Assembly: GCF_020921035.1 (NCBI RefSeq) | Contig: NC_063150.1 | Coordinates: 23,607,826-23,671,825 of the forward strand | From: Rhodamnia argentea | Taxonomy: Eukaryota > Streptophyta > Magnoliopsida > Myrtales > Myrtaceae | Reading direction: 5' to 3' | DNA: 64,000 nucleotides | Part shown: piece after piece, positions 1-64,000 of the stretch | Layout of the letters: each line of letters starts with the position of its first letter | How positions within the stretch are numbered: position 1 is the stretch's first letter | The notes under the pieces: generated by a model | What the model saw: only the letters and a program-made list of their open reading frames with translations | Told to the model about the DNA's origin: nothing | Databases searched by the model: none | Translations under genes and position numbers: made by a program

Positions 1-618
1 CACGACAAGCAGCGACCTAGCAGTAAAACGCCATCTCAGAGCAACATAAAACCTTACAGCATAATGCTAAAATTCAATACCTGATAACATAACTAGCTCC
101 TACCATGAAAATGTCCTAATCCCCACAGGTAATCGGGCAAAACAGGCTTTTGAAATGTAAGAGACAGAAACCCCATTGTTCAGGCGAAAGATTGAAACTT
201 TAGCAAGGTAATCACTAGCATTTTTCAAGTTCAGAACGTGAAAAACAGTAAAAATGACAAGACAAACAACAATCCCCACAAATCTAAAGGGAGGAAGGAG
301 TTATAGACTGAAACATGCGGAAAAAAAATCTAAAATACCAAGAAAAAATCGAAAATAAACGAAAAATGCAAGTAAAAATGGGACCTTTATGCAAAGACTT
401 GATGATGATGAGGAGGAGATGCAGAGATGAGAAAGAACAGAGATGATCGCAGAGCCACTATCAACGCGTGCACAGCTAAAACTTTACCCAGCTTGAAAGG
501 AATGCCTTACCTCGAGGCTCTGAGGTTGAAGATGGTTGAGAACTTTCTGGGTCTGTATTCCAACTTTGTTCTTTTGCTCTCCGAAGTTTTTCTGAAACGA
601 GGAAGAGAGGAGATACTG
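1..618 (-). other. 5' leader and leader intron of an off-window DUF7081-type gene (copy 0)
   Basis: The first ~618 bases match, base for base over long stretches, the sequence just upstream of gene A (from 17801), gene B (from ~24130) and gene C (from ~33245). By alignment to gene A, the start codon would lie about 17 bases off the left edge. A leader intron is visible on the minus strand: donor after ...CTCGAG at 510 (GTAAGG) and acceptor ending CTAG at 17. The other three copies have the same intron. The leader is cut at 618 by a transposon insertion. Short ORFs here are leader sequence, not genes. Confidence 0.7.
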
Positions 619-1287
619 AGCATGTTTGGTTCAACGGGGCTCTAAAGTCCTTAGCCAAATACAAATAGCTATTGATTTTTTTTTTTGCTCAATTTTGAGA
701 AAATGTAATTGTATTTCTAAGAGCTCTTAAATCTTTAGCCCAAAACACCTTTAGAGATATAAGTTGCATTTTCAAAATGGAACTAATTTTTTTTTTTTTT
801 TAACTTTGTCACCTCCACCTACCACCACCCATCGCCGCCCACCGATCGCCGTTGTCGGTGATCCGTTGTCGACCACCGCCGACCGCCTCCGACGACCATC
901 GCCCACGGACCCTTGTCGCCGTCGATGACGACCGCCGTCCACCGACCGCCGCCTCGCCACCCGCCCGACCTCCGATCGCCACCGTCACCCGCCGATTGTT
1001 GCCACCACCGACCGCCATTGCCACCGGCCACCGCCCGCCACCGACCTTGCCGCCCATTGTCGTCCACCGTCGCCGGTCAACGGTCTCTTTTTTTTTTTTT
1101 TTCAAAAAGTAAAAATACTTCACAAAGTATAATTTTCACCAAATAGCATTCACATCAAAATTGATTTCCAATGTATTTTTAAAATACAATTTATTAAATA
1201 CTACTTACATTTTGAAAAAGACCCTAAGTTTTAAAATATTTACATTTTTTCAAAGTTGTTTTGTCAATTGCTGAACTAAACAGGCCC
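619..1287. mobile_element. MITE with GC-rich core (Tourist-like ends)
   Basis: The terminal inverted repeats are imperfect: GCATGTTTGGTTCA on the left and GCCTGTTTAGTTCAGC on the complement of the right end. ACTG flanks both sides (615-618 and 1288-1291). The homologous leader of gene A has one ACTG at 18438-18441 and no insert, so that is an empty site. The core (about 820-1085) is a low-complexity run built from CCACCGCCGACC-like units between poly-T tracts. A second, longer copy of the family is at 28316-29160. TGTTTGGTTC-type ends are typical of PIF/Harbinger (Tourist) MITEs. Class assignment is an inference; the insertion itself is clear. Confidence 0.75.
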
Positions 1288-1329
1288 ACTGTCTTAGTAG
1301 TACTACGAACTGAAATGACACTTTTACCC

Positions 1330-1335
1330 TGCATG
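1330..1335 (-). promoter_or_regulatory. Conserved RY-type element (CATGCA) upstream of array leader
   Basis: A TGCATG core sits in a block, CTTTTACCC(C)TGCATGTGC, found at the same relative place upstream of gene A (18481-18486) and gene B (24765-24770) and again at 26575-26580. In gene C the core has drifted to TGTACG (33923-33928). RY elements are known B3-factor sites in seed-expressed genes. Whether this one works is an inference from its position and conservation. Confidence 0.35.
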
Positions 1336-1394
1336 TGCACGCGGAGAATGAAAACATAAAAGAGTTGGCTACCAACATAACTCAACATAGGCTG

Positions 1395-1640
1395 ACCCTT
1401 TGCATGATGACCGGTTGGGAGGACGACTACAGTTTAATGCTTGTCCTCACCCGTCTCCCCAGGATGTTCTGTCGAGGGAACCTTTCTCCAGCTGAATGGA
1501 GCGAAGAATGTTTCGACATCAGCATCCGGAGATCGTGAAAATGTACAACTTTTAAGTGATGGTCCGCCTTCCGACTCACCACACCCAAGTGTTGCCTGGA
1601 CCTGGCCAATCTAAGGGTCTAAGAGAAAATTAAACGTGAT
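1395..1640 (-). pseudogene. Decayed DUF7081 first-exon fragment
   Basis: The minus strand matches the first exon of genes A-C through diverged sequence. The stretch around 1480-1530 (ACCTTTCTCCAGCTGAATGG) parallels the exon part encoding FFASFSWMVPS, and 1588-1612 (AGTGTTGCCTGGACCTGG) parallels the part encoding WPNPGDTW. Related decayed copies are at 6945-7145, 18725-18770 and 25880-26200. No frame is open through it. Family assignment rests on the intermediate 25.9 kb copy, which links it to the intact exons. Confidence 0.55.
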
Positions 1641-2394
1641 TCACAGGTTCGTCTTGTAGGAAATAGGTTCCCATTCGTATCATTTAATTACTCCCTAAAG
1701 CCGGATAATCATAAAAAAGAAAGAACTTTAATTTTCCTTTTCAGACACGTGAGGCAACCGATCGAACAACGTTCTTTATTTTCTACTTACAACAATCCAC
1801 CCGCCGGTTCCTATAGAAGCGAAAGTGATTTGTTGAAATTGCGCCGTCATTTTCGAAGGCTAACACCACCTTTTATGCTAGCATTGCTCTAGAATTTTTT
1901 GCAGTTTGATGGTGTCAAGAATCAAAAATCCATTACAGGAACTCTGTTAGAATGCGACATAAACTTACCAACGACAAATTTGAAAATGACACGATCTGAT
2001 GCCTGAAATTTCAATTAGAAAAGAGAACCTCTATAGTCACCTTTCCCCATATTTACCTTATTTTGTTAACAAAGGGAAATTGCAGAAATGATCGACATGG
2101 ATATGATAACACGACATGAGTCGACAATCTTAAACCTGGAGAAGACGCAGCTTGGTATCATATTGCCTAAGCATAATCATCTTTCATCTAGTCTATAAAA
2201 TACTCATATGATCAAAAAGCTGCTATCTTTCTTTTTTTAATTTATTTATTTTGTGAGCAGAGAATCATGCATCGTAAGATGAACAGTGTTTGCTCTTCCA
2301 ATGTCCTAAACAAGTAAGGCTAATACTCCAAGGCGAAAAAAATAAAAAACATTGCAGAAATAGCAAGTTTAAATTTAAGCACAGATATCCTGAG
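1641..2394. other. Intergenic, no gene seen
   Basis: AT-rich spacer. No ORF, RNA gene or repeat that I can support; only short T and A tracts. Confidence 0.5.
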
Positions 2395-2631
2395 TAGACG
2401 TGGCCGGTTCCGGTTCAGAAACTAGCGGTTTCGATTCCGGTTCTGGTTCTTAGGCCCAACGGCTCTTTTCTCCCGGGCCTTGTCCCTTTTTATTTTTTAT
2501 AAAATGAGTCGGAACCGGCCTAGAACAGGCGGTTTCAAGGGCCAATTCCGGTTCCGAATTGGAACTATGAGCCCGATCAACGGGCCGGTTACAGATTGAT
2601 TTCGGGCCACGATTTTATTTGGCCATGTCTA
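2395..2631. mobile_element. hAT-like MITE, GGTTCCGG family
   Basis: It is flanked by a perfect 8-bp direct repeat ATCCTGAG (2387-2394 and 2632-2639), the duplication length typical of hAT transposons. The terminal inverted repeats are TAGACGTGGCC and TAGACATGGCC (the second on the complement of the right end). Inside it is rich in CCGGTTCCGGTTC runs in both orientations. There is no transposase coding, so it is non-autonomous. Confidence 0.85.
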
Positions 2632-2814
2632 ATCCTGAGACGGGCAAGAGCAGTGAGACCCACCGAATGTCATGCCTGTTCCTAATACTTAATCCGCTAA
2701 TGCCAGGCAACTTCTGAATGGCGCATTCCTAGACCATGTGATTGGTCTACTACCTAGCAGTTGTAAAGAAAAGACCGCAAATCACTGAATTGACATGGAC
2801 GTGCAAAAGATTTC

Positions 2815-3230
2815 AAGGTCTCTTGCTAAGTACTTGAGTTCCTCTAGGTCCTCCGGGGAGATCAAAGAAGGGAAATCCCAGGCAAGGAGGGATCAGACCC
2901 TCCTGCGACGATAAGACATTTCATTATCGACATTAGAGCCGATGTCAGGCGGAGGAGTTAATATCCCGGCTTCATCTACGGGTCGAGAAAGAACATCCTT
3001 CAGGGATTGGACATGGTCATTTAATTCGTCTGCACACAATTTCTGGATGAGATCCGCGGACTTCTCCAGGTTTGGGAGTCGCACTCGCTCTACAGTTGTG
3101 GGAGATGGGAGTTGAACTTTAGCAAGAGAAGCGTCCTACAGATTGTTCTTAAAGTTAGAGTCACTTGTCGAGCCTCCAGATGTGTCTGTTGCAGTATCGT
3201 CCTCCAAGGACTTTTAAGTCAATCACATAA
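2815..3230 (-). pseudogene. Decayed DUF7081-gene second-exon fragment
   Basis: On the minus strand a 63-codon open stretch (2893-3084) reads like the middle of exon 2 of genes A-C: SLKDVLSRPVDEAG and PPPDIGSNVDNEMS align to the intact SLEHILSQHDDETQ and PFTFVGSEMAEEMS. The nucleotide match extends to ~3230, where a TCGTCCTCCAAGGACTTTTA stretch parallels the exon region encoding the acidic serine-rich segment. Divergence is much greater than among A, B and C, so this is an older fragment. Confidence 0.6.
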
Positions 3231-4089
3231 TCTTCGTCGGTGCGGCAGAGAGTGATTACACAAAAAAGTATCTAGAGAGAGCCATAAAAGTTTCATCGAC
3301 GACGAATCAAATATGAAATGGTAAAATTAGTTGTTTACACGCGAGAGGTAAAGTCAGTGGCAAACACAAGATTGGAAATAAGGAAACTTTAAGTAATGCG
3401 ACTAATAAGGAACTCAACATGAAAACTGGATTATGCTCCAGGATATGCGAAGAACCAAAAAAATTCTCAAATTCAAAATTGAAAGGGACGGAAGAAATCT
3501 GTTCTTTACACAAACAAACATAGACGGAAAAGACTCCAGAGGCTTACTAGGGTCAAGTTTGTTCCGGATGAAGACGAAACGGTAAGAACAGAACATCACA
3601 AGCCAACATAGAATGCATACATTCAAGCTCAGAACACAATGAGGAAAATAAGGTAAAATCCGGAAAAGTGAACAGGGGAAACGTTGTAGCTAGAACTAGG
3701 ACTCACGAGATTGGTCTGCCGCTTCACTAGAAAATCCGTCTACACTGCACCACAATAAACGGGTCAGGGCGTTCGGGTTTTGTGCTCGAACTGGCCTTTC
3801 ATTTCTTGAGTTAGCACCGAAAATGAGGAGGAAAAGTGAAAGAAGTACATGAATGCTCATTTTATTATGTACATGTTGCTCTTGATGGGTCGAGACACGC
3901 TGTATCGGACAGATGGTAATCTATGGACGACAAATGGTTCAAGGAATGTGACAAAATGGCATTCGTATTGCTTAAGAGACTAATATATGTCCAACCCTTT
4001 AAATAGTGATAGTATAATCGCATGTTCTGGTGAATTAATATTGAATTGGTGTCTCCTCAAGGGTCGAACCCAACCTTTTAGGCAATAAG
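3231..4089. other. Intergenic, no gene seen
   Basis: No supported gene. Short minus-strand ORFs here show no recognisable family and no conservation with the array units. Confidence 0.45.
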
Positions 4090-4413
4090 TAGGAGCGAGC
4101 AAAAAGAATCGATCGGATAAGCCGGTTTGATCCGATTCTCAGTCCCATAAAAATGGAACCGGTAATTGTCGATCACGTTCCCGGTTCCAAGGGTGGATCG
4201 CTTGGACCAAACCGACAATTCTTTTTAGTTTTAATTTTATTAAGAAATCATTTAAACACTTTTATTGTTGGGATTACTTCTACATATTTAAAATGTGAAC
4301 AGATGTTTCAAGCATATGAGACCGATCTCACTAGATTGCACGGAATCGGATCGGATAGATCCTGTCTCTGTTTCGAGGTGGGACTGAACTGGGCCGCAAA
4401 CGGATCACCCCTA
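4090..4413. mobile_element. hAT-like MITE, GGTTCCGG family
   Basis: The flanks are GCAATAAG (4082-4089) and GCGATAAG (4414-4421), an 8-bp duplication with one mismatch. The ends are TAGGAGCGAGC and, on the complement of the right end, TAGGGGTGATC. The interior has GGAACCGG/CCGGTTCC-type runs at both ends and an AT-rich centre. The 100-codon ORF across it (4153-4455) is repeat-derived and not a gene. Confidence 0.8.
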
Positions 4414-4429
4414 GCGATAAGTTGCGTCC

Positions 4430-4735
4430 TCGCTTTTGTCTCCTTTTCCCGGTAGCAGGTGCGAGACGGAAGGTACGCGGTCGGAGCTGTTGCTTTTTTC
4501 CACTTTGGGGCTTACGGACAAGGCAATGATTCTTGAACCGACAGGTACGGCCGTCGCTTTGCTGCTGTCTCGAGAGTCGAGTCTCGCTTCTGCACGCGAC
4601 GCTTCAGCAGCTGCAGAAGCAGCTTGAAGCTCAAGCTTTGACCATGACTCTCTGGTTGCTCTCGCGGATTGAGCTTTGAATGCAGGATGTTACTGCTCGA
4701 GCTCCCCGATTCACCTAAATCAAACAAAGAAAAGA
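4430..4735. repeat. Duplicated segment shared with 27.89-28.13 kb
   Basis: The segment around 4505-4720 matches 27900-28125 at low to moderate identity, including CGACAGGTACGGCCGTCGCTTTG-like and GACGCTTCAGCAG-like stretches. It belongs to the segmental duplications of the left half. No protein family is recognised in either copy. Confidence 0.5.
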
Positions 4736-5496
4736 ATTTTAATTAGTCCAGTTAAAAATAGGCATGTAAATTACTTGGGATGGAGATTGTCATATAATGT
4801 GAAATATGAGCATATCCATGTAGAAATCATTTTCTCAAAATAATTCAAGTACGTTTGTTTCGCGAGAAATAAATGATTTGAAAAATAATTTTTTGAAAAT
4901 AATCGTTTGTGTCACTTAAAAAAAATGAACGAATAATTTTTTTTCTTATTGTCCACCAAAATGTTTGGGCATAAATTATTGTCCATAATGGAAAAAAAAA
5001 AATTGTTGACTAATTATTTCAAACGAATGAAGAGATTATTTTTACGAAAATATTTTTTGAATCATTCATTTTTTCGAGAAACAAATAGAGCCTAAGTATA
5101 AATATTTATTCTTTGCAAAATTGGGATGAAGATTTTCACGAAGTGGTTGATTTCCATGGATAGAGGGACCGCGCTTGTATGGTCAAACAAAGAAAAGAAT
5201 TTTAATTAGTAACATTACAAATCAACATGTAACTTATATAGGATGGAGATTGCGATATGATGCGAAATAGGAGAATGTCAATGTAGAAATCAGCACGAGC
5301 TCGTCATATCTCGACCCCATTTTTTACTAGGATGTAATACCTAATTCTAAGAGTCTAAGGAGGTTGGGGGGGTGTGGGGGGTGGCGTGTTCGAGGTTCTG
5401 AAAACTCGGAGCCATACCAATAAGGTAGTTCGAAGATAGGACATATATTCCATCCACACCAAACACCCCTGACAAATGCACAGATTTTTGAAGACT

Positions 5497-5498
<2 letters not shown>

Positions 5499-5523
<25 letters not shown>
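5499..5523. repeat. (TA)n microsatellite
   Basis: An uninterrupted TA dinucleotide run of about 12 units. Confidence 0.9.
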
Positions 5524-5527
<4 letters not shown>

Positions 5528-5638
5528 GTTAGCAATCTTTAGATTTTGAGGAAATTTCTGAGGATAAAATAAGCATCGCAAAAATTGCTGCACTATTTGC
5601 TTTCTGCCATGTGACCCCAAAAATTTCTAAAGACTTAA

Positions 5639-6162
5639 AAGGGTTAGTACCATGAAAAACTCCAACCTGGTACACCCGTAACAAATTTACCATAAATTAT
5701 TTTTTTGACCCCAAAAAATCTCAAATTGGTGCATTTGTGATAGATTTACCTCAAATTAATACACTTGTGACAAATTTACCTTCTATTAGTTTTCGTTAAA
5801 TTTAACTGTCAAATTGCTGAGTTGATGACATGCGACAGTTGATGGGTATACTAGTTTTAGGTTTTAACCATCTGTTTGTCATAGGTTTATTAATTTGAAA
5901 TTTTTCGTGATGTTAGCTCAATTTAACGGAGGGTGAATTTATCACGGGTGTACCGGTTTGGGGTATTTCGTGATCAAAAGAATTAGTTTTGGGATAAATT
6001 TGTCACAGATATATCGGTTTAGGATTTTTGGTGGTCAAAAAAATAATTTGGGGTAAATCTATCACAAATGTGCTAGTTTTGAGTTTTTCGTGGTAAAAAA
6101 AATAGTTTGGAGTAAATTTATCATAAGTGTACCAGTTTATAATTTTTCATGGTATTAACCCT
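5639..6162. mobile_element. Foldback-type MITE with internal tandem repeats
   Basis: The left end GGGTTAGTACCATGAAAAA is the inverted complement of the right end TTTTTCATGGTATTAACCC. Each arm is built of ~50-bp units (a 'TGGTACACxxGTGACAAATTTACC' idea followed by 'TTTTTGACCACxAAAAATC'), in opposite orientation in the two arms. The centre is short and unique. The same family is at 10628-12180 (interrupted), 12181-12492 and 34918-35440. I could not identify a clean target-site duplication. Confidence 0.7.
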
Positions 6163-6364
6163 TATTTAAAATAGGGTTTTGTTAGCAAGTGCCTCTTTTA
6201 AGTACCTAATCAAAAAAGATTTGTCATTTGATAAATAAAAAAGTGCTTTTTAATGAATAAGAAGGGTGCCACACTGAAACCATTTTTTAAGAAAGAAAAG
6301 GTCGCTTATTAAGCGAAAAAAAAGTTGAGCTAAATAAACTCTTTTTACTAATGAGGTGTTTTCT

Positions 6365-6480
6365 AAGCTTCAAAATAGTAGGCATATAGTTTAAACCATA
6401 ATAGATAGCTACCTAAGTTTGTTCGTATATTGAACCAGAAACATAGTCAGCATTACGGGTATGTAAAAGAACCGAGAATT
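6365..6480. repeat. Array 3'-flank remnant
   Basis: The GGCATATAGTTT...AGCTA(C/G)CTAAGTTTG...AACA(T/G)AGTCAGCA sequence is shared with 14748-14850, 20930-21000 and 29940-30020, the region downstream of each array gene. It marks a further, eroded unit junction. Confidence 0.55.
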
Positions 6481-6605
6481 GATCGGATCCCTCAGAATCG
6501 GACCGAATTGGCGGTTTCCATGGGCATCGGTCCGATTTCCTATTCCAATAAATTGGGACCGTTGAGTACCGGTCCGGTTCTCGGATTGAGTGTGGATTTT
6601 AATTT
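6480..6605. repeat. GGTTCCGG-family fragment (hAT-like remnant)
   Basis: Contains repeated CGGACCG, GGTCCGGTTC and similar motifs like the complete hAT-like MITEs in this window. I cannot define its ends or flanking duplications. Confidence 0.45.
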
Positions 6606-6609
6606 GCTG

Positions 6610-7980
6610 TGAAGTCTGAGCAGAACAGAAGGAGGTATCACGCTTTTCATCAACGCAGTTTTCTGCAGGAAACACCCACCGAGCACCAAGACAATGCAAA
6701 TGACATCTTTATTATCTTTCGTTCTTGTTTCCATGATAAGCAGCTGCTGATGAGTGGTATTAGTTGAAAATCTACCTGCAATCCCTTTCTTGACCAGGTT
6801 TTTTCCGAGCATAGTTGGGGTTGGAGAAAGGAATTACTTTCACAGATTAATGATGATGTTTGGATTTGATTGACGTAGATTCGCACCAGGAAATGAAAAC
6901 AGGAAGAGTCGGCAAACAACATAACTCAACATTGGCTGATCATTTGTATGATGACTGGTTGGGAGAATGTTTCGGCATCAGCATCCGGGAGTAGCAAACA
7001 GATGTAACTTATAGATGGCTTGCCTCCAAGAACAATCATAGTGAAATGTTCGCAGAAGCACCCTCGAAGATATACGTCCCTATCTTCACGGAAACCGCAC
7101 TTGCTGATCTGCCACACCCAGTGCTGCCTGGACTGGGCCAATCTAAGGGTCTTAGAGAAAATTAAATGTGATTTATAGCTTCCTGTTATAGGAACTCTGT
7201 TTCTGTTTGGTCTTGTTTCCAATTGATTAGGGGCTCTTTGACAACCGACCAAATTCTACAAGAGTTACTTAAAACCGAAGGAGCAGAACGAAGCTCTTGA
7301 GGGTTGTTGTGACTTGAGGGCACTTTGTGTACTCTACTGGTACAGCACCAGAGACCGGCAAGAATGTGCAAAATTCTCTCTTGCCCTCTGCATTGGCAAA
7401 TGTTGCAGTGGGTCAGTTTTCTGAGAGAGACCCAAAATAGCTCTCAAGACTTTTTCTTGTATTATCAAATTTGTTGGCATTGAAACTCACACAGCCTCCG
7501 ACCAAAAATTAAAAAAAAAAACTCACACAGCTTGGTCTAGCCAATCTCCTCTGTTTCAACCAACTGGACTGGCCTATCTTGTAGGTGGCGGAGAAATTCA
7601 AAAACAGATGAAACTTAATGAAGCCGAACAGGTGAGTTCAGTTCATGGTTTTGGCTTTTCCTGTTCCTGTCGGTTCGATTTGGTTATCGGAGAAAGCCAA
7701 AAGAATGACAGATCAAGCTTAAGAAAACTGGATCTTGAACATATTGAATTCTCTGCATTCCTAAGTCAATAGCTGGTCAAAGATTTCAGACAGTTTTTCT
7801 AAACCTTCTTCACCAAGTTGAGTATCAAGTCCCCGGAGTTTCCCCACAGACCTGGTGCCTCACAAGCATTGCATGAGTGGCAGCTTTGGTCAATAGAAAT
7901 CTCTTCCCTGTCATATTCGGAGTCAGAGACCCTAGTTGAATCCCCCCACCTGTATCGCTTGTACTGTCAATTACAGAGTA
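6610..7980 (-). pseudogene. Decayed chimeric block: TSR2-flank + DUF7081 exon fragments
   Basis: Three parts can be read. 6720-6900 matches 18547-18710, 25665-25830 and the stretch beside the TSR2 third exon at 27.4 and 37.7 kb. 6945-7145 is a decayed DUF7081 first-exon fragment; on the minus strand KCGFREDRDVYL parallels the intact SGFYKDRFLYL. 7780-7975 is a decayed second-exon fragment; the minus strand gives EEISIDQSCHSCNACEA, paralleling the intact region VAPDQSIGSS...NASEAED. Exon order is not that of the intact genes, so the block is rearranged. 18480-19380 is a sister copy. Confidence 0.6.
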
Positions 7981-8189
7981 CTATGGGCGGGCCACGATGA
8001 TTCTGCAGTGGCAAGACCGATTCAAAATCAGCACGACCTTAACAAACTGATCTTTCGTTTTTTTTTAAGTGGGATTTAGCACCTAATAATGGACAATTTG
8101 TTATTTTCAATTTACCATCTTTTTCATCTAATAAGTAACCGTTACATTAGAAACTAAAATGTTAAGAGTCCCTTGGAAGCACTCATTAA

Positions 8190-8533
8190 CTAGGAAGCAC
8201 TGACACTCTCCGATAGCCTATGTGTTTTGTCGAATACTTCAATGCTTTTCGATATGCGATCGACACATAGTCGGCGCTCCGGAATGCCATCGATATACAA
8301 GTCCAGCATTCCGACAAGCCATTTTGATACGCACTAGGTCAATTTTAAGCATTTTCAATAAATTAAGGCCCAAAATGTAAATTTATAAAAGTATATATAC
8401 TTAAGTCATATTCTCAGCTATCCTAAAATTAATATCCCAATCAGTAAAAAAAAAAACTAATCGGAAATCCCTAATAGAAGAAGAAGAAGAAGAAGAAGAA
8501 GAAACTTACCATTGATATTTTTATATTTATCAT

Positions 8534-8574
<41 letters not shown>

Positions 8575-8657
8575 GTGTCCTAACGAGTCGAAATTCTCTT
8601 TTTTTAAGAAATAAAGTGTCGGCATGTCGTGTCATGTCGCATGTCATTGTTACTTAT
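8190..8657. mobile_element. hAT-like MITE, CTAGGAAGCAC family
   Basis: It is flanked by a perfect 8-bp repeat CTCATTAA (8182-8189 and 8658-8665). The paralogous spacer in the next unit has the uninterrupted site CTCGTCAA at 19514-19521, so insertion happened after the units duplicated. The left end CTAGGAAGCACTGACA only loosely matches the complement of the right end. Inside are an (AAG)n tract at ~8477-8502 and a (TA)n tract at ~8538-8571. A second member is at 11661-12141. Confidence 0.8.
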
Positions 8658-8665
8658 CTCATTAA

Positions 8666-9765
8666 CAATACATTTGTTGCTAAAATATTTGTTAAGTGAA
8701 GTGAACATAAGTTTTAGCTACCTTTAGAAAGGGATGAAATTTCTTAGACATAAACAATGTAAAACAACATAAACTTGCTTTTGCGGAATTACGTGATACA
8801 TATGTTGTAATTTTGTCAAAGTAGAAAAAAAGGAGAGGTTTTCTTTTTTTCTTTTTCACGAAAATAGGGAAATTATGAAAGAAAATTTCAGTGTAATGGA
8901 AAAAAGATGAAGAAAGGAGAGGACATCCTACTTCCTGTCTCTAAATTAATATTCAGCTGTTCAAGAAATGATAAATATATAAATAAATAAAAAATAAATG
9001 GGAAATATAGCTACATAAACTCTAAACAAGTCATATTTAGTATAAGATGTGTCTAGGTCATAGTTTGATTTATTTAAAATAAATTATACGTTGGTCCGTT
9101 CTAAAGGTTTAGATTAATAAGGCTTATTTATTTTATTTAAATGAAACTTTTGTCACTTATATTGAACAAGAAATAATAAGGTCTTGTTAACAAGTGTCGC
9201 ATGGGGCATTAGCCAAGACTACAAAGTTCAAACGCATTATCAACACAATAACGAATGGTCATCAATAAGTGCCTTAGGGGCAATGCCTAATATATAAATA
9301 TTTGCTTTATTAGTTTGATTGATCTCTCTTTTCTTCTACCCAATCTAGTTTTTTGATGTCACAAATTTTGATTTCTATTTAAATAGATATAGCTGAATTA
9401 CATATTATTTAAGTGAGAGCTTATTATTGATCATCTGTGATGCTTGAAGTATAGTTATAGCGTTTGAAACATACAGAATCATGGCACGGATAAAAGGTCC
9501 TGCTACAAACCTTTTCGTGTAGGTTTCAAGATGGGCATAAAGGCTTCAAGAATAGGTTCTAAGGTTCAATTTATTTCACGAAAAAATGAATCATTTGAAA
9601 ACTAGTTTTCTAAAGATGATCATAAACATCACTTGAGATAATTAGTCAATATAAATATTTTTATTATCGGCAATAATTTGTGTTTCAATATTTGCATAGA
9701 AAATAGAAATCTTTTTTGTTCATTCATTTTTGCAAGTAATACATGCGATGAATTCATTCATTTTT
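8666..9765. repeat. Array spacer shared between units
   Basis: Collinear with 19522-20480, and partly with 29150-29560. Shared landmarks are ACAATACATTTGTTGCTAAA, GAATTACGTGATAC and CACGGATAA(A/C)AGGT. No gene is seen; it is AT-rich duplicated intergenic DNA. Confidence 0.65.
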
Positions 9766-9940
9766 TTGCAAAATGAACGGACCTAAGGATGTGCTTGTTT
9801 CATGAACAATTCGTGATTTCAAAATTATTTTTAAAAAAATAATCATTTGTATCACTTATAAAAATGCATGTACAAAAATATTTTTATTATTAACAACATT
9901 ATTTAGGTGTAATTGTTCTAGATGATGAAAATATTTTGGC

Positions 9941-10376
9941 TTAAATACACTATAAGTGCCAAAACTTGTGTATGACACTCACTTTAGTGTCGGAACTTTC
10001 AAAACGATCACTTAAGTGCCAATTTTTTTTTAAAAATGATCACTTTAGTGCCAAAACTTTCAAAATAATCACTTAAGTGCCAATTTTTTTTAAAATAATC
10101 ATTTAAGTGTCAATTTTTTTAAAAAAAAGATCACTTCAATGTCAACTCTACCGAGACACGTTAGCTCAAATATTAATAAAAAATAGCACGTGTCGGATTT
10201 CTAACAAGCCACGTCGGCTCAAATTGAAGTTAGCACTGAAGTGACCGTTTTTAGAAGAAGTTGGCACTTAAGTGATTGTTTTTTAAAAGAATTGGCACTT
10301 AGATGATTGTTTTAAAAGTTTTGGCATTAAAGTGAAATCCGTACACAAGTTTTGGCACTTCTAGTATACTTTAGCC
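9941..10376. mobile_element. Mutator-like foldback MITE
   Basis: Perfect 9-bp duplication AAATATTTT on both sides (9932-9940 and 10377-10385), the length typical of Mutator-like elements. The terminal inverted repeats are long: GGCTTAAATACACTATAAG on the left versus GGCTAAAGTATACTAGAAG on the complement of the right end, both continuing TGCCAAAACTTGTGTA. Each arm contains repeated 'CACTTAAGTGCCAA' units in opposite orientations. No transposase. Confidence 0.85.
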
Positions 10377-10496
10377 AAATATTTTACATTGATTAGTTCT
10401 TTTAAGAAATATAGCCAATTATTTTTTAAGCATATTTTTCTAATCAATATGTTTTCGCGAAATAAAAGGATCATGAATTGTAAATTTCAAAATTGG

Positions 10497-10575
10497 TGAG
10501 CACAGGGTAGGATGTAGGGTTTGCCCTCATGCCACCCCATGCTCACCCCACATCCTACACCCTATGCAGGGTAGC
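10497..10575. repeat. Short imperfect inverted repeat
   Basis: The arms CACAGGGTAGGATGTAGGG and, on the complement of the right arm, CATAGGGTGTAGGATGTGGGG enclose ~30 bases. It could form a hairpin. No terminator or RNA gene is implied. Confidence 0.55.
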
Positions 10576-10784
10576 CTACAGGAAAGTAAGGTGTATCTTG
10601 CATAGCTTTCTTAAGTAGATATATTTGCGTTAATACCTCGAAAAATTCAAAATTAACATATCTATGATAAATTTACTCAATTCTATTTTTTAATCTCAAA
10701 AAATTCCAAACCGATACACAATGTGATAAATTTACCCCAAACTATTTTTTATGACAAAAAATTCCTATAACAATTTGGGATTTT

Positions 10785-11542
10785 TGGTGAGCAAATTGGG
10801 ACGGATTGGCCGGGACAGGATCGGGACCCAACCGGACCAACCGGGTTGGTCCGATCCTTCAGGGGGCGGTGCGGTACCCGGTTCTATGGTGGACGGGACC
10901 GGACCGGACCACCTAACGTATATATAATTATAAGTTAGGTTTAAGTCTAACGAAAATAATATTCTACGACTAGCAATTCATTATACACACACACACACAC
11001 ACAATTAAAAAAAAATTAAACTTTTTTGAAGAACTAGTTAACCTAATTTTCCCATCTTCTACTCGACACTCACTCCTCTCCTCTCGGGTTTCGCTTTCGT
11101 AATGTAGCTATGGTTGGCGCTCGCTCCTCTTGCCTTCATCTCTCTGCTTGCTCTTCTCGCAGTCCCATCTCTCACCCGTCCACGTCATCACTCTACTAGC
11201 ATCTTGCAGCCACCGGCAAGTCCTACCGCGGCTACTGGCGTTGTCAACTCGTCGCTTCCTCTCCTCATCTCCATCCTTGCTTGGTCGCTTCGATCTCATG
11301 TGATAGTTGTATGATGGTCATATATATGTATTCTTAGGTTGGATGGTTGAGATTGAAAGTTATTAGTTTAGATCTAAAGGTTAGATTTCTATAAGCTGAT
11401 GGTGTTAGCGGTCCTACTAGGACCGGACCTCTAGTCTAGGTTCGGTATGCTCTCGGTCCCGAAATTTTGAGGATCGGGACAACCAGTCTGGTCCTTGGTT
11501 CCATATTGGGATCGGGCCAACCCGGACCATGCACACCACTAG
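10785..11542. mobile_element. GGTTCCGG-family (hAT-like) element, longer form
   Basis: The right end, on the complement, reads TAGTGGTGTGCATGGTCC, like other hAT-like elements here. The left end GGTGAGCAAATTGGGACGG is degenerate, so the start is approximate. It carries CCGGACCAACCGGG-type runs at both ends, an (AC)n tract (10985-11002) and a CT-rich centre. The open stretch at 11114-11314 looks like a hydrophobic leader but lies wholly inside the element. Confidence 0.55.
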
Positions 11543-11660
11543 ATAAATTTAGCCCAAATTATTTTTCTGACCACCAAACCCTAAAATCAGTATACTTGTG
11601 ATAAGTTTACACTAAACAGATTTTTGACCACAAAAAATCTCAAACTAATATAATTGTGAC

Positions 11661-12141
11661 CTAGGAAGCACATACACTCTCTAGAAGCTTCCGTGTCGAG
11701 TTGGACGCATGTCGTGTCCGACACTCTTCGACATACGATCGATATATGTTCAACAGGTGTCAAACATCCGACACATGATTAGTGCTTCGGACAAGCCGGC
11801 GACACACGAATCCAGCATCCCGACACACACGAGGTTAATTTTAAACATTTTCAATATAAATCTATTAAAAATATATGTACTTAAGTTATATACCCAGCCA
11901 TCCCAAATTAATATACCCAGCCAGCCAAAAAAAAAAAATATGTAATCGTGAATCCCTAGTGGAAGAAGAAAAAAAAAATTCATTGGCGATATTTTTATAT
12001 ATACATGATAATTTATCATGTATATATACAAATATATATTTAATATACAGTATGTTCCAACGTATGGAAATTTTCTATTTCTTGAAAAATGATGTGCCGG
12101 CGTGTCGTGTCGTGTTGTGTGTTTGTGTTGGTGCTACTCAG
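11661..12141. mobile_element. hAT-like MITE, CTAGGAAGCAC family, second copy
   Basis: Begins CTAGGAAGCACATACAC. The complement of the right end is CTGAGTAGCACCAACAC (13 of 17 identical). It is related throughout to 8190-8657 (shared CCCAGCCATCC, GTGTCGTGTCGTG and similar). The flanks ATTGTGAC and CTTATGAT are a plausible but decayed 8-bp duplication. Confidence 0.65.
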
Positions 12142-12180
12142 CTTATGATATATTTACTCTCTATTAGTTTTCGTTAAATT

Positions 12181-12492
12181 GGGTTAATACCTCAAAAAAT
12201 ATCAAATTGATACATATGTGATAAACAGAGGATAAAAATCATAAAGCGATACACTCATCAACTGTCACATGTTATCTAACTAAATATTTTGAGGGTAAAA
12301 TTTAATAAAAACTAATGGAGGGTAAATTTTTGGTCATCAAAAAAATTAGTTTTGAGTAAATTTGTAATTAGTGTATCGGTTTGTGATTTTTGGTGGTCAA
12401 AAAATAATTTATGGTAAATTTGTTACATATGTACCAGTTTGTGGTAAATTTATTACAATTATACAAATTTGGGGTTCTTCATGGTATTAATA
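12181..12492. mobile_element. Foldback-type MITE, second complete copy
   Basis: Left end GGGTTAATACCTCAAAAAA; right end TTCTTCATGGTATTAAT. The arms contain the same ~50-bp units as 5639-6162 in opposite orientations. Confidence 0.55.
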
Positions 12493-13842
12493 ATAATATT
12501 TATGACCTTCCATTGTTTTATGAAGTTTTCAGATTTAGATGTGTGAAAGCCCCAAATGATTAGCAATTTCCTTGTCCCTCTCTCTCACTAAGGAGCTTAG
12601 TAATATTTATGATGATACATTTTTTAATGATGCATTTTTTTTTCGTGCTCTCAATAAAGTGAGACAAGTTTTCATGTAAACTCATAAATTAATATAACAT
12701 CAAATTTATTTGTGTATTTATTTTATGTGCGATGTTAATGATGATGTAGCTAGGGTTATCACCTAGAAATGGGATTTTGAAACTTGTTTGGAAAATAACG
12801 AGGAATTAAAAAAAAAACTAAGCATAGAGTTTTATTTTAGAGTATGAACAAGAACAAGATTGAGATAACCTTAGAGTCTGTCTACGCACAATTTAACTAT
12901 CAAGTATAATAACAAAGAGTTTAAGGGATAAATAATTTTCATAGAGTGTTCATAGTGTTTCGGCTTAGATTAAGCTTACGTTCACTTCTTCAAGGCGACA
13001 GCCAATCGGCTGGATTCCATTAGTGAATTGCTCAAAAGTTACAACTTGATGATCTATCACTCAATCTCTTTAAATGAAAACCTATAAGAACAACTGTTTT
13101 TGGATAAAGAATAAATAGAACAGTAAGCTTTCTTGAACTTTGGAATTTTAGATTCTCGACTCTCTCTTTTTCTCTTCAGCCTTGAAGTCTCCTTTTATAC
13201 TTCCTCACATTCAATCTAGTTGCTGCAAGGTCTTCACAGGATCGCTCTCCAATCTTCTTGTTAGACAAAATTGTATAACAAGGATTTCATAGTTGTCGAG
13301 ATTAGAAAATAAAATCTGCTATTAATAAGATTGCTCGTACAATCACAATCTGGATTTTTAAAGATAGAATTCTTTCTTTTGTAATAAATCATCTTCTTCC
13401 TCAATTCACGTACTTGATAGATATCCAATGATTTTCATGATTGATGATTCAAGAATGAATCCAGCACGATATACTAGTCATGGTGATAATATAATATCTC
13501 AAAAACATCGTCATGAGCCTGTATTCACGCATTAGCATCAAAGCTTGACTTACAAGATCAACTCCTACACATAATCATTTCTCAACTTATGAATGTATAA
13601 GAACGATGTGCAAAAAGGTAGTTCATTGCATTAACATAGGTTCTAGAAAATATGAATTGTTTTGTCAACTTCAAAATTAATTAATAGTTTTTCTCAACGA
13701 ATGCTATTTTAGGATCATGTGACCATTAGACCGAACACATGTCCGTCTATGCTTCTGTTGAATGTTTAAGGAGTTAATACAGAGAACCAAGACAATTTTT
13801 TTCATTGTGTGAAAATTTTTTGAAAAAATGGAGGGTTGTACA
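12493..13842. other. Intergenic, possible LTR-like debris
   Basis: About 1.3 kb, AT-rich, without a supported ORF. 12830-13270 has the texture of a retrotransposon LTR fragment, but I find neither paired repeats, nor a primer-binding site, nor a flanking duplication. Left unassigned. Confidence 0.35.
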
Positions 13843-14167
13843 TAGAGGGGGCCAGTTCAACGGAACCGCCGGTTCCGGTTCGGGAACCGGCGGTTCTGGT
13901 TCCAATAAAAGGTGGAACCGGAACCGGCCCTTGAAGAGCCGGTTCCGGTTCCGGGTTTGGAACCGCCGGTTCCGGTTCGGTTCCGGTTCGGAACCGCCCG
14001 GTTCCAAAGCCCAATTACTCTTTTTATCAAACCTACTCCTCTTTCTTTTTTTTTTTTTTAAACCGGGTTGGAACCGTGGGCCCGGTCAACGGGCCGGTTC
14101 CGGGTTGGAACCGTGGGCCCGGTCAACGGGCCGGTTCCGGGCCCACGGGTCCATTTGGCACCCCCTA
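13843..14167. mobile_element. hAT-like MITE, GGTTCCGG family
   Basis: Terminal inverted repeats TAGAGGGGGCCA and TAGGGGGTGCCA (10 of 12 identical). Flanks GTTGTACA (13835-13842) and GTTGTACG (14168-14175) form an 8-bp duplication with one mismatch. The body is packed with GGAACCGG/CCGGTTCC repeats plus a T tract. ORFs across it on both strands are artefacts of these repeats. Confidence 0.87.
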
Positions 14168-14175
14168 GTTGTACG

Positions 14176-14327
14176 TATACTTTGTAACCCGTGAAACCAA
14201 CAAGTTCCAAACTAGTTCCAAGCACCTATAGAATTATTCCAAGTACCAAAAATTAAGAAACAATACCTACAAGATAGGTTCTAGGGTAGGGCAAATGTTC
14301 TACCCCCATTAGGACCTACCCATCCCT
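14176..14327. mobile_element. Probable hAT-like remnant (TCAGGGATGGG end)
   Basis: The complement of the right end is TCAGGGATGGGTAGGTCC, a typical hAT-type terminus. The body is GTTCCAA/GGTTCTA-rich. The left end is lost or lies at the neighbouring element. Confidence 0.4.
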
Positions 14328-14739
14328 GATAAAATGCTTGGATTTTTTAAAGCTTAAAATGACAATGGTGAGAAATCCAATAAAATAGGTAGCAATTTGA
14401 GATATTGAGGAAATTGCTGAGGATAAAGTACGCCTTGCAGAAATTGCTGCAGTGTTGCTTCTTCCACAAACAAAATTTGATTTTGTTAATAACTGCAATG
14501 TTAAGGACCTAATAAAAAAAGATTTGTTATTTTCAAATCAGTTCATTTGAAATCAATATATTTTCATTATAAATAAGATTTGTCGAATTTCCGGGAGCAC
14601 TCATCATTAAGGAGAGTTTGAGCAACTTTTGTTGATTAATAAGGTTGCCAAGCCAGACGCATTTGTTAAGGACAAAAAAATGTCGTTTTTTCGAGGGAAA
14701 AAAAAGTTAGGATAAAATAAACTCGTGTTTTCAAATTTT

Positions 14740-15618
14740 TAAAATTGTAGGCATATAGTTTCGTTGATAATAATATGGCTAGCTAAGTTTTTTCTTATTT
14801 TAGTCCAGGAACAGAGTCAACACTTAGCAGAAAATGAATTAATTCCATGCCTTGGTGATTCATGTGCATTTGGAGTGATTGAGAAAGTTGAAGATAATTA
14901 GGAGTAAAGACACCAAGATGCGAAGCAGACTCTAAATATTGTACTGTCCAAGAGATTTGTGACTCGAAAGCATTAACTAAATTTCAGAGATTAACAGAAA
15001 AAAATCAAGAATTTGACACAAGAACAATAAGACCTGTTTTTGCAATGAGCCGGGCCTGAACAAGAATAAATTTGAATCAGTGATGCATTGCAAGATCGAT
15101 AAGCCGATTTACTTGATCTTGGTGGTCCGAGAAATGTACGAATCGTCACACACCGGCGACTCAAGATGGAAAATCACATGCCTTGGCAAGCCATGGATTT
15201 TATCCCTTTCTCGCCCATTAATCGACTGATATTTCGAGCTACATTGAGCATTCAGTCACAAACAGCAGCATGAGAAGTGCCAAAATGGTGTCAAAGCAGT
15301 TGAACAGAGACAATTTTAAGACATGAGTTGTAAACAGCATGAAGATGAAGGAGCTAAATGAAATGTGTGATTCCCATTGAGGTTTTGCTAGTAGCTCTTT
15401 CTCTTAACTCTAGCAATTCATATTGCACGACTAGCGACCCTGTTAAACCGACCAAACAAAGCTTTCCATATTCATAAACATTGAGAAGATTCAAAAGTAA
15501 GGAATCAAACACAAAAGTTACGAACAAGCATTCTTGACACCGAAATCATCCGTTGTCCAGCAAGAGATCCACACTGCCAGTGATGAAATCCCAGAATGGG
15601 AAATGAAGAAGAAAACTT
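14740..15618 (-). repeat. Duplicated 3'-flank of gene A
   Basis: Collinear with 20925-21930 (below gene B) and 29935-30897 (below gene C). It lacks a ~125-base segment present in B (about 21252-21376) and C, so A suffered a deletion here. It probably contains the 3' UTR of gene A next to the stop codon. Confidence 0.65.
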
Positions 15619-17784
15619 TCAGCCTGATTTCTCAAAGGAGAACCCTTTGAGAGGCGTGTATCTCGCGAGAATCTCAGCCATTCGCTTTTCGGCAGTTTTC
15701 TTCTTCATTTCCCATGCTGGGATTTCAGCACTGGCAGTCTTGATCTCTCGCGCGACAGCTGATATAGAGCTTGCCGTGATTTTCTGCTCAGCAACCACCT
15801 GATCTTTTGCCTTATTCTTCGACTCAAGGTCACGAACAAGTTCGGCTTTCCTACACTGAAGCTGCGCAATTTGTTCATCTATTTCTCGCACAAGAGATGA
15901 CTTGGAATCTATCTGAGACCGCAATTCCCCTGCTCCCTTCTTCAGCTCACTGAACTCCCTCTTGATAGAAGAAACCTTTTCCTTCATGGCCCGAAGATCT
16001 TCAAAAAATTTGTTAGCCTGCTCAGCAATTCCCTTAGTGCATAGAAAAACCTCGCCTGCTTTGGGGATTTCTTCGACCAATTTCAACTTAAGCAATTGAT
16101 CAACAGTCAAGATGGGATCAGTACCGAGCTTCTCAACTGAATGACTAATCTCTTCCAAGTACTTTGAGGACAGCAAGCACGAGAAATCCAGGGCAAGAAT
16201 GGAAGAAAGTTTCCTGCGATGAGTAGACATTTCCTCTGCCATCTCAGAACCTACAAAAGTGAAAGGAGTCCGTACCTGAGTTTCATCATCGTGCTGAGAA
16301 AGAATATGTTCCAAAGACTTTCGACAGTCATCAACCCCTTCTTCACAAAACTGAGCATGAAGTTCCTCAACTTTTTGCACATCTTCTGCCTCAGAAGCAT
16401 TGGTTGCATAGAAGCTAGAGCCAATACTTTGGTCAGGAGCAACGTCTTCAACATCAACTTGCGACTCAGAGCCACATTTTGAATATCCACTTCCATCACT
16501 TGTGCTACCATCCTTCAGGGAACTCAAGTCAATTACCGACTCCTCATCTCTAATGTCGGCTTGAGCTGATATTTTGTACGATTGTCGGGTTTTGTGCCTA
16601 GGGAAGGCTTGTGATGTAGCTGGTCTCGATTTTTTCATCCTCTGGGAATTACAGGGGGCCTTGTTTTTCCGCTTAGATGCAATTTCGTCCCCTGGTACCT
16701 GTGGAAAGAGATCTGGATGCAATTCTGCATGTCAGAGTGATCCAAAAATAGCTACACCGGAACAAAATGCCAAAACTTTTTCAAAATATTGGGACAACCA
16801 AGAACTTGAACAGCATTTTAATTTAGCTAGTCTTGGCTCAACATCTTTAGGCAACATGGCCGCCAGTGTACATTTCTCTGATAACAAAATCATTAAACCA
16901 GAATACATAAATAAGATCTATTACCTCTGAGAATGTCGCTGGCAAATGAAAAGGGCTTTCTCTGGAAATTGAACCGGAAAAGGCGATAGTATGTTGAGTC
17001 ATTAAAATCTAGGCCTTAGCGATACTAGCAGTTATCTAGATTACAGACGGCATAGTGAAACACAGAGGAAACTTTCGTTTAAATCACTTCCCCACTAGAA
17101 GAAATGCCGGAACTCATGCTCGACTCAAATTCCCTTTGTGGAAATAACAGGATCCTCGGAGTAATTTGAAGCTCCGCATATTTGGTGTTCTCATTGCAGA
17201 CAGTAAAATGCAAATATAAAGACTATGGCTCTTCAAATTATTGTTAAAGCCATACTGACCAAAGAGATGAACAGAACACGAGCTTCCAAACAAGAGCTTA
17301 TTCAAACGTTATGATCATAGTAGACCTTCCACGTGCTGAAACATCAGACTTCCGAATTGAATGATGGGTCAACAATGAGATAACGAAAGCTATTTAAGAC
17401 ACAACCCTCACCTTCGTGCCAGTGATGCTTCGTAGAGGGAACCATCCAGCTAAAAGAAGCAAAGAACTCATTGACATCTGAGTTCGGAAACTGCAAAGAG
17501 ATATAGTGTGCAAGCGAAGGCTCGCTCTTGAAGCGATTATCACTGCCCTGGACACAGAGACGCTTTGGAAGATATAAGAACCTGTCTTTATAGAAACCAG
17601 AGCGATAGGTCCTCTTGCCGACCCACCAACGCCAAGTATCGCCAGGATTTGGCCAATCTTCGGGAGCATAAGGCAACCCTTCACCCACAGTATTAGGTTC
17701 GACAGGGTAGAGGCCTAATCTTTTCATCTTCATTGCCTTCTCTGTCAAAACTTCAATTCCAGTTGCTTGCTTCCCCTTCTCCAT
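15619..17784 (-). CDS. DUF7081-type coiled-coil protein, copy A
   Basis: Two exons on the minus strand, 17784-17412 and 16724-15619, joined GT-AG (donor GAAG/GTGAGG, acceptor ATGCAG/AATTGC), give 492 residues. The start MEKGKQ is shared by all copies. Residues ~34-120 form the conserved plant domain (GEGLPYAPEDWPNPGDTW, then SGFYKDRFLYLPKRL and FFASFSWMVPS), which I recall as DUF7081. A basic, nuclear-signal-like stretch (KRKNK...KKSR) follows at ~140-160, then an acidic serine-rich linker, then a coiled coil at ~366-480 (RAMKEKVSSIKREFSELKK onward). A 5'-UTR intron (18338-17817) is conserved in the array. The fold and splice sites are clear. Function is unknown to me; a nuclear scaffold or chromatin-associated role would be a guess. 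Confidence 0.8.
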
Positions 17785-17816
17785 AATGCTCCTGAGTTAA
17801 CACGACAAGCAGCGAC

Positions 17817-18338
17817 CTAGCAGTAAAATGCCATCTCAGAACAACTTAAAACGTTACAGCATGATGCTAAAACTCAGTACCTGACAACATAACTAGCTCC
17901 TATCATCAAAACGTGCTAATCCACACGGGTATTTAGTCAAAACAGGCTTTTGAAACGCAAGAGACAGAAATCTCTTCCACTGGTTCAGGAGAAAGATTGA
18001 AACTTTAGCAAGGTAAGCACCGGGAAGAGCGACCTTATTCAAGTTCAGAAAGTCAAGAACAGTAAAACTGATGGGACAGACAAAAATTCCCACAAATTTA
18101 ACATGAGGAACAAGTTAGAATCTGAAACATGCATTCACTTGGAAAAAAATTTAGAACACCAAGAAAAAGTCCAAAATAAAGGCAAAATGCAAGTGAAAAT
18201 GAGACCTTTATGCAAAGAGTCGATAATGATGAGGAGATGGCAGAGCCGAGAAAGAACAAAGAAGATCACAAAGCCACAATCAACGTGTGCACAGCAAAGA
18301 CTTTAACCCAGCTTGAAATGAATGCCTTTACGCTTTAC
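17817..18338 (-). other. Leader intron of gene A
   Basis: Donor GAG/GTAAAG at 18338 and acceptor ...CTAG at 17817 on the minus strand. Equivalent introns are at 510-17 (copy 0), 24613-24147 (B) and 33766-33261 (C). Conservation of both splice ends in four copies supports it; it lies wholly in the 5' UTR. Confidence 0.55.
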
Positions 18339-18478
18339 CTCGAGACTTTGAGGTTGAAGATGGTTGAGCACTTTCTGGTTCTGTATTCTAGCTTTCTTGT
18401 TCTCTGAAGCCTTCCTGAAATGAGGTACAGAGGAGATACTGCCTTATTAGTACAACGAACCGAAATGACCCTTTTACC

Positions 18479-19380
18479 CCTGCATGTGCATGGTCAGCAT
18501 CTTTTGGGAAAATTTCAAAAAAGGGCCCGAAATCCTTTTTATATCCCGTTCTTGTTTCCATGATAAGCAGCTGCTGATGAGTGGAATTAGTTGAAAATCG
18601 ACCTGCAATCCCTTTCTTGACCACGTTTTTTCCGAACATAGTTGGGGTTGGAGAAAGGAAATTACTTCCATAGATTAATGATGATGCTTGGATTTGATTG
18701 ACGTAGCTTCGCACCGGGATTGCTGATCTGCCACACCCAAGTGTTGCCTGGACTTGGCCAATCTGGCGGTCTTAGAGAAAATTAAATGTGATTTATAGCT
18801 TCCTGTTATAGGAACTCTGTTCCTGTTTGGTCTTGTTTTCTATTTGATTAGGGACTCATTTACAACCGACGAAATTCTACAAGAGTTACTTAAAACCGAA
18901 GGAGCAGAACGAAGCTTGGTCTAGCGCTCAAGACTTTTTCTTGTAGGTGGGGCGGAGAAATTCGAAAACAGATCAAACTTAATTGAGCCGAACCGCTGAG
19001 TTCAGTTCATGGGTTTGGCTTTTCGTGTCCAGTTGGTTCGTTTTGGTTATCAGGGAAAGCCGAAAGAACGACAGAGCAAGCTTAAGAAAACTGGATCTTG
19101 AACATATTTAACGCTCTGCATTCCTAAATCAATGGCGAATCAAAGATTTCAGACAGTCTATCTAAGCCTTCTTCACCAAGTTGAGTGTCAAGTCCCAGGA
19201 GTTTCCCAAGATATGGTGCCTCACAAGCATTGCATGAGTCGCAGCTTTGGTCAATAGAAATCTCCTCGCTGTCATACTCGGAGTCAGGGCCTCAAGTTGA
19301 ATCCCCCCCACCTGTATCGCTTGTACTGTCATTCACAGAGTACTATCGATTCAAAATCAGCACGGCCTTAACAAACTGAT
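18479..19380 (-). pseudogene. Decayed chimeric block, second copy
   Basis: Collinear with 6720-8060 but shorter. 18547-18710 is the TSR2-flank-like part, 18725-18770 the stump of a DUF7081 first exon (AGTGTTGCCTGGACTTGG, complement of the WPNPGDTW region), and 19150-19350 the second-exon-like part (IDQS and CNACEA-like sequence on the minus strand). Only the stump of the first exon remains, so a deletion separates it from its 6.9 kb sister. The 108-codon ORF at 18388-18714 crosses leader and block and is probably not a gene. Confidence 0.55.
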
Positions 19381-19499
19381 CTTTCTGTCTAAGGACAATT
19401 TGTTTTTTGTTTTTTTTCAATTCACTGTCTTTTTCGTCTAATAAGTAATCGTTAAATTAGAAACGAAAATATTTTCTCAGTAAATACAATGATTAAAGA

Positions 19500-20480
19500 G
19501 TCCCTCGGAAGCACTCGTCAACAATACATTTGTTGCTAAAATATTTGTCAAGTGAAGTGAATATAAGTTTTAGCTAACTTTAGAAAAATTGAAATTTCTC
19601 GGACATAAACCCTGTAAAACAACATAAATTTGCTTTTGTGGAATTACGTGATACGTATGTTGTAATTTTGTCGAAGTAGAATAAAAGGAGAAGTTTCTCT
19701 TTTTTTTTTCTTTTTCACGAGAATAGGGAAATTATGAAAGAAAATTTTAGAGTGCGTCGCATGGGGGCATTGGCTTAGGGAAAAGTCTTGCCTGACCGTA
19801 CACGGTACTAACCGTGTTAAGCTTGCTATAAGGATTTTTTTCACAATTTCTTTTTTTTTTTTTTTTTTTGGTATTTGCCCGCCACAAGTTTGTCGCTGGC
19901 ATTTGACCGTCCATTGTCAAATAACAGCGAGTAAACCTCTTAGGTAAGACTTCTAAGTTGAAACTCATTATCAACACAATAACGAATGGCCATTAATAAG
20001 TGCCTTAGGGGCAATTTCTAAAATCTAAAAGGAGTACTTTAAATGAAGTCCTGATAAATAAATATGTGCTTTATAAGTTTTATCGATCTCTATTTTCTTC
20101 TCCTCAATCTATTTTTTTAATGTAACAAATTTTGATTTCTATTTAATTAGATATAGCTGAATTACATGTCATATAAGTAAGAGCTTATTATTAGATATAG
20201 TTGTAGGCTTATAGCGTTTGAAACATACAAAATCATGGCACGGATAACAGGTGCTGCTACAAACCTTTTCGTGTAGGTTTCAGGATGGGCATAATAAGAG
20301 CTTCAAGAGTAGGTTTTAAGGCTCCACTTGTTTCGCAAAAAATGAATCATTTAAAAGCTAGTTGATTATCGTAAACATCACTTGAATTAATTAGTCAATA
20401 AAAATATTTTTATAATCGGCAATAATTTGTGTTTGAATATTTGCATAGAAAATGAAAATATTTTTATAAGCTTGTTTCCT
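19500..20480. repeat. Array spacer, second copy
   Basis: Collinear with 8160-8189 plus 8666-9765, without the hAT-like insert found there. No gene seen. Confidence 0.65.
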
Positions 20481-20924
20481 GGAACATAATTTTAGGCAGT
20501 TACCAAACGCGTTTTGATTCTCTAAAACTCATACGGAGAACAATATCAGAAAAAGTTATTTTAATCAGAATCACTTTTTCGGATCAGAATGGTTGTCATG
20601 CGGGCCCTTAGCTTCCCTCGGGAAACTTGCAATTGCCCTCGGTTTGAGGAGTAGGAAGGCATGAAAAGAAGATAATGGCTGGCAAGAGAGAAAACGTCAA
20701 AGGCGTGGGAAAGAAGAAGAAGGAAAAGGTCACCCATAAGGAAAAAAAGAAGAAACAAAATAAAAAAAGAGTTGCCCAAATAAAATAAGGGGATTATTTT
20801 TATAGAATTATAATTGAAATGGTGGGCCATACAAGGGATAATATCACCAAAACATTGAAATAATGAGTGTGAAAGCCAAAAGAGAAATGGAAAAAACAGT
20901 TGCCCTTTTTAAAATCGTGGGCAT
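20481..20924. other. Unit-specific insertion, nature unclear
   Basis: About 440 bases present between the two array spacers here and absent from the first unit. It contains GTTACCAAACGCGTTTT, a sequence style common at MITE ends, and an A-rich centre. Ends and flanking duplication were not resolved. Confidence 0.35.
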
Positions 20925-21930
20925 ATAGTTTCGTTCAAAATGATATGGCTAGCTAAGTTTTTTCTTATATTAGTGCAGGAACAGAGTCAGCACTTAGCAG
21001 AAAATGAATTATTTTCATGCCTTAGTGATTCATGTGCATTGGGAGTGATTGAAAAAGTTGAAGATAATTAGGAGTAAAGACACCAAGATGCGAAGCAGAC
21101 TCTAGATATTGTACTATCCAAGATATTTGTGGCTCGAAAGGATTAACTAAATTTCAGAGATTAACAGAAAAAAATCAAGAATTTGACACAAGAACAATAA
21201 GACCTGTTTTTGCAATGAGCCGGGGGCTGAACAAGAATAAACTTAAATCGGTTAGCTTTAAGCAAAAATATCGAAAAGAATTCTCAAAGTCCTAGAATAC
21301 ATTTTTCTGTTAATTCGCTGCATAATCAGAAAGTAGAAAGAGTTTTCAAGTTGAAAGCGCTGGTAGGTTCTAGACAATGATGCATTACAAGATTGATAAG
21401 CCGATTTACTCGATCTTGGTGGTCCGAGATATCTACAATTCGTCACAAACCGGCGACTTGAGCCGATAAATCACATGCCTTGGCAAGCCATGGGTTTCAT
21501 CCCTTTCTCGCCCATTAATCGACTGATACTTCGAGCTACATTGAGCATTCAGTTGCAAACAGCAGCATGAGAAGGGCCAATATGGTGACTATGCAATTGA
21601 ACAGAGACAATTCCAAGACATGAGTTGTTAATGGCATGAAGATGAAGGAGCTAAATGAAATGTGTGATTCACATTGAGTTTTTGCTAGTAGCTCTTTCTC
21701 TTAACTCTAGCAATTCATATTGCACGACTAGAGCGACCCTGTTAAACCGACCAAACAAAGCTTTCCGTGTCCACGTCCATTCAAGATAAACATTGAGAAG
21801 ATTCAAAAGTAAGGAATGAAACACAAAAGCTACGAACAAGCATCCTTGACACCGAAATCATCCGCTGTCCAGCCAGAGATCCAGACTGGCAGTGCTGAAT
21901 TCACAGAATGGGAAATGAAGAAGAAAACTT

Positions 21931-24116
21931 TCAGTCTGACTTGTAAAAGGAGAACCCTTTGAGAGGCGCATATCTGGCAAGAATCTCAGCCATTCGCTTT
22001 TAGGCAGTTTTCTTCTTCATTTCCCATGCTGGGATTTCAGCACTGGCAGTCTCGATCTCTCGTACGACGGCTGATATAGAGTTCGCCGTGATTTTCTGCT
22101 CAGCAACCACCTGATCTTTTGCCTTACTCTTCGACTGAAGGTCACGAACAAGTTTGGCTTTCCTACACTGAAGCTGCGCAATTTGTTCATCTATTTCTCT
22201 CACGAGAGATGACTTGGAATCTATCTGAGACTGCAATTCTCCTGCTCCCTTCTTCAGCTCACTGAACTCCCTCTTGATAGAAGAAACCTTTTCCTTCATG
22301 GCCCGAAGATCTCCGAAAAATTTGTTAGCCTGCTCAGCAATTCCGTTAGTGCATAGAAAAATCTCGCCTGCTTTGGGGATTTCTTCGACCAATTTCAACT
22401 TAAGCAATTGATCAACAGTCAAAGGTGGGATCAGTACCGAGCTTCTCCACTGAATGACTAATCTCTTCCAAGTACTTTGAAGACAGCAAGCACGAGAAAT
22501 CCAGGGCAAGAATGGAAGAAAGCATCCTGCAATGAGTAGACATTTCCTCTGCAATATCAGAACCTACATAAGTGAAAGCAGTCCGCACCTGAGTTTCATC
22601 ATCGTGCTGAGAAAGAATATGTTCCAAACACTTGAGACAGTCATCAACATCTTCTTCAAAAAACTGAGCATGAAGTTCCTCGACTTTTTGCACATCTTCT
22701 GCCTCAGAAGCATTGGTTGCATAGCAGCTAAAGCTGGTACTTAGGTCAGGAGCAATGTCTTCAAGAGCAATTTGCGACTCTGAGCCGCATTTTGAATATC
22801 CACTTCCATCACTTGTGCTATCATCCTTCAGGGAATTCAAGTCAATTACAGACTCCTCATCTCTAATGTCGGCTTGAGCTGATATTTTGTACGATTGTCG
22901 GGTTCTGGGCCTAGGGAAGGCTTGTGACGAAGCTGGTCTTTATTTTTTCGTCCTCTGGGAATGACAGGGGGCCTCGTTTTTCCGCTTAGATGCAATTTTG
23001 TCCACTGGTACCTGTGGAAAGAGATCTGGATGCAATTCTGCATGTCAGAGTGATCCAAAAATAGCTACACCAGAACAAAATGCCAGAACTTTTTCAATAT
23101 ATTGGGACAACCAAGAACTTGAACAATGTCTTAAAGTTAGCTAGTCTCTGCTCTACATCTTTACGTATAAATGGCCACCAGCATACACTTCTCTGAAAAC
23201 AAAATCATTAAACCAGAATACATAAATAAGATCTATTGCCTCTGAGAATGTAGCAAACGGGTTTTCCATCAAAAGAGGCAAATGAACAAAGGGGCTTTCT
23301 CTTGAAATCGAACTTGAGAAGACGACAGTATGTTGAGTCGTTAAAATTTACGGGCCTTAGCGATACTAGCATTTACCTAGATTACAGAAAGCATAGTGAA
23401 ACAAAGGGAAAACTTCCATTTACATGACTTCTGCACTAAAAGAAATGCCGAAATTCATACTTGACCCAAATTCCCTATGTGGAAATAGCAGGGTCCTTGG
23501 AGTATTTTGAAGCGCCACATATTTGGTGTTCTCAATGCAGACAGCAAAATGCAAAAATAATGATTATAGCTCTTCAAATTATTGTTAAAGCCATACTGAC
23601 CAAAGAGATTAACAGAACACGCGCTTCCAAACTATATCTTATTCAAACGTTATGACCATAGTAGACCTCCCACGTGCTGAAACATCAGACTTCCGAATTG
23701 AATGATGGGTCAATAACGAGATAACGAAAGCTATTTAAGACACAACCCTCACCTTCGTGCCAGTGATGCCTCGTAGAGGGAACCATCCAGCTAAAAGAAG
23801 CAAAGAACTCATTGACATCTGAGTTCGGAAACTGCGAAGAGATGTAGTGTACAAGCGAAGGCTTGCTCTTGAAGCGATTCTTACTGCCCTGGCAGCGGAG
23901 ACGCTTTGGAAGACATAAGAGCCTATCTTGATAAAAACCAGAACGACTGGTCCTATAGCCGACCCACCAACGCCAAGTATCGCCGGCATTCGGCCAATCT
24001 ACAGGAGCATAAGGCAAACCTTCACCGCAACAATTAGGTTCGACTGGGTATAGGTTCAACTCCATTGTCTTCTCACCCGAAACTTCGCTTCCCGTTACTT
24101 GCTTCCCCTTCTCCAT
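21931..24116 (-). pseudogene. DUF7081-type gene, copy B (broken)
   Basis: Same exon plan as A and C: exon 1 24116-23753, exon 2 23037-21931, with identical splice-site sequences. Exon 1 is intact and keeps GEGLPYAPVDWPNAGDTW and FFASFSWMVPS. Exon 2 is broken three times: a TAA where A has TCG (just after QRTKK, near residue 154), a one-base insertion at ~22421-22428 (CAAAGGTGGG versus CAAGATGGG in A), and a second TAA replacing GAA after EMKKKTA near the C-terminus. Otherwise identity to A is high, so decay is recent. If transcribed it would make a ~153-residue product with only the N-terminal domain, which could in principle still be made. Confidence 0.85.
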
Positions 24117-24129
24117 AATGCTCGTGAGT

Positions 24130-24775
24130 TAAGGCGACGCAGCGACCTAGCGCAAAAAAGCCATCTCAGAACAACATAAAACGGGACAGCATAATGCTGA
24201 AATCCGATACTTGATCACATAACTAGCTGCTGTCTATCAAAATGTCCCAATCCACTCAGGTACTTGGTCAAGACAGGCTTTTGAATTGCCAAGAGACAGA
24301 AACCCCGTTCACGGTTCAGAGGAAAAATTCAAACTTTAGCGACATTATTGAAGTTCACAACGTCCAAGAACAATAACGACAAACAAAAATCCCCACAACT
24401 TCTACCGTAAGGAAAGAGCCAGAGGTAGAAAAAAAGAAGAAGCTTATACGCCAAGAAAAAGCCGAAAATAAATGAATAAAGCAAGCAAAAATGAGACCTT
24501 TATGCAAAGACTTGGAGATCGCAGAGCTGTGAAAGGACACGAAGATCATTAAGACACAAGCAACGTGTATCCAGCAAAAATTATAACTAGAAAGATTGAA
24601 ATGAAGGCCTTACCCCGCAACTTCGAAGTTTGAGTATGGTGGAGAGTTTGCTGGGTCTGTTCCCAGCTTTCTTGTTTTCGTTTCTTGTTCTTCTGAGCTC
24701 TTAAGACAGGATGGTTGAACTTGAAGAAGGCAAGCAGTGAGAACGGCAATGACGCTTTTACCCCTGCATGTGCGT
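24130..24775 (-). other. Leader and upstream region of copy B
   Basis: Matches the leaders of copies 0, A and C, with a leader intron at 24613-24147 and the RY-type TGCATG at 24765-24770. The promoter probably lies between the leader exon and this element. Confidence 0.6.
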
Positions 24776-24900
24776 GGTCAATGCCTTTTTTTCCATTTTT
24801 AGGCCACGACGTATGTGGTCGGCACTCTTGGCAGAGAAGTCCGAGCAGACCAAAGAAAGGCATTTTTCATTGATGCAGTTCTCTCTATGGAAAATCACAG

Positions 24901-24908
<8 letters not shown>

Positions 24909-24932
<24 letters not shown>

Positions 24933-24933
24933 A
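24909..24933. repeat. (GA)n microsatellite
   Basis: An uninterrupted GA run. A (GA)n with related flanks lies at the equivalent place upstream of gene C (34082-34114). Confidence 0.9.
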
Positions 24934-25387
24934 ATCCTTGTCAGCATACGTTTTGGTAATTTACTTGAAGTTTTTGTGCTTCGCATGGTAATCATATTCA
25001 TGTAGTGTAGCTGTGATTAGGAATGGCATTTGGTGAGTGATTTTTGTGTTTGCCTTGAAATTTTGGTCATCAAGTAATGTGATGTAATAAAAAATGAAGT
25101 ATTTGAACATCAGAAATCGTTCCAATTCGAAACCTTTCTAGTTGTTCTAATCAAAATTCTTTGCCCATTTTTTTTTTCTGGGTATTTGCTTAAGCGTTCA
25201 TTGTTGAAGATAAAAACGAACTGAGGCATGTTCAAATGCTCCTCTCTTAACCTTTCATTTTTTAATAGGATGTTCACCCTTTGAAAGTACTTTGTGTTTA
25301 TTCGTGAAAGGATGCTAGTTTTTACTTAGGAAATAGCACATGTAACTATCGAGCCGAAAGCAACAGAAAAAAAAGGAACTCGCAGAA

Positions 25388-26200
25388 TCACAATGCTTGT
25401 GTCCAATATAAGCAGGAAAAATTTGTATGCATGTTTTCCTCATCAATGCTCATCTTCTTTTCAGATAAGCCATCATCACGTCTCTCTGCTCTTTGTCGAT
25501 TGTCTTCGAAAGCCTTCATCGAGATTTTGCCTTTGAATTGCCTCTCATGATCCTCCCACCATGCAAGATCGATTTGGTATGATCTGAGATTTCTCCATGA
25601 TGGTATTTGACAAACGAAAAAGAAACATAGAAAATCAAGTGACATCTTTGTCCCTTGTTCTTGTTTTGATGATAAGCAGTTGCTGATGAATGGCATTAGT
25701 AGGAAATTTACCTGGAGTCACCTTCTTGACCAGGTTTTTCTACCACATGGTTGGGGTTGCAGAAAAGAAACTATTTTCATAAATCAGTGATAATGTTTGC
25801 ATTTGATTCATGCTTGGAAATGAAAACAGAGAGAGAGTCAGCAAACAACATTACTCAACATCTACGATCAGCCGATGTTGAGAGAATGGAAACCGTTTAA
25901 TGATCCTCACCATTTTTGCCGGGATGCTCCTTAGACGGAACCTTTTAGCTGAATGAAGTGGAGAATGCTTCAAAATCTGCATGCTGAAATCTCGAACAGA
26001 TGTAAAATGTAAGCAAAGGCATGCCTCTGAACACAGATGGCCCCGGAGGTGCTTCGAAAGATGCTTATGCCTATCTTGATGGAAACCAGACTTGCTGATC
26101 TGCCTTCCGCCCTGCCACACCTAAGTATCACCTGGACGTGGGCCATCTACGGATGCATAAGGCAAGCCTTCGCCTCTAGTGCTAGGTGGAACCGCGTTCC
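25388..26200 (-). pseudogene. Chimeric block, third copy, with best preserved DUF7081 exon fragment
   Basis: 25880-26200 is a DUF7081 first exon with many indels. The minus strand reads SKSGFHQDRHKHLSKHLRG where intact copies have SRSGFYQDRLLCLPKRL. 25665-25830 matches the region beside TSR2 exon 3. At 25388-25696 a 102-codon minus-strand frame stays open and includes SYQIDLAWWEDHERQFKGK; its C-terminal third recurs at 35902-36060 (EKxMSxDEE, then WTQAL and stop in both). This piece is also related to 27157-27273 and 37470-37590. I do not recognise its family. This block links the older fragments to the intact genes. Confidence 0.6.
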
Positions 26201-27156
26201 GCTAGCCCGGTTCCACAGCGGCTCTCTCTCTTCGATCAAGTGCAACGACTTCGCAAAAACCATCATTGATTACATATATCCCCAACCATGATACTGTGAA
26301 ATGATCTATAACACTGCACAATCAGACACATATCTGCTACAGATGATAAGCCCTAATCAAACTTGAAAAGTTGATTTCACACACAAACTGTTTCTCAATA
26401 TCCTTGAAGCTGCCAACTAACTCCAGAATGAAAAATAAATCATACTTAATGATAAGTGGAAAAACAATGGAGAAATACGAAGAAGATTATTCAAAGAAGA
26501 AAACATGAAGTCATATAGAGAATTAATATGATCCCTGGCTTCCTTTCATAGGAACACATATGACAATATTCCCCTGCATGTGCACAGTCAACATCGCTTT
26601 TTCATTTCTGCGGCCACAAACTTCGAATTGGTTCTCCCCTCTCTGAAGGCAGAGCAAATCCTGCAATTTTTCAATGCTGCACAACAAGCCCCACCTGCAA
26701 ATGTTCATAACCCCTCGCATAGTAGTGACCGTGGTGTTTACCAAACAATCTGATCATCATGAGCAATGCACTTACTAAGTAGATGTTTTGATATTCTATG
26801 ACAGGACATCACAGAAGAAAGCCAAGTCTTGGATCTATCGACCTACTTGGTGTATCTTGTTCAAGTGTTTTGTTTGTGTGGTTACATTTTTGTAGTTATA
26901 GGCTATAGCTAAGATGGACATTTGGGGAGCGAGGAGCGATGTTTAGTGCCGTGACAAAATTGCCAACTTGTATCTACCAGAAAATATGGTGATCTTCTTG
27001 AAGAACCGCGTCATAAGTTCTCAATAAGAAGCCTTAATTGATCATCAAGTAAAATGCCGCTTTTCATATCGAACCTCGACATATGCTTACGCAAAAAGAC
27101 GTAATGAACAGAAAAAGTTTACATGTTTTCCCTCGTCTTTTCTTTCTCTCTGCACT
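26201..27156. repeat. Duplicated spacer, no intact gene
   Basis: 26510-27070 resembles 36150-36530 plus 37040-37380 (shared CTGCATGTGC-type block, GAAATCACAGAAGA, ATAGCTAAGATG). It contains another RY-type TGCATG at 26575-26580. No open gene. Confidence 0.5.
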
Positions 27157-27655
27157 TTAATTGATTCCCTTGGACAACTTGCTACCAGATTTGGCCTTCA
27201 TAAACTGTCTCTCACGATCCACCCACATTGCCAAATTGATTTGGTCTGATATGAGAATCTCCCAGAGTGGCATGTAACAAAAGATAAGAAATCAAGTGAC
27301 ATCTTTATCTCTCGTTCCCGTTGATTAAGCAGTTGGCTAAGGGCGGGAATTAGTAGGAAACTTAGTTAACAGCAGTCCCTTTTGGTGTCAAGTTTTTCTT
27401 AGAGCAAGATCTCGGAGTTGCAGAGTTGTATGTTCTGCTGCAAGAACTAGTGATGCCCTTGCAAGTCCCCTGAATTCAATATCATGAGTTGTTCTGCTAC
27501 CTGCGAACTGTTCCACTCGTTATGTTCGAATACATCGGCGTACCCAAAAATAAAAAAGAAATAAAAACTTAGGCCAATGCATCATACCTCCTGAATGCTT
27601 CCATCCTCTATCTCTCTGTTGAGCAAGTTCTCCAAGTCCTCAACATACAAAGCTT
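27157..27655 (-). pseudogene. Partial TSR2-like gene (lacks first exon)
   Basis: Minus-strand exon 2 (27655-27588) reads EALYVEDLENLLNREIEDG and exon 3 (27500-27447) reads VAEQLMILNSGDLQGHH then stop, with splice sites equal to those of the TSR2 gene at 38 kb. Exon 2 lacks 24 bases (eight codons) relative to that gene. No exon 1, which holds the WGG motif, is found upstream. Downstream at 27273-27157 a 38-codon frame (MPLWEILISDQINLAMWVDR...) is conserved with 25.5 and 37.5 kb. I infer a non-functional duplicate. Confidence 0.65.
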
Positions 27656-28315
27656 CTGCCAAATCCGGATGAAGACAAGAATTTCTAAACAGAGCTGCAC
27701 GCTATTCCCTTTATTTTTAAGCAGTAAATCAGCCGATTAAAGTAAATTAGACACCATTGGACCAAAAAAAAAAGAAAAGTAAATTAGACACCAAGAAACA
27801 GCCTAGGAGTTCTGTAGCAGGCGAGACACAGTAGCAGGTGGGGAGATGTGAAATGGCCATAATAGCCCCCTGCATCATCGCTGTTGGCTTTTTCCATTTT
27901 AAGGCTTGAGGACAAAGGCACTGAGGCATGGCATAGCCAACCGATTTTCGAACTGACACGTACGGCCTTTGCTTTATTATTCTCTCCTCACGCGCTTCTG
28001 CGATCGTCCACCCACGCGACGCTTCAGCCGCAGAAGAAGCTTGAAGGCAAGACGGTCAATTTGTGAGCTGCCCCGGTTTTTTCTTTCTTTCTTTTTTTTT
28101 TTTTTGGTCAGATGAGCTGCCCCTTTCACCTAGATCAATTATTGGCCCCCCAAATATTACAAACTTAGCTAATTCTTTTTTAGAATGGTGAAATATTTCA
28201 CGGAACGATTGATTTGGATGAATAAAAAGATTGCCCTTATACAATGAAAGAAAAATTAGATTGGTAAAATTCACAATCGGTATATATCTTATATAGGATG
28301 AATTTTTTTGACTTA

Positions 28316-29160
28316 GGGTTTGTTTGGCTCAGCAATTGAAAGGAGCTTTAGGGCTCTAAAGTCCATTGGTCAAATACAAATAGTGTTTGGTTAGTGTTTC
28401 ATTCAATTTTGAGAAAATGCAATTGCGTTTTCGGGGCCAATAAAGGCCTTTATCCCATAGTAGCTCCGGAGGTACTCCGCAAAACTGCATTTCCGAAATG
28501 CAATTACAATTTTTTATTTTTTTTATTCTTTTGTATTTTCTTCTTTCTTCTTTCTTTTCTTTTTTTTTTCTTTTCGCTCTCATCATCCTTCCTCTGCCGA
28601 CAGCAGACCTCGGTGAACGCGGCCACCCGACGATTGGCCATGACACAGGGGCTGATGAGCTTGGCAACGCAAGGAGGAGCCGCTGGATCTTGGCAACGCT
28701 AGATCTTGGCTGCGCGGCCCGAGCTTGTTCTCAACCGAGCAGGAGCCGTTGCTCACGAGGACCGAGACGGGGCTTGAGGTTTGGAATTGTTGGGATGAGT
28801 CATTGTTGCTGTTGCGGACCCCCGCGATGTGAGCCTCGACTTCATTGGATCTGGCTAGGGCTCGCCAAATTTGGCGAGGTTGGGGCGAGGCCGAGCCTAG
28901 CCCGTGGTCGGTGATTGGCCGAGAAGAAATTAAAGAAGGAAGAAGGAAAAAAGGAGAAATTTTTTTTAAAGAAAGTAATTAAAAAATAAAATAATTAAAA
29001 AATCGTATTATTTACAAAGAGTATTTTTTTTTACCAAATGACATTTACGTCAAAATTATTTTCCAATGTGTTTTTAAAATATAATTTACCAAACACTATT
29101 TACATTTCGAAAATCCCTTTTAACTTAAAGGTATTTGCATTGACCAAAAGTATATTTGGC
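28316..29160. mobile_element. MITE with GC-rich core, second copy
   Basis: The left end GGGTTTGTTTGGCTCAGC and both AT-rich arms match 619-1287 (shared TTTTGAGAAAATGCAATTG, TTTCCAATGTGTTTTTAAAA). The core (28590-28915) is GC-rich but different in sequence, so cores vary while arms are kept. The right end is decayed and approximate. The ORFs at 28394-28914 are within the element. Confidence 0.65.
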
Positions 29161-29639
29161 ATAAATACTATAAAATAAACATAAATTTCCGTGGAATTAC
29201 GGGATGCTTTAAGTTGAAATTTCGACAAATTAGAGTAAAAGAAAAAGTTTCTTCTCATAAGAATAAAAGAAAATTTTGCTAGAAATTTCCGAATTGTAAT
29301 GTTATACTTTAAAAATAGTTGCATCCTACGTCCTGCCTCTAAATTAATATTCTGCTGATTTGAGAAATTCGAAAATAGTTGCATAAACTCTAAATAAGTC
29401 AGATTTGAAATAAAGATATTTCAATGTTGTATTTTAAGAATTATTTAGATTTAAATTAAATGGACTTGTTTATTTCCGAGGTATTGTATTTCTCTTGTGT
29501 TATGTGTAATCCGTTCTTTTGAAAACAATATATTTCCATTAGCGGGACCCTTCAGAATTTAGTTGAAGCAACGGTTGCTGCATTTATTAAAAGGAAAAAA
29601 AAAAGGGTTTCTTCAAGGGAAAAAAGTTAGGCTAAACCC

Positions 29640-29890
29640 TAGTACTAAACTTTTTTACAATTCGCCAATTCAACCATAAGCTTTTTGACAATTTATCAAT
29701 GTAGTCCTTTTGACTAATTATCCAATTAATATGTTAGCACTAAATCGACATAGCACTAAATCAACATAATTGAAAGATTTATTAATTGGCGAATCATAAA
29801 AAAGTTCATGCAAAATTGGCATAATTGAAAAGTTTAGTACCAAATTGATCGTCGTACAATAGGTTTATGACTTTTTGGATAATTATCCCC
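29640..29890. mobile_element. Small inverted-repeat element
   Basis: Left arm CTAGTACTAAACTTTT...CAATTCGCCAATT and right arm ...AATTGGCGAATC...AAAAGTTTAGTACC are inverted to each other. Flanking duplication not resolved. Confidence 0.5.
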
Positions 29891-29934
29891 CAAAACAAAC
29901 TCTTTTCACTAATGAGATGTTTTCTACGTTTCAA

Positions 29935-30897
29935 AAATAGAGGGCATGTAGTTTCAATCATAATAATATAGCTAGCTAAGTTGGTTCTTATATTAGCCCA
30001 GAAACATAGTCAGCATCCAGCAGAAAAGAAATAATTTCATGTGAAACCATTGACAAGGTTGACAAGTAGAATAGTACACATGCCATCAAACAATCTGAAA
30101 TTATATACGGCAAAATAACTTCTTAATCTGTCCGTCTAGACAATGATGCTATGCTTGATGGTAGTATGTCACCAGTCTTACAGTCATAATAAAGTTGAAG
30201 ATAATTGTGAGTAAGAAACTAAGATGTGAAGTAGACCCAAAATTTACTTTTGTCCAAGAGAATTGTGGCACGAAAGAATGAGCTTAAATTTCAGATATCA
30301 ACAAGGCAAAGTCAAGCATTTGGCACAAGAAATGAAAACCTGTTTTTGCAATGAGCAAAGGAGAAGCAAGAACAAATTTGAATCAGACAGCCTTAAGCGC
30401 AAGCTAAAAAAAAAAACGACGCCAAGTCTTATTGTACATTTTTATGCTAATTGGCTGCCTAGTCATATAGTAGCAAGAGTACTCAGGCTCAAACGCAAGT
30501 AGGTTGTAGAGAGTCGTGCATTATAAGATCGTTAAGCCAATTTATTTGATCTTGGCGGTCTTAGATAAGTTAGACTTGTCACAAACTGGTGACTGCATCC
30601 GACTAACAGAGACAATTTCCACGCATGAGTTGTGAATTGTGATTCACGTTGTCTACTTACTAGTAGCTCTTTCTCTCAACTCCAGCAATTCAGATTGCAT
30701 GACTGGCGACCCTGTTAAACCGACCGAACTAAGCTTTGATATCCGTCTCTATTCAGGATAAACATTGAGAAGATTCAAAAAGTAAGGAACGAAACACGAG
30801 CTACGAAGAAGCATCGTTAACACAGAAATCGTCTGCTGTCGGGCGAGAGATCCAGATTGCCACTGCTGAAATCCCACAATGGGAAAGAAGAAAACTT
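29935..30897 (-). repeat. Duplicated 3'-flank of gene C
   Basis: Collinear with 14740-15618 and 20925-21930, more diverged than those two are from each other. Includes the ~125-base piece missing from A. Probably holds the 3' UTR of gene C next to its stop. Confidence 0.6.
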
Positions 30898-33230
30898 TCA
30901 CCCTGATTTCTCAAAGGAGTAACCTTTGAGAGGCGCATACCTGGCAACAAGCTCAGCCATTCGCTTTCCGGCAGTTTTCTTCTTCATTTCCCATAGTGGG
31001 ATTTCAGCACTGGCAGTCTCGATCTCTCGCACAACTGCTGATATAGAGTTCGCCATGATTTTCTGCTCAGTGACCACCTGATCTTTCGCCTCGCTCTTCG
31101 ACTCAAGGTGACGAGCAAGTTCGGCTTTCCTAGACTGAAGCTGCATAATTTGTTCATCTATTTCTTGCACAAGAGATGACTTGAAATCTATCTGAGACTG
31201 CAATTCTCCTGCTCCCTTCTTCAGCTCACTGAACTCCCTCTTGATAGAAGAAACTTTTTCCTTCATGGCCCGAAGATCTCCGAAAAATTTGTTAGCCTGC
31301 TCAGCAATTCCCATAGTGTGTAGAAAAACCTCGCCTGCTTTGGGGATTTCTTCGACCAACTTCAACTTGAGCAATTGATCGACAGTCAAGATGGGATCAG
31401 CCCCGAGCTTCTCAACCAAATAAGTAATCTCTTCCAAATACTTTGAGGACAGCAAGAATGAGAGATCCAGGGCAAGAATGGAAGAAAGCTTCCTGCGATG
31501 AGTAGACATGTCCTCTGCCATATCAGAACCTATGTAAGTGAAAGGAGTCCGCACCTGAGCTTCATCATTGTGCTGAGAAAGAACATGTTCCAAAGACTTT
31601 AGACAGTCATCAACATCTTCTTCACAAAATTGAGCATGAAGTTCCTCAATTTTTTGCACATCTTCTGCCTCAGAAGCATTGGTTGCACAGATGCTAGAAC
31701 TGATACTTTGGTCAGGAACGTCGTCTTCAAGATCAATTTGCGACTCAGTGCCACATTTTGAATATCCACTTCCATCACTTGTGCTATCGTCCTCCAGGGA
31801 ACTCAAGTCAATTACAGACTCGTCATTACTAATGTCGGCTTGAGCAGGTATTTTGTAACATTGTCGGGTTCTGCGCCTAGGGAAGGCTTGTGACAAAGCT
31901 GGTCTCCCCTTTTTCCTCCTCTTGGAATTACTGGAGGCTTCTTCTCTCTGCTTAGATGCAATTTCATTCAGTGGTACCTGTGAAAAGAGATCTGGATGCA
32001 ATTCTGCATGTCAGAGTGGTCCAAAAATAACTACATCGGAACAAAACACCAGAACTTTTTTCAAACATTGGGACAGCCAAGAAGTTGAACAGTATCTTAA
32101 ATTTAGCTAGCCTTGGCTCAACATATTTACGCATACATGGCCACCAGCATATACTCTCTTAATAAAAAAAAATCATTAAACCAGAATACATAAATAAGAT
32201 CTATTGCCTCAGAGAATGTAGCAAACAGATTTTCCATCAAAATCTGCAAATGAACAAACAGGGCTCTCTCTGGAAATTGAACTGGAAAAGACAGTATGTC
32301 GAGTGTTTAAAATTTATGATCCTTAACTGATACTTACTAGCAGTTACCTAGATTACAGACGGCATAGTGAGAAAAAGAGGAAACTTTCATTTCCATCACT
32401 TCTCCAATAGAAGAAAACCCGGAATTCTCACTTGACCCAAATCCCTTACGGAAGTATCAGGGTCCTTGAAGTATTTTGAAACTCCACATACTTGGTGTTC
32501 TAAATGCAGATAACAAAACGTAATCAGAAAGATTCCAAACCCTGAGCAGGGCTCATCCTTCCCCTCTGTGATTAGAAGTTACTAATAGTAGGTCTGATAG
32601 ATCGGGCAAGTTTGAACTGAATGGTCTAGATTTACTATTTTCTGGAGCATCTTCTATCGCAAAACATCCAACCTTCTAACCAATATACTTTTTAAACGAT
32701 GTTAAAGCGATAACTCACCAAAGAGATTAACAGACAATTTGATCCCAAAATAAAGCTTGTACAAACATTATGACCGTAGTAGACTTTCCACTTTCAGAAA
32801 CATCAGAATTTGGAATTGAATAACGGATTCAAAACGAGGTAAATGAAATTAAGACTTCATTCTCACCTTCGCTCGAGTAATGCCTCGTAGAAGGAACCAT
32901 CCAGCTAAAAGAAGCAAAGAACTCATTGACATCTGCGTTCGGAAACTGCAAAGAGAAGTAGTGTTCAAGCAAAGACTTGCTCCCAAAGCGAGGATTACAG
33001 CCCTGGCAGCGGAGGCGCTTTGGAAGATATAAGCGCCTGTCTATATAGAAACCAGACGAATTGGTCCTCTTGCCGACCCACCAATACCAAGTATCGCCGG
33101 GATTCGGCCAATCTACAGGAGCATAAGGCAAACCTTCACCAGAACAATAAGGCTCGACGGCGTATAGATTCAACTTCATTGCCTTCTCACCCGAAACTTC
33201 ATTTCCCGTTACTTGCTTCCCCTTCTCCAT
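30898..33230 (-). CDS. DUF7081-type coiled-coil protein, copy C
   Basis: Exons 33230-32867 and 32003-30898 (donor GAAG/GTGAGA, acceptor ATGCAG/AATTGC) give 489 residues, open throughout. The N-terminal domain keeps GEGLPYAPVDWPNPGDTW, SGFYIDRRLYLPKRL and FFASFSWMVPS. One aromatic position differs from A and B (DTWYWW instead of DTWRWW). The basic stretch, acidic serine-rich linker (STSDGSGYSKCGTESQ) and C-terminal coiled coil are all retained, and lengths differ from A only by three residues near the N-terminus. Most changes from A are conservative, so I infer a working paralogue. A leader intron is at 33766-33261. Molecular function unknown. Confidence 0.8.
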
Positions 33231-33244
33231 AATGTTCGTGAGTC

Positions 33245-34000
33245 AACACGATATAGCTAGCTAGCAGAAAAAAGCCATCTCAGAACAACATAAAACGCGT
33301 CAGGATAATGATAAAATCCAATACTTGATCACAGAACTAGCTGCTGCCATCAAAATGTCCCAACTCAAGTATTCGGTCAAAACAGGCTTTTGAAATGCAA
33401 GAGACAGAGACCCCATTCACCGGTTCAGGGGAAAAATTCAAACTTTAGCAAGGTGACTACTAGCAAAAGCGACATTATTCAAGTTCACAACGTCCAAGAA
33501 CAGTAACGACTAACAAAAATACCCACAACTTCTAACGTGAGGAACGACTTAGAACCTGACCACATGCTTCCACGTAGAAAATATCTCAAACGCCAAGAGA
33601 AAGTCGACGAGAAATGAAGAAGGCAAGTAAAAATGAGACCTTTACGCAAAGACTCGAAGATGATGAGGAGATCGCAGAGCCGTGAATGAACAAGAATGTC
33701 ATGAAACCACAACCAACGCTTACACAGAAGAAATTTCAACCACAAAGCTTGGAATGAAGGCCTTACCTCGCGACTCGAGGTTGAAGGTTGTTGAAAGCTC
33801 CGTGGGTCTGTGTTCTTCTCGCTTCCTGTCTTCGTTTCTTGTTCTTTTGAGCTCCTCCGAAGCGAGGCAGAGAGCAGATTTTAATGATTTAGTACGACGA
33901 TCCGCAATGACAGTTTTACCCCTGTACGTGCATGGTCAGTTTCGCTTTTCCATTCTTGGGGCCACGCCCGATTTGGTTCGCTGTACAGTTCGAGCAGAAT
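33245..34000 (-). other. Leader and upstream region of gene C
   Basis: Matches the other three leaders; leader intron 33766-33261. The RY-type core has changed to TGTACG at 33923-33928. Ends near a (GA)-rich tract (34082-34114). Confidence 0.55.
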
Positions 34001-34081
34001 ATTTTTTCATTAATGCAGCATGAAACACCCACAGAACATCAATGCAAAATGTTTTGATATCTACAATAGAAAATTACAGAT

Positions 34082-34114
34082 GAGAGAGAGAGGGAGAGAG
34101 AGAGGGAGAGAGAG
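34082..34114. repeat. (GA)n microsatellite, interrupted
   Basis: GA run interrupted by two GGGA steps. Its flanks match those of the GA tract at 24909. Confidence 0.9.
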
Positions 34115-34917
34115 ATTGAATCTTTGACAACACAGTTTCGGTAATTTACCTTAAGTTTTTGTGCCTGCGTGCATGGTGATCTTATGGCGTTGCTGTGATT
34201 AAGAATGGCATAAAGTGACTCTCGTAAGAAAACCTTGAAATTTTGGTCATAAGTATTCCGATAATAAATGTTGCTCTTGTTCAAGACCCTTTTCATTTGT
34301 TCTTATGGAGACTCTCTGTTAATATTTTTTTGGTACTTTCTTCCGCGTTCATTGTTAAAGACGAAAGGGATCTGTGAGGGATGGCCCAATCTTCCTCTCT
34401 TGACATTTTTTTCGTTTGAACACGGAGTATACCTTTTGAAAGTTCATTGTGTTTGTCTTTGTGAAAAGATGCGGCTCGTTTTTGCTCTTCACTAGTATTC
34501 TTGCAGCATTGATGTTGTAAAATTAACGGGAAACCGATAAGATCTTGTGATTAAATAAACGAGAGAAACCAGAGAATAAAACGAGGAACAATAGAGGACG
34601 TAAAAATCTATATGGTTTGGTTCGAGTGTCGGTATCTGCATTTACGGAGAGAGCTAGCAGTAAATAATTCACTATAATCAGAGAATCGAAATTACAATGC
34701 TCACACGCTGGAATGTTTTTCACGCCTAGATTAAGCTCAAAATCAAAGTGCTTACAAATAAACAACTTAATTTGGGAGTAAAATTCACAGCTCAAATTAA
34801 TGGTTGTTCAAGCCCAAAGAAAAGCTTGTGCACGGCTGAAATAAGAACAACGTCAAAGCAGCGTCCTTCCTTCGACAATCTACCAATATATTCGGATGGG
34901 TCTCACCTATACTTAAT

Positions 34918-35440
34918 GGGGTTAACACGATGGAAAATCTCAAACTGGTATATCCGGAACAAATTTATCCCAAACTATTTTTTTTACCACGAAAAATCCT
35001 AAACCGGTATACATGTGACAAATTTATTTTAAACTATTTTTTTTTTACCACCAAAAATCTTAAACTGGTACTTTTATGATAAATTTACCTTAAACTAATT
35101 TTTTGACCAAGAAAAAACTCAAACTGGTACACTTGTGACAAATTTACCCTCCGTTAAATTGGATTAATACTATGAAAAATCTCAAATTGATAAACCAGTG
35201 ACAAACAGAGGGTAAAAATCTCAAACTGGTACACCCGTGAACCGCCACATGCCATCTAACTTAGCAATTTGATGGTTAGATTTAACGAAGACTAACAAAA
35301 GGTAAATTTGTCATAGATATACCAGTTTGGGTAAATTTCTCAGAAGTGTATCGGTTTGGGATTTTTGGTGGCCAAAAAAATAATTTAGAATAAATTTATT
35401 ACAAGTGTATTGGTTTGGGATTTTCCATGGTATTAACCCC
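34918..35440. mobile_element. Foldback-type MITE, third complete copy
   Basis: Left end GGGGTTAACACGATGGAAAA and, on the complement of the right end, GGGGTTAATACCATGGAAAA. Same ~50-bp unit as at 5639-6162. At ~35161-35240 a second GGATTAATACTATGAAAAA start appears inside, suggesting a partial internal duplication or nested copy. Confidence 0.7.
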
Positions 35441-35889
35441 TCCAAATATTTGAATTCCCTTTTTCTTGTATAGCATTTTTGGACAAGAAGTTCTCTGTAC
35501 CTCTTCTTGAGATATTCGATAAAACCAAAATAGTCAACCAAAGAGTCTTGGTCAAATCTTGAATAGATATCTCTAACAATCGCGAAGACTTTAACTTATT
35601 AAGGACCCGATCAATAATTCCAATCCACGTCATCTAATTCGGTTTGGGTTTCGTACACAGCTCAAACTTTTGACAATTGCCACTTCTTTTATGAGAATGC
35701 AGTCTAGTCTCTGTGTCTCAGCTATAAAAGAGTCTTCATGAAATAGAAACATGCATTTAGATGATCCACCTTATAATGCTCGAGAAAATGCAGATTTTTA
35801 TCAAATATCAACCAATGGCCATCGACAAGTTGATTTAAAGGGAGAAAAACATTTATCCTATGTATGAAGCCGAAGGCAATAGAGAAAAG

Positions 35890-36310
35890 GATTTTGTAGA
35901 ATCACAACGCTTGTGTCCAAATATGTATGTATGTGTCTTCCTCGTCAGTGCTCATCATCTTTTCAAATATACCATCTTCACTTACTCTCTTCTCTATATA
36001 TTGATTGTCTTTGATAATTTTCTTCAAGATTTTGCCTTCAAAGTCAAGTAACTTCTTCATCTCCTCTCCTTGTTTTGATGATAAGCAGTTGCTCATGAAT
36101 GGAAATAGTCGGAAATTTTACCTGCAGTCCCTTTCTTGACAAGGTAAATTACCCCTGATGACAGTATGAGCCCCGCATCGGCATGGTCGGCGTCGCCTTT
36201 CCGTTTGTATGGCCACGAAGTACGAAGGCAGAACAGTGCCTGCAAATTTTCAAGGGTGCACAACGAGCAGTACCTACAAATGTCCATAACCCCTCACATA
36301 GGTGGTGACT
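35890..36310 (-). pseudogene. Chimeric block remnant, fourth copy
   Basis: The minus-strand frame 35902-36096 shares the start SNCLSSKQ, the motif EKxMSxDEE and the end WTQAL-stop with the frame at 25388-25696, but lacks the middle (QIDLAWWEDHERQF). Followed by the GGAAATTTTACCTGCAGTCCC stretch typical of these blocks. No DUF7081 exon remains. Confidence 0.5.
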
Positions 36311-36529
36311 AACGTTTTCTGAACAAACCTAATTGTTTTTCTAAGAGTAATGTATTTACTATTCATATGTTTTGATATGCTATAAGGGGAAATCACAGAA
36401 GAGAACCAAATATTTTTGTTAGTGTTCCTCTTTTATGTTTTTTGTTTGTGTGATCACATGTTGTAGCTATAGCTAAGATGCGCATTTGGCGAGTGATGTC
36501 AAGTGTGTGACAAAATTACAATAGTAATA

Positions 36530-37038
36530 TGTTGGGAGTGCGCAGCAGAAGTCTGATACTTTCATCCGGGGAGATCGCTAAGAGGGAGCCCAAGTCCGAG
36601 CCCGTTAACATATCCAATCGAACCTACCTTCACTCAAAAGCTTAAACCAAAGCCAACTTAAAATACCGAGCCCGTTAACATATCCAGTCGAACCCACCTT
36701 CACTCAAAAGCTTAAGCCAAAGCCAACTTAAAACACCGAAACATATTAAAGGCCCACCAATAACTTAAAACACCGAAACATATTGAAAGCCCACCAATCA
36801 ACCATCGGCTCTGATACCATTGTTATGAGTGCAGAGCAGAAGTCCGATACTTTCATCCAGGGAGATCGCTAAGAGGGAGCCCAAGTTCGAGCTTGTTAAC
36901 ATATTCGGTCGAACCCACCTTCACTCAAAAGCTTAAGTTAAAGAGTTATGGGCCAACTTGCATATATTAACTGCTTCACACCACATTAATTCTCCAATGT
37001 GGGACTTTTCTAACACAATTCACACGTGCATTCTAACA
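36530..37038 (-). mobile_element. Miniature LTR retroelement (TRIM-like), rearranged
   Basis: A 5-bp duplication TAATA flanks it (36525-36529 and 37039-37043). The outer ends are TGTT...AACA. On the minus strand a 218-base LTR (37038-36821) ends in ...CATAACA and is followed at once by TGGTATCAGAGCC (36819-36807), the standard complement of initiator Met-tRNA used as a primer-binding site. The second LTR (from 36530) matches over its ~130 terminal bases but lacks the far end, and internal ~90-base blocks are duplicated. No coding capacity. Confidence 0.8.
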
Positions 37039-37727
37039 TAATATTTACCCGAAAAAAAGCTGTGTTCTTATTCAAGAACCTGGTCATGAGTTTCTTACAA
37101 GATTTTTTTCACTGATATCATGTGGCAACGTCGTCATGGAGCATGCTAAATACTATTGATTCTATCACCGTCCCGAAAACGAGAAAGTTTCTGAAAATAG
37201 GACATACAATAGGTGATGGTATTGTGGTCGGTGATGGTACTGTGATCGGTACTGCCGTGCCAAATAATCATCAGTAAAATGCCAGTCTTCATGTCGAACA
37301 TCGAGTTATGACCAAATCAAAGGGACACAACATTATTTTTCATGTTTGTCAAGCCTAAAGCGAAAAGGGATCTTATGGAATACAACATGCCTGTATCCTA
37401 AATTAGCAGGAAAAATTCACAAGTTTCCCTGAACTTCTCTTTCTCTCTGCTATTTAAGCGGTTCTCTTCTAAACCTTGCTACCAGAATTGGCCTTCAGCA
37501 AATGCATCTCGTGATCCATCCACATCGCAAAGTTGATTTGGTCTGATGTGAGAATATTTCCCGAGTCGCATGTGACACTTGCCGATCTTGTTTAATGTCG
37601 ATGATAAGCAATTGGCTAAGGAATGGAATTAGTAGGAAACTTAACCACTTGCAGTCCCTTTTCCTATCAAGTTTTCATAGAACAAGAGATGGGTGGTTTG
37701 GAGAGTTCGTGTGTTCTGATGCAAGAA

Positions 37728-38631
37728 CTAGTGATGTCCTTGCAAGTACTCTGCATGAAACATCATGAGTTGTTCTGCGACCTGCGAATTGCAGCACTGG
37801 TTATGTTCGAACGCACTGGATTGTCCGAAGATGAAAGAAGTGAAAAAAACTCAGGGCCAATGCACAGTACCTCCTCAATGCTTCCATCCTCCATCTCTGT
37901 GTTGAAAGAGAGCAGCATGCATTCGTGGAGAAAATTCTCCAACTCCTCAGCATACAATGCTTCTGCCAAGATGGGATAAAAAACTCTAATTTCTACAAGG
38001 AAGTGCACGCAATTTCCCTTCATTTTTAAGCCGTAAACCAGTCCATTGAAGTGAATTAGTAAGCTTCAGACATTTTGATGGCTCAGTCACATGCAGATCT
38101 TACCTGTGTTGGTTAATTTGCAGGGCGAGTTGATAAGTCTCTTTGTCTTAGTACGAATTTAAACATAAAGACTTGTTAATTCTCCGTATGGATTGACTTT
38201 TACATCTCACCTTTTACTTCATGTAAAACTCGTGAGCACTTTTGACTTTTTCTAAAGCGAAACTCTTGAAACTTTTACAATATCCAAGCATTACATTTGG
38301 AATCACATGTATTTATTTGATTATTTTCCGAAATTTGAATGGTATTTAAAATTTTTGGGAAAAAGTAAACAAAAATTCGTTTGTTCTCGTTGAAGTCCAA
38401 GTAAATACGCTTTCGATACAGACCTTTCGAGCAAGAGAAGCAAGAGAGGATATCAGCAACAAGCTGGTGAGACTTCTGGAGAGAATCGTTGCCGCCCCAT
38501 TGGTTATGGATGGCTAGTTGAAGGCCGCGCCACCGCGAAAGGAGGGTGGCAATCCCTTCCCGGAGGCGGGCCACGGCCTCAGGCTTCTCGTGGCCAACGC
38601 AGCGCCGTTTGGTCGGGAAATCGGCCTCCAT
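37728..38631 (-). CDS. TSR2: Pre-rRNA-processing protein TSR2 homologue (short form)
   Basis: Three exons on the minus strand: 38631-38424, 37962-37871, 37781-37728, all GT-AG, giving 117 residues. Exon 1 has LREGIATLLSRWRGLQLAI then NQWGG, the WGG motif of the TSR2 family. Exon 2 has EALYAEELENFLHE and EMEDGSIEE. Exon 3 has VAEQLMMFHAEYLQG. TSR2 is known as a ribosomal protein eS26 chaperone and 20S pre-rRNA processing factor in yeast. The frame stops after LQGHH, so the acidic C-terminal half usual in plant TSR2 is missing here. The same stop is present in the partial copy at 27.4 kb. Either this is a shortened paralogue or a further exon was missed. Family sure; completeness not. Confidence 0.75.
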
Positions 38632-38639
38632 TGGGCAGA

Positions 38640-38900
38640 AAAAAACAGCAATGTACTAGAGAGAGAGAGAGAGAGAGCGCGCACTCCCTGTAGTGTTTCA
38701 ATGCTCCCCCTCTCTCTTCCCCCCTCCAGTGGAGAGGGAAGATGGAAAAGAGAGCTGTGAATTTTCCATAAACGGCATTTGCAGATGTGAAGGATGGAGA
38801 AGGAGAGACAGAGAGAGTTTCCGGAGCGAAAAGTCGGGATCTGAGATGAGAATGATGAGGATGCGAGTGCTTTGAGGCACTTGCAACAAAGTTCGTGGAT
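38640..38900 (-). promoter_or_regulatory. TSR2 leader region with (GA)n tract
   Basis: Immediately upstream of the TSR2 start. Contains a GA run at ~38660-38679 and is purine/pyrimidine-biased, as common in plant 5' leaders. No TATA box assigned. Confidence 0.4.
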
Positions 38901-39194
38901 GGATAACCAATTCTATGATTTTGATACCAATGGTAGACCATGGTTAAATTAATTTAGATTCCACATAATGTTTTGAGAAGAAAAGTCCCAATTTTTAGGA
39001 AACGGGTAAGGCTAGTAGATTTCCTTCTTCCATCTACATTATAGTATTACCTAGCTCATGAACACTCCTATTTCTTACATAGGAATTATTCATATTCAAT
39101 TCTCGAAACTTTCAAAATCATATGTATTGCAAGGAAATTAGTGCTTTTGAAAATTGCAAAAAAAAATTTATGATTTTAAAATTTGATGAGTTCC

Positions 39195-39790
39195 TTTTCT
39201 TATGGGGACACTTTTTACCAATATTATACCATCATTTTCTCAAATAATAGCTTAAAGTGGACCTTATTTCAAATAAAAACATAAAGTGCCCTCATTTTCC
39301 GAAATAAGAGTTTGAAATGAATATTGTTTCAAATAAGGACTTGAAGAGGCCGTGTAAGTCTAAAAAAAGGGGCTTGATTCACCGATTGGTTAGAGGAATT
39401 TTCGTCATTTACTTTTTTATTTTCATATTTTTTTTCTATTATTTTTAAAAAATAAAAGTTAAAAAAAAAAACTACCCTCTCGCTCGTAGCCGTCGCCTCA
39501 CCAGTGATGGCCCTCCCGCCTGTATTTTCTTTTTAAAAATTTTTTAATTTAATTTTATAAAAATTAGGTTAAAATTGTAATTTGACAAAAATGCTTTTGA
39601 CTAGCTTGAATATTTAGCCGGTCGGCCGGCCAACAAGGTTATGCCCTTATTTGAAGCAATCATGACCACTTTAGGCCCTTGTTTGAAACTTTCAAGCCAT
39701 TTCGGGCCCTTATTTGAAAGAAAAACTACTTCAGGCTTTTATTTAAAAAAAATGATAGCACTTTGGGTCTTTATTTGAAATTTTTTCAAA
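39195..39790. mobile_element. Foldback-type element with GC-rich centre
   Basis: Left arm units (TTTCAAATAAGGACTTGAAG and similar) appear inverted in the right arm (complement: CAAATAAGGGCCCGAAATGG). The centre (39477-39530) is a short GC-rich stretch (GTAGCCGTCGCCTCACC). Ends approximate. Confidence 0.5.
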
Positions 39791-40194
39791 ATAATTTATC
39801 TTTTTAATGTCGTAACTTCTTAATTTTTCAATTTCTTATAGAAAATATCACAATTCACTAAAATATTAAAATTTTACGATCAATGGTCTTAAAAACCGGT
39901 CTTTTGAGGACAGCTGCAAAACTTCGACGCAGGAAGACGACGTTGCGTGGGTGAAAGACAGAAGCCTCGGAAACGTCAAGAAAAGATTTCATCCGCTTCA
40001 CAAAAATTCCTAGCATCGCCTCTTTGTCCAGATGAAACTGCGATCTGATATCCCCCACCCGAAAAAGCTTTGAACTTTGCCTTTCTCCGATTCTAAACTC
40101 TCATTGTCTTGATGACGAGGAACGCATTCTCCCGTTCTTGATGCTGCAATTCCGCCGCCGCCGCCGCCGAAAATGACGGCCTCCGCCGAGGAAC

Positions 40195-42694
40195 ATGGCC
40201 GTCCACTCCGTCAACTCCCTCGTGTCCCTTCTCTCCACGGCCGTGTCGGCTCGGTCCTCTCTCCTCGGCCGAGCCATACACGCCCACATTGTCAAGACCC
40301 TTCGACACCCACTCCCTGCTTTGGTCTACGACCACCTCACCAACATGTACGCCAAAATGAACCTCCCGAGCTCGGCCCAACTCGTCCTCCAGCTCAACCC
40401 GACTCGCTCCGTCGTCTCCTGGACCTCGTTGATCTCTGGGTCTGTCCAAAACGGCCACTTTAGCTTCTCTCTGCTTATGTTCATTGGCATGCTGAAGGAG
40501 TGCATTCGGCCTAATGATTTCACCTTCCCCTGCGCCTTCAAGGCCTCTGGCGGTCTTTGTATGCCCGTTACTGGGAAGCAGATTCATGGGATTGCCGTTA
40601 AGGTCGGTGAAATTGTTGATGTGTTCGTTGGGTGCAGTGCCTTGGACATGTACTGTAAAACGGGGCTAAAAGATGATGCGAGGAAACTGTTCGACGAAAT
40701 GCCCCAGAAGAACAGAGTAGCCTGGAATACATATATTTCCAACGCGGTGCTTGACGGAATGCCACAGGATGGTATTAGCGCATTTCTTAAGTTTAGGAGA
40801 GTGGGTGGTGTTCCTGATTATATCACGTTGTGTGCATTTTTCAATGCCTGTTCGGACACGGCAAACTTAGAGCTTGGGCATCAGCTGCATGGTTATGTTT
40901 TTAGAAGTGGGTTTGAGGTGGACATTTCTGTAGCAAATGGATTGGTCGATTTCTATGGGAAATGTGGGGAGGTTGGTTGTTCTGAGATGGTGTTTGATGA
41001 AATGCGTGAGCCAAATGATGTTTCTTGGTGCTCACTAATGTCTACATTAGTGCAGAATCATGAGCAAGAAAAGGCTTGCATGGCTTTCTTAATGGCTAGG
41101 AAAGAAGGGATTCGGCCGACAGATTTCTTGGTATCCTCTGTGCTCCATGCCTGTGCTGGCTTAGCAGGGCTTGAGCTTGGTAGGTCAGTTCATGCACTCG
41201 CTAATAAGGTATGTGTGATGGGAAATATTTTTGTGGGCACCGCACTGGTTGACATGTATGGGAAATGTGGATGTGTTGAGGATGCGGAAGGGGCCTTCCA
41301 TGATATGCCCCAAAGAAATCTAATTACTTGGAATTCGTTGATTGGTTGTTATGCACATCAAGGGCTTGCCGATATGGCTGTTGCTGTGTTTGAGAAAATG
41401 CTGTCAAGTTGCAGTGAGACGATACCAAATAATGTGACCTTTGTGTGTCTATTGGCAGCTTGTAGTCGAGCTGGTAATGTAGAGCTCGGTATGGATATCT
41501 TCAGATCAATGAGAAGAAGATATGCGATTGAAGCTGGGCCAGAGCATTACACTTGTATTGTGGACCTGCTAGGGCGGGCTGGGATGTTAGAGCAGGCATA
41601 TGACTTTATCATGAATATGCCATTTCGACCCACGATATCAATATGGGGAGCTCTCTTAGGGGCCTGTAGGATCCACAGGAATCCAGAACTTGGTAGAATT
41701 GCAGCCGAAAACTTATTTCAACTTGATCCAAAAGACTCTGGCAATTTCGTGGTTCTTTCAAATTCATTTGCAGCTTCTGGAAGGTAATCTTATCATTTTA
41801 AAACAATGGTGGAATGACAATTCTATTTTAATTCCTCGGAAAGTGTTTTATGAATGTTTATAGATGCTCGTGTGCATTCATGTATGAAGCAGAAAGAAAT
41901 ATGGGCCGTCTCTAGCGAAGATTTCTCTCTTTTCTCGCATGCAAAATGCTTCAGGATAAGTGGCAAACTATGAAGTTTTTCCCTAGTGTAGATTTAGAAT
42001 CCTGTTAGCTATGTTTTCACTTCGTGTTACATGTATTTCTGCTTGAGGTTTTGACTGTGAAACCCGTAGATGTTAACTTTCCCCATATGCGATATCAGTG
42101 GTGGCACACTTTATTTCATCAGAACAACTTTCTTGTTTGTGCTTCCTACTAGATTCACAATTTCTACACCCTAAAGGAACGGTTTAATATGTTTAACTAA
42201 TTTCTCCAATTTTTATCGAATGATGCAGATGGGAAGAAGCCACCAGTGTGAGGAAGGAAATAAAAGACATTGGCCTGAAAAAGGGCACTGGCTGCAGCTG
42301 GATCACTGTGAAGAATGAAGTCCATATTTTCCAAGCGAAGGATACTTCTCATGAAAGGAACTCCGAGATTCACGCGACTTTGTCAGAGTTAAAGAGGGAT
42401 ATGGAAGAGGCTGGCTACATAGCCGACCCGACGTACTCGCTGTATGATTTGGAAGAGGAGGAGAAAGTCTCGGAAGTGTGGCTGCACAGTGAGAAGATTG
42501 CCCTGGCCTTTGGCCTCGTTTCTATCCCCCCAGTAGTTCCGATCAGGATCATGAAGAACCTTAGAATGTGCGGAGACTGTCATAGCGCCTTCAAATTTGT
42601 TTCACGAACTACTGGGAGGGAGATCATTGTGAGAGACAATGCCCGGTTTCACCGGTTCCAGGACGGCCACTGTTCTTGTAAAGATTTTTGGTAA
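40195..42694 (+). CDS. LOI1: PPR-DYW organelle RNA editing factor (LOI1/MEF11-like)
   Basis: Two exons, 40195-41783 and 42229-42694 (donor GGAAG/GTAATC, acceptor GATGCAG/ATGGG), encode 684 residues, the length I recall for Arabidopsis LOI1/MEF11 (At4g14850). Ten or more PLS-type PPR repeats fill residues ~20-500 (for example VSWTSLISG, LDMYCKTGLKDDARKLFDEM, LVDMYGKCGCVEDAE). Then come E motifs and a DYW cytidine-deaminase domain with H616-S-E618, C644-G-D-C647 and the terminal HCSCKD. The usual last residues DYW are DFW here. MEF11/LOI1 is a mitochondrial C-to-U editing factor linked to isoprenoid inhibitor resistance. An ORF start at 40173 in another frame is a shadow. Near-collinear similarity to LOI1 supports orthology. 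An intron inside the E region is unusual, as many PPR genes lack introns. Confidence 0.9.
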
Positions 42695-43652
42695 GCTGTT
42701 AACATGCTTATTCTTTTGCTCTTGGGTTGCAACGAGCATTAACTGATCTTTAAAAATTCGTAGCAGTACCAGTGGCAGTTCCAATTCCAATTTTATATTG
42801 ACTGTACTTGGTTTGTCGGCTTAGGTCTATCACATCTTCTCCTTTAGAGCTCCATCATGAACTACTTTGTATGGCCAAATAGGCAAATCGCCAATCAATC
42901 CTTCAGATCGCTTGTTTGGGAAGGCCAGTTCTAGTGTCCCCGGATGCCATTAACACACGAATCTCACACTTGTTTGTCGTTCAATGTTCAGTTTGACACA
43001 TAGTATTTGGTATATCCGGTACTTGAAAGGTTTGAGATTGACGAGCTCGTCATTACAAATTTACAACTATACAGACATACGAAAAGTCAGGAAAGTCTTT
43101 CTACAGAAAGGAACGTATGTCCAAGGCATATCACTCATGAAATGGACTAAACTTATAGTCTGATGAAAGGTAGTTGACTCATTCAAAAAGTACCATGATT
43201 GATGTTAATCTAGTTAGTTGGTTTAGAAAGAAGAACGGAACTCAAAGTCCCTGTTGCAAGTAGATCTGATCATGAGCCGATGACCACCCCAGAGGCCGTC
43301 GAGGCACCGACGAGCCAAACGGGCACGAAGGGCATAGTTGGACTAGCTCGGACAAGGCCGTTTAGTAAGGAAACCTGGCCCGACCCTATAGGGTCTGAGC
43401 CACTTCCGGCCTAGCCTGAAGTATTGTCCCATCATTCATCTGGGATGGTTAGATCTGGACAGAAAGTCAAGCCCGACCCGGGCCCGAAGTTGAAAGAAAG
43501 AATGCACTTAGTAGCCCCCCGTGACCCGTTGTCTACCAGAAACGTCAACAGCTAGAAACAAGAAAGAAGAAAAGCCAGAGCTTCTCTCTCGGTCTCAAAG
43601 CTTGTCTCCGATTCAGTCTCTCTCCTCGCTCCTTGCGAAACCAGAAACGACA
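42695..43652. other. Intergenic spacer and VOC gene leader
   Basis: No gene seen. 43280-43500 is GC-rich with CCCGACCCGGGCCCG-like sequence, possibly repeat-derived. 43560-43650 is CT-rich and is probably the 5' leader of the following gene. Confidence 0.45.
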
Positions 43653-45087
43653 ATGGCAGCGAAAGGCGCGTGTCTCAACCACGTCTCGCGAGAATCCTCC
43701 GACATCCGGCGCTTAGCCGAGTTCTACAAAGAGGTCTCTCTCTATCTCCCCACCGATCGGGCTTCTCACCCCCCTTTTTTTTTTTTGGTTTGGGTCCTGA
43801 ATTGCTTCTTTTGCTGATTGCAGATTCTGGGATTCGAGGAGGTGGAGAGCCCCAACTTCGAGTTCAAGGTGATATGGCTGAGCTTGCCCTCCACGGGCTT
43901 CTTCCTCCACCTCATCGAGCGGTCGCCGGAGACCAGGCTCCCCGAGGGCCCGTACAGCGCGACCTCGCCGACCGTCGACCCCAAGTACCTTCCCGGAGGC
44001 CACCACGTCTGCTTCTCCATCTCCAACTTCGATGCTTTTGTGCAAACTCTCAAGGTAGATTTCCCTTTTTGTTTGGTTCAGGGGATGTTGCATTGGTTAC
44101 GTGGGGGTGTGTGACGAAAACTGGAGTGATGCGTCGTTGTCTAGGAGGTCTGGTCATTGTAGCCATGATTACTTCACGGGTGCTAGCACTGCCAATACCG
44201 TGTTATTGAGCATGCTATTTCGTAGTAATATGTGATGTGGGGTTAATGGCTTTTGCTGTCGTTGTCGGTTTCACGGGCCTATGGATGTCGTAAGAGATGT
44301 TTGATTGTCGGGGAGATACTTTCTCTGTTCATTTGGTCTTTTATTTTGCATGGTCTGTTTGGGAGGGTCAATTCAATTTATGTTCCAACTTCATCTCCCA
44401 AAGGCTTTGCATTGAGGCCCCTTCGTGGTTAGCGCAGTGTAGATAAGCAATTCAATTTGCTGACAATGAGAGTATTAGGAGTTATAGTCAGATAGGCAAG
44501 GTTGCAATATGAGTTTTTATTGGATTCATATGTTTGATGAATAAGTGCTTGTGAAGCAATTTAGGAAGGCATCTTGATCATTATTTTTTGCTCGCATAAG
44601 CTTTGCTGTTTGCGCGTGGAATTCTTCCCGGATGGTGGTTGTGCTGCTTAAGTTGTTTTCAAATCAATTAAACTGCCAAAATTATTGGGAAGTTTTGAGT
44701 TTTTGATAGTTTGGCACAATCATTTTGGCAACGTTACTGAGTGAATGTGTGGTAATGTTCGAGTTCAGCATGTTCTTTTACGTACTCTTTTCATCGATAT
44801 TCATTTGGCGACTCATGGCTGTGCAGGAGAAAGGGATCGAAACTTTTCAGAGGGCTTTGCCGAATGGCAAGGTGAAGCAGATCTTCTTCTTCGATCCAGA
44901 TGGTAAGCTTTTCTAGCGGCATTGTCCCTCAGTGCCACCAAATTGACATCTCAGCTTCCTCGGCTGAACTGTTTTCTAATGGATGGTATGATATGTAAGT
45001 TGTGCTTTCCTGTTTAGGAAAGAATATCGATACATTGTTCCCTGTGCAGGTAATGGTGTGGAGGTTGCGAGCAGGGAGGATCCTTGA
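43653..45087 (+). CDS. Glyoxalase I-like VOC-fold protein
   Basis: Four exons, 43653-43733, 43824-44054, 44827-44902 and 45050-45087, all GT-AG, give 141 residues. The single VOC (glyoxalase/bleomycin-resistance) domain spans the whole protein: ACLNHVSRESSDIRRLAEFY, then GFFLHLIE, GGHHVCFSISNFDAF and FFFDPDGNGVEV. Likely metal ligands by family position are H10, E59 (or H56), H88 and E134. I judge it closest to the short plant glyoxalase-I-like proteins around At2g28420, from memory. In that group a true glyoxalase I activity is not generally shown, so the substrate is open. The start is preferred because residues 7-10 immediately open the first beta strand. A 772-base intron 2 is the main non-coding part. 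Confidence 0.85.
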
Positions 45088-46040
45088 TTGGTGGTTGTTC
45101 GTCGAAGCGAAGCAGAGGAGGTCGAGATGTGGTGGTTAGTATGTAAGAAACTATTACCAGACTTTGTGAAATGGAGTTAGTTGTACCCGTGACCGATCAT
45201 CCTGTAAACGCAATTCTTACTATCGTGATCCCAGTCCGCAACACAACCTGAACTTGATATTCGTATTGCTCTTTGATCACTTTTAGTTGTGCATCATGCT
45301 ATTTCAGTGTGACCAAACCAAAATCCATTCAATAAATGAACAAGTATGAACCCCATGTGGTGTAGATATCATGTTCCAAAACATCTAGTGGACAATAGCA
45401 GACTTTGAGAATTGCTAGGTTCTTATATACTTAAAAACTCTGTTTGGGAAGTCATGAGAGTGGAATAAGAGGCTCGTTGGATTTGAAGGGGGGTAGGCAT
45501 GTCTATATTTCCGGGAAGTGATCCGGAAAGAAAAGGGGTTGAACTCCGATTCTTCCGCTTTCATTCATCGATTCACTTGTTCAGTCGAGATAGAAGTATC
45601 TCTTTGTCACAACAAGCTAGGAATATAACATGAGATCCATTTCGAAATCTAGGATTGGGGATCAAGATCAAGAAGTTATTGAGATTTGCTCTTTAAGAAT
45701 ATGTTGATTGAGAAAACAAACATGGTTTTTTCGTCATATATGATTCCACAAGATATAGAGAGGGCGGGGAGACAGAATTCAAAGAGAAAATTTTAAATTA
45801 TCCCCCTCTCTCCCTCTTTTACAACAAATATATCTCGTTTTTCATCTTAATTTTATTTCACGAAGAATAAATGATTTGAAAAATATTTTCGTAAAAAATA
45901 TTTGTTTGTATACTTATAAAAATACATAAACGAAAAATATTTTTATCGAAACGAGACAGATGTAAATCTCTTATATTAGACTGGACGTCCTTAGACGAAC
46001 TTTGATGGGATTTATACAGTCCCCTTGCCAAATGTGCAAC
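45088..46040. other. Intergenic, no gene seen
   Basis: Spacer between the VOC and LEA genes. No ORF or repeat that I can support apart from CT-rich tracts. Confidence 0.45.
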
Positions 46041-46153
46041 TTGATGCTTGACATTGCCGTTTGTTCAACTTTTCAAATTTGTCCAAAGTAAAAAAATGCG
46101 AAAGAGGAAAGCCAGGTGGCTCCCCCCAGCCACGCCACGTCTTCTGAAGTTCC

Positions 46154-46161
46154 TGACGTCA
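46154..46161. promoter_or_regulatory. Palindromic TGACGTCA bZIP site upstream of LEA gene
   Basis: TGACGTCA lies ~200 bases before the LEA start, with CCACGTC-type ABRE-like motifs at about 46136 and 46178. SMP-LEA genes are known to be driven by ABA and bZIP factors in seed maturation. Because the transcript start is not known, the sites could also fall in the leader. Confidence 0.45.
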
Positions 46162-46359
46162 GCAAGTCTCAGGCTGCCACGTCTGCTGAGTTCAGCCACG
46201 CGTCGACCATTTCGGGGTCTCCGAACCTCATTCTCTTGCCACGGATCGCTCCCACAACGAAAGCCATGCTGCCGAGCTCTTCATAGACGACGAAACCTCG
46301 TACGTTCATCCTTTGTAGAACACGAGTCACGTAGTCAGCAAGCGCACGACCAAGGAAAA

Positions 46360-47471
46360 ATGAGCCAGGACCAGCCACAGAGACCGGAGCAAGGCCAAGC
46401 CGGCCGTGATCCCGTCAAGTACGGTGACGTCTTCGACGTCTCCAGCGACCTCGCCTCAAAGCCCATCGCTCCTCAGGACGCAGCAATGATGCAAACTGCC
46501 GAGGCCGTGGTCTTCGGCCAGACCCAGAAGGGCAGCCCTGCTGCCGTCATGCAGTCCGCTGCTACCAGGAACGAGCAGGCCGGCCTGGTTGGCCACCGCG
46601 ATGCGACAGACGTGGCCAAAGACCAAGGCGTCACTGTCACTGAGACCGATGTCCCCGGTCAGCGAATAATCACTGAAGCAGTGGCCGGACAGGTTTCCTT
46701 CTTTTCTATGTACTTCTGTATGTGGGGAAAAACAGAATTTCTGGAAAGATGCTACTCGTTCATTGAATTAGTTCATTAAGCGAGGTGGCAATTATGACTT
46801 AGCATTTAGTGTATTTACGTGAGTTGGTGCAACTGGGACTCTTAATCGGTTCTCACAGTTTCTGTCGCGATCAGGTCGTTGGACAATATGTCGAACCCAC
46901 GCCGGTGCAACACTCGGAACCGGCAGCTGTGGTGGAGCAGAGCGCGATCACCATTGGTGAAGCGCTCGAAGCGGTGGCCCTGACAGTGGGAGGCAAGCCG
47001 GTGGAGCAGAGCGACGCTGCCGCAATTCAAGCGGCGGAGGTTAGGGCGACCGGATCCAACGTCATAAGTCCCGGGGGCCTAGCCGCTTCCGCTCAATCCG
47101 CGGCTGCTCACAACGAGGGGGTCGACAGGGACGAGGACAAGATCAAATTGGGCGACGTCTTGACGGTATGCCATAGAAGCTTTAGCAGCGCGTTTTGAAG
47201 ATTTGATCCTACCTATTGTTGTTGTTATGCGACGGCACTGGACTCATCACATTTGGAATATTCCATACCAGTAACGAAGGCGGTTCGTGTTTGTTTGCCC
47301 TTGTAGGGTGCGAAGGAGAAGCTGCCGGCCGACAAGGCGGCGACGAGGCAAGATGCCGAAGGGGTGGCGAGCGCGGAGCTGAGGAACAACCCCAACGTGG
47401 TGACGCAGCCGGGTGGTGTGGCGGCCTCGGTCGCCGCCGCCGCTCGACTCAACGAAGCTGTCAACCCTTGA
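46360..47471 (+). CDS. LEA protein, seed maturation protein (SMP) type
   Basis: Three exons, 46360-46692, 46875-47165 and 47307-47471, give 262 residues. Three SMP domains can be seen. The first is at residues ~18-75 (VKYGDVFDVSSDLASKPIAP, then QSAAT). The second is at ~136-195 (ITIGEALEAVAL, then SPGGLAASAQSAAAHNEGV). The third is at ~199-258 (IKLGDVLTGAKEKLPADKAA, then QPGGVAASVAAAARLNEAV). The start MSQDQPQRP is the standard SMP-LEA opening. An in-frame upstream ATG at 46048 would add 104 basic residues unlike the family and is rejected. Such proteins are hydrophilic, accumulate late in seed development and are thought to protect cells during drying. I recall At3g22490 as an equal-length relative. 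The third domain is very alanine-rich. Confidence 0.92.
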
Positions 47472-48127
47472 GACAAGAAAGAGTTCGGAGAGGAAGCTTT
47501 GTTCGATAAGACGGGGCTTTTTGTCTGGGTTTTCGTCTTCTCTTGGATGTGTTTTCTTCTCGATGTAAAGCGTGCGGTGTGGTAACATCTGTGCATTGCT
47601 GGGTCTTGTCTTTTGAACTTTTTCGCTCCTCTCTGTTGTCTTTGTTTCAAATTTGCAAGTCTTTCGTTCAATCTGCGAGCATTCCTCCAATCCTCGTTCT
47701 GAATTTTTGATACTGCACGGCATTTAGGAAGATATTCAGCTTGTTTTCTTCCTGTGGACCTACTTGAGAAACCAACAGGTTTGCCGAAAAAATGCAGTAT
47801 ATAGTATTAAGCGTTGATAAATGTTATAAAAAAAGAAGAAGATAATTTATATAATAAAAATGCGTAATCACGCTTATTAATTTTTTTTGGCGGATTGCTA
47901 TACAGGTCGGCAATAAAAAAAGAGAGATGGTAAATTTCAAAAATCAAATCTTTGACAGCAGCTAGGTATAGAGAGAAGATGTTCATATTATGTTCATGCA
48001 TAACTTCCATTCCGTTAAATTGCACTAATTTTAATCTTAATTTTTCAGCTTCGCCATGGTTAAATCTGTAGACACGCCCTTAGGTGAGGGCCTGGGCTAG
48101 GCGAGGCTTCCGGCAGCGACTCAAACC

Positions 48128-48167
<40 letters not shown>

Positions 48168-50040
48168 CATTTTAAAATATTATTAGAAATGTATCATGTC
48201 AGCACCGGACGGTCAAATAGACTGAAAATGTATAATTGTAAAATGTTTATAACTCAATTGGCAAAAAAAAAAAAAAAAAACAAGTCTATGGCTGAATTGG
48301 CACAATTACGTTTAGGATTTCTTTTTTGGTAATTCTCTTTAAATTCTATTCTTGATTTCACTTTCATAGAGTTGGTTACCCTACTTTTTCATTTTAATTA
48401 GATTATAAAAGTTGATGATATTCTTCTTGAAGCAATGCACTCTAACATACACAGCGGAATTACTCGGAATTAACAAGCCCGGAAACTTACTTGATCACCG
48501 ATCGAAGAAGTATATCACATAATGAACATACTTCGGGTTTTCGCGAATTAGATATTACTGTTGTAATCCCTCGAGAGATCATTCTGTCACGTTATCTTGT
48601 TCAAGAGGGGGTAAGAATGTTGTCGTCGTTTACTATTTTGTGTACTTTCCTTGTTGAAGGAATTGACAAGTTTATCAATGGCAGAACAAAGGTGATTCTA
48701 TTATCACGTTGAGAGAGGTAACTGCCTTAGCAATTTTTTATATTTAAATGATAACTGCCCTTTGGTAGTTTATCCATAATGGGATAAGGGCTGTGATAAC
48801 CTACATGAGCGGACCGCGGACCACGGTCCTTCCCATGAATCCCAAACACTCCAACCTAGTGCATACATTAACTTATATATCCCTTTAAGTCATGGCAATT
48901 GTACTTGCCATATTTTCGATTAGCTTATTGGCCGATTAAATTGAAGGCTACATGATTAAACAAAAAAATGCACAATGACTGATTTGCTACGTGATGATTT
49001 TATTGGAAAAGAGCAAAGCCATGGTATTTATTTCGCTCAAAATTAGGTCTCTCTATCACGTGTTCTGCCTCTAGCTTCTGGGAGTATTACATTCGAGCAC
49101 TTCGAGTTGAGTTGGTCCTTGATCAGATCTTTGCTCAAGATCAAAACACGAATATTGGAAGAGCGTAAACCTCTTCCCCTATGATGAATTGTTGCAGAAG
49201 ATGTTATTGGAGCCAGACATTAACCTATGCATGTAGCAAACTGTGGTACTGTCTACAGCAATTCAGAATGTTCATGTTGCAGCTCAATTATCTCTTTGGC
49301 GTCCGTCGAGATGGACACTGTCGGAGCTCTGTCGCAAGCGACGGAAGCCATTGCATATGCACGAGGAATTTCAGATTAAGCACGTGAAACAAAGTTTTGG
49401 TAGGAGAACAGTCATTCGCACTATGTACAGTTCTCGTGTTTTCCTATGGATGTGGTCATCTGTCGCATGAACATGCCCTGTTCGAATGGCATCATCTTCT
49501 TCTTTTTCTTCAGGAGTCTGCTTGGCGTGCGAAATAGGATTACCGGAGGAGCGCAGCAACGGCAAAGCATCCTCCGAAATGTTTTCCTCTTGATAGTAAA
49601 AGGTGTGAGAAGGGGCAGCCGATGCCGGCCACCCTCGAGCGTTATCATATGAGTTTCAAACTAGCGATGGAATGTCCGGTGCCGCCCCATTTGTTTGCGG
49701 GAGTACAGTTGGGGCAAATCCTACGCCATTGCATGATCTGAACCTCCGCCATAAACAGTAGCCAAGACTTTATGAGATCGATGGGCAGTTAGGATGTTCC
49801 GAACCCGTGAGGCTATGACGGAAGCATCCTTATCTAATCCAGTGCAATCCGGCAGATTTATCATGATAAATCACGGTTTAGATGGATCCAGAACTCGAAT
49901 CACGGAACGATTTTTATTTCCTCTTTTACACAGGCTGCGTTAACGATTTTTATTTCCTCTTTTACATAGGCTGCGTTAACAATTTTTTTCCGAAATATTA
50001 GCAACTTTTTCAGAAAGAAAATTTTGCGTGTACTCTTGTG
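47472..50040. other. Long spacer, no supported gene
   Basis: 47560-47640 is probably the LEA 3' UTR. 48126-48167 is an A tract followed by (TA)n. Short ORFs at 48491-48712 and 49181-49650 have no recognisable domain, and reading the minus strand at 49370-49650 also gives no family. I see no gene I can defend. Confidence 0.45.
48126..48167. repeat. Poly-A followed by (TA)n microsatellite
   Basis: About 20 A residues run directly into a TA run. Could be a decayed SINE or LINE tail, with the GC-richer stretch at 48078-48120 as its remaining body, but no flanking duplication is evident. Confidence 0.7.
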
Positions 50041-50074
50041 TTTTCATTAGAGGACTAGTATCTATCACAGTAGA

Positions 50075-50492
50075 ATTTGATTAATCGGTCGAGTTTTCGA
50101 ATGATCGGTTCACGCTTCGATCCGGTCTCACCCTGAAATTGGGAACCGGAATGGGTGAACCAATTCCCAATTTCAATGAGAGGGAACTGGACCGAATTGC
50201 CTACCTGCTCAATTTTTTTTTTGTGATTAATTATTCTCTTTAACGACATATTTAATGTATCACCTTTCGTTATTTGCATCACCTTATAGCTAAACCTAAA
50301 AGTCAAACTAAACATTTTAGGTTTACGTTTATGTTTACATTTAGAAAATTTCTTTTAAGAAAAAATGATATTATTCGGTCTGGTTTCTTTTTAGAATCTC
50401 CAATTCTATGAAACTAGGAATTGGATCAAATCGGCCGATCCGGTCCGGACGATTCCCGATTGGATCGATCTGTTTCGTTCAGTCCTAGTCAT
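50075..50492. repeat. GGTTCCGG-family element (hAT-like), ends unclear
   Basis: Contains GATCCGGTCTCACC, GGGAACCGGAATGGG, CGATCCGGTCCGG and similar runs near both ends with an AT-rich middle, as in the complete hAT-like MITEs of the left half. The right end, on the complement, is TAGGACTGAACG. No convincing flanking duplication. Confidence 0.45.
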
Positions 50493-53400
50493 AACCTACT
50501 CGGCTGATTATGATGTATGCACGCACATTCTTGGCTCATATACAGCTTTTTTGAAAGTGCGAACAAATGATGGCCACCATAATTGATCTGAACGGGGCAG
50601 TGTGCAAGGACAGATGCTGACTCGGGCTTCTCTCTCTCTTTGGAAAGGACAATAATTCAGTGGGGAAGCACAAAAATTGCGAACAGTAGCGTGAGAACCT
50701 CGGTACTCCTTCCATTTGCCTCGCTGTGCGCCTAGCCTTTGACTCTCAGTCTGATTTCCCTTTCGAAATCTCATGGCTCTCTCGTGATCTTCCAGGACCC
50801 CCTACATCGTAAGAATGACGAGCATAAAGACAATTCGGACGTGCAAGAGCGTGGCGGATTAGCGGGAGAACAATGAACTTGGAAATTACAAGTTGTGTGG
50901 CAAATAGAGCGGTTTACTACGTTTGGTCGATCCCATGATCTATTCCTATGAAGTGAAATCCTGTGCAGCGAAGCTCGTGATTTGAGCTCTCCCTCGCGAT
51001 CACGAAAAACGAGGTATTGGACTCCGGTGCCGATTTCTCAACTTGGGCGGTGACTTTGATCGAAGGGGAGTTGACCTGAGTGGGAAAGAGAACTCGTATG
51101 CATTTAGTTAACTGGTAAAGTAAAACTTTTGAATGAAATTAAATCATATGAATAAGTAAGTTAGAGTTGACTGAAAATTTTATTTCTCCCCTGATCGTCC
51201 GTGACGAGGTATCGTATTTTGATGGCGATGCTTAGGACAACCTTGTTCGACGCTAGCATCTTGCTAAATGATGAGCAATCATGGACATCAAATCTAAATT
51301 TAGTGCATCCACAGTACATAGTTGTTCCCTCATAAACGGTAAACAACCAGACCTGGTGTTACCCTTAGCTTTTGCCGTATGCACCATGTTCAAATAAACG
51401 TTCCGTTTTGGGTTCATTTAACGAGTCACGTTCATGAGTGATTGATTGATTGATTGATGTGGCCGTGAAGAAATTGTGGGCTCTTTAGGGCACGTGAAGT
51501 GATGGCGCATTCTGGCGTGTGCTCTCTTCTTGTTTTTTTCTGCAATTTTTTTAGCATCCACGCCCACCCAAAGGAAACACCTCCTCGGAAAGAAGAAGAC
51601 GAGACAGCCTCTCGATCCTTTTTCCGTCGTTTCCGTCGCTTCAAAAGGTCAGTACCGATTGTGCCACGCAAACGTAAAATAGATGTCATCCATATCAGTG
51701 ATTATTGATCAAAATTGATCTCATAAACTTAGTTGGCAAATTATGAAAAGATTTAATATTCAATTGGCATAAATTTATAATTTTTTGATGACTTTCTTCT
51801 TCAAAAAAAGGTAGACATCGTCTCGGTTTGATGATTATGGAAACCCTAGCTTTTCGGTCGAGCGACAAAAGGAAGCATCTTATTGTTATTGAGCCCCACG
51901 TGTCCACGTTGGAGCAGAACCTCTTAAATAGATCGAAACGATCCAGAGTCGAACGAGTTCGCGCGATGAAATATTTAACTTGCTTTGGAGTTGATCATAG
52001 CAAGGTTAGTGCATGTATTTATTATACCTGGTAGATTGCTTCGTCGTTTTTGTAATTCTTATGTCTATCGAAATTCATCTAAAATAAGACAAATAACGGG
52101 CGGCTGACCGGCTTGCTTATCAAACGCAAAAAACCATACATGAAACCGCCGAATCAATAATCGAAGGGAGTCAAAATTCTAGAACAATTTAGTGCATAAA
52201 ATAAACAAAATCAAATAAGATAAAAATAGCAAAAGTTGTGGACCTTGAGACCCTATAACCAGGATCGTGGTCCGCCGGGTGCAACGAAAAAAAAAAAAAA
52301 CAAAAGAGTGAGATTTGGAGAGGGCCATTCCCAATCCCATGCTTCTGCTTGGTCCCTACGTGTTGTCACCATTCACTTGCTCTCTTTTCATTTGTCTTTG
52401 ATTATCATATCGGCATTAGGTTGGATCACTTGCTACTCCCCCTTCCTTAATAAAATAAACTCAATCAGTAGTTGCCGGTCGGCTCAGGACGGAATTTGAC
52501 ATGGATCCTTGCTAATATGACGGTGTGATAGTATCACGGTAGAATGCCAGGCATAAGCTCGGATGTGGGTCCCGCCACGATTGCTATATAGTTTTTGACA
52601 TTCGTAATATTTGCGATTGAGATTGTATCATTATCTTGTCACACTATCGGCTTCTCAAATCTCATTTGACATTATGGGTCACGACGTTATTAACCGGTCA
52701 ACAACTTTTGATGCCAATTTGCTCTTATTTTTAATTATTTTATGTTTGATTTACTATGAAAAAGTTTTTGCAATCGTATGTGCGGTTAGGTCTAGACATG
52801 CTTTGGGGTCGAAGTGTTGTTGTCGAATCCTGTGCTTAAATAGCTAGAAAAAAAAAAGTGGGCATTTCCAAAATTAAGGGAGTTGAAGCTTCATAGTCAC
52901 GCCATATACTACTTAGTGGCTGCCCCACAGGATTAGGGGTGAGCGATTTCATATTTTTTACAAGTTTGACCTATAAACTGGAACTTTCTCGTTAGAATAA
53001 GTTTCTCATTTTTTAGAACCTAAAACCTATCATATATATCTTGGAGCCTACCTGTTATAGGTTCCAAGGTCCACTTGGGTTCAAAATGTACTCCAAATTG
53101 AATGAATGCAGTAAATAATCATCTTTAATGATTACATCTTGCTGTTACAATCCACTTAACCACAGCTCAAATATAGATATATTAATAGATATGAAACATT
53201 AAAAAAATTAAAACATCAGTCATAAATAATGCCTAAAATGAAAATTCAAACTAGTGTTTCTAGACTATACACTCATCATCGGAGATCGTGTAATACCACA
53301 AGATCAAGTGAAAACAAATACAAAAAAAAAACACCAAAACTTATTACAGGTTTCTCATTCCATTTACTTAAAACTTGTAACCTATCTATCGGAACAAGAT

Positions 53401-53915
53401 TCCTCTGTTTTTGGAATTTGAAATCTACCCTACAAACCCTAAAACCGGTCATATTTTCCACGGGTTCGGTTTCAGGTTTTGCCCCGAAATCAAATGACAT
53501 GCTTTGACAAAGGACAAGCATAGTGCCACAAACATTATTTTCTACTCATATCAGATTGGACAAGACAACATTGGAGTCCAAAAAATAATCGAAACCCATA
53601 AAAAATATTGCCCAAAAGGGCGCATTGTCCAATGTCCCTACACACACCATGGCTGAAAGGAACGAACCATTCGCAGGCTCTCTTCCCAAACCAAACACTT
53701 TCCTCCTCCTCCACACACACACACACAGACATATATACATTCACTCCCTCCTCCTCCTTCCCTCATCATTGCTCTCCAAAGACACAACTCTCTCTCTCTC
53801 TCTCTCTCTCTCAAAACGTATGGAGAGAAAATGAACCCACCAACTCCATTTTCCTTCCCTTCCTTCATCCCTTAGCAACCCTCCAGTGATACCCCTGAAG
53901 AAGAAACCCTTAAGC

Positions 53916-53949
<34 letters not shown>

Positions 53950-53961
53950 GTGAGGTGAAAA
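50493..53961. other. Long spacer and OFP leader
   Basis: No gene that I can support. 51439-51459 is a (GATT)n tract. 52935 begins TAGGGGTGAGCGATTTC, a hAT-type left end of a GTTCCAAGG-type element reaching perhaps 53500, with no right end found. 53713-53727 is (CA)n, and 53788-53812 and 53917-53951 are CT-rich runs in the probable 5' leader of the OFP gene. Confidence 0.45.
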
Positions 53962-54790
53962 ATGTCCTACATCTTGTGGAAGAACATCCACCGTTGCTTC
54001 CCTGGGTTCAAGTGCCTACCTCCTCTTCCTTCTTCACCGCCAGCGCCCTCAAAGGATCAAGAACGCGACCACCACAACCACGGCTCGCCGTCCTCGTCGC
54101 CAGTTTCCACCAGCACCACCGCCACGCCAACTTCAGTCCTGGCCAAGAACTACAACTCCATCTATGACCTCACGTCAGATCCGTCCACCCCCTCCCACTC
54201 CACCTCCAAATCCTTTACGCCCTCTACTGTCACGGAGGACCTCTTCTCGTCCTCGGATGACTTCGACGTCGCCCTCTCGCTGCCTGACTTCGCCACCGTC
54301 TGCGCCTCACGGCGCTTCTTCTTTCCTCTCCCGGCAGCTCCAACTCGATCGTTGAGTCCGCGGCTACTGCCACCGCCACTTCCAAGAAGGCCGCCAGTGC
54401 GCCCGAAGCGGAGGCCGAGACCGAGACCCTAACGGGGCCCGGTGGGGTCGCGGTGCACAAGTACTCGCCCGACCCCTATTTGGACTTCAGGAGATCAATG
54501 CAAGAGATGGTTGAGGCAAGGGCTTTGACGGATGTGAGGGGCGATTGGGAGTACTTGCACGAGTTGCTCTTGTGTTACCTCAGGCTCAACCCTAAGCACA
54601 CCCACAAGTTCATCATTGAAGCTTTCACCGACCTCTTCATTGGCTTGATGGCACTGCCGGAGGCAGATAAGAGCCGGAAAACGGGGCGGCGGCGGAGGCA
54701 GTGCGGTGGTTCGATGGGGTGATAAACACTTATAATGTTGACACTCTGAAGGAACACAAAAAATTTGAGAAAAGGGTAAGCTTTGGGTAG
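53962..54790 (+). CDS. OVATE family protein, with two apparent frame breaks
   Basis: The N-terminus MSYILWKNIHRCFPGFKCL, a serine/proline-rich middle and FSSSDDFDVALSLPDFATV are read in frame 1. The gene then needs a -1 shift near 54321-54332 (TTCTTTCCTCTCCC) to continue SPGSSNSIVESA and reach the OVATE domain, YSPDPYLDFRRSMQEMVEAR...LHELLLCYLRLNPKH...FIGLMAL (54466-54660). A second -1 shift around 54671-54700 leads to AVRWFDGVINTYNVDTLKE and a stop at 54788. The corrected product would be ~276 residues, single-exon as usual for OFPs. OFPs are plant transcriptional regulators that bind TALE homeodomain proteins and affect growth and organ shape. All three frames are strongly OFP-like, so single missing bases at homopolymers (sequence error) are likelier than a pseudogene. 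The last codons AAAAGG/GTAAGC could instead be a splice donor. Confidence 0.8.
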
Positions 54791-57700
54791 TTTTTTTTTA
54801 AAAATTTTTCCTTTGGGACTGTTTCTTCCATGGATTGATCTTGTCTTTTGTGTAAAGTGATGCTTCATCCGTGAAGACAAAAGAGCAAATTACTTGGAAA
54901 TTAGCAGTCCAAGGAAGCGTGGGATGTTAATGTCTCGATGCGTGATTTATCTCTCCAATTTTCCTATGTTATCTGCCGTATCTCTACATGTGAAATATTA
55001 AATGTGTTGGAAAGACAAAACTGTAATTTCAATCTCATTGTGTCTGGCAAAAAGACAAAATCATCGGGTTGTTGTGCTTATTGGCTAATTGCAACCCTTT
55101 TGTTATGTTAATGATTCTCCTGGGTCTTAGGAATAGTACGTTGGTTGTCATTTCATGATGTTTTGAGCGTGGTCCTGGACTTGGGGCTTTTGGTGTGGTG
55201 GGACATTGGATTTTTCACTCGAAAACGGGAATATCATCGTTGCCTTTTGGGTTTATTGTTATTATAATGTATCGGATTACTGTACCGGACGATTTCACAA
55301 TTCGGACGGCCCTTCTTCCCTGTAATTAGCACGAAGATTGATGCAACATGTGTTCAAATGTTGGATTTGATTATGCAAAATCAGAATCATAACATGCTAA
55401 TTTTGGAAAATCGACAACAATTTACGGGCTTCGGTCTAGCCGGAGTTCTTGGCCATTCGATGTTTTCGTGTGGTTTACCCCACGAAGCAACAAAACTTAA
55501 ATTGGCAACTTGTGACCTAAGGAAAATTTCCACAAACATGAGAAACGAAGGTAGCTTATTGTAACCTTCCGAACCATATAATATAGAAGTGGGACATCTA
55601 GAAGTCGGCCAACCTAAGATAAATGATTTGGGAATGGTCAAAACAGATTTCTTGGTGTAATTGTTGTTAGGATGCAATAGAGAAGTCAGAGTAGTTAATA
55701 TATCCTGGTTAACCCATAACTCAATGACTTAAATTTTTGAGTGAAGGTAAGTCCAACTAAATATGTTGAGAGACCACGGATAAAGGTATGCATTGGAATT
55801 ATTAAGCTTTTGAGTGAATATGAGTCCAACAACTTCTGTTGTGCACTTCCAATAATTGTTAACTTTCTATCGCCAATATTTAGTGCTTGTTTGTTTCACT
55901 TGCTAACAATTCATTATAATCCATCCATATCACGATTCCATTCATTTCATATCCCTTTGGTGTATTGACATACTTGGTTTACAGAAAATGGTTAGTAGCG
56001 ATCTCTACAATATAAACCTTCTACGGCGCGGACATAATGTGAAAGTTTTTAAAAATTATTATGAAGGTGGGATAAAATTACCCATAAAATACTTTAATTT
56101 GTGAAAAATCGACTGTTATAAATTAAATAACATTGTCTAACGTCAGATACCATGTATAAGGTCGTGCTACCATATCATGTTGGGTTTAACACAACGTGGA
56201 TAGACAGTCAGTGTTGGCCAATATTTTGACTAATCAACTGTGATGGATAGACTTGTCAGAATTTATATTATAAATAGGCTATGTTCACTTCAATTGCAAC
56301 TATTAATAAGTTATATAATTTATTATATCAAGTTTGTCACAGAAAATGGTCCTATTATATACGAAATCATAATTTCTAGCTAAAGAGACTCATTTGACGA
56401 GTCCCACTCAGTCCACGAGATTTTTTAGACAAAAAAAGGGCACAAGGGTTTCTTTCCTTTTATAAATGAAGAAACTGACAAATCTGGGAGACAAACCAAG
56501 AGGATCCTAAAAGAATCTGTCATTTAATAAGTAGGGTTAAAAAATTGACAAGTATTTTAATTTGTTTGTTTGTTTGTTTTTGAGCAAATTGGTCACAAGG
56601 TGGTTGCTTCAAAGGTTAGGTTAACATCAGACCATTTGTCGGCATTTCATGTGAGTGTCTTTGTTATTAAATCGTTTCCATGCTTTTGCAAAAGTCTAGT
56701 CGTAGTGACATTTGGTTTGTCCTCAGGAGACGTAGTTCCAATGCAACAATTTGGTTCATGCGTCTTCTAGATCAGAAGAGCTCAATCGGCTTCGATTCCA
56801 TGTCAATTTGGGCACCATTTGTCTTAGCATAGTTTAAAGTAACAAAAATGATGATCTGTAAAATAAGGATACTATACTAAAAGTCCCTTTTGGATTCCTA
56901 CTTGACTACTCAAACATTTTAGAAATTCGTCGGTGGTTTTCATTCACATGATTTGAACAATGGAAAACGTATTTTATGCAACTACTAACCAATATCGTTG
57001 ATCGAAAAAGAAAATGTCAAAGTCGAAAAACATAAAGGTTGGATTTTCTCATCGTCCCATGCGAATACTAATTTGTTGAAATGCGATTGACTTGTAGCAC
57101 TGTGTAAGCAGCGGCCGTTGTTACGTAAAAGACATACTCGTGTTAGTGGGTTCGGCAATTCATATACTCTACGGCATGATTCTTGATTGGAGTTAAACAA
57201 GCACAAGAAACCAAATAAACCCAATTAAAGTTTATAGAAATGTGCTAAATTAATGGCACGCTTGCCCAAAACTACTGGCAAGGGGGAAGAGGGAGAAAAA
57301 GCAAGAGAGGCCAAATGCAGAAGCTAGACAGAAAGATATAAACAATGAAACCAAAAGTGACTCCGTGCTAAAAAAAACTAGTCATCGTGGTGTTAATATA
57401 TGGAGAATTATGTTAGTATTTGGCGCACAATCAAATCTAAGTAAAATATAAAGTGAGAAAGAGTAATCGAGACATGCAATTTTATTTTGGTTCACCCTTA
57501 AAGTAATGCTATGTCTAGCAAAGAATTATAATTATAATTAGCGCATTGCACCTCTCGTTACATCACTCAATTACAAACGAAAGAAAGTATATGTAACAGT
57601 ACTTATTCATAAGCACAAACCCAAACTATTAATGAAAAATTATGGGCTCAAAACTATAAAAACCTTTTGGTATCCAAGGGGCATTGTCCCCTTTAAACCC

Positions 57701-60700
57701 TCACTGGAGCAGCTCTCTCGGACTCTCACTTGCTTATCATGGAATGAAACCGACATGTTTTTCTGTCATTAGGGAGTATGAATTAGACTCCAACAAATTA
57801 GACTATTGGCATATATAAAATGCAATTAGAGATTTGGCTATGAAGACAGAGTGGAAGATTGACCTCCCCGGAATTTTAAGATATACAATGTACAAGATTT
57901 ATCTACACATGGGGGAGAAATTGATTATGCTGTGCAAAAACATGACAGACCTGAGGATCTATGCGACAATTACTGTAAGAGAACTCGACTGAGGATAACG
58001 GGAATCATCTTTTGGGTCATCATGACCTTTTTTCACAAGAGAGATCTCACGAGAAACAATATCTAAAAGTGGGTCCAAAGCACGTGGAGATTGCCAAACA
58101 AGATAAGTAAGATTTTGAGCCATAATCTTGTAGACAACGACTTAGGATTTCAGTCGAGGGGTCACTTTACCATTGTCAGACGGTGGATTCTTCCTTGCTT
58201 TGTCCCACACATCATGCTTTCCATAAAGTGGTTAGGACTGTGTATTAGGGGGAGAAACTATAATTAACACGTTCGAGTCATTGTCAGAGGGGCATACCTA
58301 ACGAGAAAAATCTCGCCCTTGGTTTCTTGCTGGAGAAGAGATGGGGTTTAAGCATGTGGAACAGAAGGAAGAGACAGCGAGAGTGGGGTCGACAATGACT
58401 CAGATAGTCTGTACGCGAGATGAGCGATACGAAATCAAATCGAAACTTGGGAAGTCCAATTTGAGAGTGCAATTTGTTAAATGAGCAAAGATGTTGCTTT
58501 TATAAGCTCATTGAAGCTCATGTTTATGCGACCCGAGACGATTTACATGTAATATGTGGAGGGTATGATCAAATATTGACTGGTTGTTGTCGGATTGAAA
58601 ACCCTCACTAGTCCAAACACGGTGTCGATGGTCGAATAAGTCTCTATAAACAGTCATCCAAATAGATTGCTCAACGATAAACGGTACCCGGCTTTAGGTT
58701 TCAATTCAAAACACCCAACTTATGATCTATCCCGGAGAATATCACTCTCAAGTTTGCTTGGACGTGCATGCTTTACAGTAGAGACTGGAGATTCTAAAAT
58801 TTGACTGAGACTTATCGAGGGTTTTTGAAACTTTAAAATGCCTTGGAGAAAAGAAAACCCATGTGCCCTCTTGAAGATCTTCAAATGGCTTCCATCATGT
58901 CTACATTATTGGAAATCATCCATGATTGGGTCGAAATTCAGACGCATCACGTCAGGGCTGGTCTGATGATGTTGGCGATGACTGATGAGCGACATACCTG
59001 ACAAGCTTGATACTGTTCTCATCATCATCATTTGGGGAAGAAACAGTCTAACATTCATTGGGTTTCTTCTCTCCTCGGGAATGGCTAGCTTTGTCGACGG
59101 TGGAGAACGCTCAGAGCAGACAGGTTTCTTTAAACTCTCACTGTTCGCCATGCACGAGGACAAAAAGATCGCAGGAGCATGCCGAATTTATATTCCGTCT
59201 GTACGTTTTTGCCTTGACCCACAATAAAAAAAGAAGAGGAGAGATTTAACGGGCATGGGTTTTTGCCGTTAACGATGAGCGGATTGGACACACATGACAT
59301 GAAAACTAATGCCAACATGCTTCTCGGGTGAAGATTTTAAGAATCATGTCTATATCATAAGGGTTGCCTTTTTCACCGTTTTGTGTCTTTATTGGGAAAT
59401 GCGGGTTACTATCGTCCTGCATTATTAGTTTAGATTAGATTTTTTGGCAGCAACCTATGAGCTAGAGGGTAATTTCATGATTATAGAGCATTACTAGGAT
59501 TATCATAATTAATACCATGAGAGGGGCTAAAAAAGTGAGATCGTTGGATGGGTTAATCGCATTACGAGGCATCACATTGCTCTTTTTTCGGGAATAATGC
59601 CTTTCGCAACGTGGTCTCGAAATTTTGTTGCAGGTTTAGGAAAATAAAGTTTCGTGACAATGCTCAACAGGATATTCCAAGAAAGCGAAGGAAACTTGAT
59701 TTTTCGCTTAATCTTCTTGCATTTCAAGCTCTTCTACTGTTTCTCGAGGGATTGATCGCTTCTTCTTCCCATTGTTGTTAAGTTCGTTTCGTTAATAAGT
59801 TACCGTGTAATAATATTTTGTACAGAAAGCTACAACACGATGAATTTGGGTACGACAGCACGAGGGAGCGGTCTAATTCACTCCAGTAGGAGAGTAACAA
59901 GAAAACCAAGAAGCAAAATGCTGACATGTTTACATAGTGACTACAATCGTGCCGACTCTTTACTTCTTGTACTTTGAAACCTTCCAACTTGCAATCTCAG
60001 ATTTTGAAACATTTCTTGTCCCCAAGTGAAGTTGCCCAACGAGAAGAAGACAAAGAGGGAGCAAGGAGCAATAGCTTGTCTCGCCATGGCTCAGAGAGCC
60101 TGTGCGGGACCAGCAGGCGGTAACCAATTGGCGAGTCCAATTTGCGCAGGCTTTGTTTGGTATCCTAGACATAAATTGGAGGAATGCATTTGAGTACAGT
60201 GACACAACTTGAAGGCTCAATAATTCAGCTGCACAAACCGAAAAGTAGCCATCATTAGGGCCTACTGCTGTCATGATTTCTGCACTTTCGTTTCTTTGTC
60301 GCAAGCAACTAAAAGTACAAGTCTTAAGTTAAAACATAGCATTCCACATCTGAGCCACGTAACAGATCAGGTTGAGCTGTGGGAAGACTGACGAACCAGT
60401 GGTTGAAAGAGATGATGAAGATGAAGGTCAGATGAAACCCTGGATGCCATCAAAGACACAAGTTGCCTACGGAAAACTATGTATGTAACCAACGATCTTT
60501 GACTTCATATCATATTTTCAGGCAAACTGTGAGCCACACTTGTGTTAGAACAGAGTACGTCGATAAAAAACAATGGATCTTATGCATTTTACTTCACAAA
60601 GAACCGATGATGGAAGACAACTCTTCATTAGACCCAACAAAGCTCCAAATATCATCTGGGTGTCAAATCTACTTATTCTGACAATGTTATTCATTGCAAT

Positions 60701-61548
60701 AAGGAGTAGGTAATAACGATCCAATCCTGTTAAACAGGACTCATTGCTGATTAGAACTAAGCTAGGATTAGCCATGCGTGCTACAGAATCAAACTTTCAT
60801 AACTGCCTAATCTCTCTACCCTTCCCAGTTCCTTCTTTTACCGAACGTCCAAGTCAAAATCAATCCCTAGTAATATCCTAAAAGTTACATCCAAGCATTT
60901 TTTGTACTAATCTGCATGGTGCAGGAAGTAATTTCTATTAACCAAAACTTCTGTTGTGACAACATGACAAATGTTTAGGATTGAAACACTTTCATATGAG
61001 AGAATTCAATGGTCCATTCCACGTTTGCACCATAATAGAAAAGCTAATGCATCAGATAGATAAAATACGAAAAAGGAAAGGCCTAAGAACTTTTAAAGGC
61101 ACTTTATTTGGGATATGCAGGAAGAGCTAGCTAAGAAATGCAATCTTTTGACATTGCCTCCGCAATCAGCACCATGAAGGCCGACCCTTCAACACATGCT
61201 CTAACCCTTAATCAGTGCTTCGCATTTAAAAACCCAGCTGAAGAAGTAGAAAACAATTTCAAATCTGCTTCGATCAGACAAATCAAAATTCTTAGTTGTA
61301 AAAGCTAGCATAAAATTATCTGAGTGAGTCATCATGCTTGTCAAAAAAAAAAAAAGGAGAACATTACCACATGTTCTAACCTTCGGCGCTCCCACTCAAA
61401 GCACAGCACACAATCAGACAACTACAGTATCAACTTCCAAAAGACAGTAAAAGAAAAGAAAAAGTTCGAGCTTGTATAAAGAGAGGAAGTATAACTCACA
61501 TGCAATTCTAAACATCATGATTGAAACAGGTAAGAATTACCCTGCTTT
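54791..61548. other. Long spacer, no supported gene
   Basis: Nearly 7 kb, AT-rich. ORFs at 55358-55564, 56570-56770, 58906-59227 and 59960-60304 were read on both strands; none shows a known domain or splice-supported extension. The 114-codon minus frame at 59960-60304 is the longest but has no family resemblance that I can name. 57410-57720 has an LTR-like texture without ends. 61340-61353 is an A tract. Confidence 0.45.
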
Positions 61549-61978
61549 TCAACTAGCAGGGCCCACAAGTACACCTTGAGAAGAACCTTCCTTCCTACCA
61601 CCATCATCCTTCATGTCACCATCGGACTTCCGTATCCTGATCTTGTATTTGGCTTCAAGATCAGCAATTTCCTTCTTCTTCTTTTCGAGGGCCTCATTCA
61701 ACCTTGCGATTACCTCCTCAAGTCCCTCTTTATTGCGCTGAACAGCAGGCAGAACCTCTTTGACGGTTCTCTCGACCAGCACACCCTCCGATCATCCGGT
61801 AGCACCGTCTTGAAGGGTCAAGAGGCTGGATAGCACTTATGACCAAAGAATGCTCACTCACCTCCATCTCTAGCTCTGTGATCTTCGAGTAGATTTGGTT
61901 AAGTTCATTCCTTAGGGAACCATATATAGTTGCAACTGCTTGCTCATTTGCCGGCTCACCTTCCGGTCTAGTGGCCAT
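61549..61978 (-). CDS. PFD2: Prefoldin subunit 2, with one apparent frame break
   Basis: Minus strand. The start MATRPEGEPANEQAVATIYG is at 61978, directly after an acceptor-like TTGCAG, so a 5'-UTR intron is likely. The first part gives LRNELNQIYSKITELEMEV, SEHSLVISAIQPLD and YRMIGG. A G run (CCC on + at 61784-61786) has one base too many and shifts the frame. The second part gives VLVERTVKEVLPAVQRNKE, EEVIARLNEALEKKKKEI and a C-terminus QGVLVGPAS. With one G removed the product is 142 residues, normal for PFD2 (beta-type prefoldin with two coiled-coil arms). Prefoldin delivers nascent actin and tubulin to the CCT chaperonin. High conservation on both sides of the shift points to a sequencing error. 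Confidence 0.88.
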
Positions 61979-64000
61979 ATTTCGCTGCAACAGAACAAAT
62001 CAGGAGATTGTGGTAAGAGGTCACATAGCGAAAATTTTCAGGTCTGATTAATCAATTTTAGAGGTACAAAAGAACATAGATAATGAGAAAGCAAACAGTT
62101 ACGGTGCCTTAGACTATTCATGTGGAAGAGTCAAGTGGAAAAGCAACACATGAGAAAGAGCCAAGTAAATAGTTCAACCTCAATCATTAGACAAAAATTC
62201 ACCAAATACAATCAGAAATTCACAAACATTAAATCAAGGAAAGTACAAACCAAATGATGAAGCTCTTCAAAATCAAAGCTTACTATGCTTCTAACATGCA
62301 AACCTATGATCCCTGTTTCAGCTTTCCGGTTTGGGATGAATAACACACGCTAAAAATTTGAAACCACAAAACCAATAAGGAATTCACAAACATTAAACCA
62401 AGGAAAGTTCAAACCGAATGAAGAAGCTCTCCACAATCGAAGCTTACTATACTTCCAATGGTCAATGCAACCATATAATCTCTGTTTCAGCTTTTTTGTT
62501 TGGCCAGTTAACACGTGCCACAATTTGAAACGCAATAGCAATATGCAGAACATTGGGGAAAAGTACTTGAGTACAACTATTGTGAAAGTAGTATCTACAT
62601 CGTAATCTTATAGGAAAAGAAACATCAATCTTACAAAAGGCATCACTTACTGATCGATCTGGATATCATCTCATAGGGAATGCTTTTGGAAAAAAAGTAA
62701 GGTACTATTATCATCTAATAGGAAGTATGTTCTATGACAAACAACGCGATCTCATGATGAGAAGAAAATGGCTGATGCTTATCCAAAAAGAAGAATAACA
62801 ACGGTAGTTTTCTATAGTAGGAAAAATATTAAGACACACACTCATGTTGTCCAGTAAAAAGAATACTATAAATAGCCTCAATTCGAGATGGAGGAAGAAA
62901 AGAGCAGAAGGAAGGATTGGAAATGCGCAACCAGTTTTCCTTTTTTGGTGAGAATATGCACAACTAGTTAAAACAAACAGGCATTCAGCTTGGTGATAGA
63001 AATGGCACACAAACTAATAGATCATCAATGCGTCTTCCAGAAAGTTTGGTTTTGGTGCCAGCAACACAGACAGGCGCATAAACATGATCAGCCACAATAA
63101 GCCATTATTGTCTGTTTATCCAAGAATCTCATTAACACAGTGGCATCATACAAGAATGACACGTAAACAGTACCAAAGGTTCAACCGGAAAGGTAAAGAT
63201 AGTAATCAAAGTTCTGGAGACCAAACAAAAATCCCATTTACCAACAGTATACAAGGAAAATAAAGATCAAGAATTGCCAAACAACCATCAACCTTGTTGG
63301 GGCTTGAAACTTCCAGTTTCCTGGTTCAGACTCAGATATACCTTCGACTCACGAAAAATTATTGCAAAGGAAGGTTTTGCAAGTGGCATTTTTAGCTCTT
63401 TCCGTGGATTTAAAAAAAAAAAAACAGAAGAAAAAGAAACAGAAAAGATAACAGTCACTGAAACCAGGCAATGCAACTGTCTCAGAACAGGTCAGGAGAG
63501 ACAGAGACCGCCTTAAGAATCAAAAAGAAGGAAAAAAAAAATCAGAAAAGTTAAGAGGGAAATCGAAGAACAACGAAAAAGCATCCGCTGCCAATTGTAA
63601 AAATTCGAAGGTTTCTATGGCTACATACTCGCGGCACACTGTTCCACTCATCATCCATCCAACATCAATCTCTTCGCAAACAGGCCGATCAAAACCACCT
63701 CAAAAGAATGATAAGTTTGTTTAGCTTTGTCGATGGTTATGGCGAGAATCTTCAACAATTTCTGGAATCCCACTCCCATTTAGCACAAAACCGCCATTAA
63801 CGTCATTATCCACGAACATGCCCCATCATTTAATTCTAGAAATCCATTCTTTTTTTTTTTCTCCACACACGCATGAACCACATCCACCGCCGACTTCAAA
63901 ATCCTAAACTGAAGTGCTGAAAAGATCGAGTGCTAAGATGTAAAATGGAAAACGTAACGACATCTACGCCTCACCTTCACTTCACTTGAGGACTCGCGAG
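61979..64000 (-). other. PFD2 upstream region, probable leader intron
   Basis: No other gene seen. A minus-strand acceptor at ~61988 and possible donor GAAG/GTGAGG near 63975 would make this a long 5'-UTR intron of PFD2. The duplicated phrase 'CAAACATTAAA(T/C)CAAGGAAAGT...GAAGCTCT' at 62220-62300 and 62385-62470 is a ~70-base local repeat. Confidence 0.35.

Follow-up and report, generated by a model that had tools for sequence, protein, structure and literature searches.

A tandem array of DUF7081 genes

The DUF7081 genes described here probably form a birth-and-death tandem array of paralogues that lack a PHD domain and whose products are perhaps dimeric competitors of P2, a PHD-bearing neighbour. 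Direct observations cover how the genes are laid out, which domains they contain, which frames are open or broken, the mosaic structure of copy B, the dispersal of copies and the constraint on them. "The window" denotes the whole stretch of 64,000 nucleotides that was analysed. In the following gene models the splice point is marked by a slash:

C1:23607437-23607809 and 23605500-23606593, minus strand: exons of gene D, open, just left of the window (gene model)
1..618, minus strand: 5' flank of gene D (self-BLAST, genome search, gene model)
15619-17784, minus strand: gene A, two exons, open, 488 aa
17412..17784, minus strand: gene A exon 1, with ATG and DUF7081, ending at donor AAG/GTGAG (gene model; Pfam PF23299, 126.7 bits)
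15619..16712, minus strand: gene A exon 2, holding the tail and the stop, with a coiled coil predicted for the last ~130 residues (gene model, helix prediction, heptad analysis)
21931-24116, minus strand: gene B, broken (gene model)
23753..24116, minus strand: gene B exon 1, open, DUF7081 (gene model; PF23299 over cut-off at the same place)
21931..23025, minus strand: gene B exon 2, broken by three lesions
23871..23894, minus strand: switch point of B inside the DUF7081 exon, 5' side grouping with C, 3' side with A
30898-33230, minus strand: gene C, two exons, open, 485 aa
32867..33230, minus strand: gene C exon 1, DUF7081 (gene model; PF23299, 118.8 bits)
30898..31991, minus strand: gene C exon 2, tail, open (gene model)

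Self-BLAST of the window gave same-orientation off-diagonal matches between B and A (89.2% identity, 2984 bp), C and B (86.7%, 1904 bp) and C and A (85.6%, 1867 bp). Positions 1-618 matched the 5' flank of A, also in the same orientation (81.2%, 649 bp). The off-diagonal lines that a dot-plot should reveal according to the original prediction are thus present, and the start codons at 17784, 24116 and 33230 give the spacings of 6.33 and 9.11 kb that it had put at ~6.3 and ~9.1 kb. The gene models bear out two open copies (A, C) and a broken one (B), and a 5' flank of ~650 bp is conserved among copies, in line with the shared flanks that had been proposed. Open and broken copies standing head to tail with shared flanks make the block a tandem array. 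All its genes lie on the minus strand, which corrects the earlier description.

At the left edge only the leader of a fourth gene had been suspected. It does belong to a further copy, D, which is complete and open, with its body just left of the window and its start codon 17 bases beyond the edge; the array extends further left. A genome search returned six copies, A to F. The curated cut-off of PF23299 (DUF7081) is 27 bits, and in the genome profile search the domain exceeded it in A, B, C, D and F. Genome-wide, all 12 DUF7081 matches were over the cut-off; ten belong to the array or to E and F, and the other two are short pieces ~1.4 Mb away.

As had been predicted, pieces of older copies (the first three entries below) lie between the genes, next to further repeats:

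1464..1683, minus strand: decayed DUF7081 fragment (tblastn, E 3.9e-8)
2830..3210, minus strand: decayed piece of tail from an older, divergent copy, 31% identical to A (tblastn)
25924..26192, minus strand: decayed DUF7081 fragment lying upstream of B, with one internal stop (profile and tblastn searches)
1817..5292, unstranded: segment that recurs left of D in five pieces of 79-82% identity (about -6431 to -3714 in window numbering)
18535..20465, unstranded: flank upstream of A, recurring piecewise at 6707-9716 (self-BLAST, pieces 85-93% identical)
37868..38655, minus strand: TSR2 gene closing the array on the right, with two ORFs that match WGG (PF10273; cut-off 26.8 bits, scores 47.6 and 31.2 bits)
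27111..27750, minus strand: diverged partial TSR2 copy (self-BLAST and tblastn)

As the repeat of 1817..5292 left of D shows, the older decayed unit has been duplicated in its turn. TSR2, which the original prediction had called single, has a second, diverged partial copy at ~27.1-27.75 kb. In self-BLAST this copy matched 37410-38059 with 75.9% and 79.4% DNA identity, and in tblastn a 35-residue query matched it with E 1.9e-6. It keeps the second WGG exon with an 8-residue gap and no stop, while self-BLAST detected no counterpart of the first exon within 27111..27750.

Copy B is a mosaic

The tail exon of B carries an in-frame stop at ~22940-22942, a one-base frameshift near 22432 and a second in-frame stop at ~22000-22002. 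On the 5' side of the switch point 23 sites group B with C and 3 group it with A; on the 3' side the counts are 8 and 43, and none of 5000 permutations matched this switch. By its sequence, B is a mosaic of a C-like 5' part and an A-like 3' part, which brings exchange between copies into the history of the array. Crossover and gene conversion would leave an identical switch in B.

Selection on the open copies

Over the coding sequence, Ka/Ks was 0.55-0.64 in all six pairs of the open copies A, C, D and F (Fisher p<=0.0021), and over the last 214 codons it fell to 0.33-0.39 (p<=0.00078). For A and C, the pair singled out in the original prediction, we found 0.57 (bootstrap 95% interval 0.41-0.78) and not the value near 1 that, together with a lack of transcripts, would have spoken against it. 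Over the first 110 tail codons (0.63-0.97) and over DUF7081 (0.62-1.35, reaching 0.92-1.35 in pairs with F) the ratio was significantly below 1 in none of the six pairs. Since pairwise Ka/Ks takes in constraint that is older than the duplications, loss on a recent single branch stays compatible with these values. Neutral simulations, started from the A coding sequence and using substitutions only, gave a mean of 5.5 stops at 0.10 substitutions per site, with 0.4% of 2000 runs stop-free; at 0.05 substitutions per site 5.2% were stop-free. These comparisons indicate purifying selection on A, C, D and F, clearest on the coil. B, E and several older fragments are decayed. That a DUF7081 coiled-coil gene has repeatedly arisen and been lost in tandem, as originally put forward, is supported by the repeats together with the open and broken copies.

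A decaying array of functionless copies, in which a few frames stay open by chance, would account for the broken state of B, E, P1 and the older fragments as well as for the parts whose Ka/Ks is not significantly below 1. We regard it as unlikely, as full-length Ka/Ks is below 1 in every open pair and four frames of 472-488 codons are open where neutral change at 0.10 per site would place 5.5 stops in each. That exon 1 is spliced to exon 2 is itself a model, which we infer from conserved sites and reading phase. The two could instead be separate genes or leftovers, with the DUF7081 exon giving a short protein that ends just past the donor and the tail being read from its own start. The frame of exon 1 does stop soon after the donor (150 aa from stop to stop in A), and constraint is weaker on exon 1 than on the coil. 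But the donor AAG/GTGAG and the acceptor GCATCCAG/AT are kept in 6 of 6 copies (A-F), in keeping with the shared exons and splice sites of the original prediction, and all four lesion-free copies (A, C, D, F) read through the join in one open frame, despite introns that diverge by 11-23% among A, B, C, D and F. Separate genes are thus improbable, and the two-exon gene is our preferred model.

Dispersed copies

Copy E, on contig 8, is broken and copy F, on contig 9, is open; the stretches over which they match D are almost identical and, in window numbering, run from about -3640/-3662 to +618. Such almost equal limits would suit a gene carried as cargo by a gene-capture transposable element, which would also explain why copies occur on these two contigs. 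However, when the two ends of E, F or D were compared over 600 bp around each approximate limit, inverted matches did not exceed 9 bp (best E 1.1); the copy number is low, and the contig 9 locus holds more array-derived sequence outside the limits, as suits a segmental duplication. We therefore consider transposition of this kind quite unlikely. An assembly artefact that set allelic copies in a row has nothing in its favour except the repetition itself; over long stretches the copies differ by ~10-25% in DNA, which is more than expected between alleles, and distinct relics lie in between, such that this explanation is hardly credible.

Tail and DUF7081 domain

The tails of A, C and D comprise ~363 residues and end in a predicted coiled coil of ~130 residues. 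The coil of A has a heptad period of 3.5, a signal that none of 5000 shuffles equalled. Structure prediction from a two-sequence alignment gave a single helix over tail residues 226-354 (whole-model mean pLDDT 56.6), with block means that begin at 48, lie at 68-97 along most of the helix and end at 57. A long predicted helix with heptad periodicity fits a coiled-coil protein. Pfam offered weak matches for the tail, the best being ATG16 in C (25.0 bits, cut-off 33.7), which we took as coiled-coil noise.

For DUF7081, structure prediction from three window sequences gave no usable fold (mean pLDDT 35.6). Comparison by hhalign with the methyl-CpG-binding domain (MBD, PF01429), in which 3 of 4 MBD stretches found were used and the contig 11 stretch was left out, aligned 34 columns with E 0.0051, a probability of just 7% and a score that exceeded 100 of 100 column shuffles. 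DUF7081 and MBD are alike in how motifs follow one another in the C-terminal half, F-x-S-K ... Y ... S-F-x-W. In hmmscan, DUF7081 had no Pfam match to MBD; a PDB sequence search returned two chance-level chains, neither of them MBD, and a second search none. A weak and unproven resemblance of DUF7081 to methyl-CpG-binding domains may be present.

PHD-bearing neighbours

Left of D and on the array strand lie two genes, P1 (broken) and P2 (open), that combine DUF7081, PHD_Oberon and DUF7615; for the domain scans the PHD exon was taken from P1 and the DUF7615 exon from P2. They resemble A-F in the N-terminal DUF7081 module, which in A is 49% identical to that of P1 and 46% to that of P2, and in belonging to the same array. 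A-F differ in showing neither PHD_Oberon nor DUF7615 and in carrying an unrelated tail. When the array and the retrieved copies were searched by tblastn at E<=0.01, the P1 PHD exon as well as P2 DUF7615 hit only P1 and P2, and the tails had no Pfam match to DUF7615 in C (E<=10) or A (E<=1). Genome-wide, PHD_Oberon has 7 matches, of which only those in P1 and P2 accompany DUF7081. By domain content A-F would be PHD-less paralogues of the DUF7081-PHD_Oberon-DUF7615 genes. These neighbours, the contrast in domains, the dispersed copies and the mosaic B are additions to the original prediction.

Two sources for the tail were considered. Derivation from DUF7615 or the PHD region finds no support: the score of the tail profile against the DUF7615 end of P2 was equalled by 43 of 60 shuffles. 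A donor gene elsewhere in the genome is not apparent, as all 14 tail matches lie in copies A-F or fragments. One of these matches is a short contig 8 piece without a stop of its own.

Discussion

The repeated unit would have carried a two-exon gene of DUF7081 and tail on one strand, and in the case of B and C also TSR2. Unequal crossing-over, gene conversion or both would have reshaped the array. Change may have proceeded from a PHD-bearing ancestor, an order (PHD lost or gained) that a single genome does not polarise. The A-F proteins might dimerise via the coil. Possibly, though this is tentative, they compete with or modulate P2, as they would share a DUF7081 partner while having no PHD reader. 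A bolder and rather doubtful idea takes DUF7081 for a chromatin module that has diverged from a methyl-CpG-binding-like form, and sees in the array a nursery of decoys that dimerise but lack the reader. These would have kept the DUF7081 module and the coil and shed the histone-reading PHD, each new copy titrating the targets of P2, the only complete reader left, and exchanges within the DUF7081 exon making new combinations.

In the literature searched no paper named DUF7081, PF23299, DUF7615 or PF24590. At this locus a chromatin-reader-type gene and PHD-less relatives stand side by side in one array, a compact natural example in which copies can be seen at every stage (open, broken, mosaic, dispersed), and the paralogues show which parts selection retains. 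If the guess of MBD likeness is true, a whole DUF family gains a testable function.

The OBERON proteins of Arabidopsis are related solely via the PHD_Oberon of P1 and P2. The PHD superdomains of OBE proteins bind methylated tails of H3 (PMC9640981), and OBE3 acts with WUS (PMC4873020). A-F, having no PHD_Oberon, are unlike the OBERON proteins. Plant tandem birth-and-death families consist of head-to-tail copies, pseudogenes, mosaics and dispersed copies. The array is alike in all four respects; its unusual feature compared with such families is that neighbours within it differ in their domains.

Gene copies and extent of the array

The window spans C1:23607826–23671825. Copies A, B and C of the DUF7081 gene and the flank of a fourth copy, D, have the same orientation in a self-BLAST of the window, and the array genes lie on the minus strand. 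The gene model was built from conserved sites, with splicing predicted: exon 1 runs from the ATG to AAG/GTGAG, an intron of ~0.7–0.9 kb follows in A–D, and exon 2 extends from GCATCCAG/AT to the stop.

17784–17412 and 16712–15619, minus strand: gene A, 488 aa
33230–32867 and 31991–30898, minus strand: gene C, 485 aa
1–618: 5' flank of D
C9:25550045–25552095 (contig 9): copy F, open, 472 aa

The array extends beyond the window: D is open (488 aa) and its start codon lies 17 bases left of the window. Gene B has an open exon 1, and its exon 2 is disrupted by a one-base frameshift and by in-frame stops at two positions. Copy E on contig 8 is broken.

Searching the genome (346.66 Mb, 11 large contigs of 23.9–37.3 Mb) with DUF7081 gave 12 matches, all over the cut-off: A, B, C, D, F, both halves of E, the two genes P1 and P2 left of D, one relic on the upstream side of B, and two short fragments. 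The latter lie at C1:22.14 and 22.16 Mb, ~1.4 Mb from the array. This count is a lower bound, since closer tblastn adds further relics, e.g. at window 1464–1683 and beside F.

Other genes in the window were observed as follows:

40177–42691, plus strand: PPR-DYW gene, both parts open, with an apparent GT-AG intron (~41784–42228) interrupting the E motif
46045–47195, plus strand: region of a seed maturation protein (SMP) gene, with SMP matches in two ORFs
54288–54719, plus strand: one ORF with a match to the Ovate transcriptional repressor family

Duplication unit and dispersal

The C unit (30.2–38.06 kb) matches the B unit (21.05–27.75 kb) piecewise, from the gene through upstream sequence into TSR2, whose identity was confirmed by a Pfam WGG match. 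In the partial TSR2 copy the second WGG exon is preserved, free of stops and with a gap of 8 residues; in the self-BLAST of the window the first TSR2 exon had no counterpart there. An older, more decayed unit type flanks D on both sides, at 1.8–5.3 kb and at about -6.4 to -3.7 kb (negative values lie left of the window).

The contig 8 and contig 9 copies match D over an almost identical stretch; additional array-derived sequence is present at the contig 9 locus. That the DUF7081 gene travelled as transposon cargo appears improbable; no terminal inverted repeat longer than 9 bp was found at the approximate ends of D, E and F, which makes this origin slightly less likely. Self-BLAST also revealed a repeat, at most ~520 bp long, at window 5641–6161, 12172–12441 and 34919–35439 and in shorter pieces; its copies are ~75–80% alike, occur in both orientations and are dispersed across the array, and it is possibly a small transposon. 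Window 9925–10389 has inverted copies ~80% alike, and related sequence lies next to copy E on contig 8.

Mosaic structure of gene B

We compared ungapped sites at which D, E and F agree. At 84 such sites A, B and C are split, with A and B sharing the base at 46, B and C at 31 and A and C at 7. Divided at the best break, the respective counts are 3, 23 and 2 on its 5' side and 43, 8 and 5 on its 3' side (AB versus BC at the chosen break, Fisher 5e-10); the observed maximum chi-square was reached in none of 5000 permutations. The switch point lies inside exon 1, at window 23871–23894. A 9-base exon 1 deletion is common to B and C and absent from A, D, E and F, and the upstream side of B carries the partial TSR2 copy, a match to the TSR2 gene located upstream of C. 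These data fit an origin of B by unequal crossing-over that joined an A-like to a C-like copy; gene conversion is possible as the source of the switch instead.

Tail, coiled coil and selection

In the tail of A (the exon 2-encoded part of the protein), the last ~130 residues show a clear heptad period (0/5000 shuffles as high), and the same peak is seen in the other three open tails. In a structure model from two input sequences (mean pLDDT 56.6, pTM 0.27) tail residues 226–354 are predicted as one helix, with block-mean pLDDT of 48 at the start, 68 up to a peak of 97, and 57 at the end; before residue 226 pLDDT is below 50, one residue excepted. Neither the A tail nor the C tail reached any Pfam cut-off. 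Two tail fragments occur on contig 8 at 8.42 and 8.55 Mb, and the stretch retrieved there gave no DUF7081 hit.

Ka/Ks was determined for all six pairwise comparisons among the open copies A, C, D and F. Over the full length it is 0.55–0.64 at Ks 0.19–0.28. The last 214 tail codons give 0.33–0.39 (significant in 6/6 pairs), the first 110 tail codons 0.63–0.97 and DUF7081 0.62–1.35 (each significant in 0/6). The value of 1.35 (interval 0.61–3.81) belongs to F versus D; the DUF7081 of F departs at several positions conserved in the other copies and looks relaxed. In neutral simulations from A without indels (2000 runs), 0.4% remained stop-free at 0.10 substitutions per site, and 5.2% at 0.05.

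Domain differences and putative function

DUF7081, PHD_Oberon and DUF7615 lie in successive exons of P1 and P2, which share 49% and 46% DUF7081 identity with gene A. Three-frame translation showed all three exons of P2 to be open and the DUF7615 exon of P1 to be interrupted by a frameshift and stops. The genome search gave seven PHD_Oberon matches; DUF7081 accompanies this domain in P1 and P2 only. Queries with PHD_Oberon and DUF7615 against A–F gave no match at E up to 0.01, and the tail matched the P2 DUF7615 end no better than shuffled columns (43/60 as high).

DUF7081 matched MBD weakly in a plausible register (E 0.0051, probability 7%, 0/100 column shuffles as high), the MBD side comprising five sequences: three of the four found in the genome (the contig 11 one omitted) plus a pair taken from PDB listings. 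This likeness found no support from Pfam, PDB or AlphaFold.

PMC9640981 describes the PHD superdomain of OBERON proteins as binding methylated H3 tails. A–D are without this superdomain and retain DUF7081 and the coil; as a tentative working model, their products might therefore be dimeric competitors or modulators of P2.
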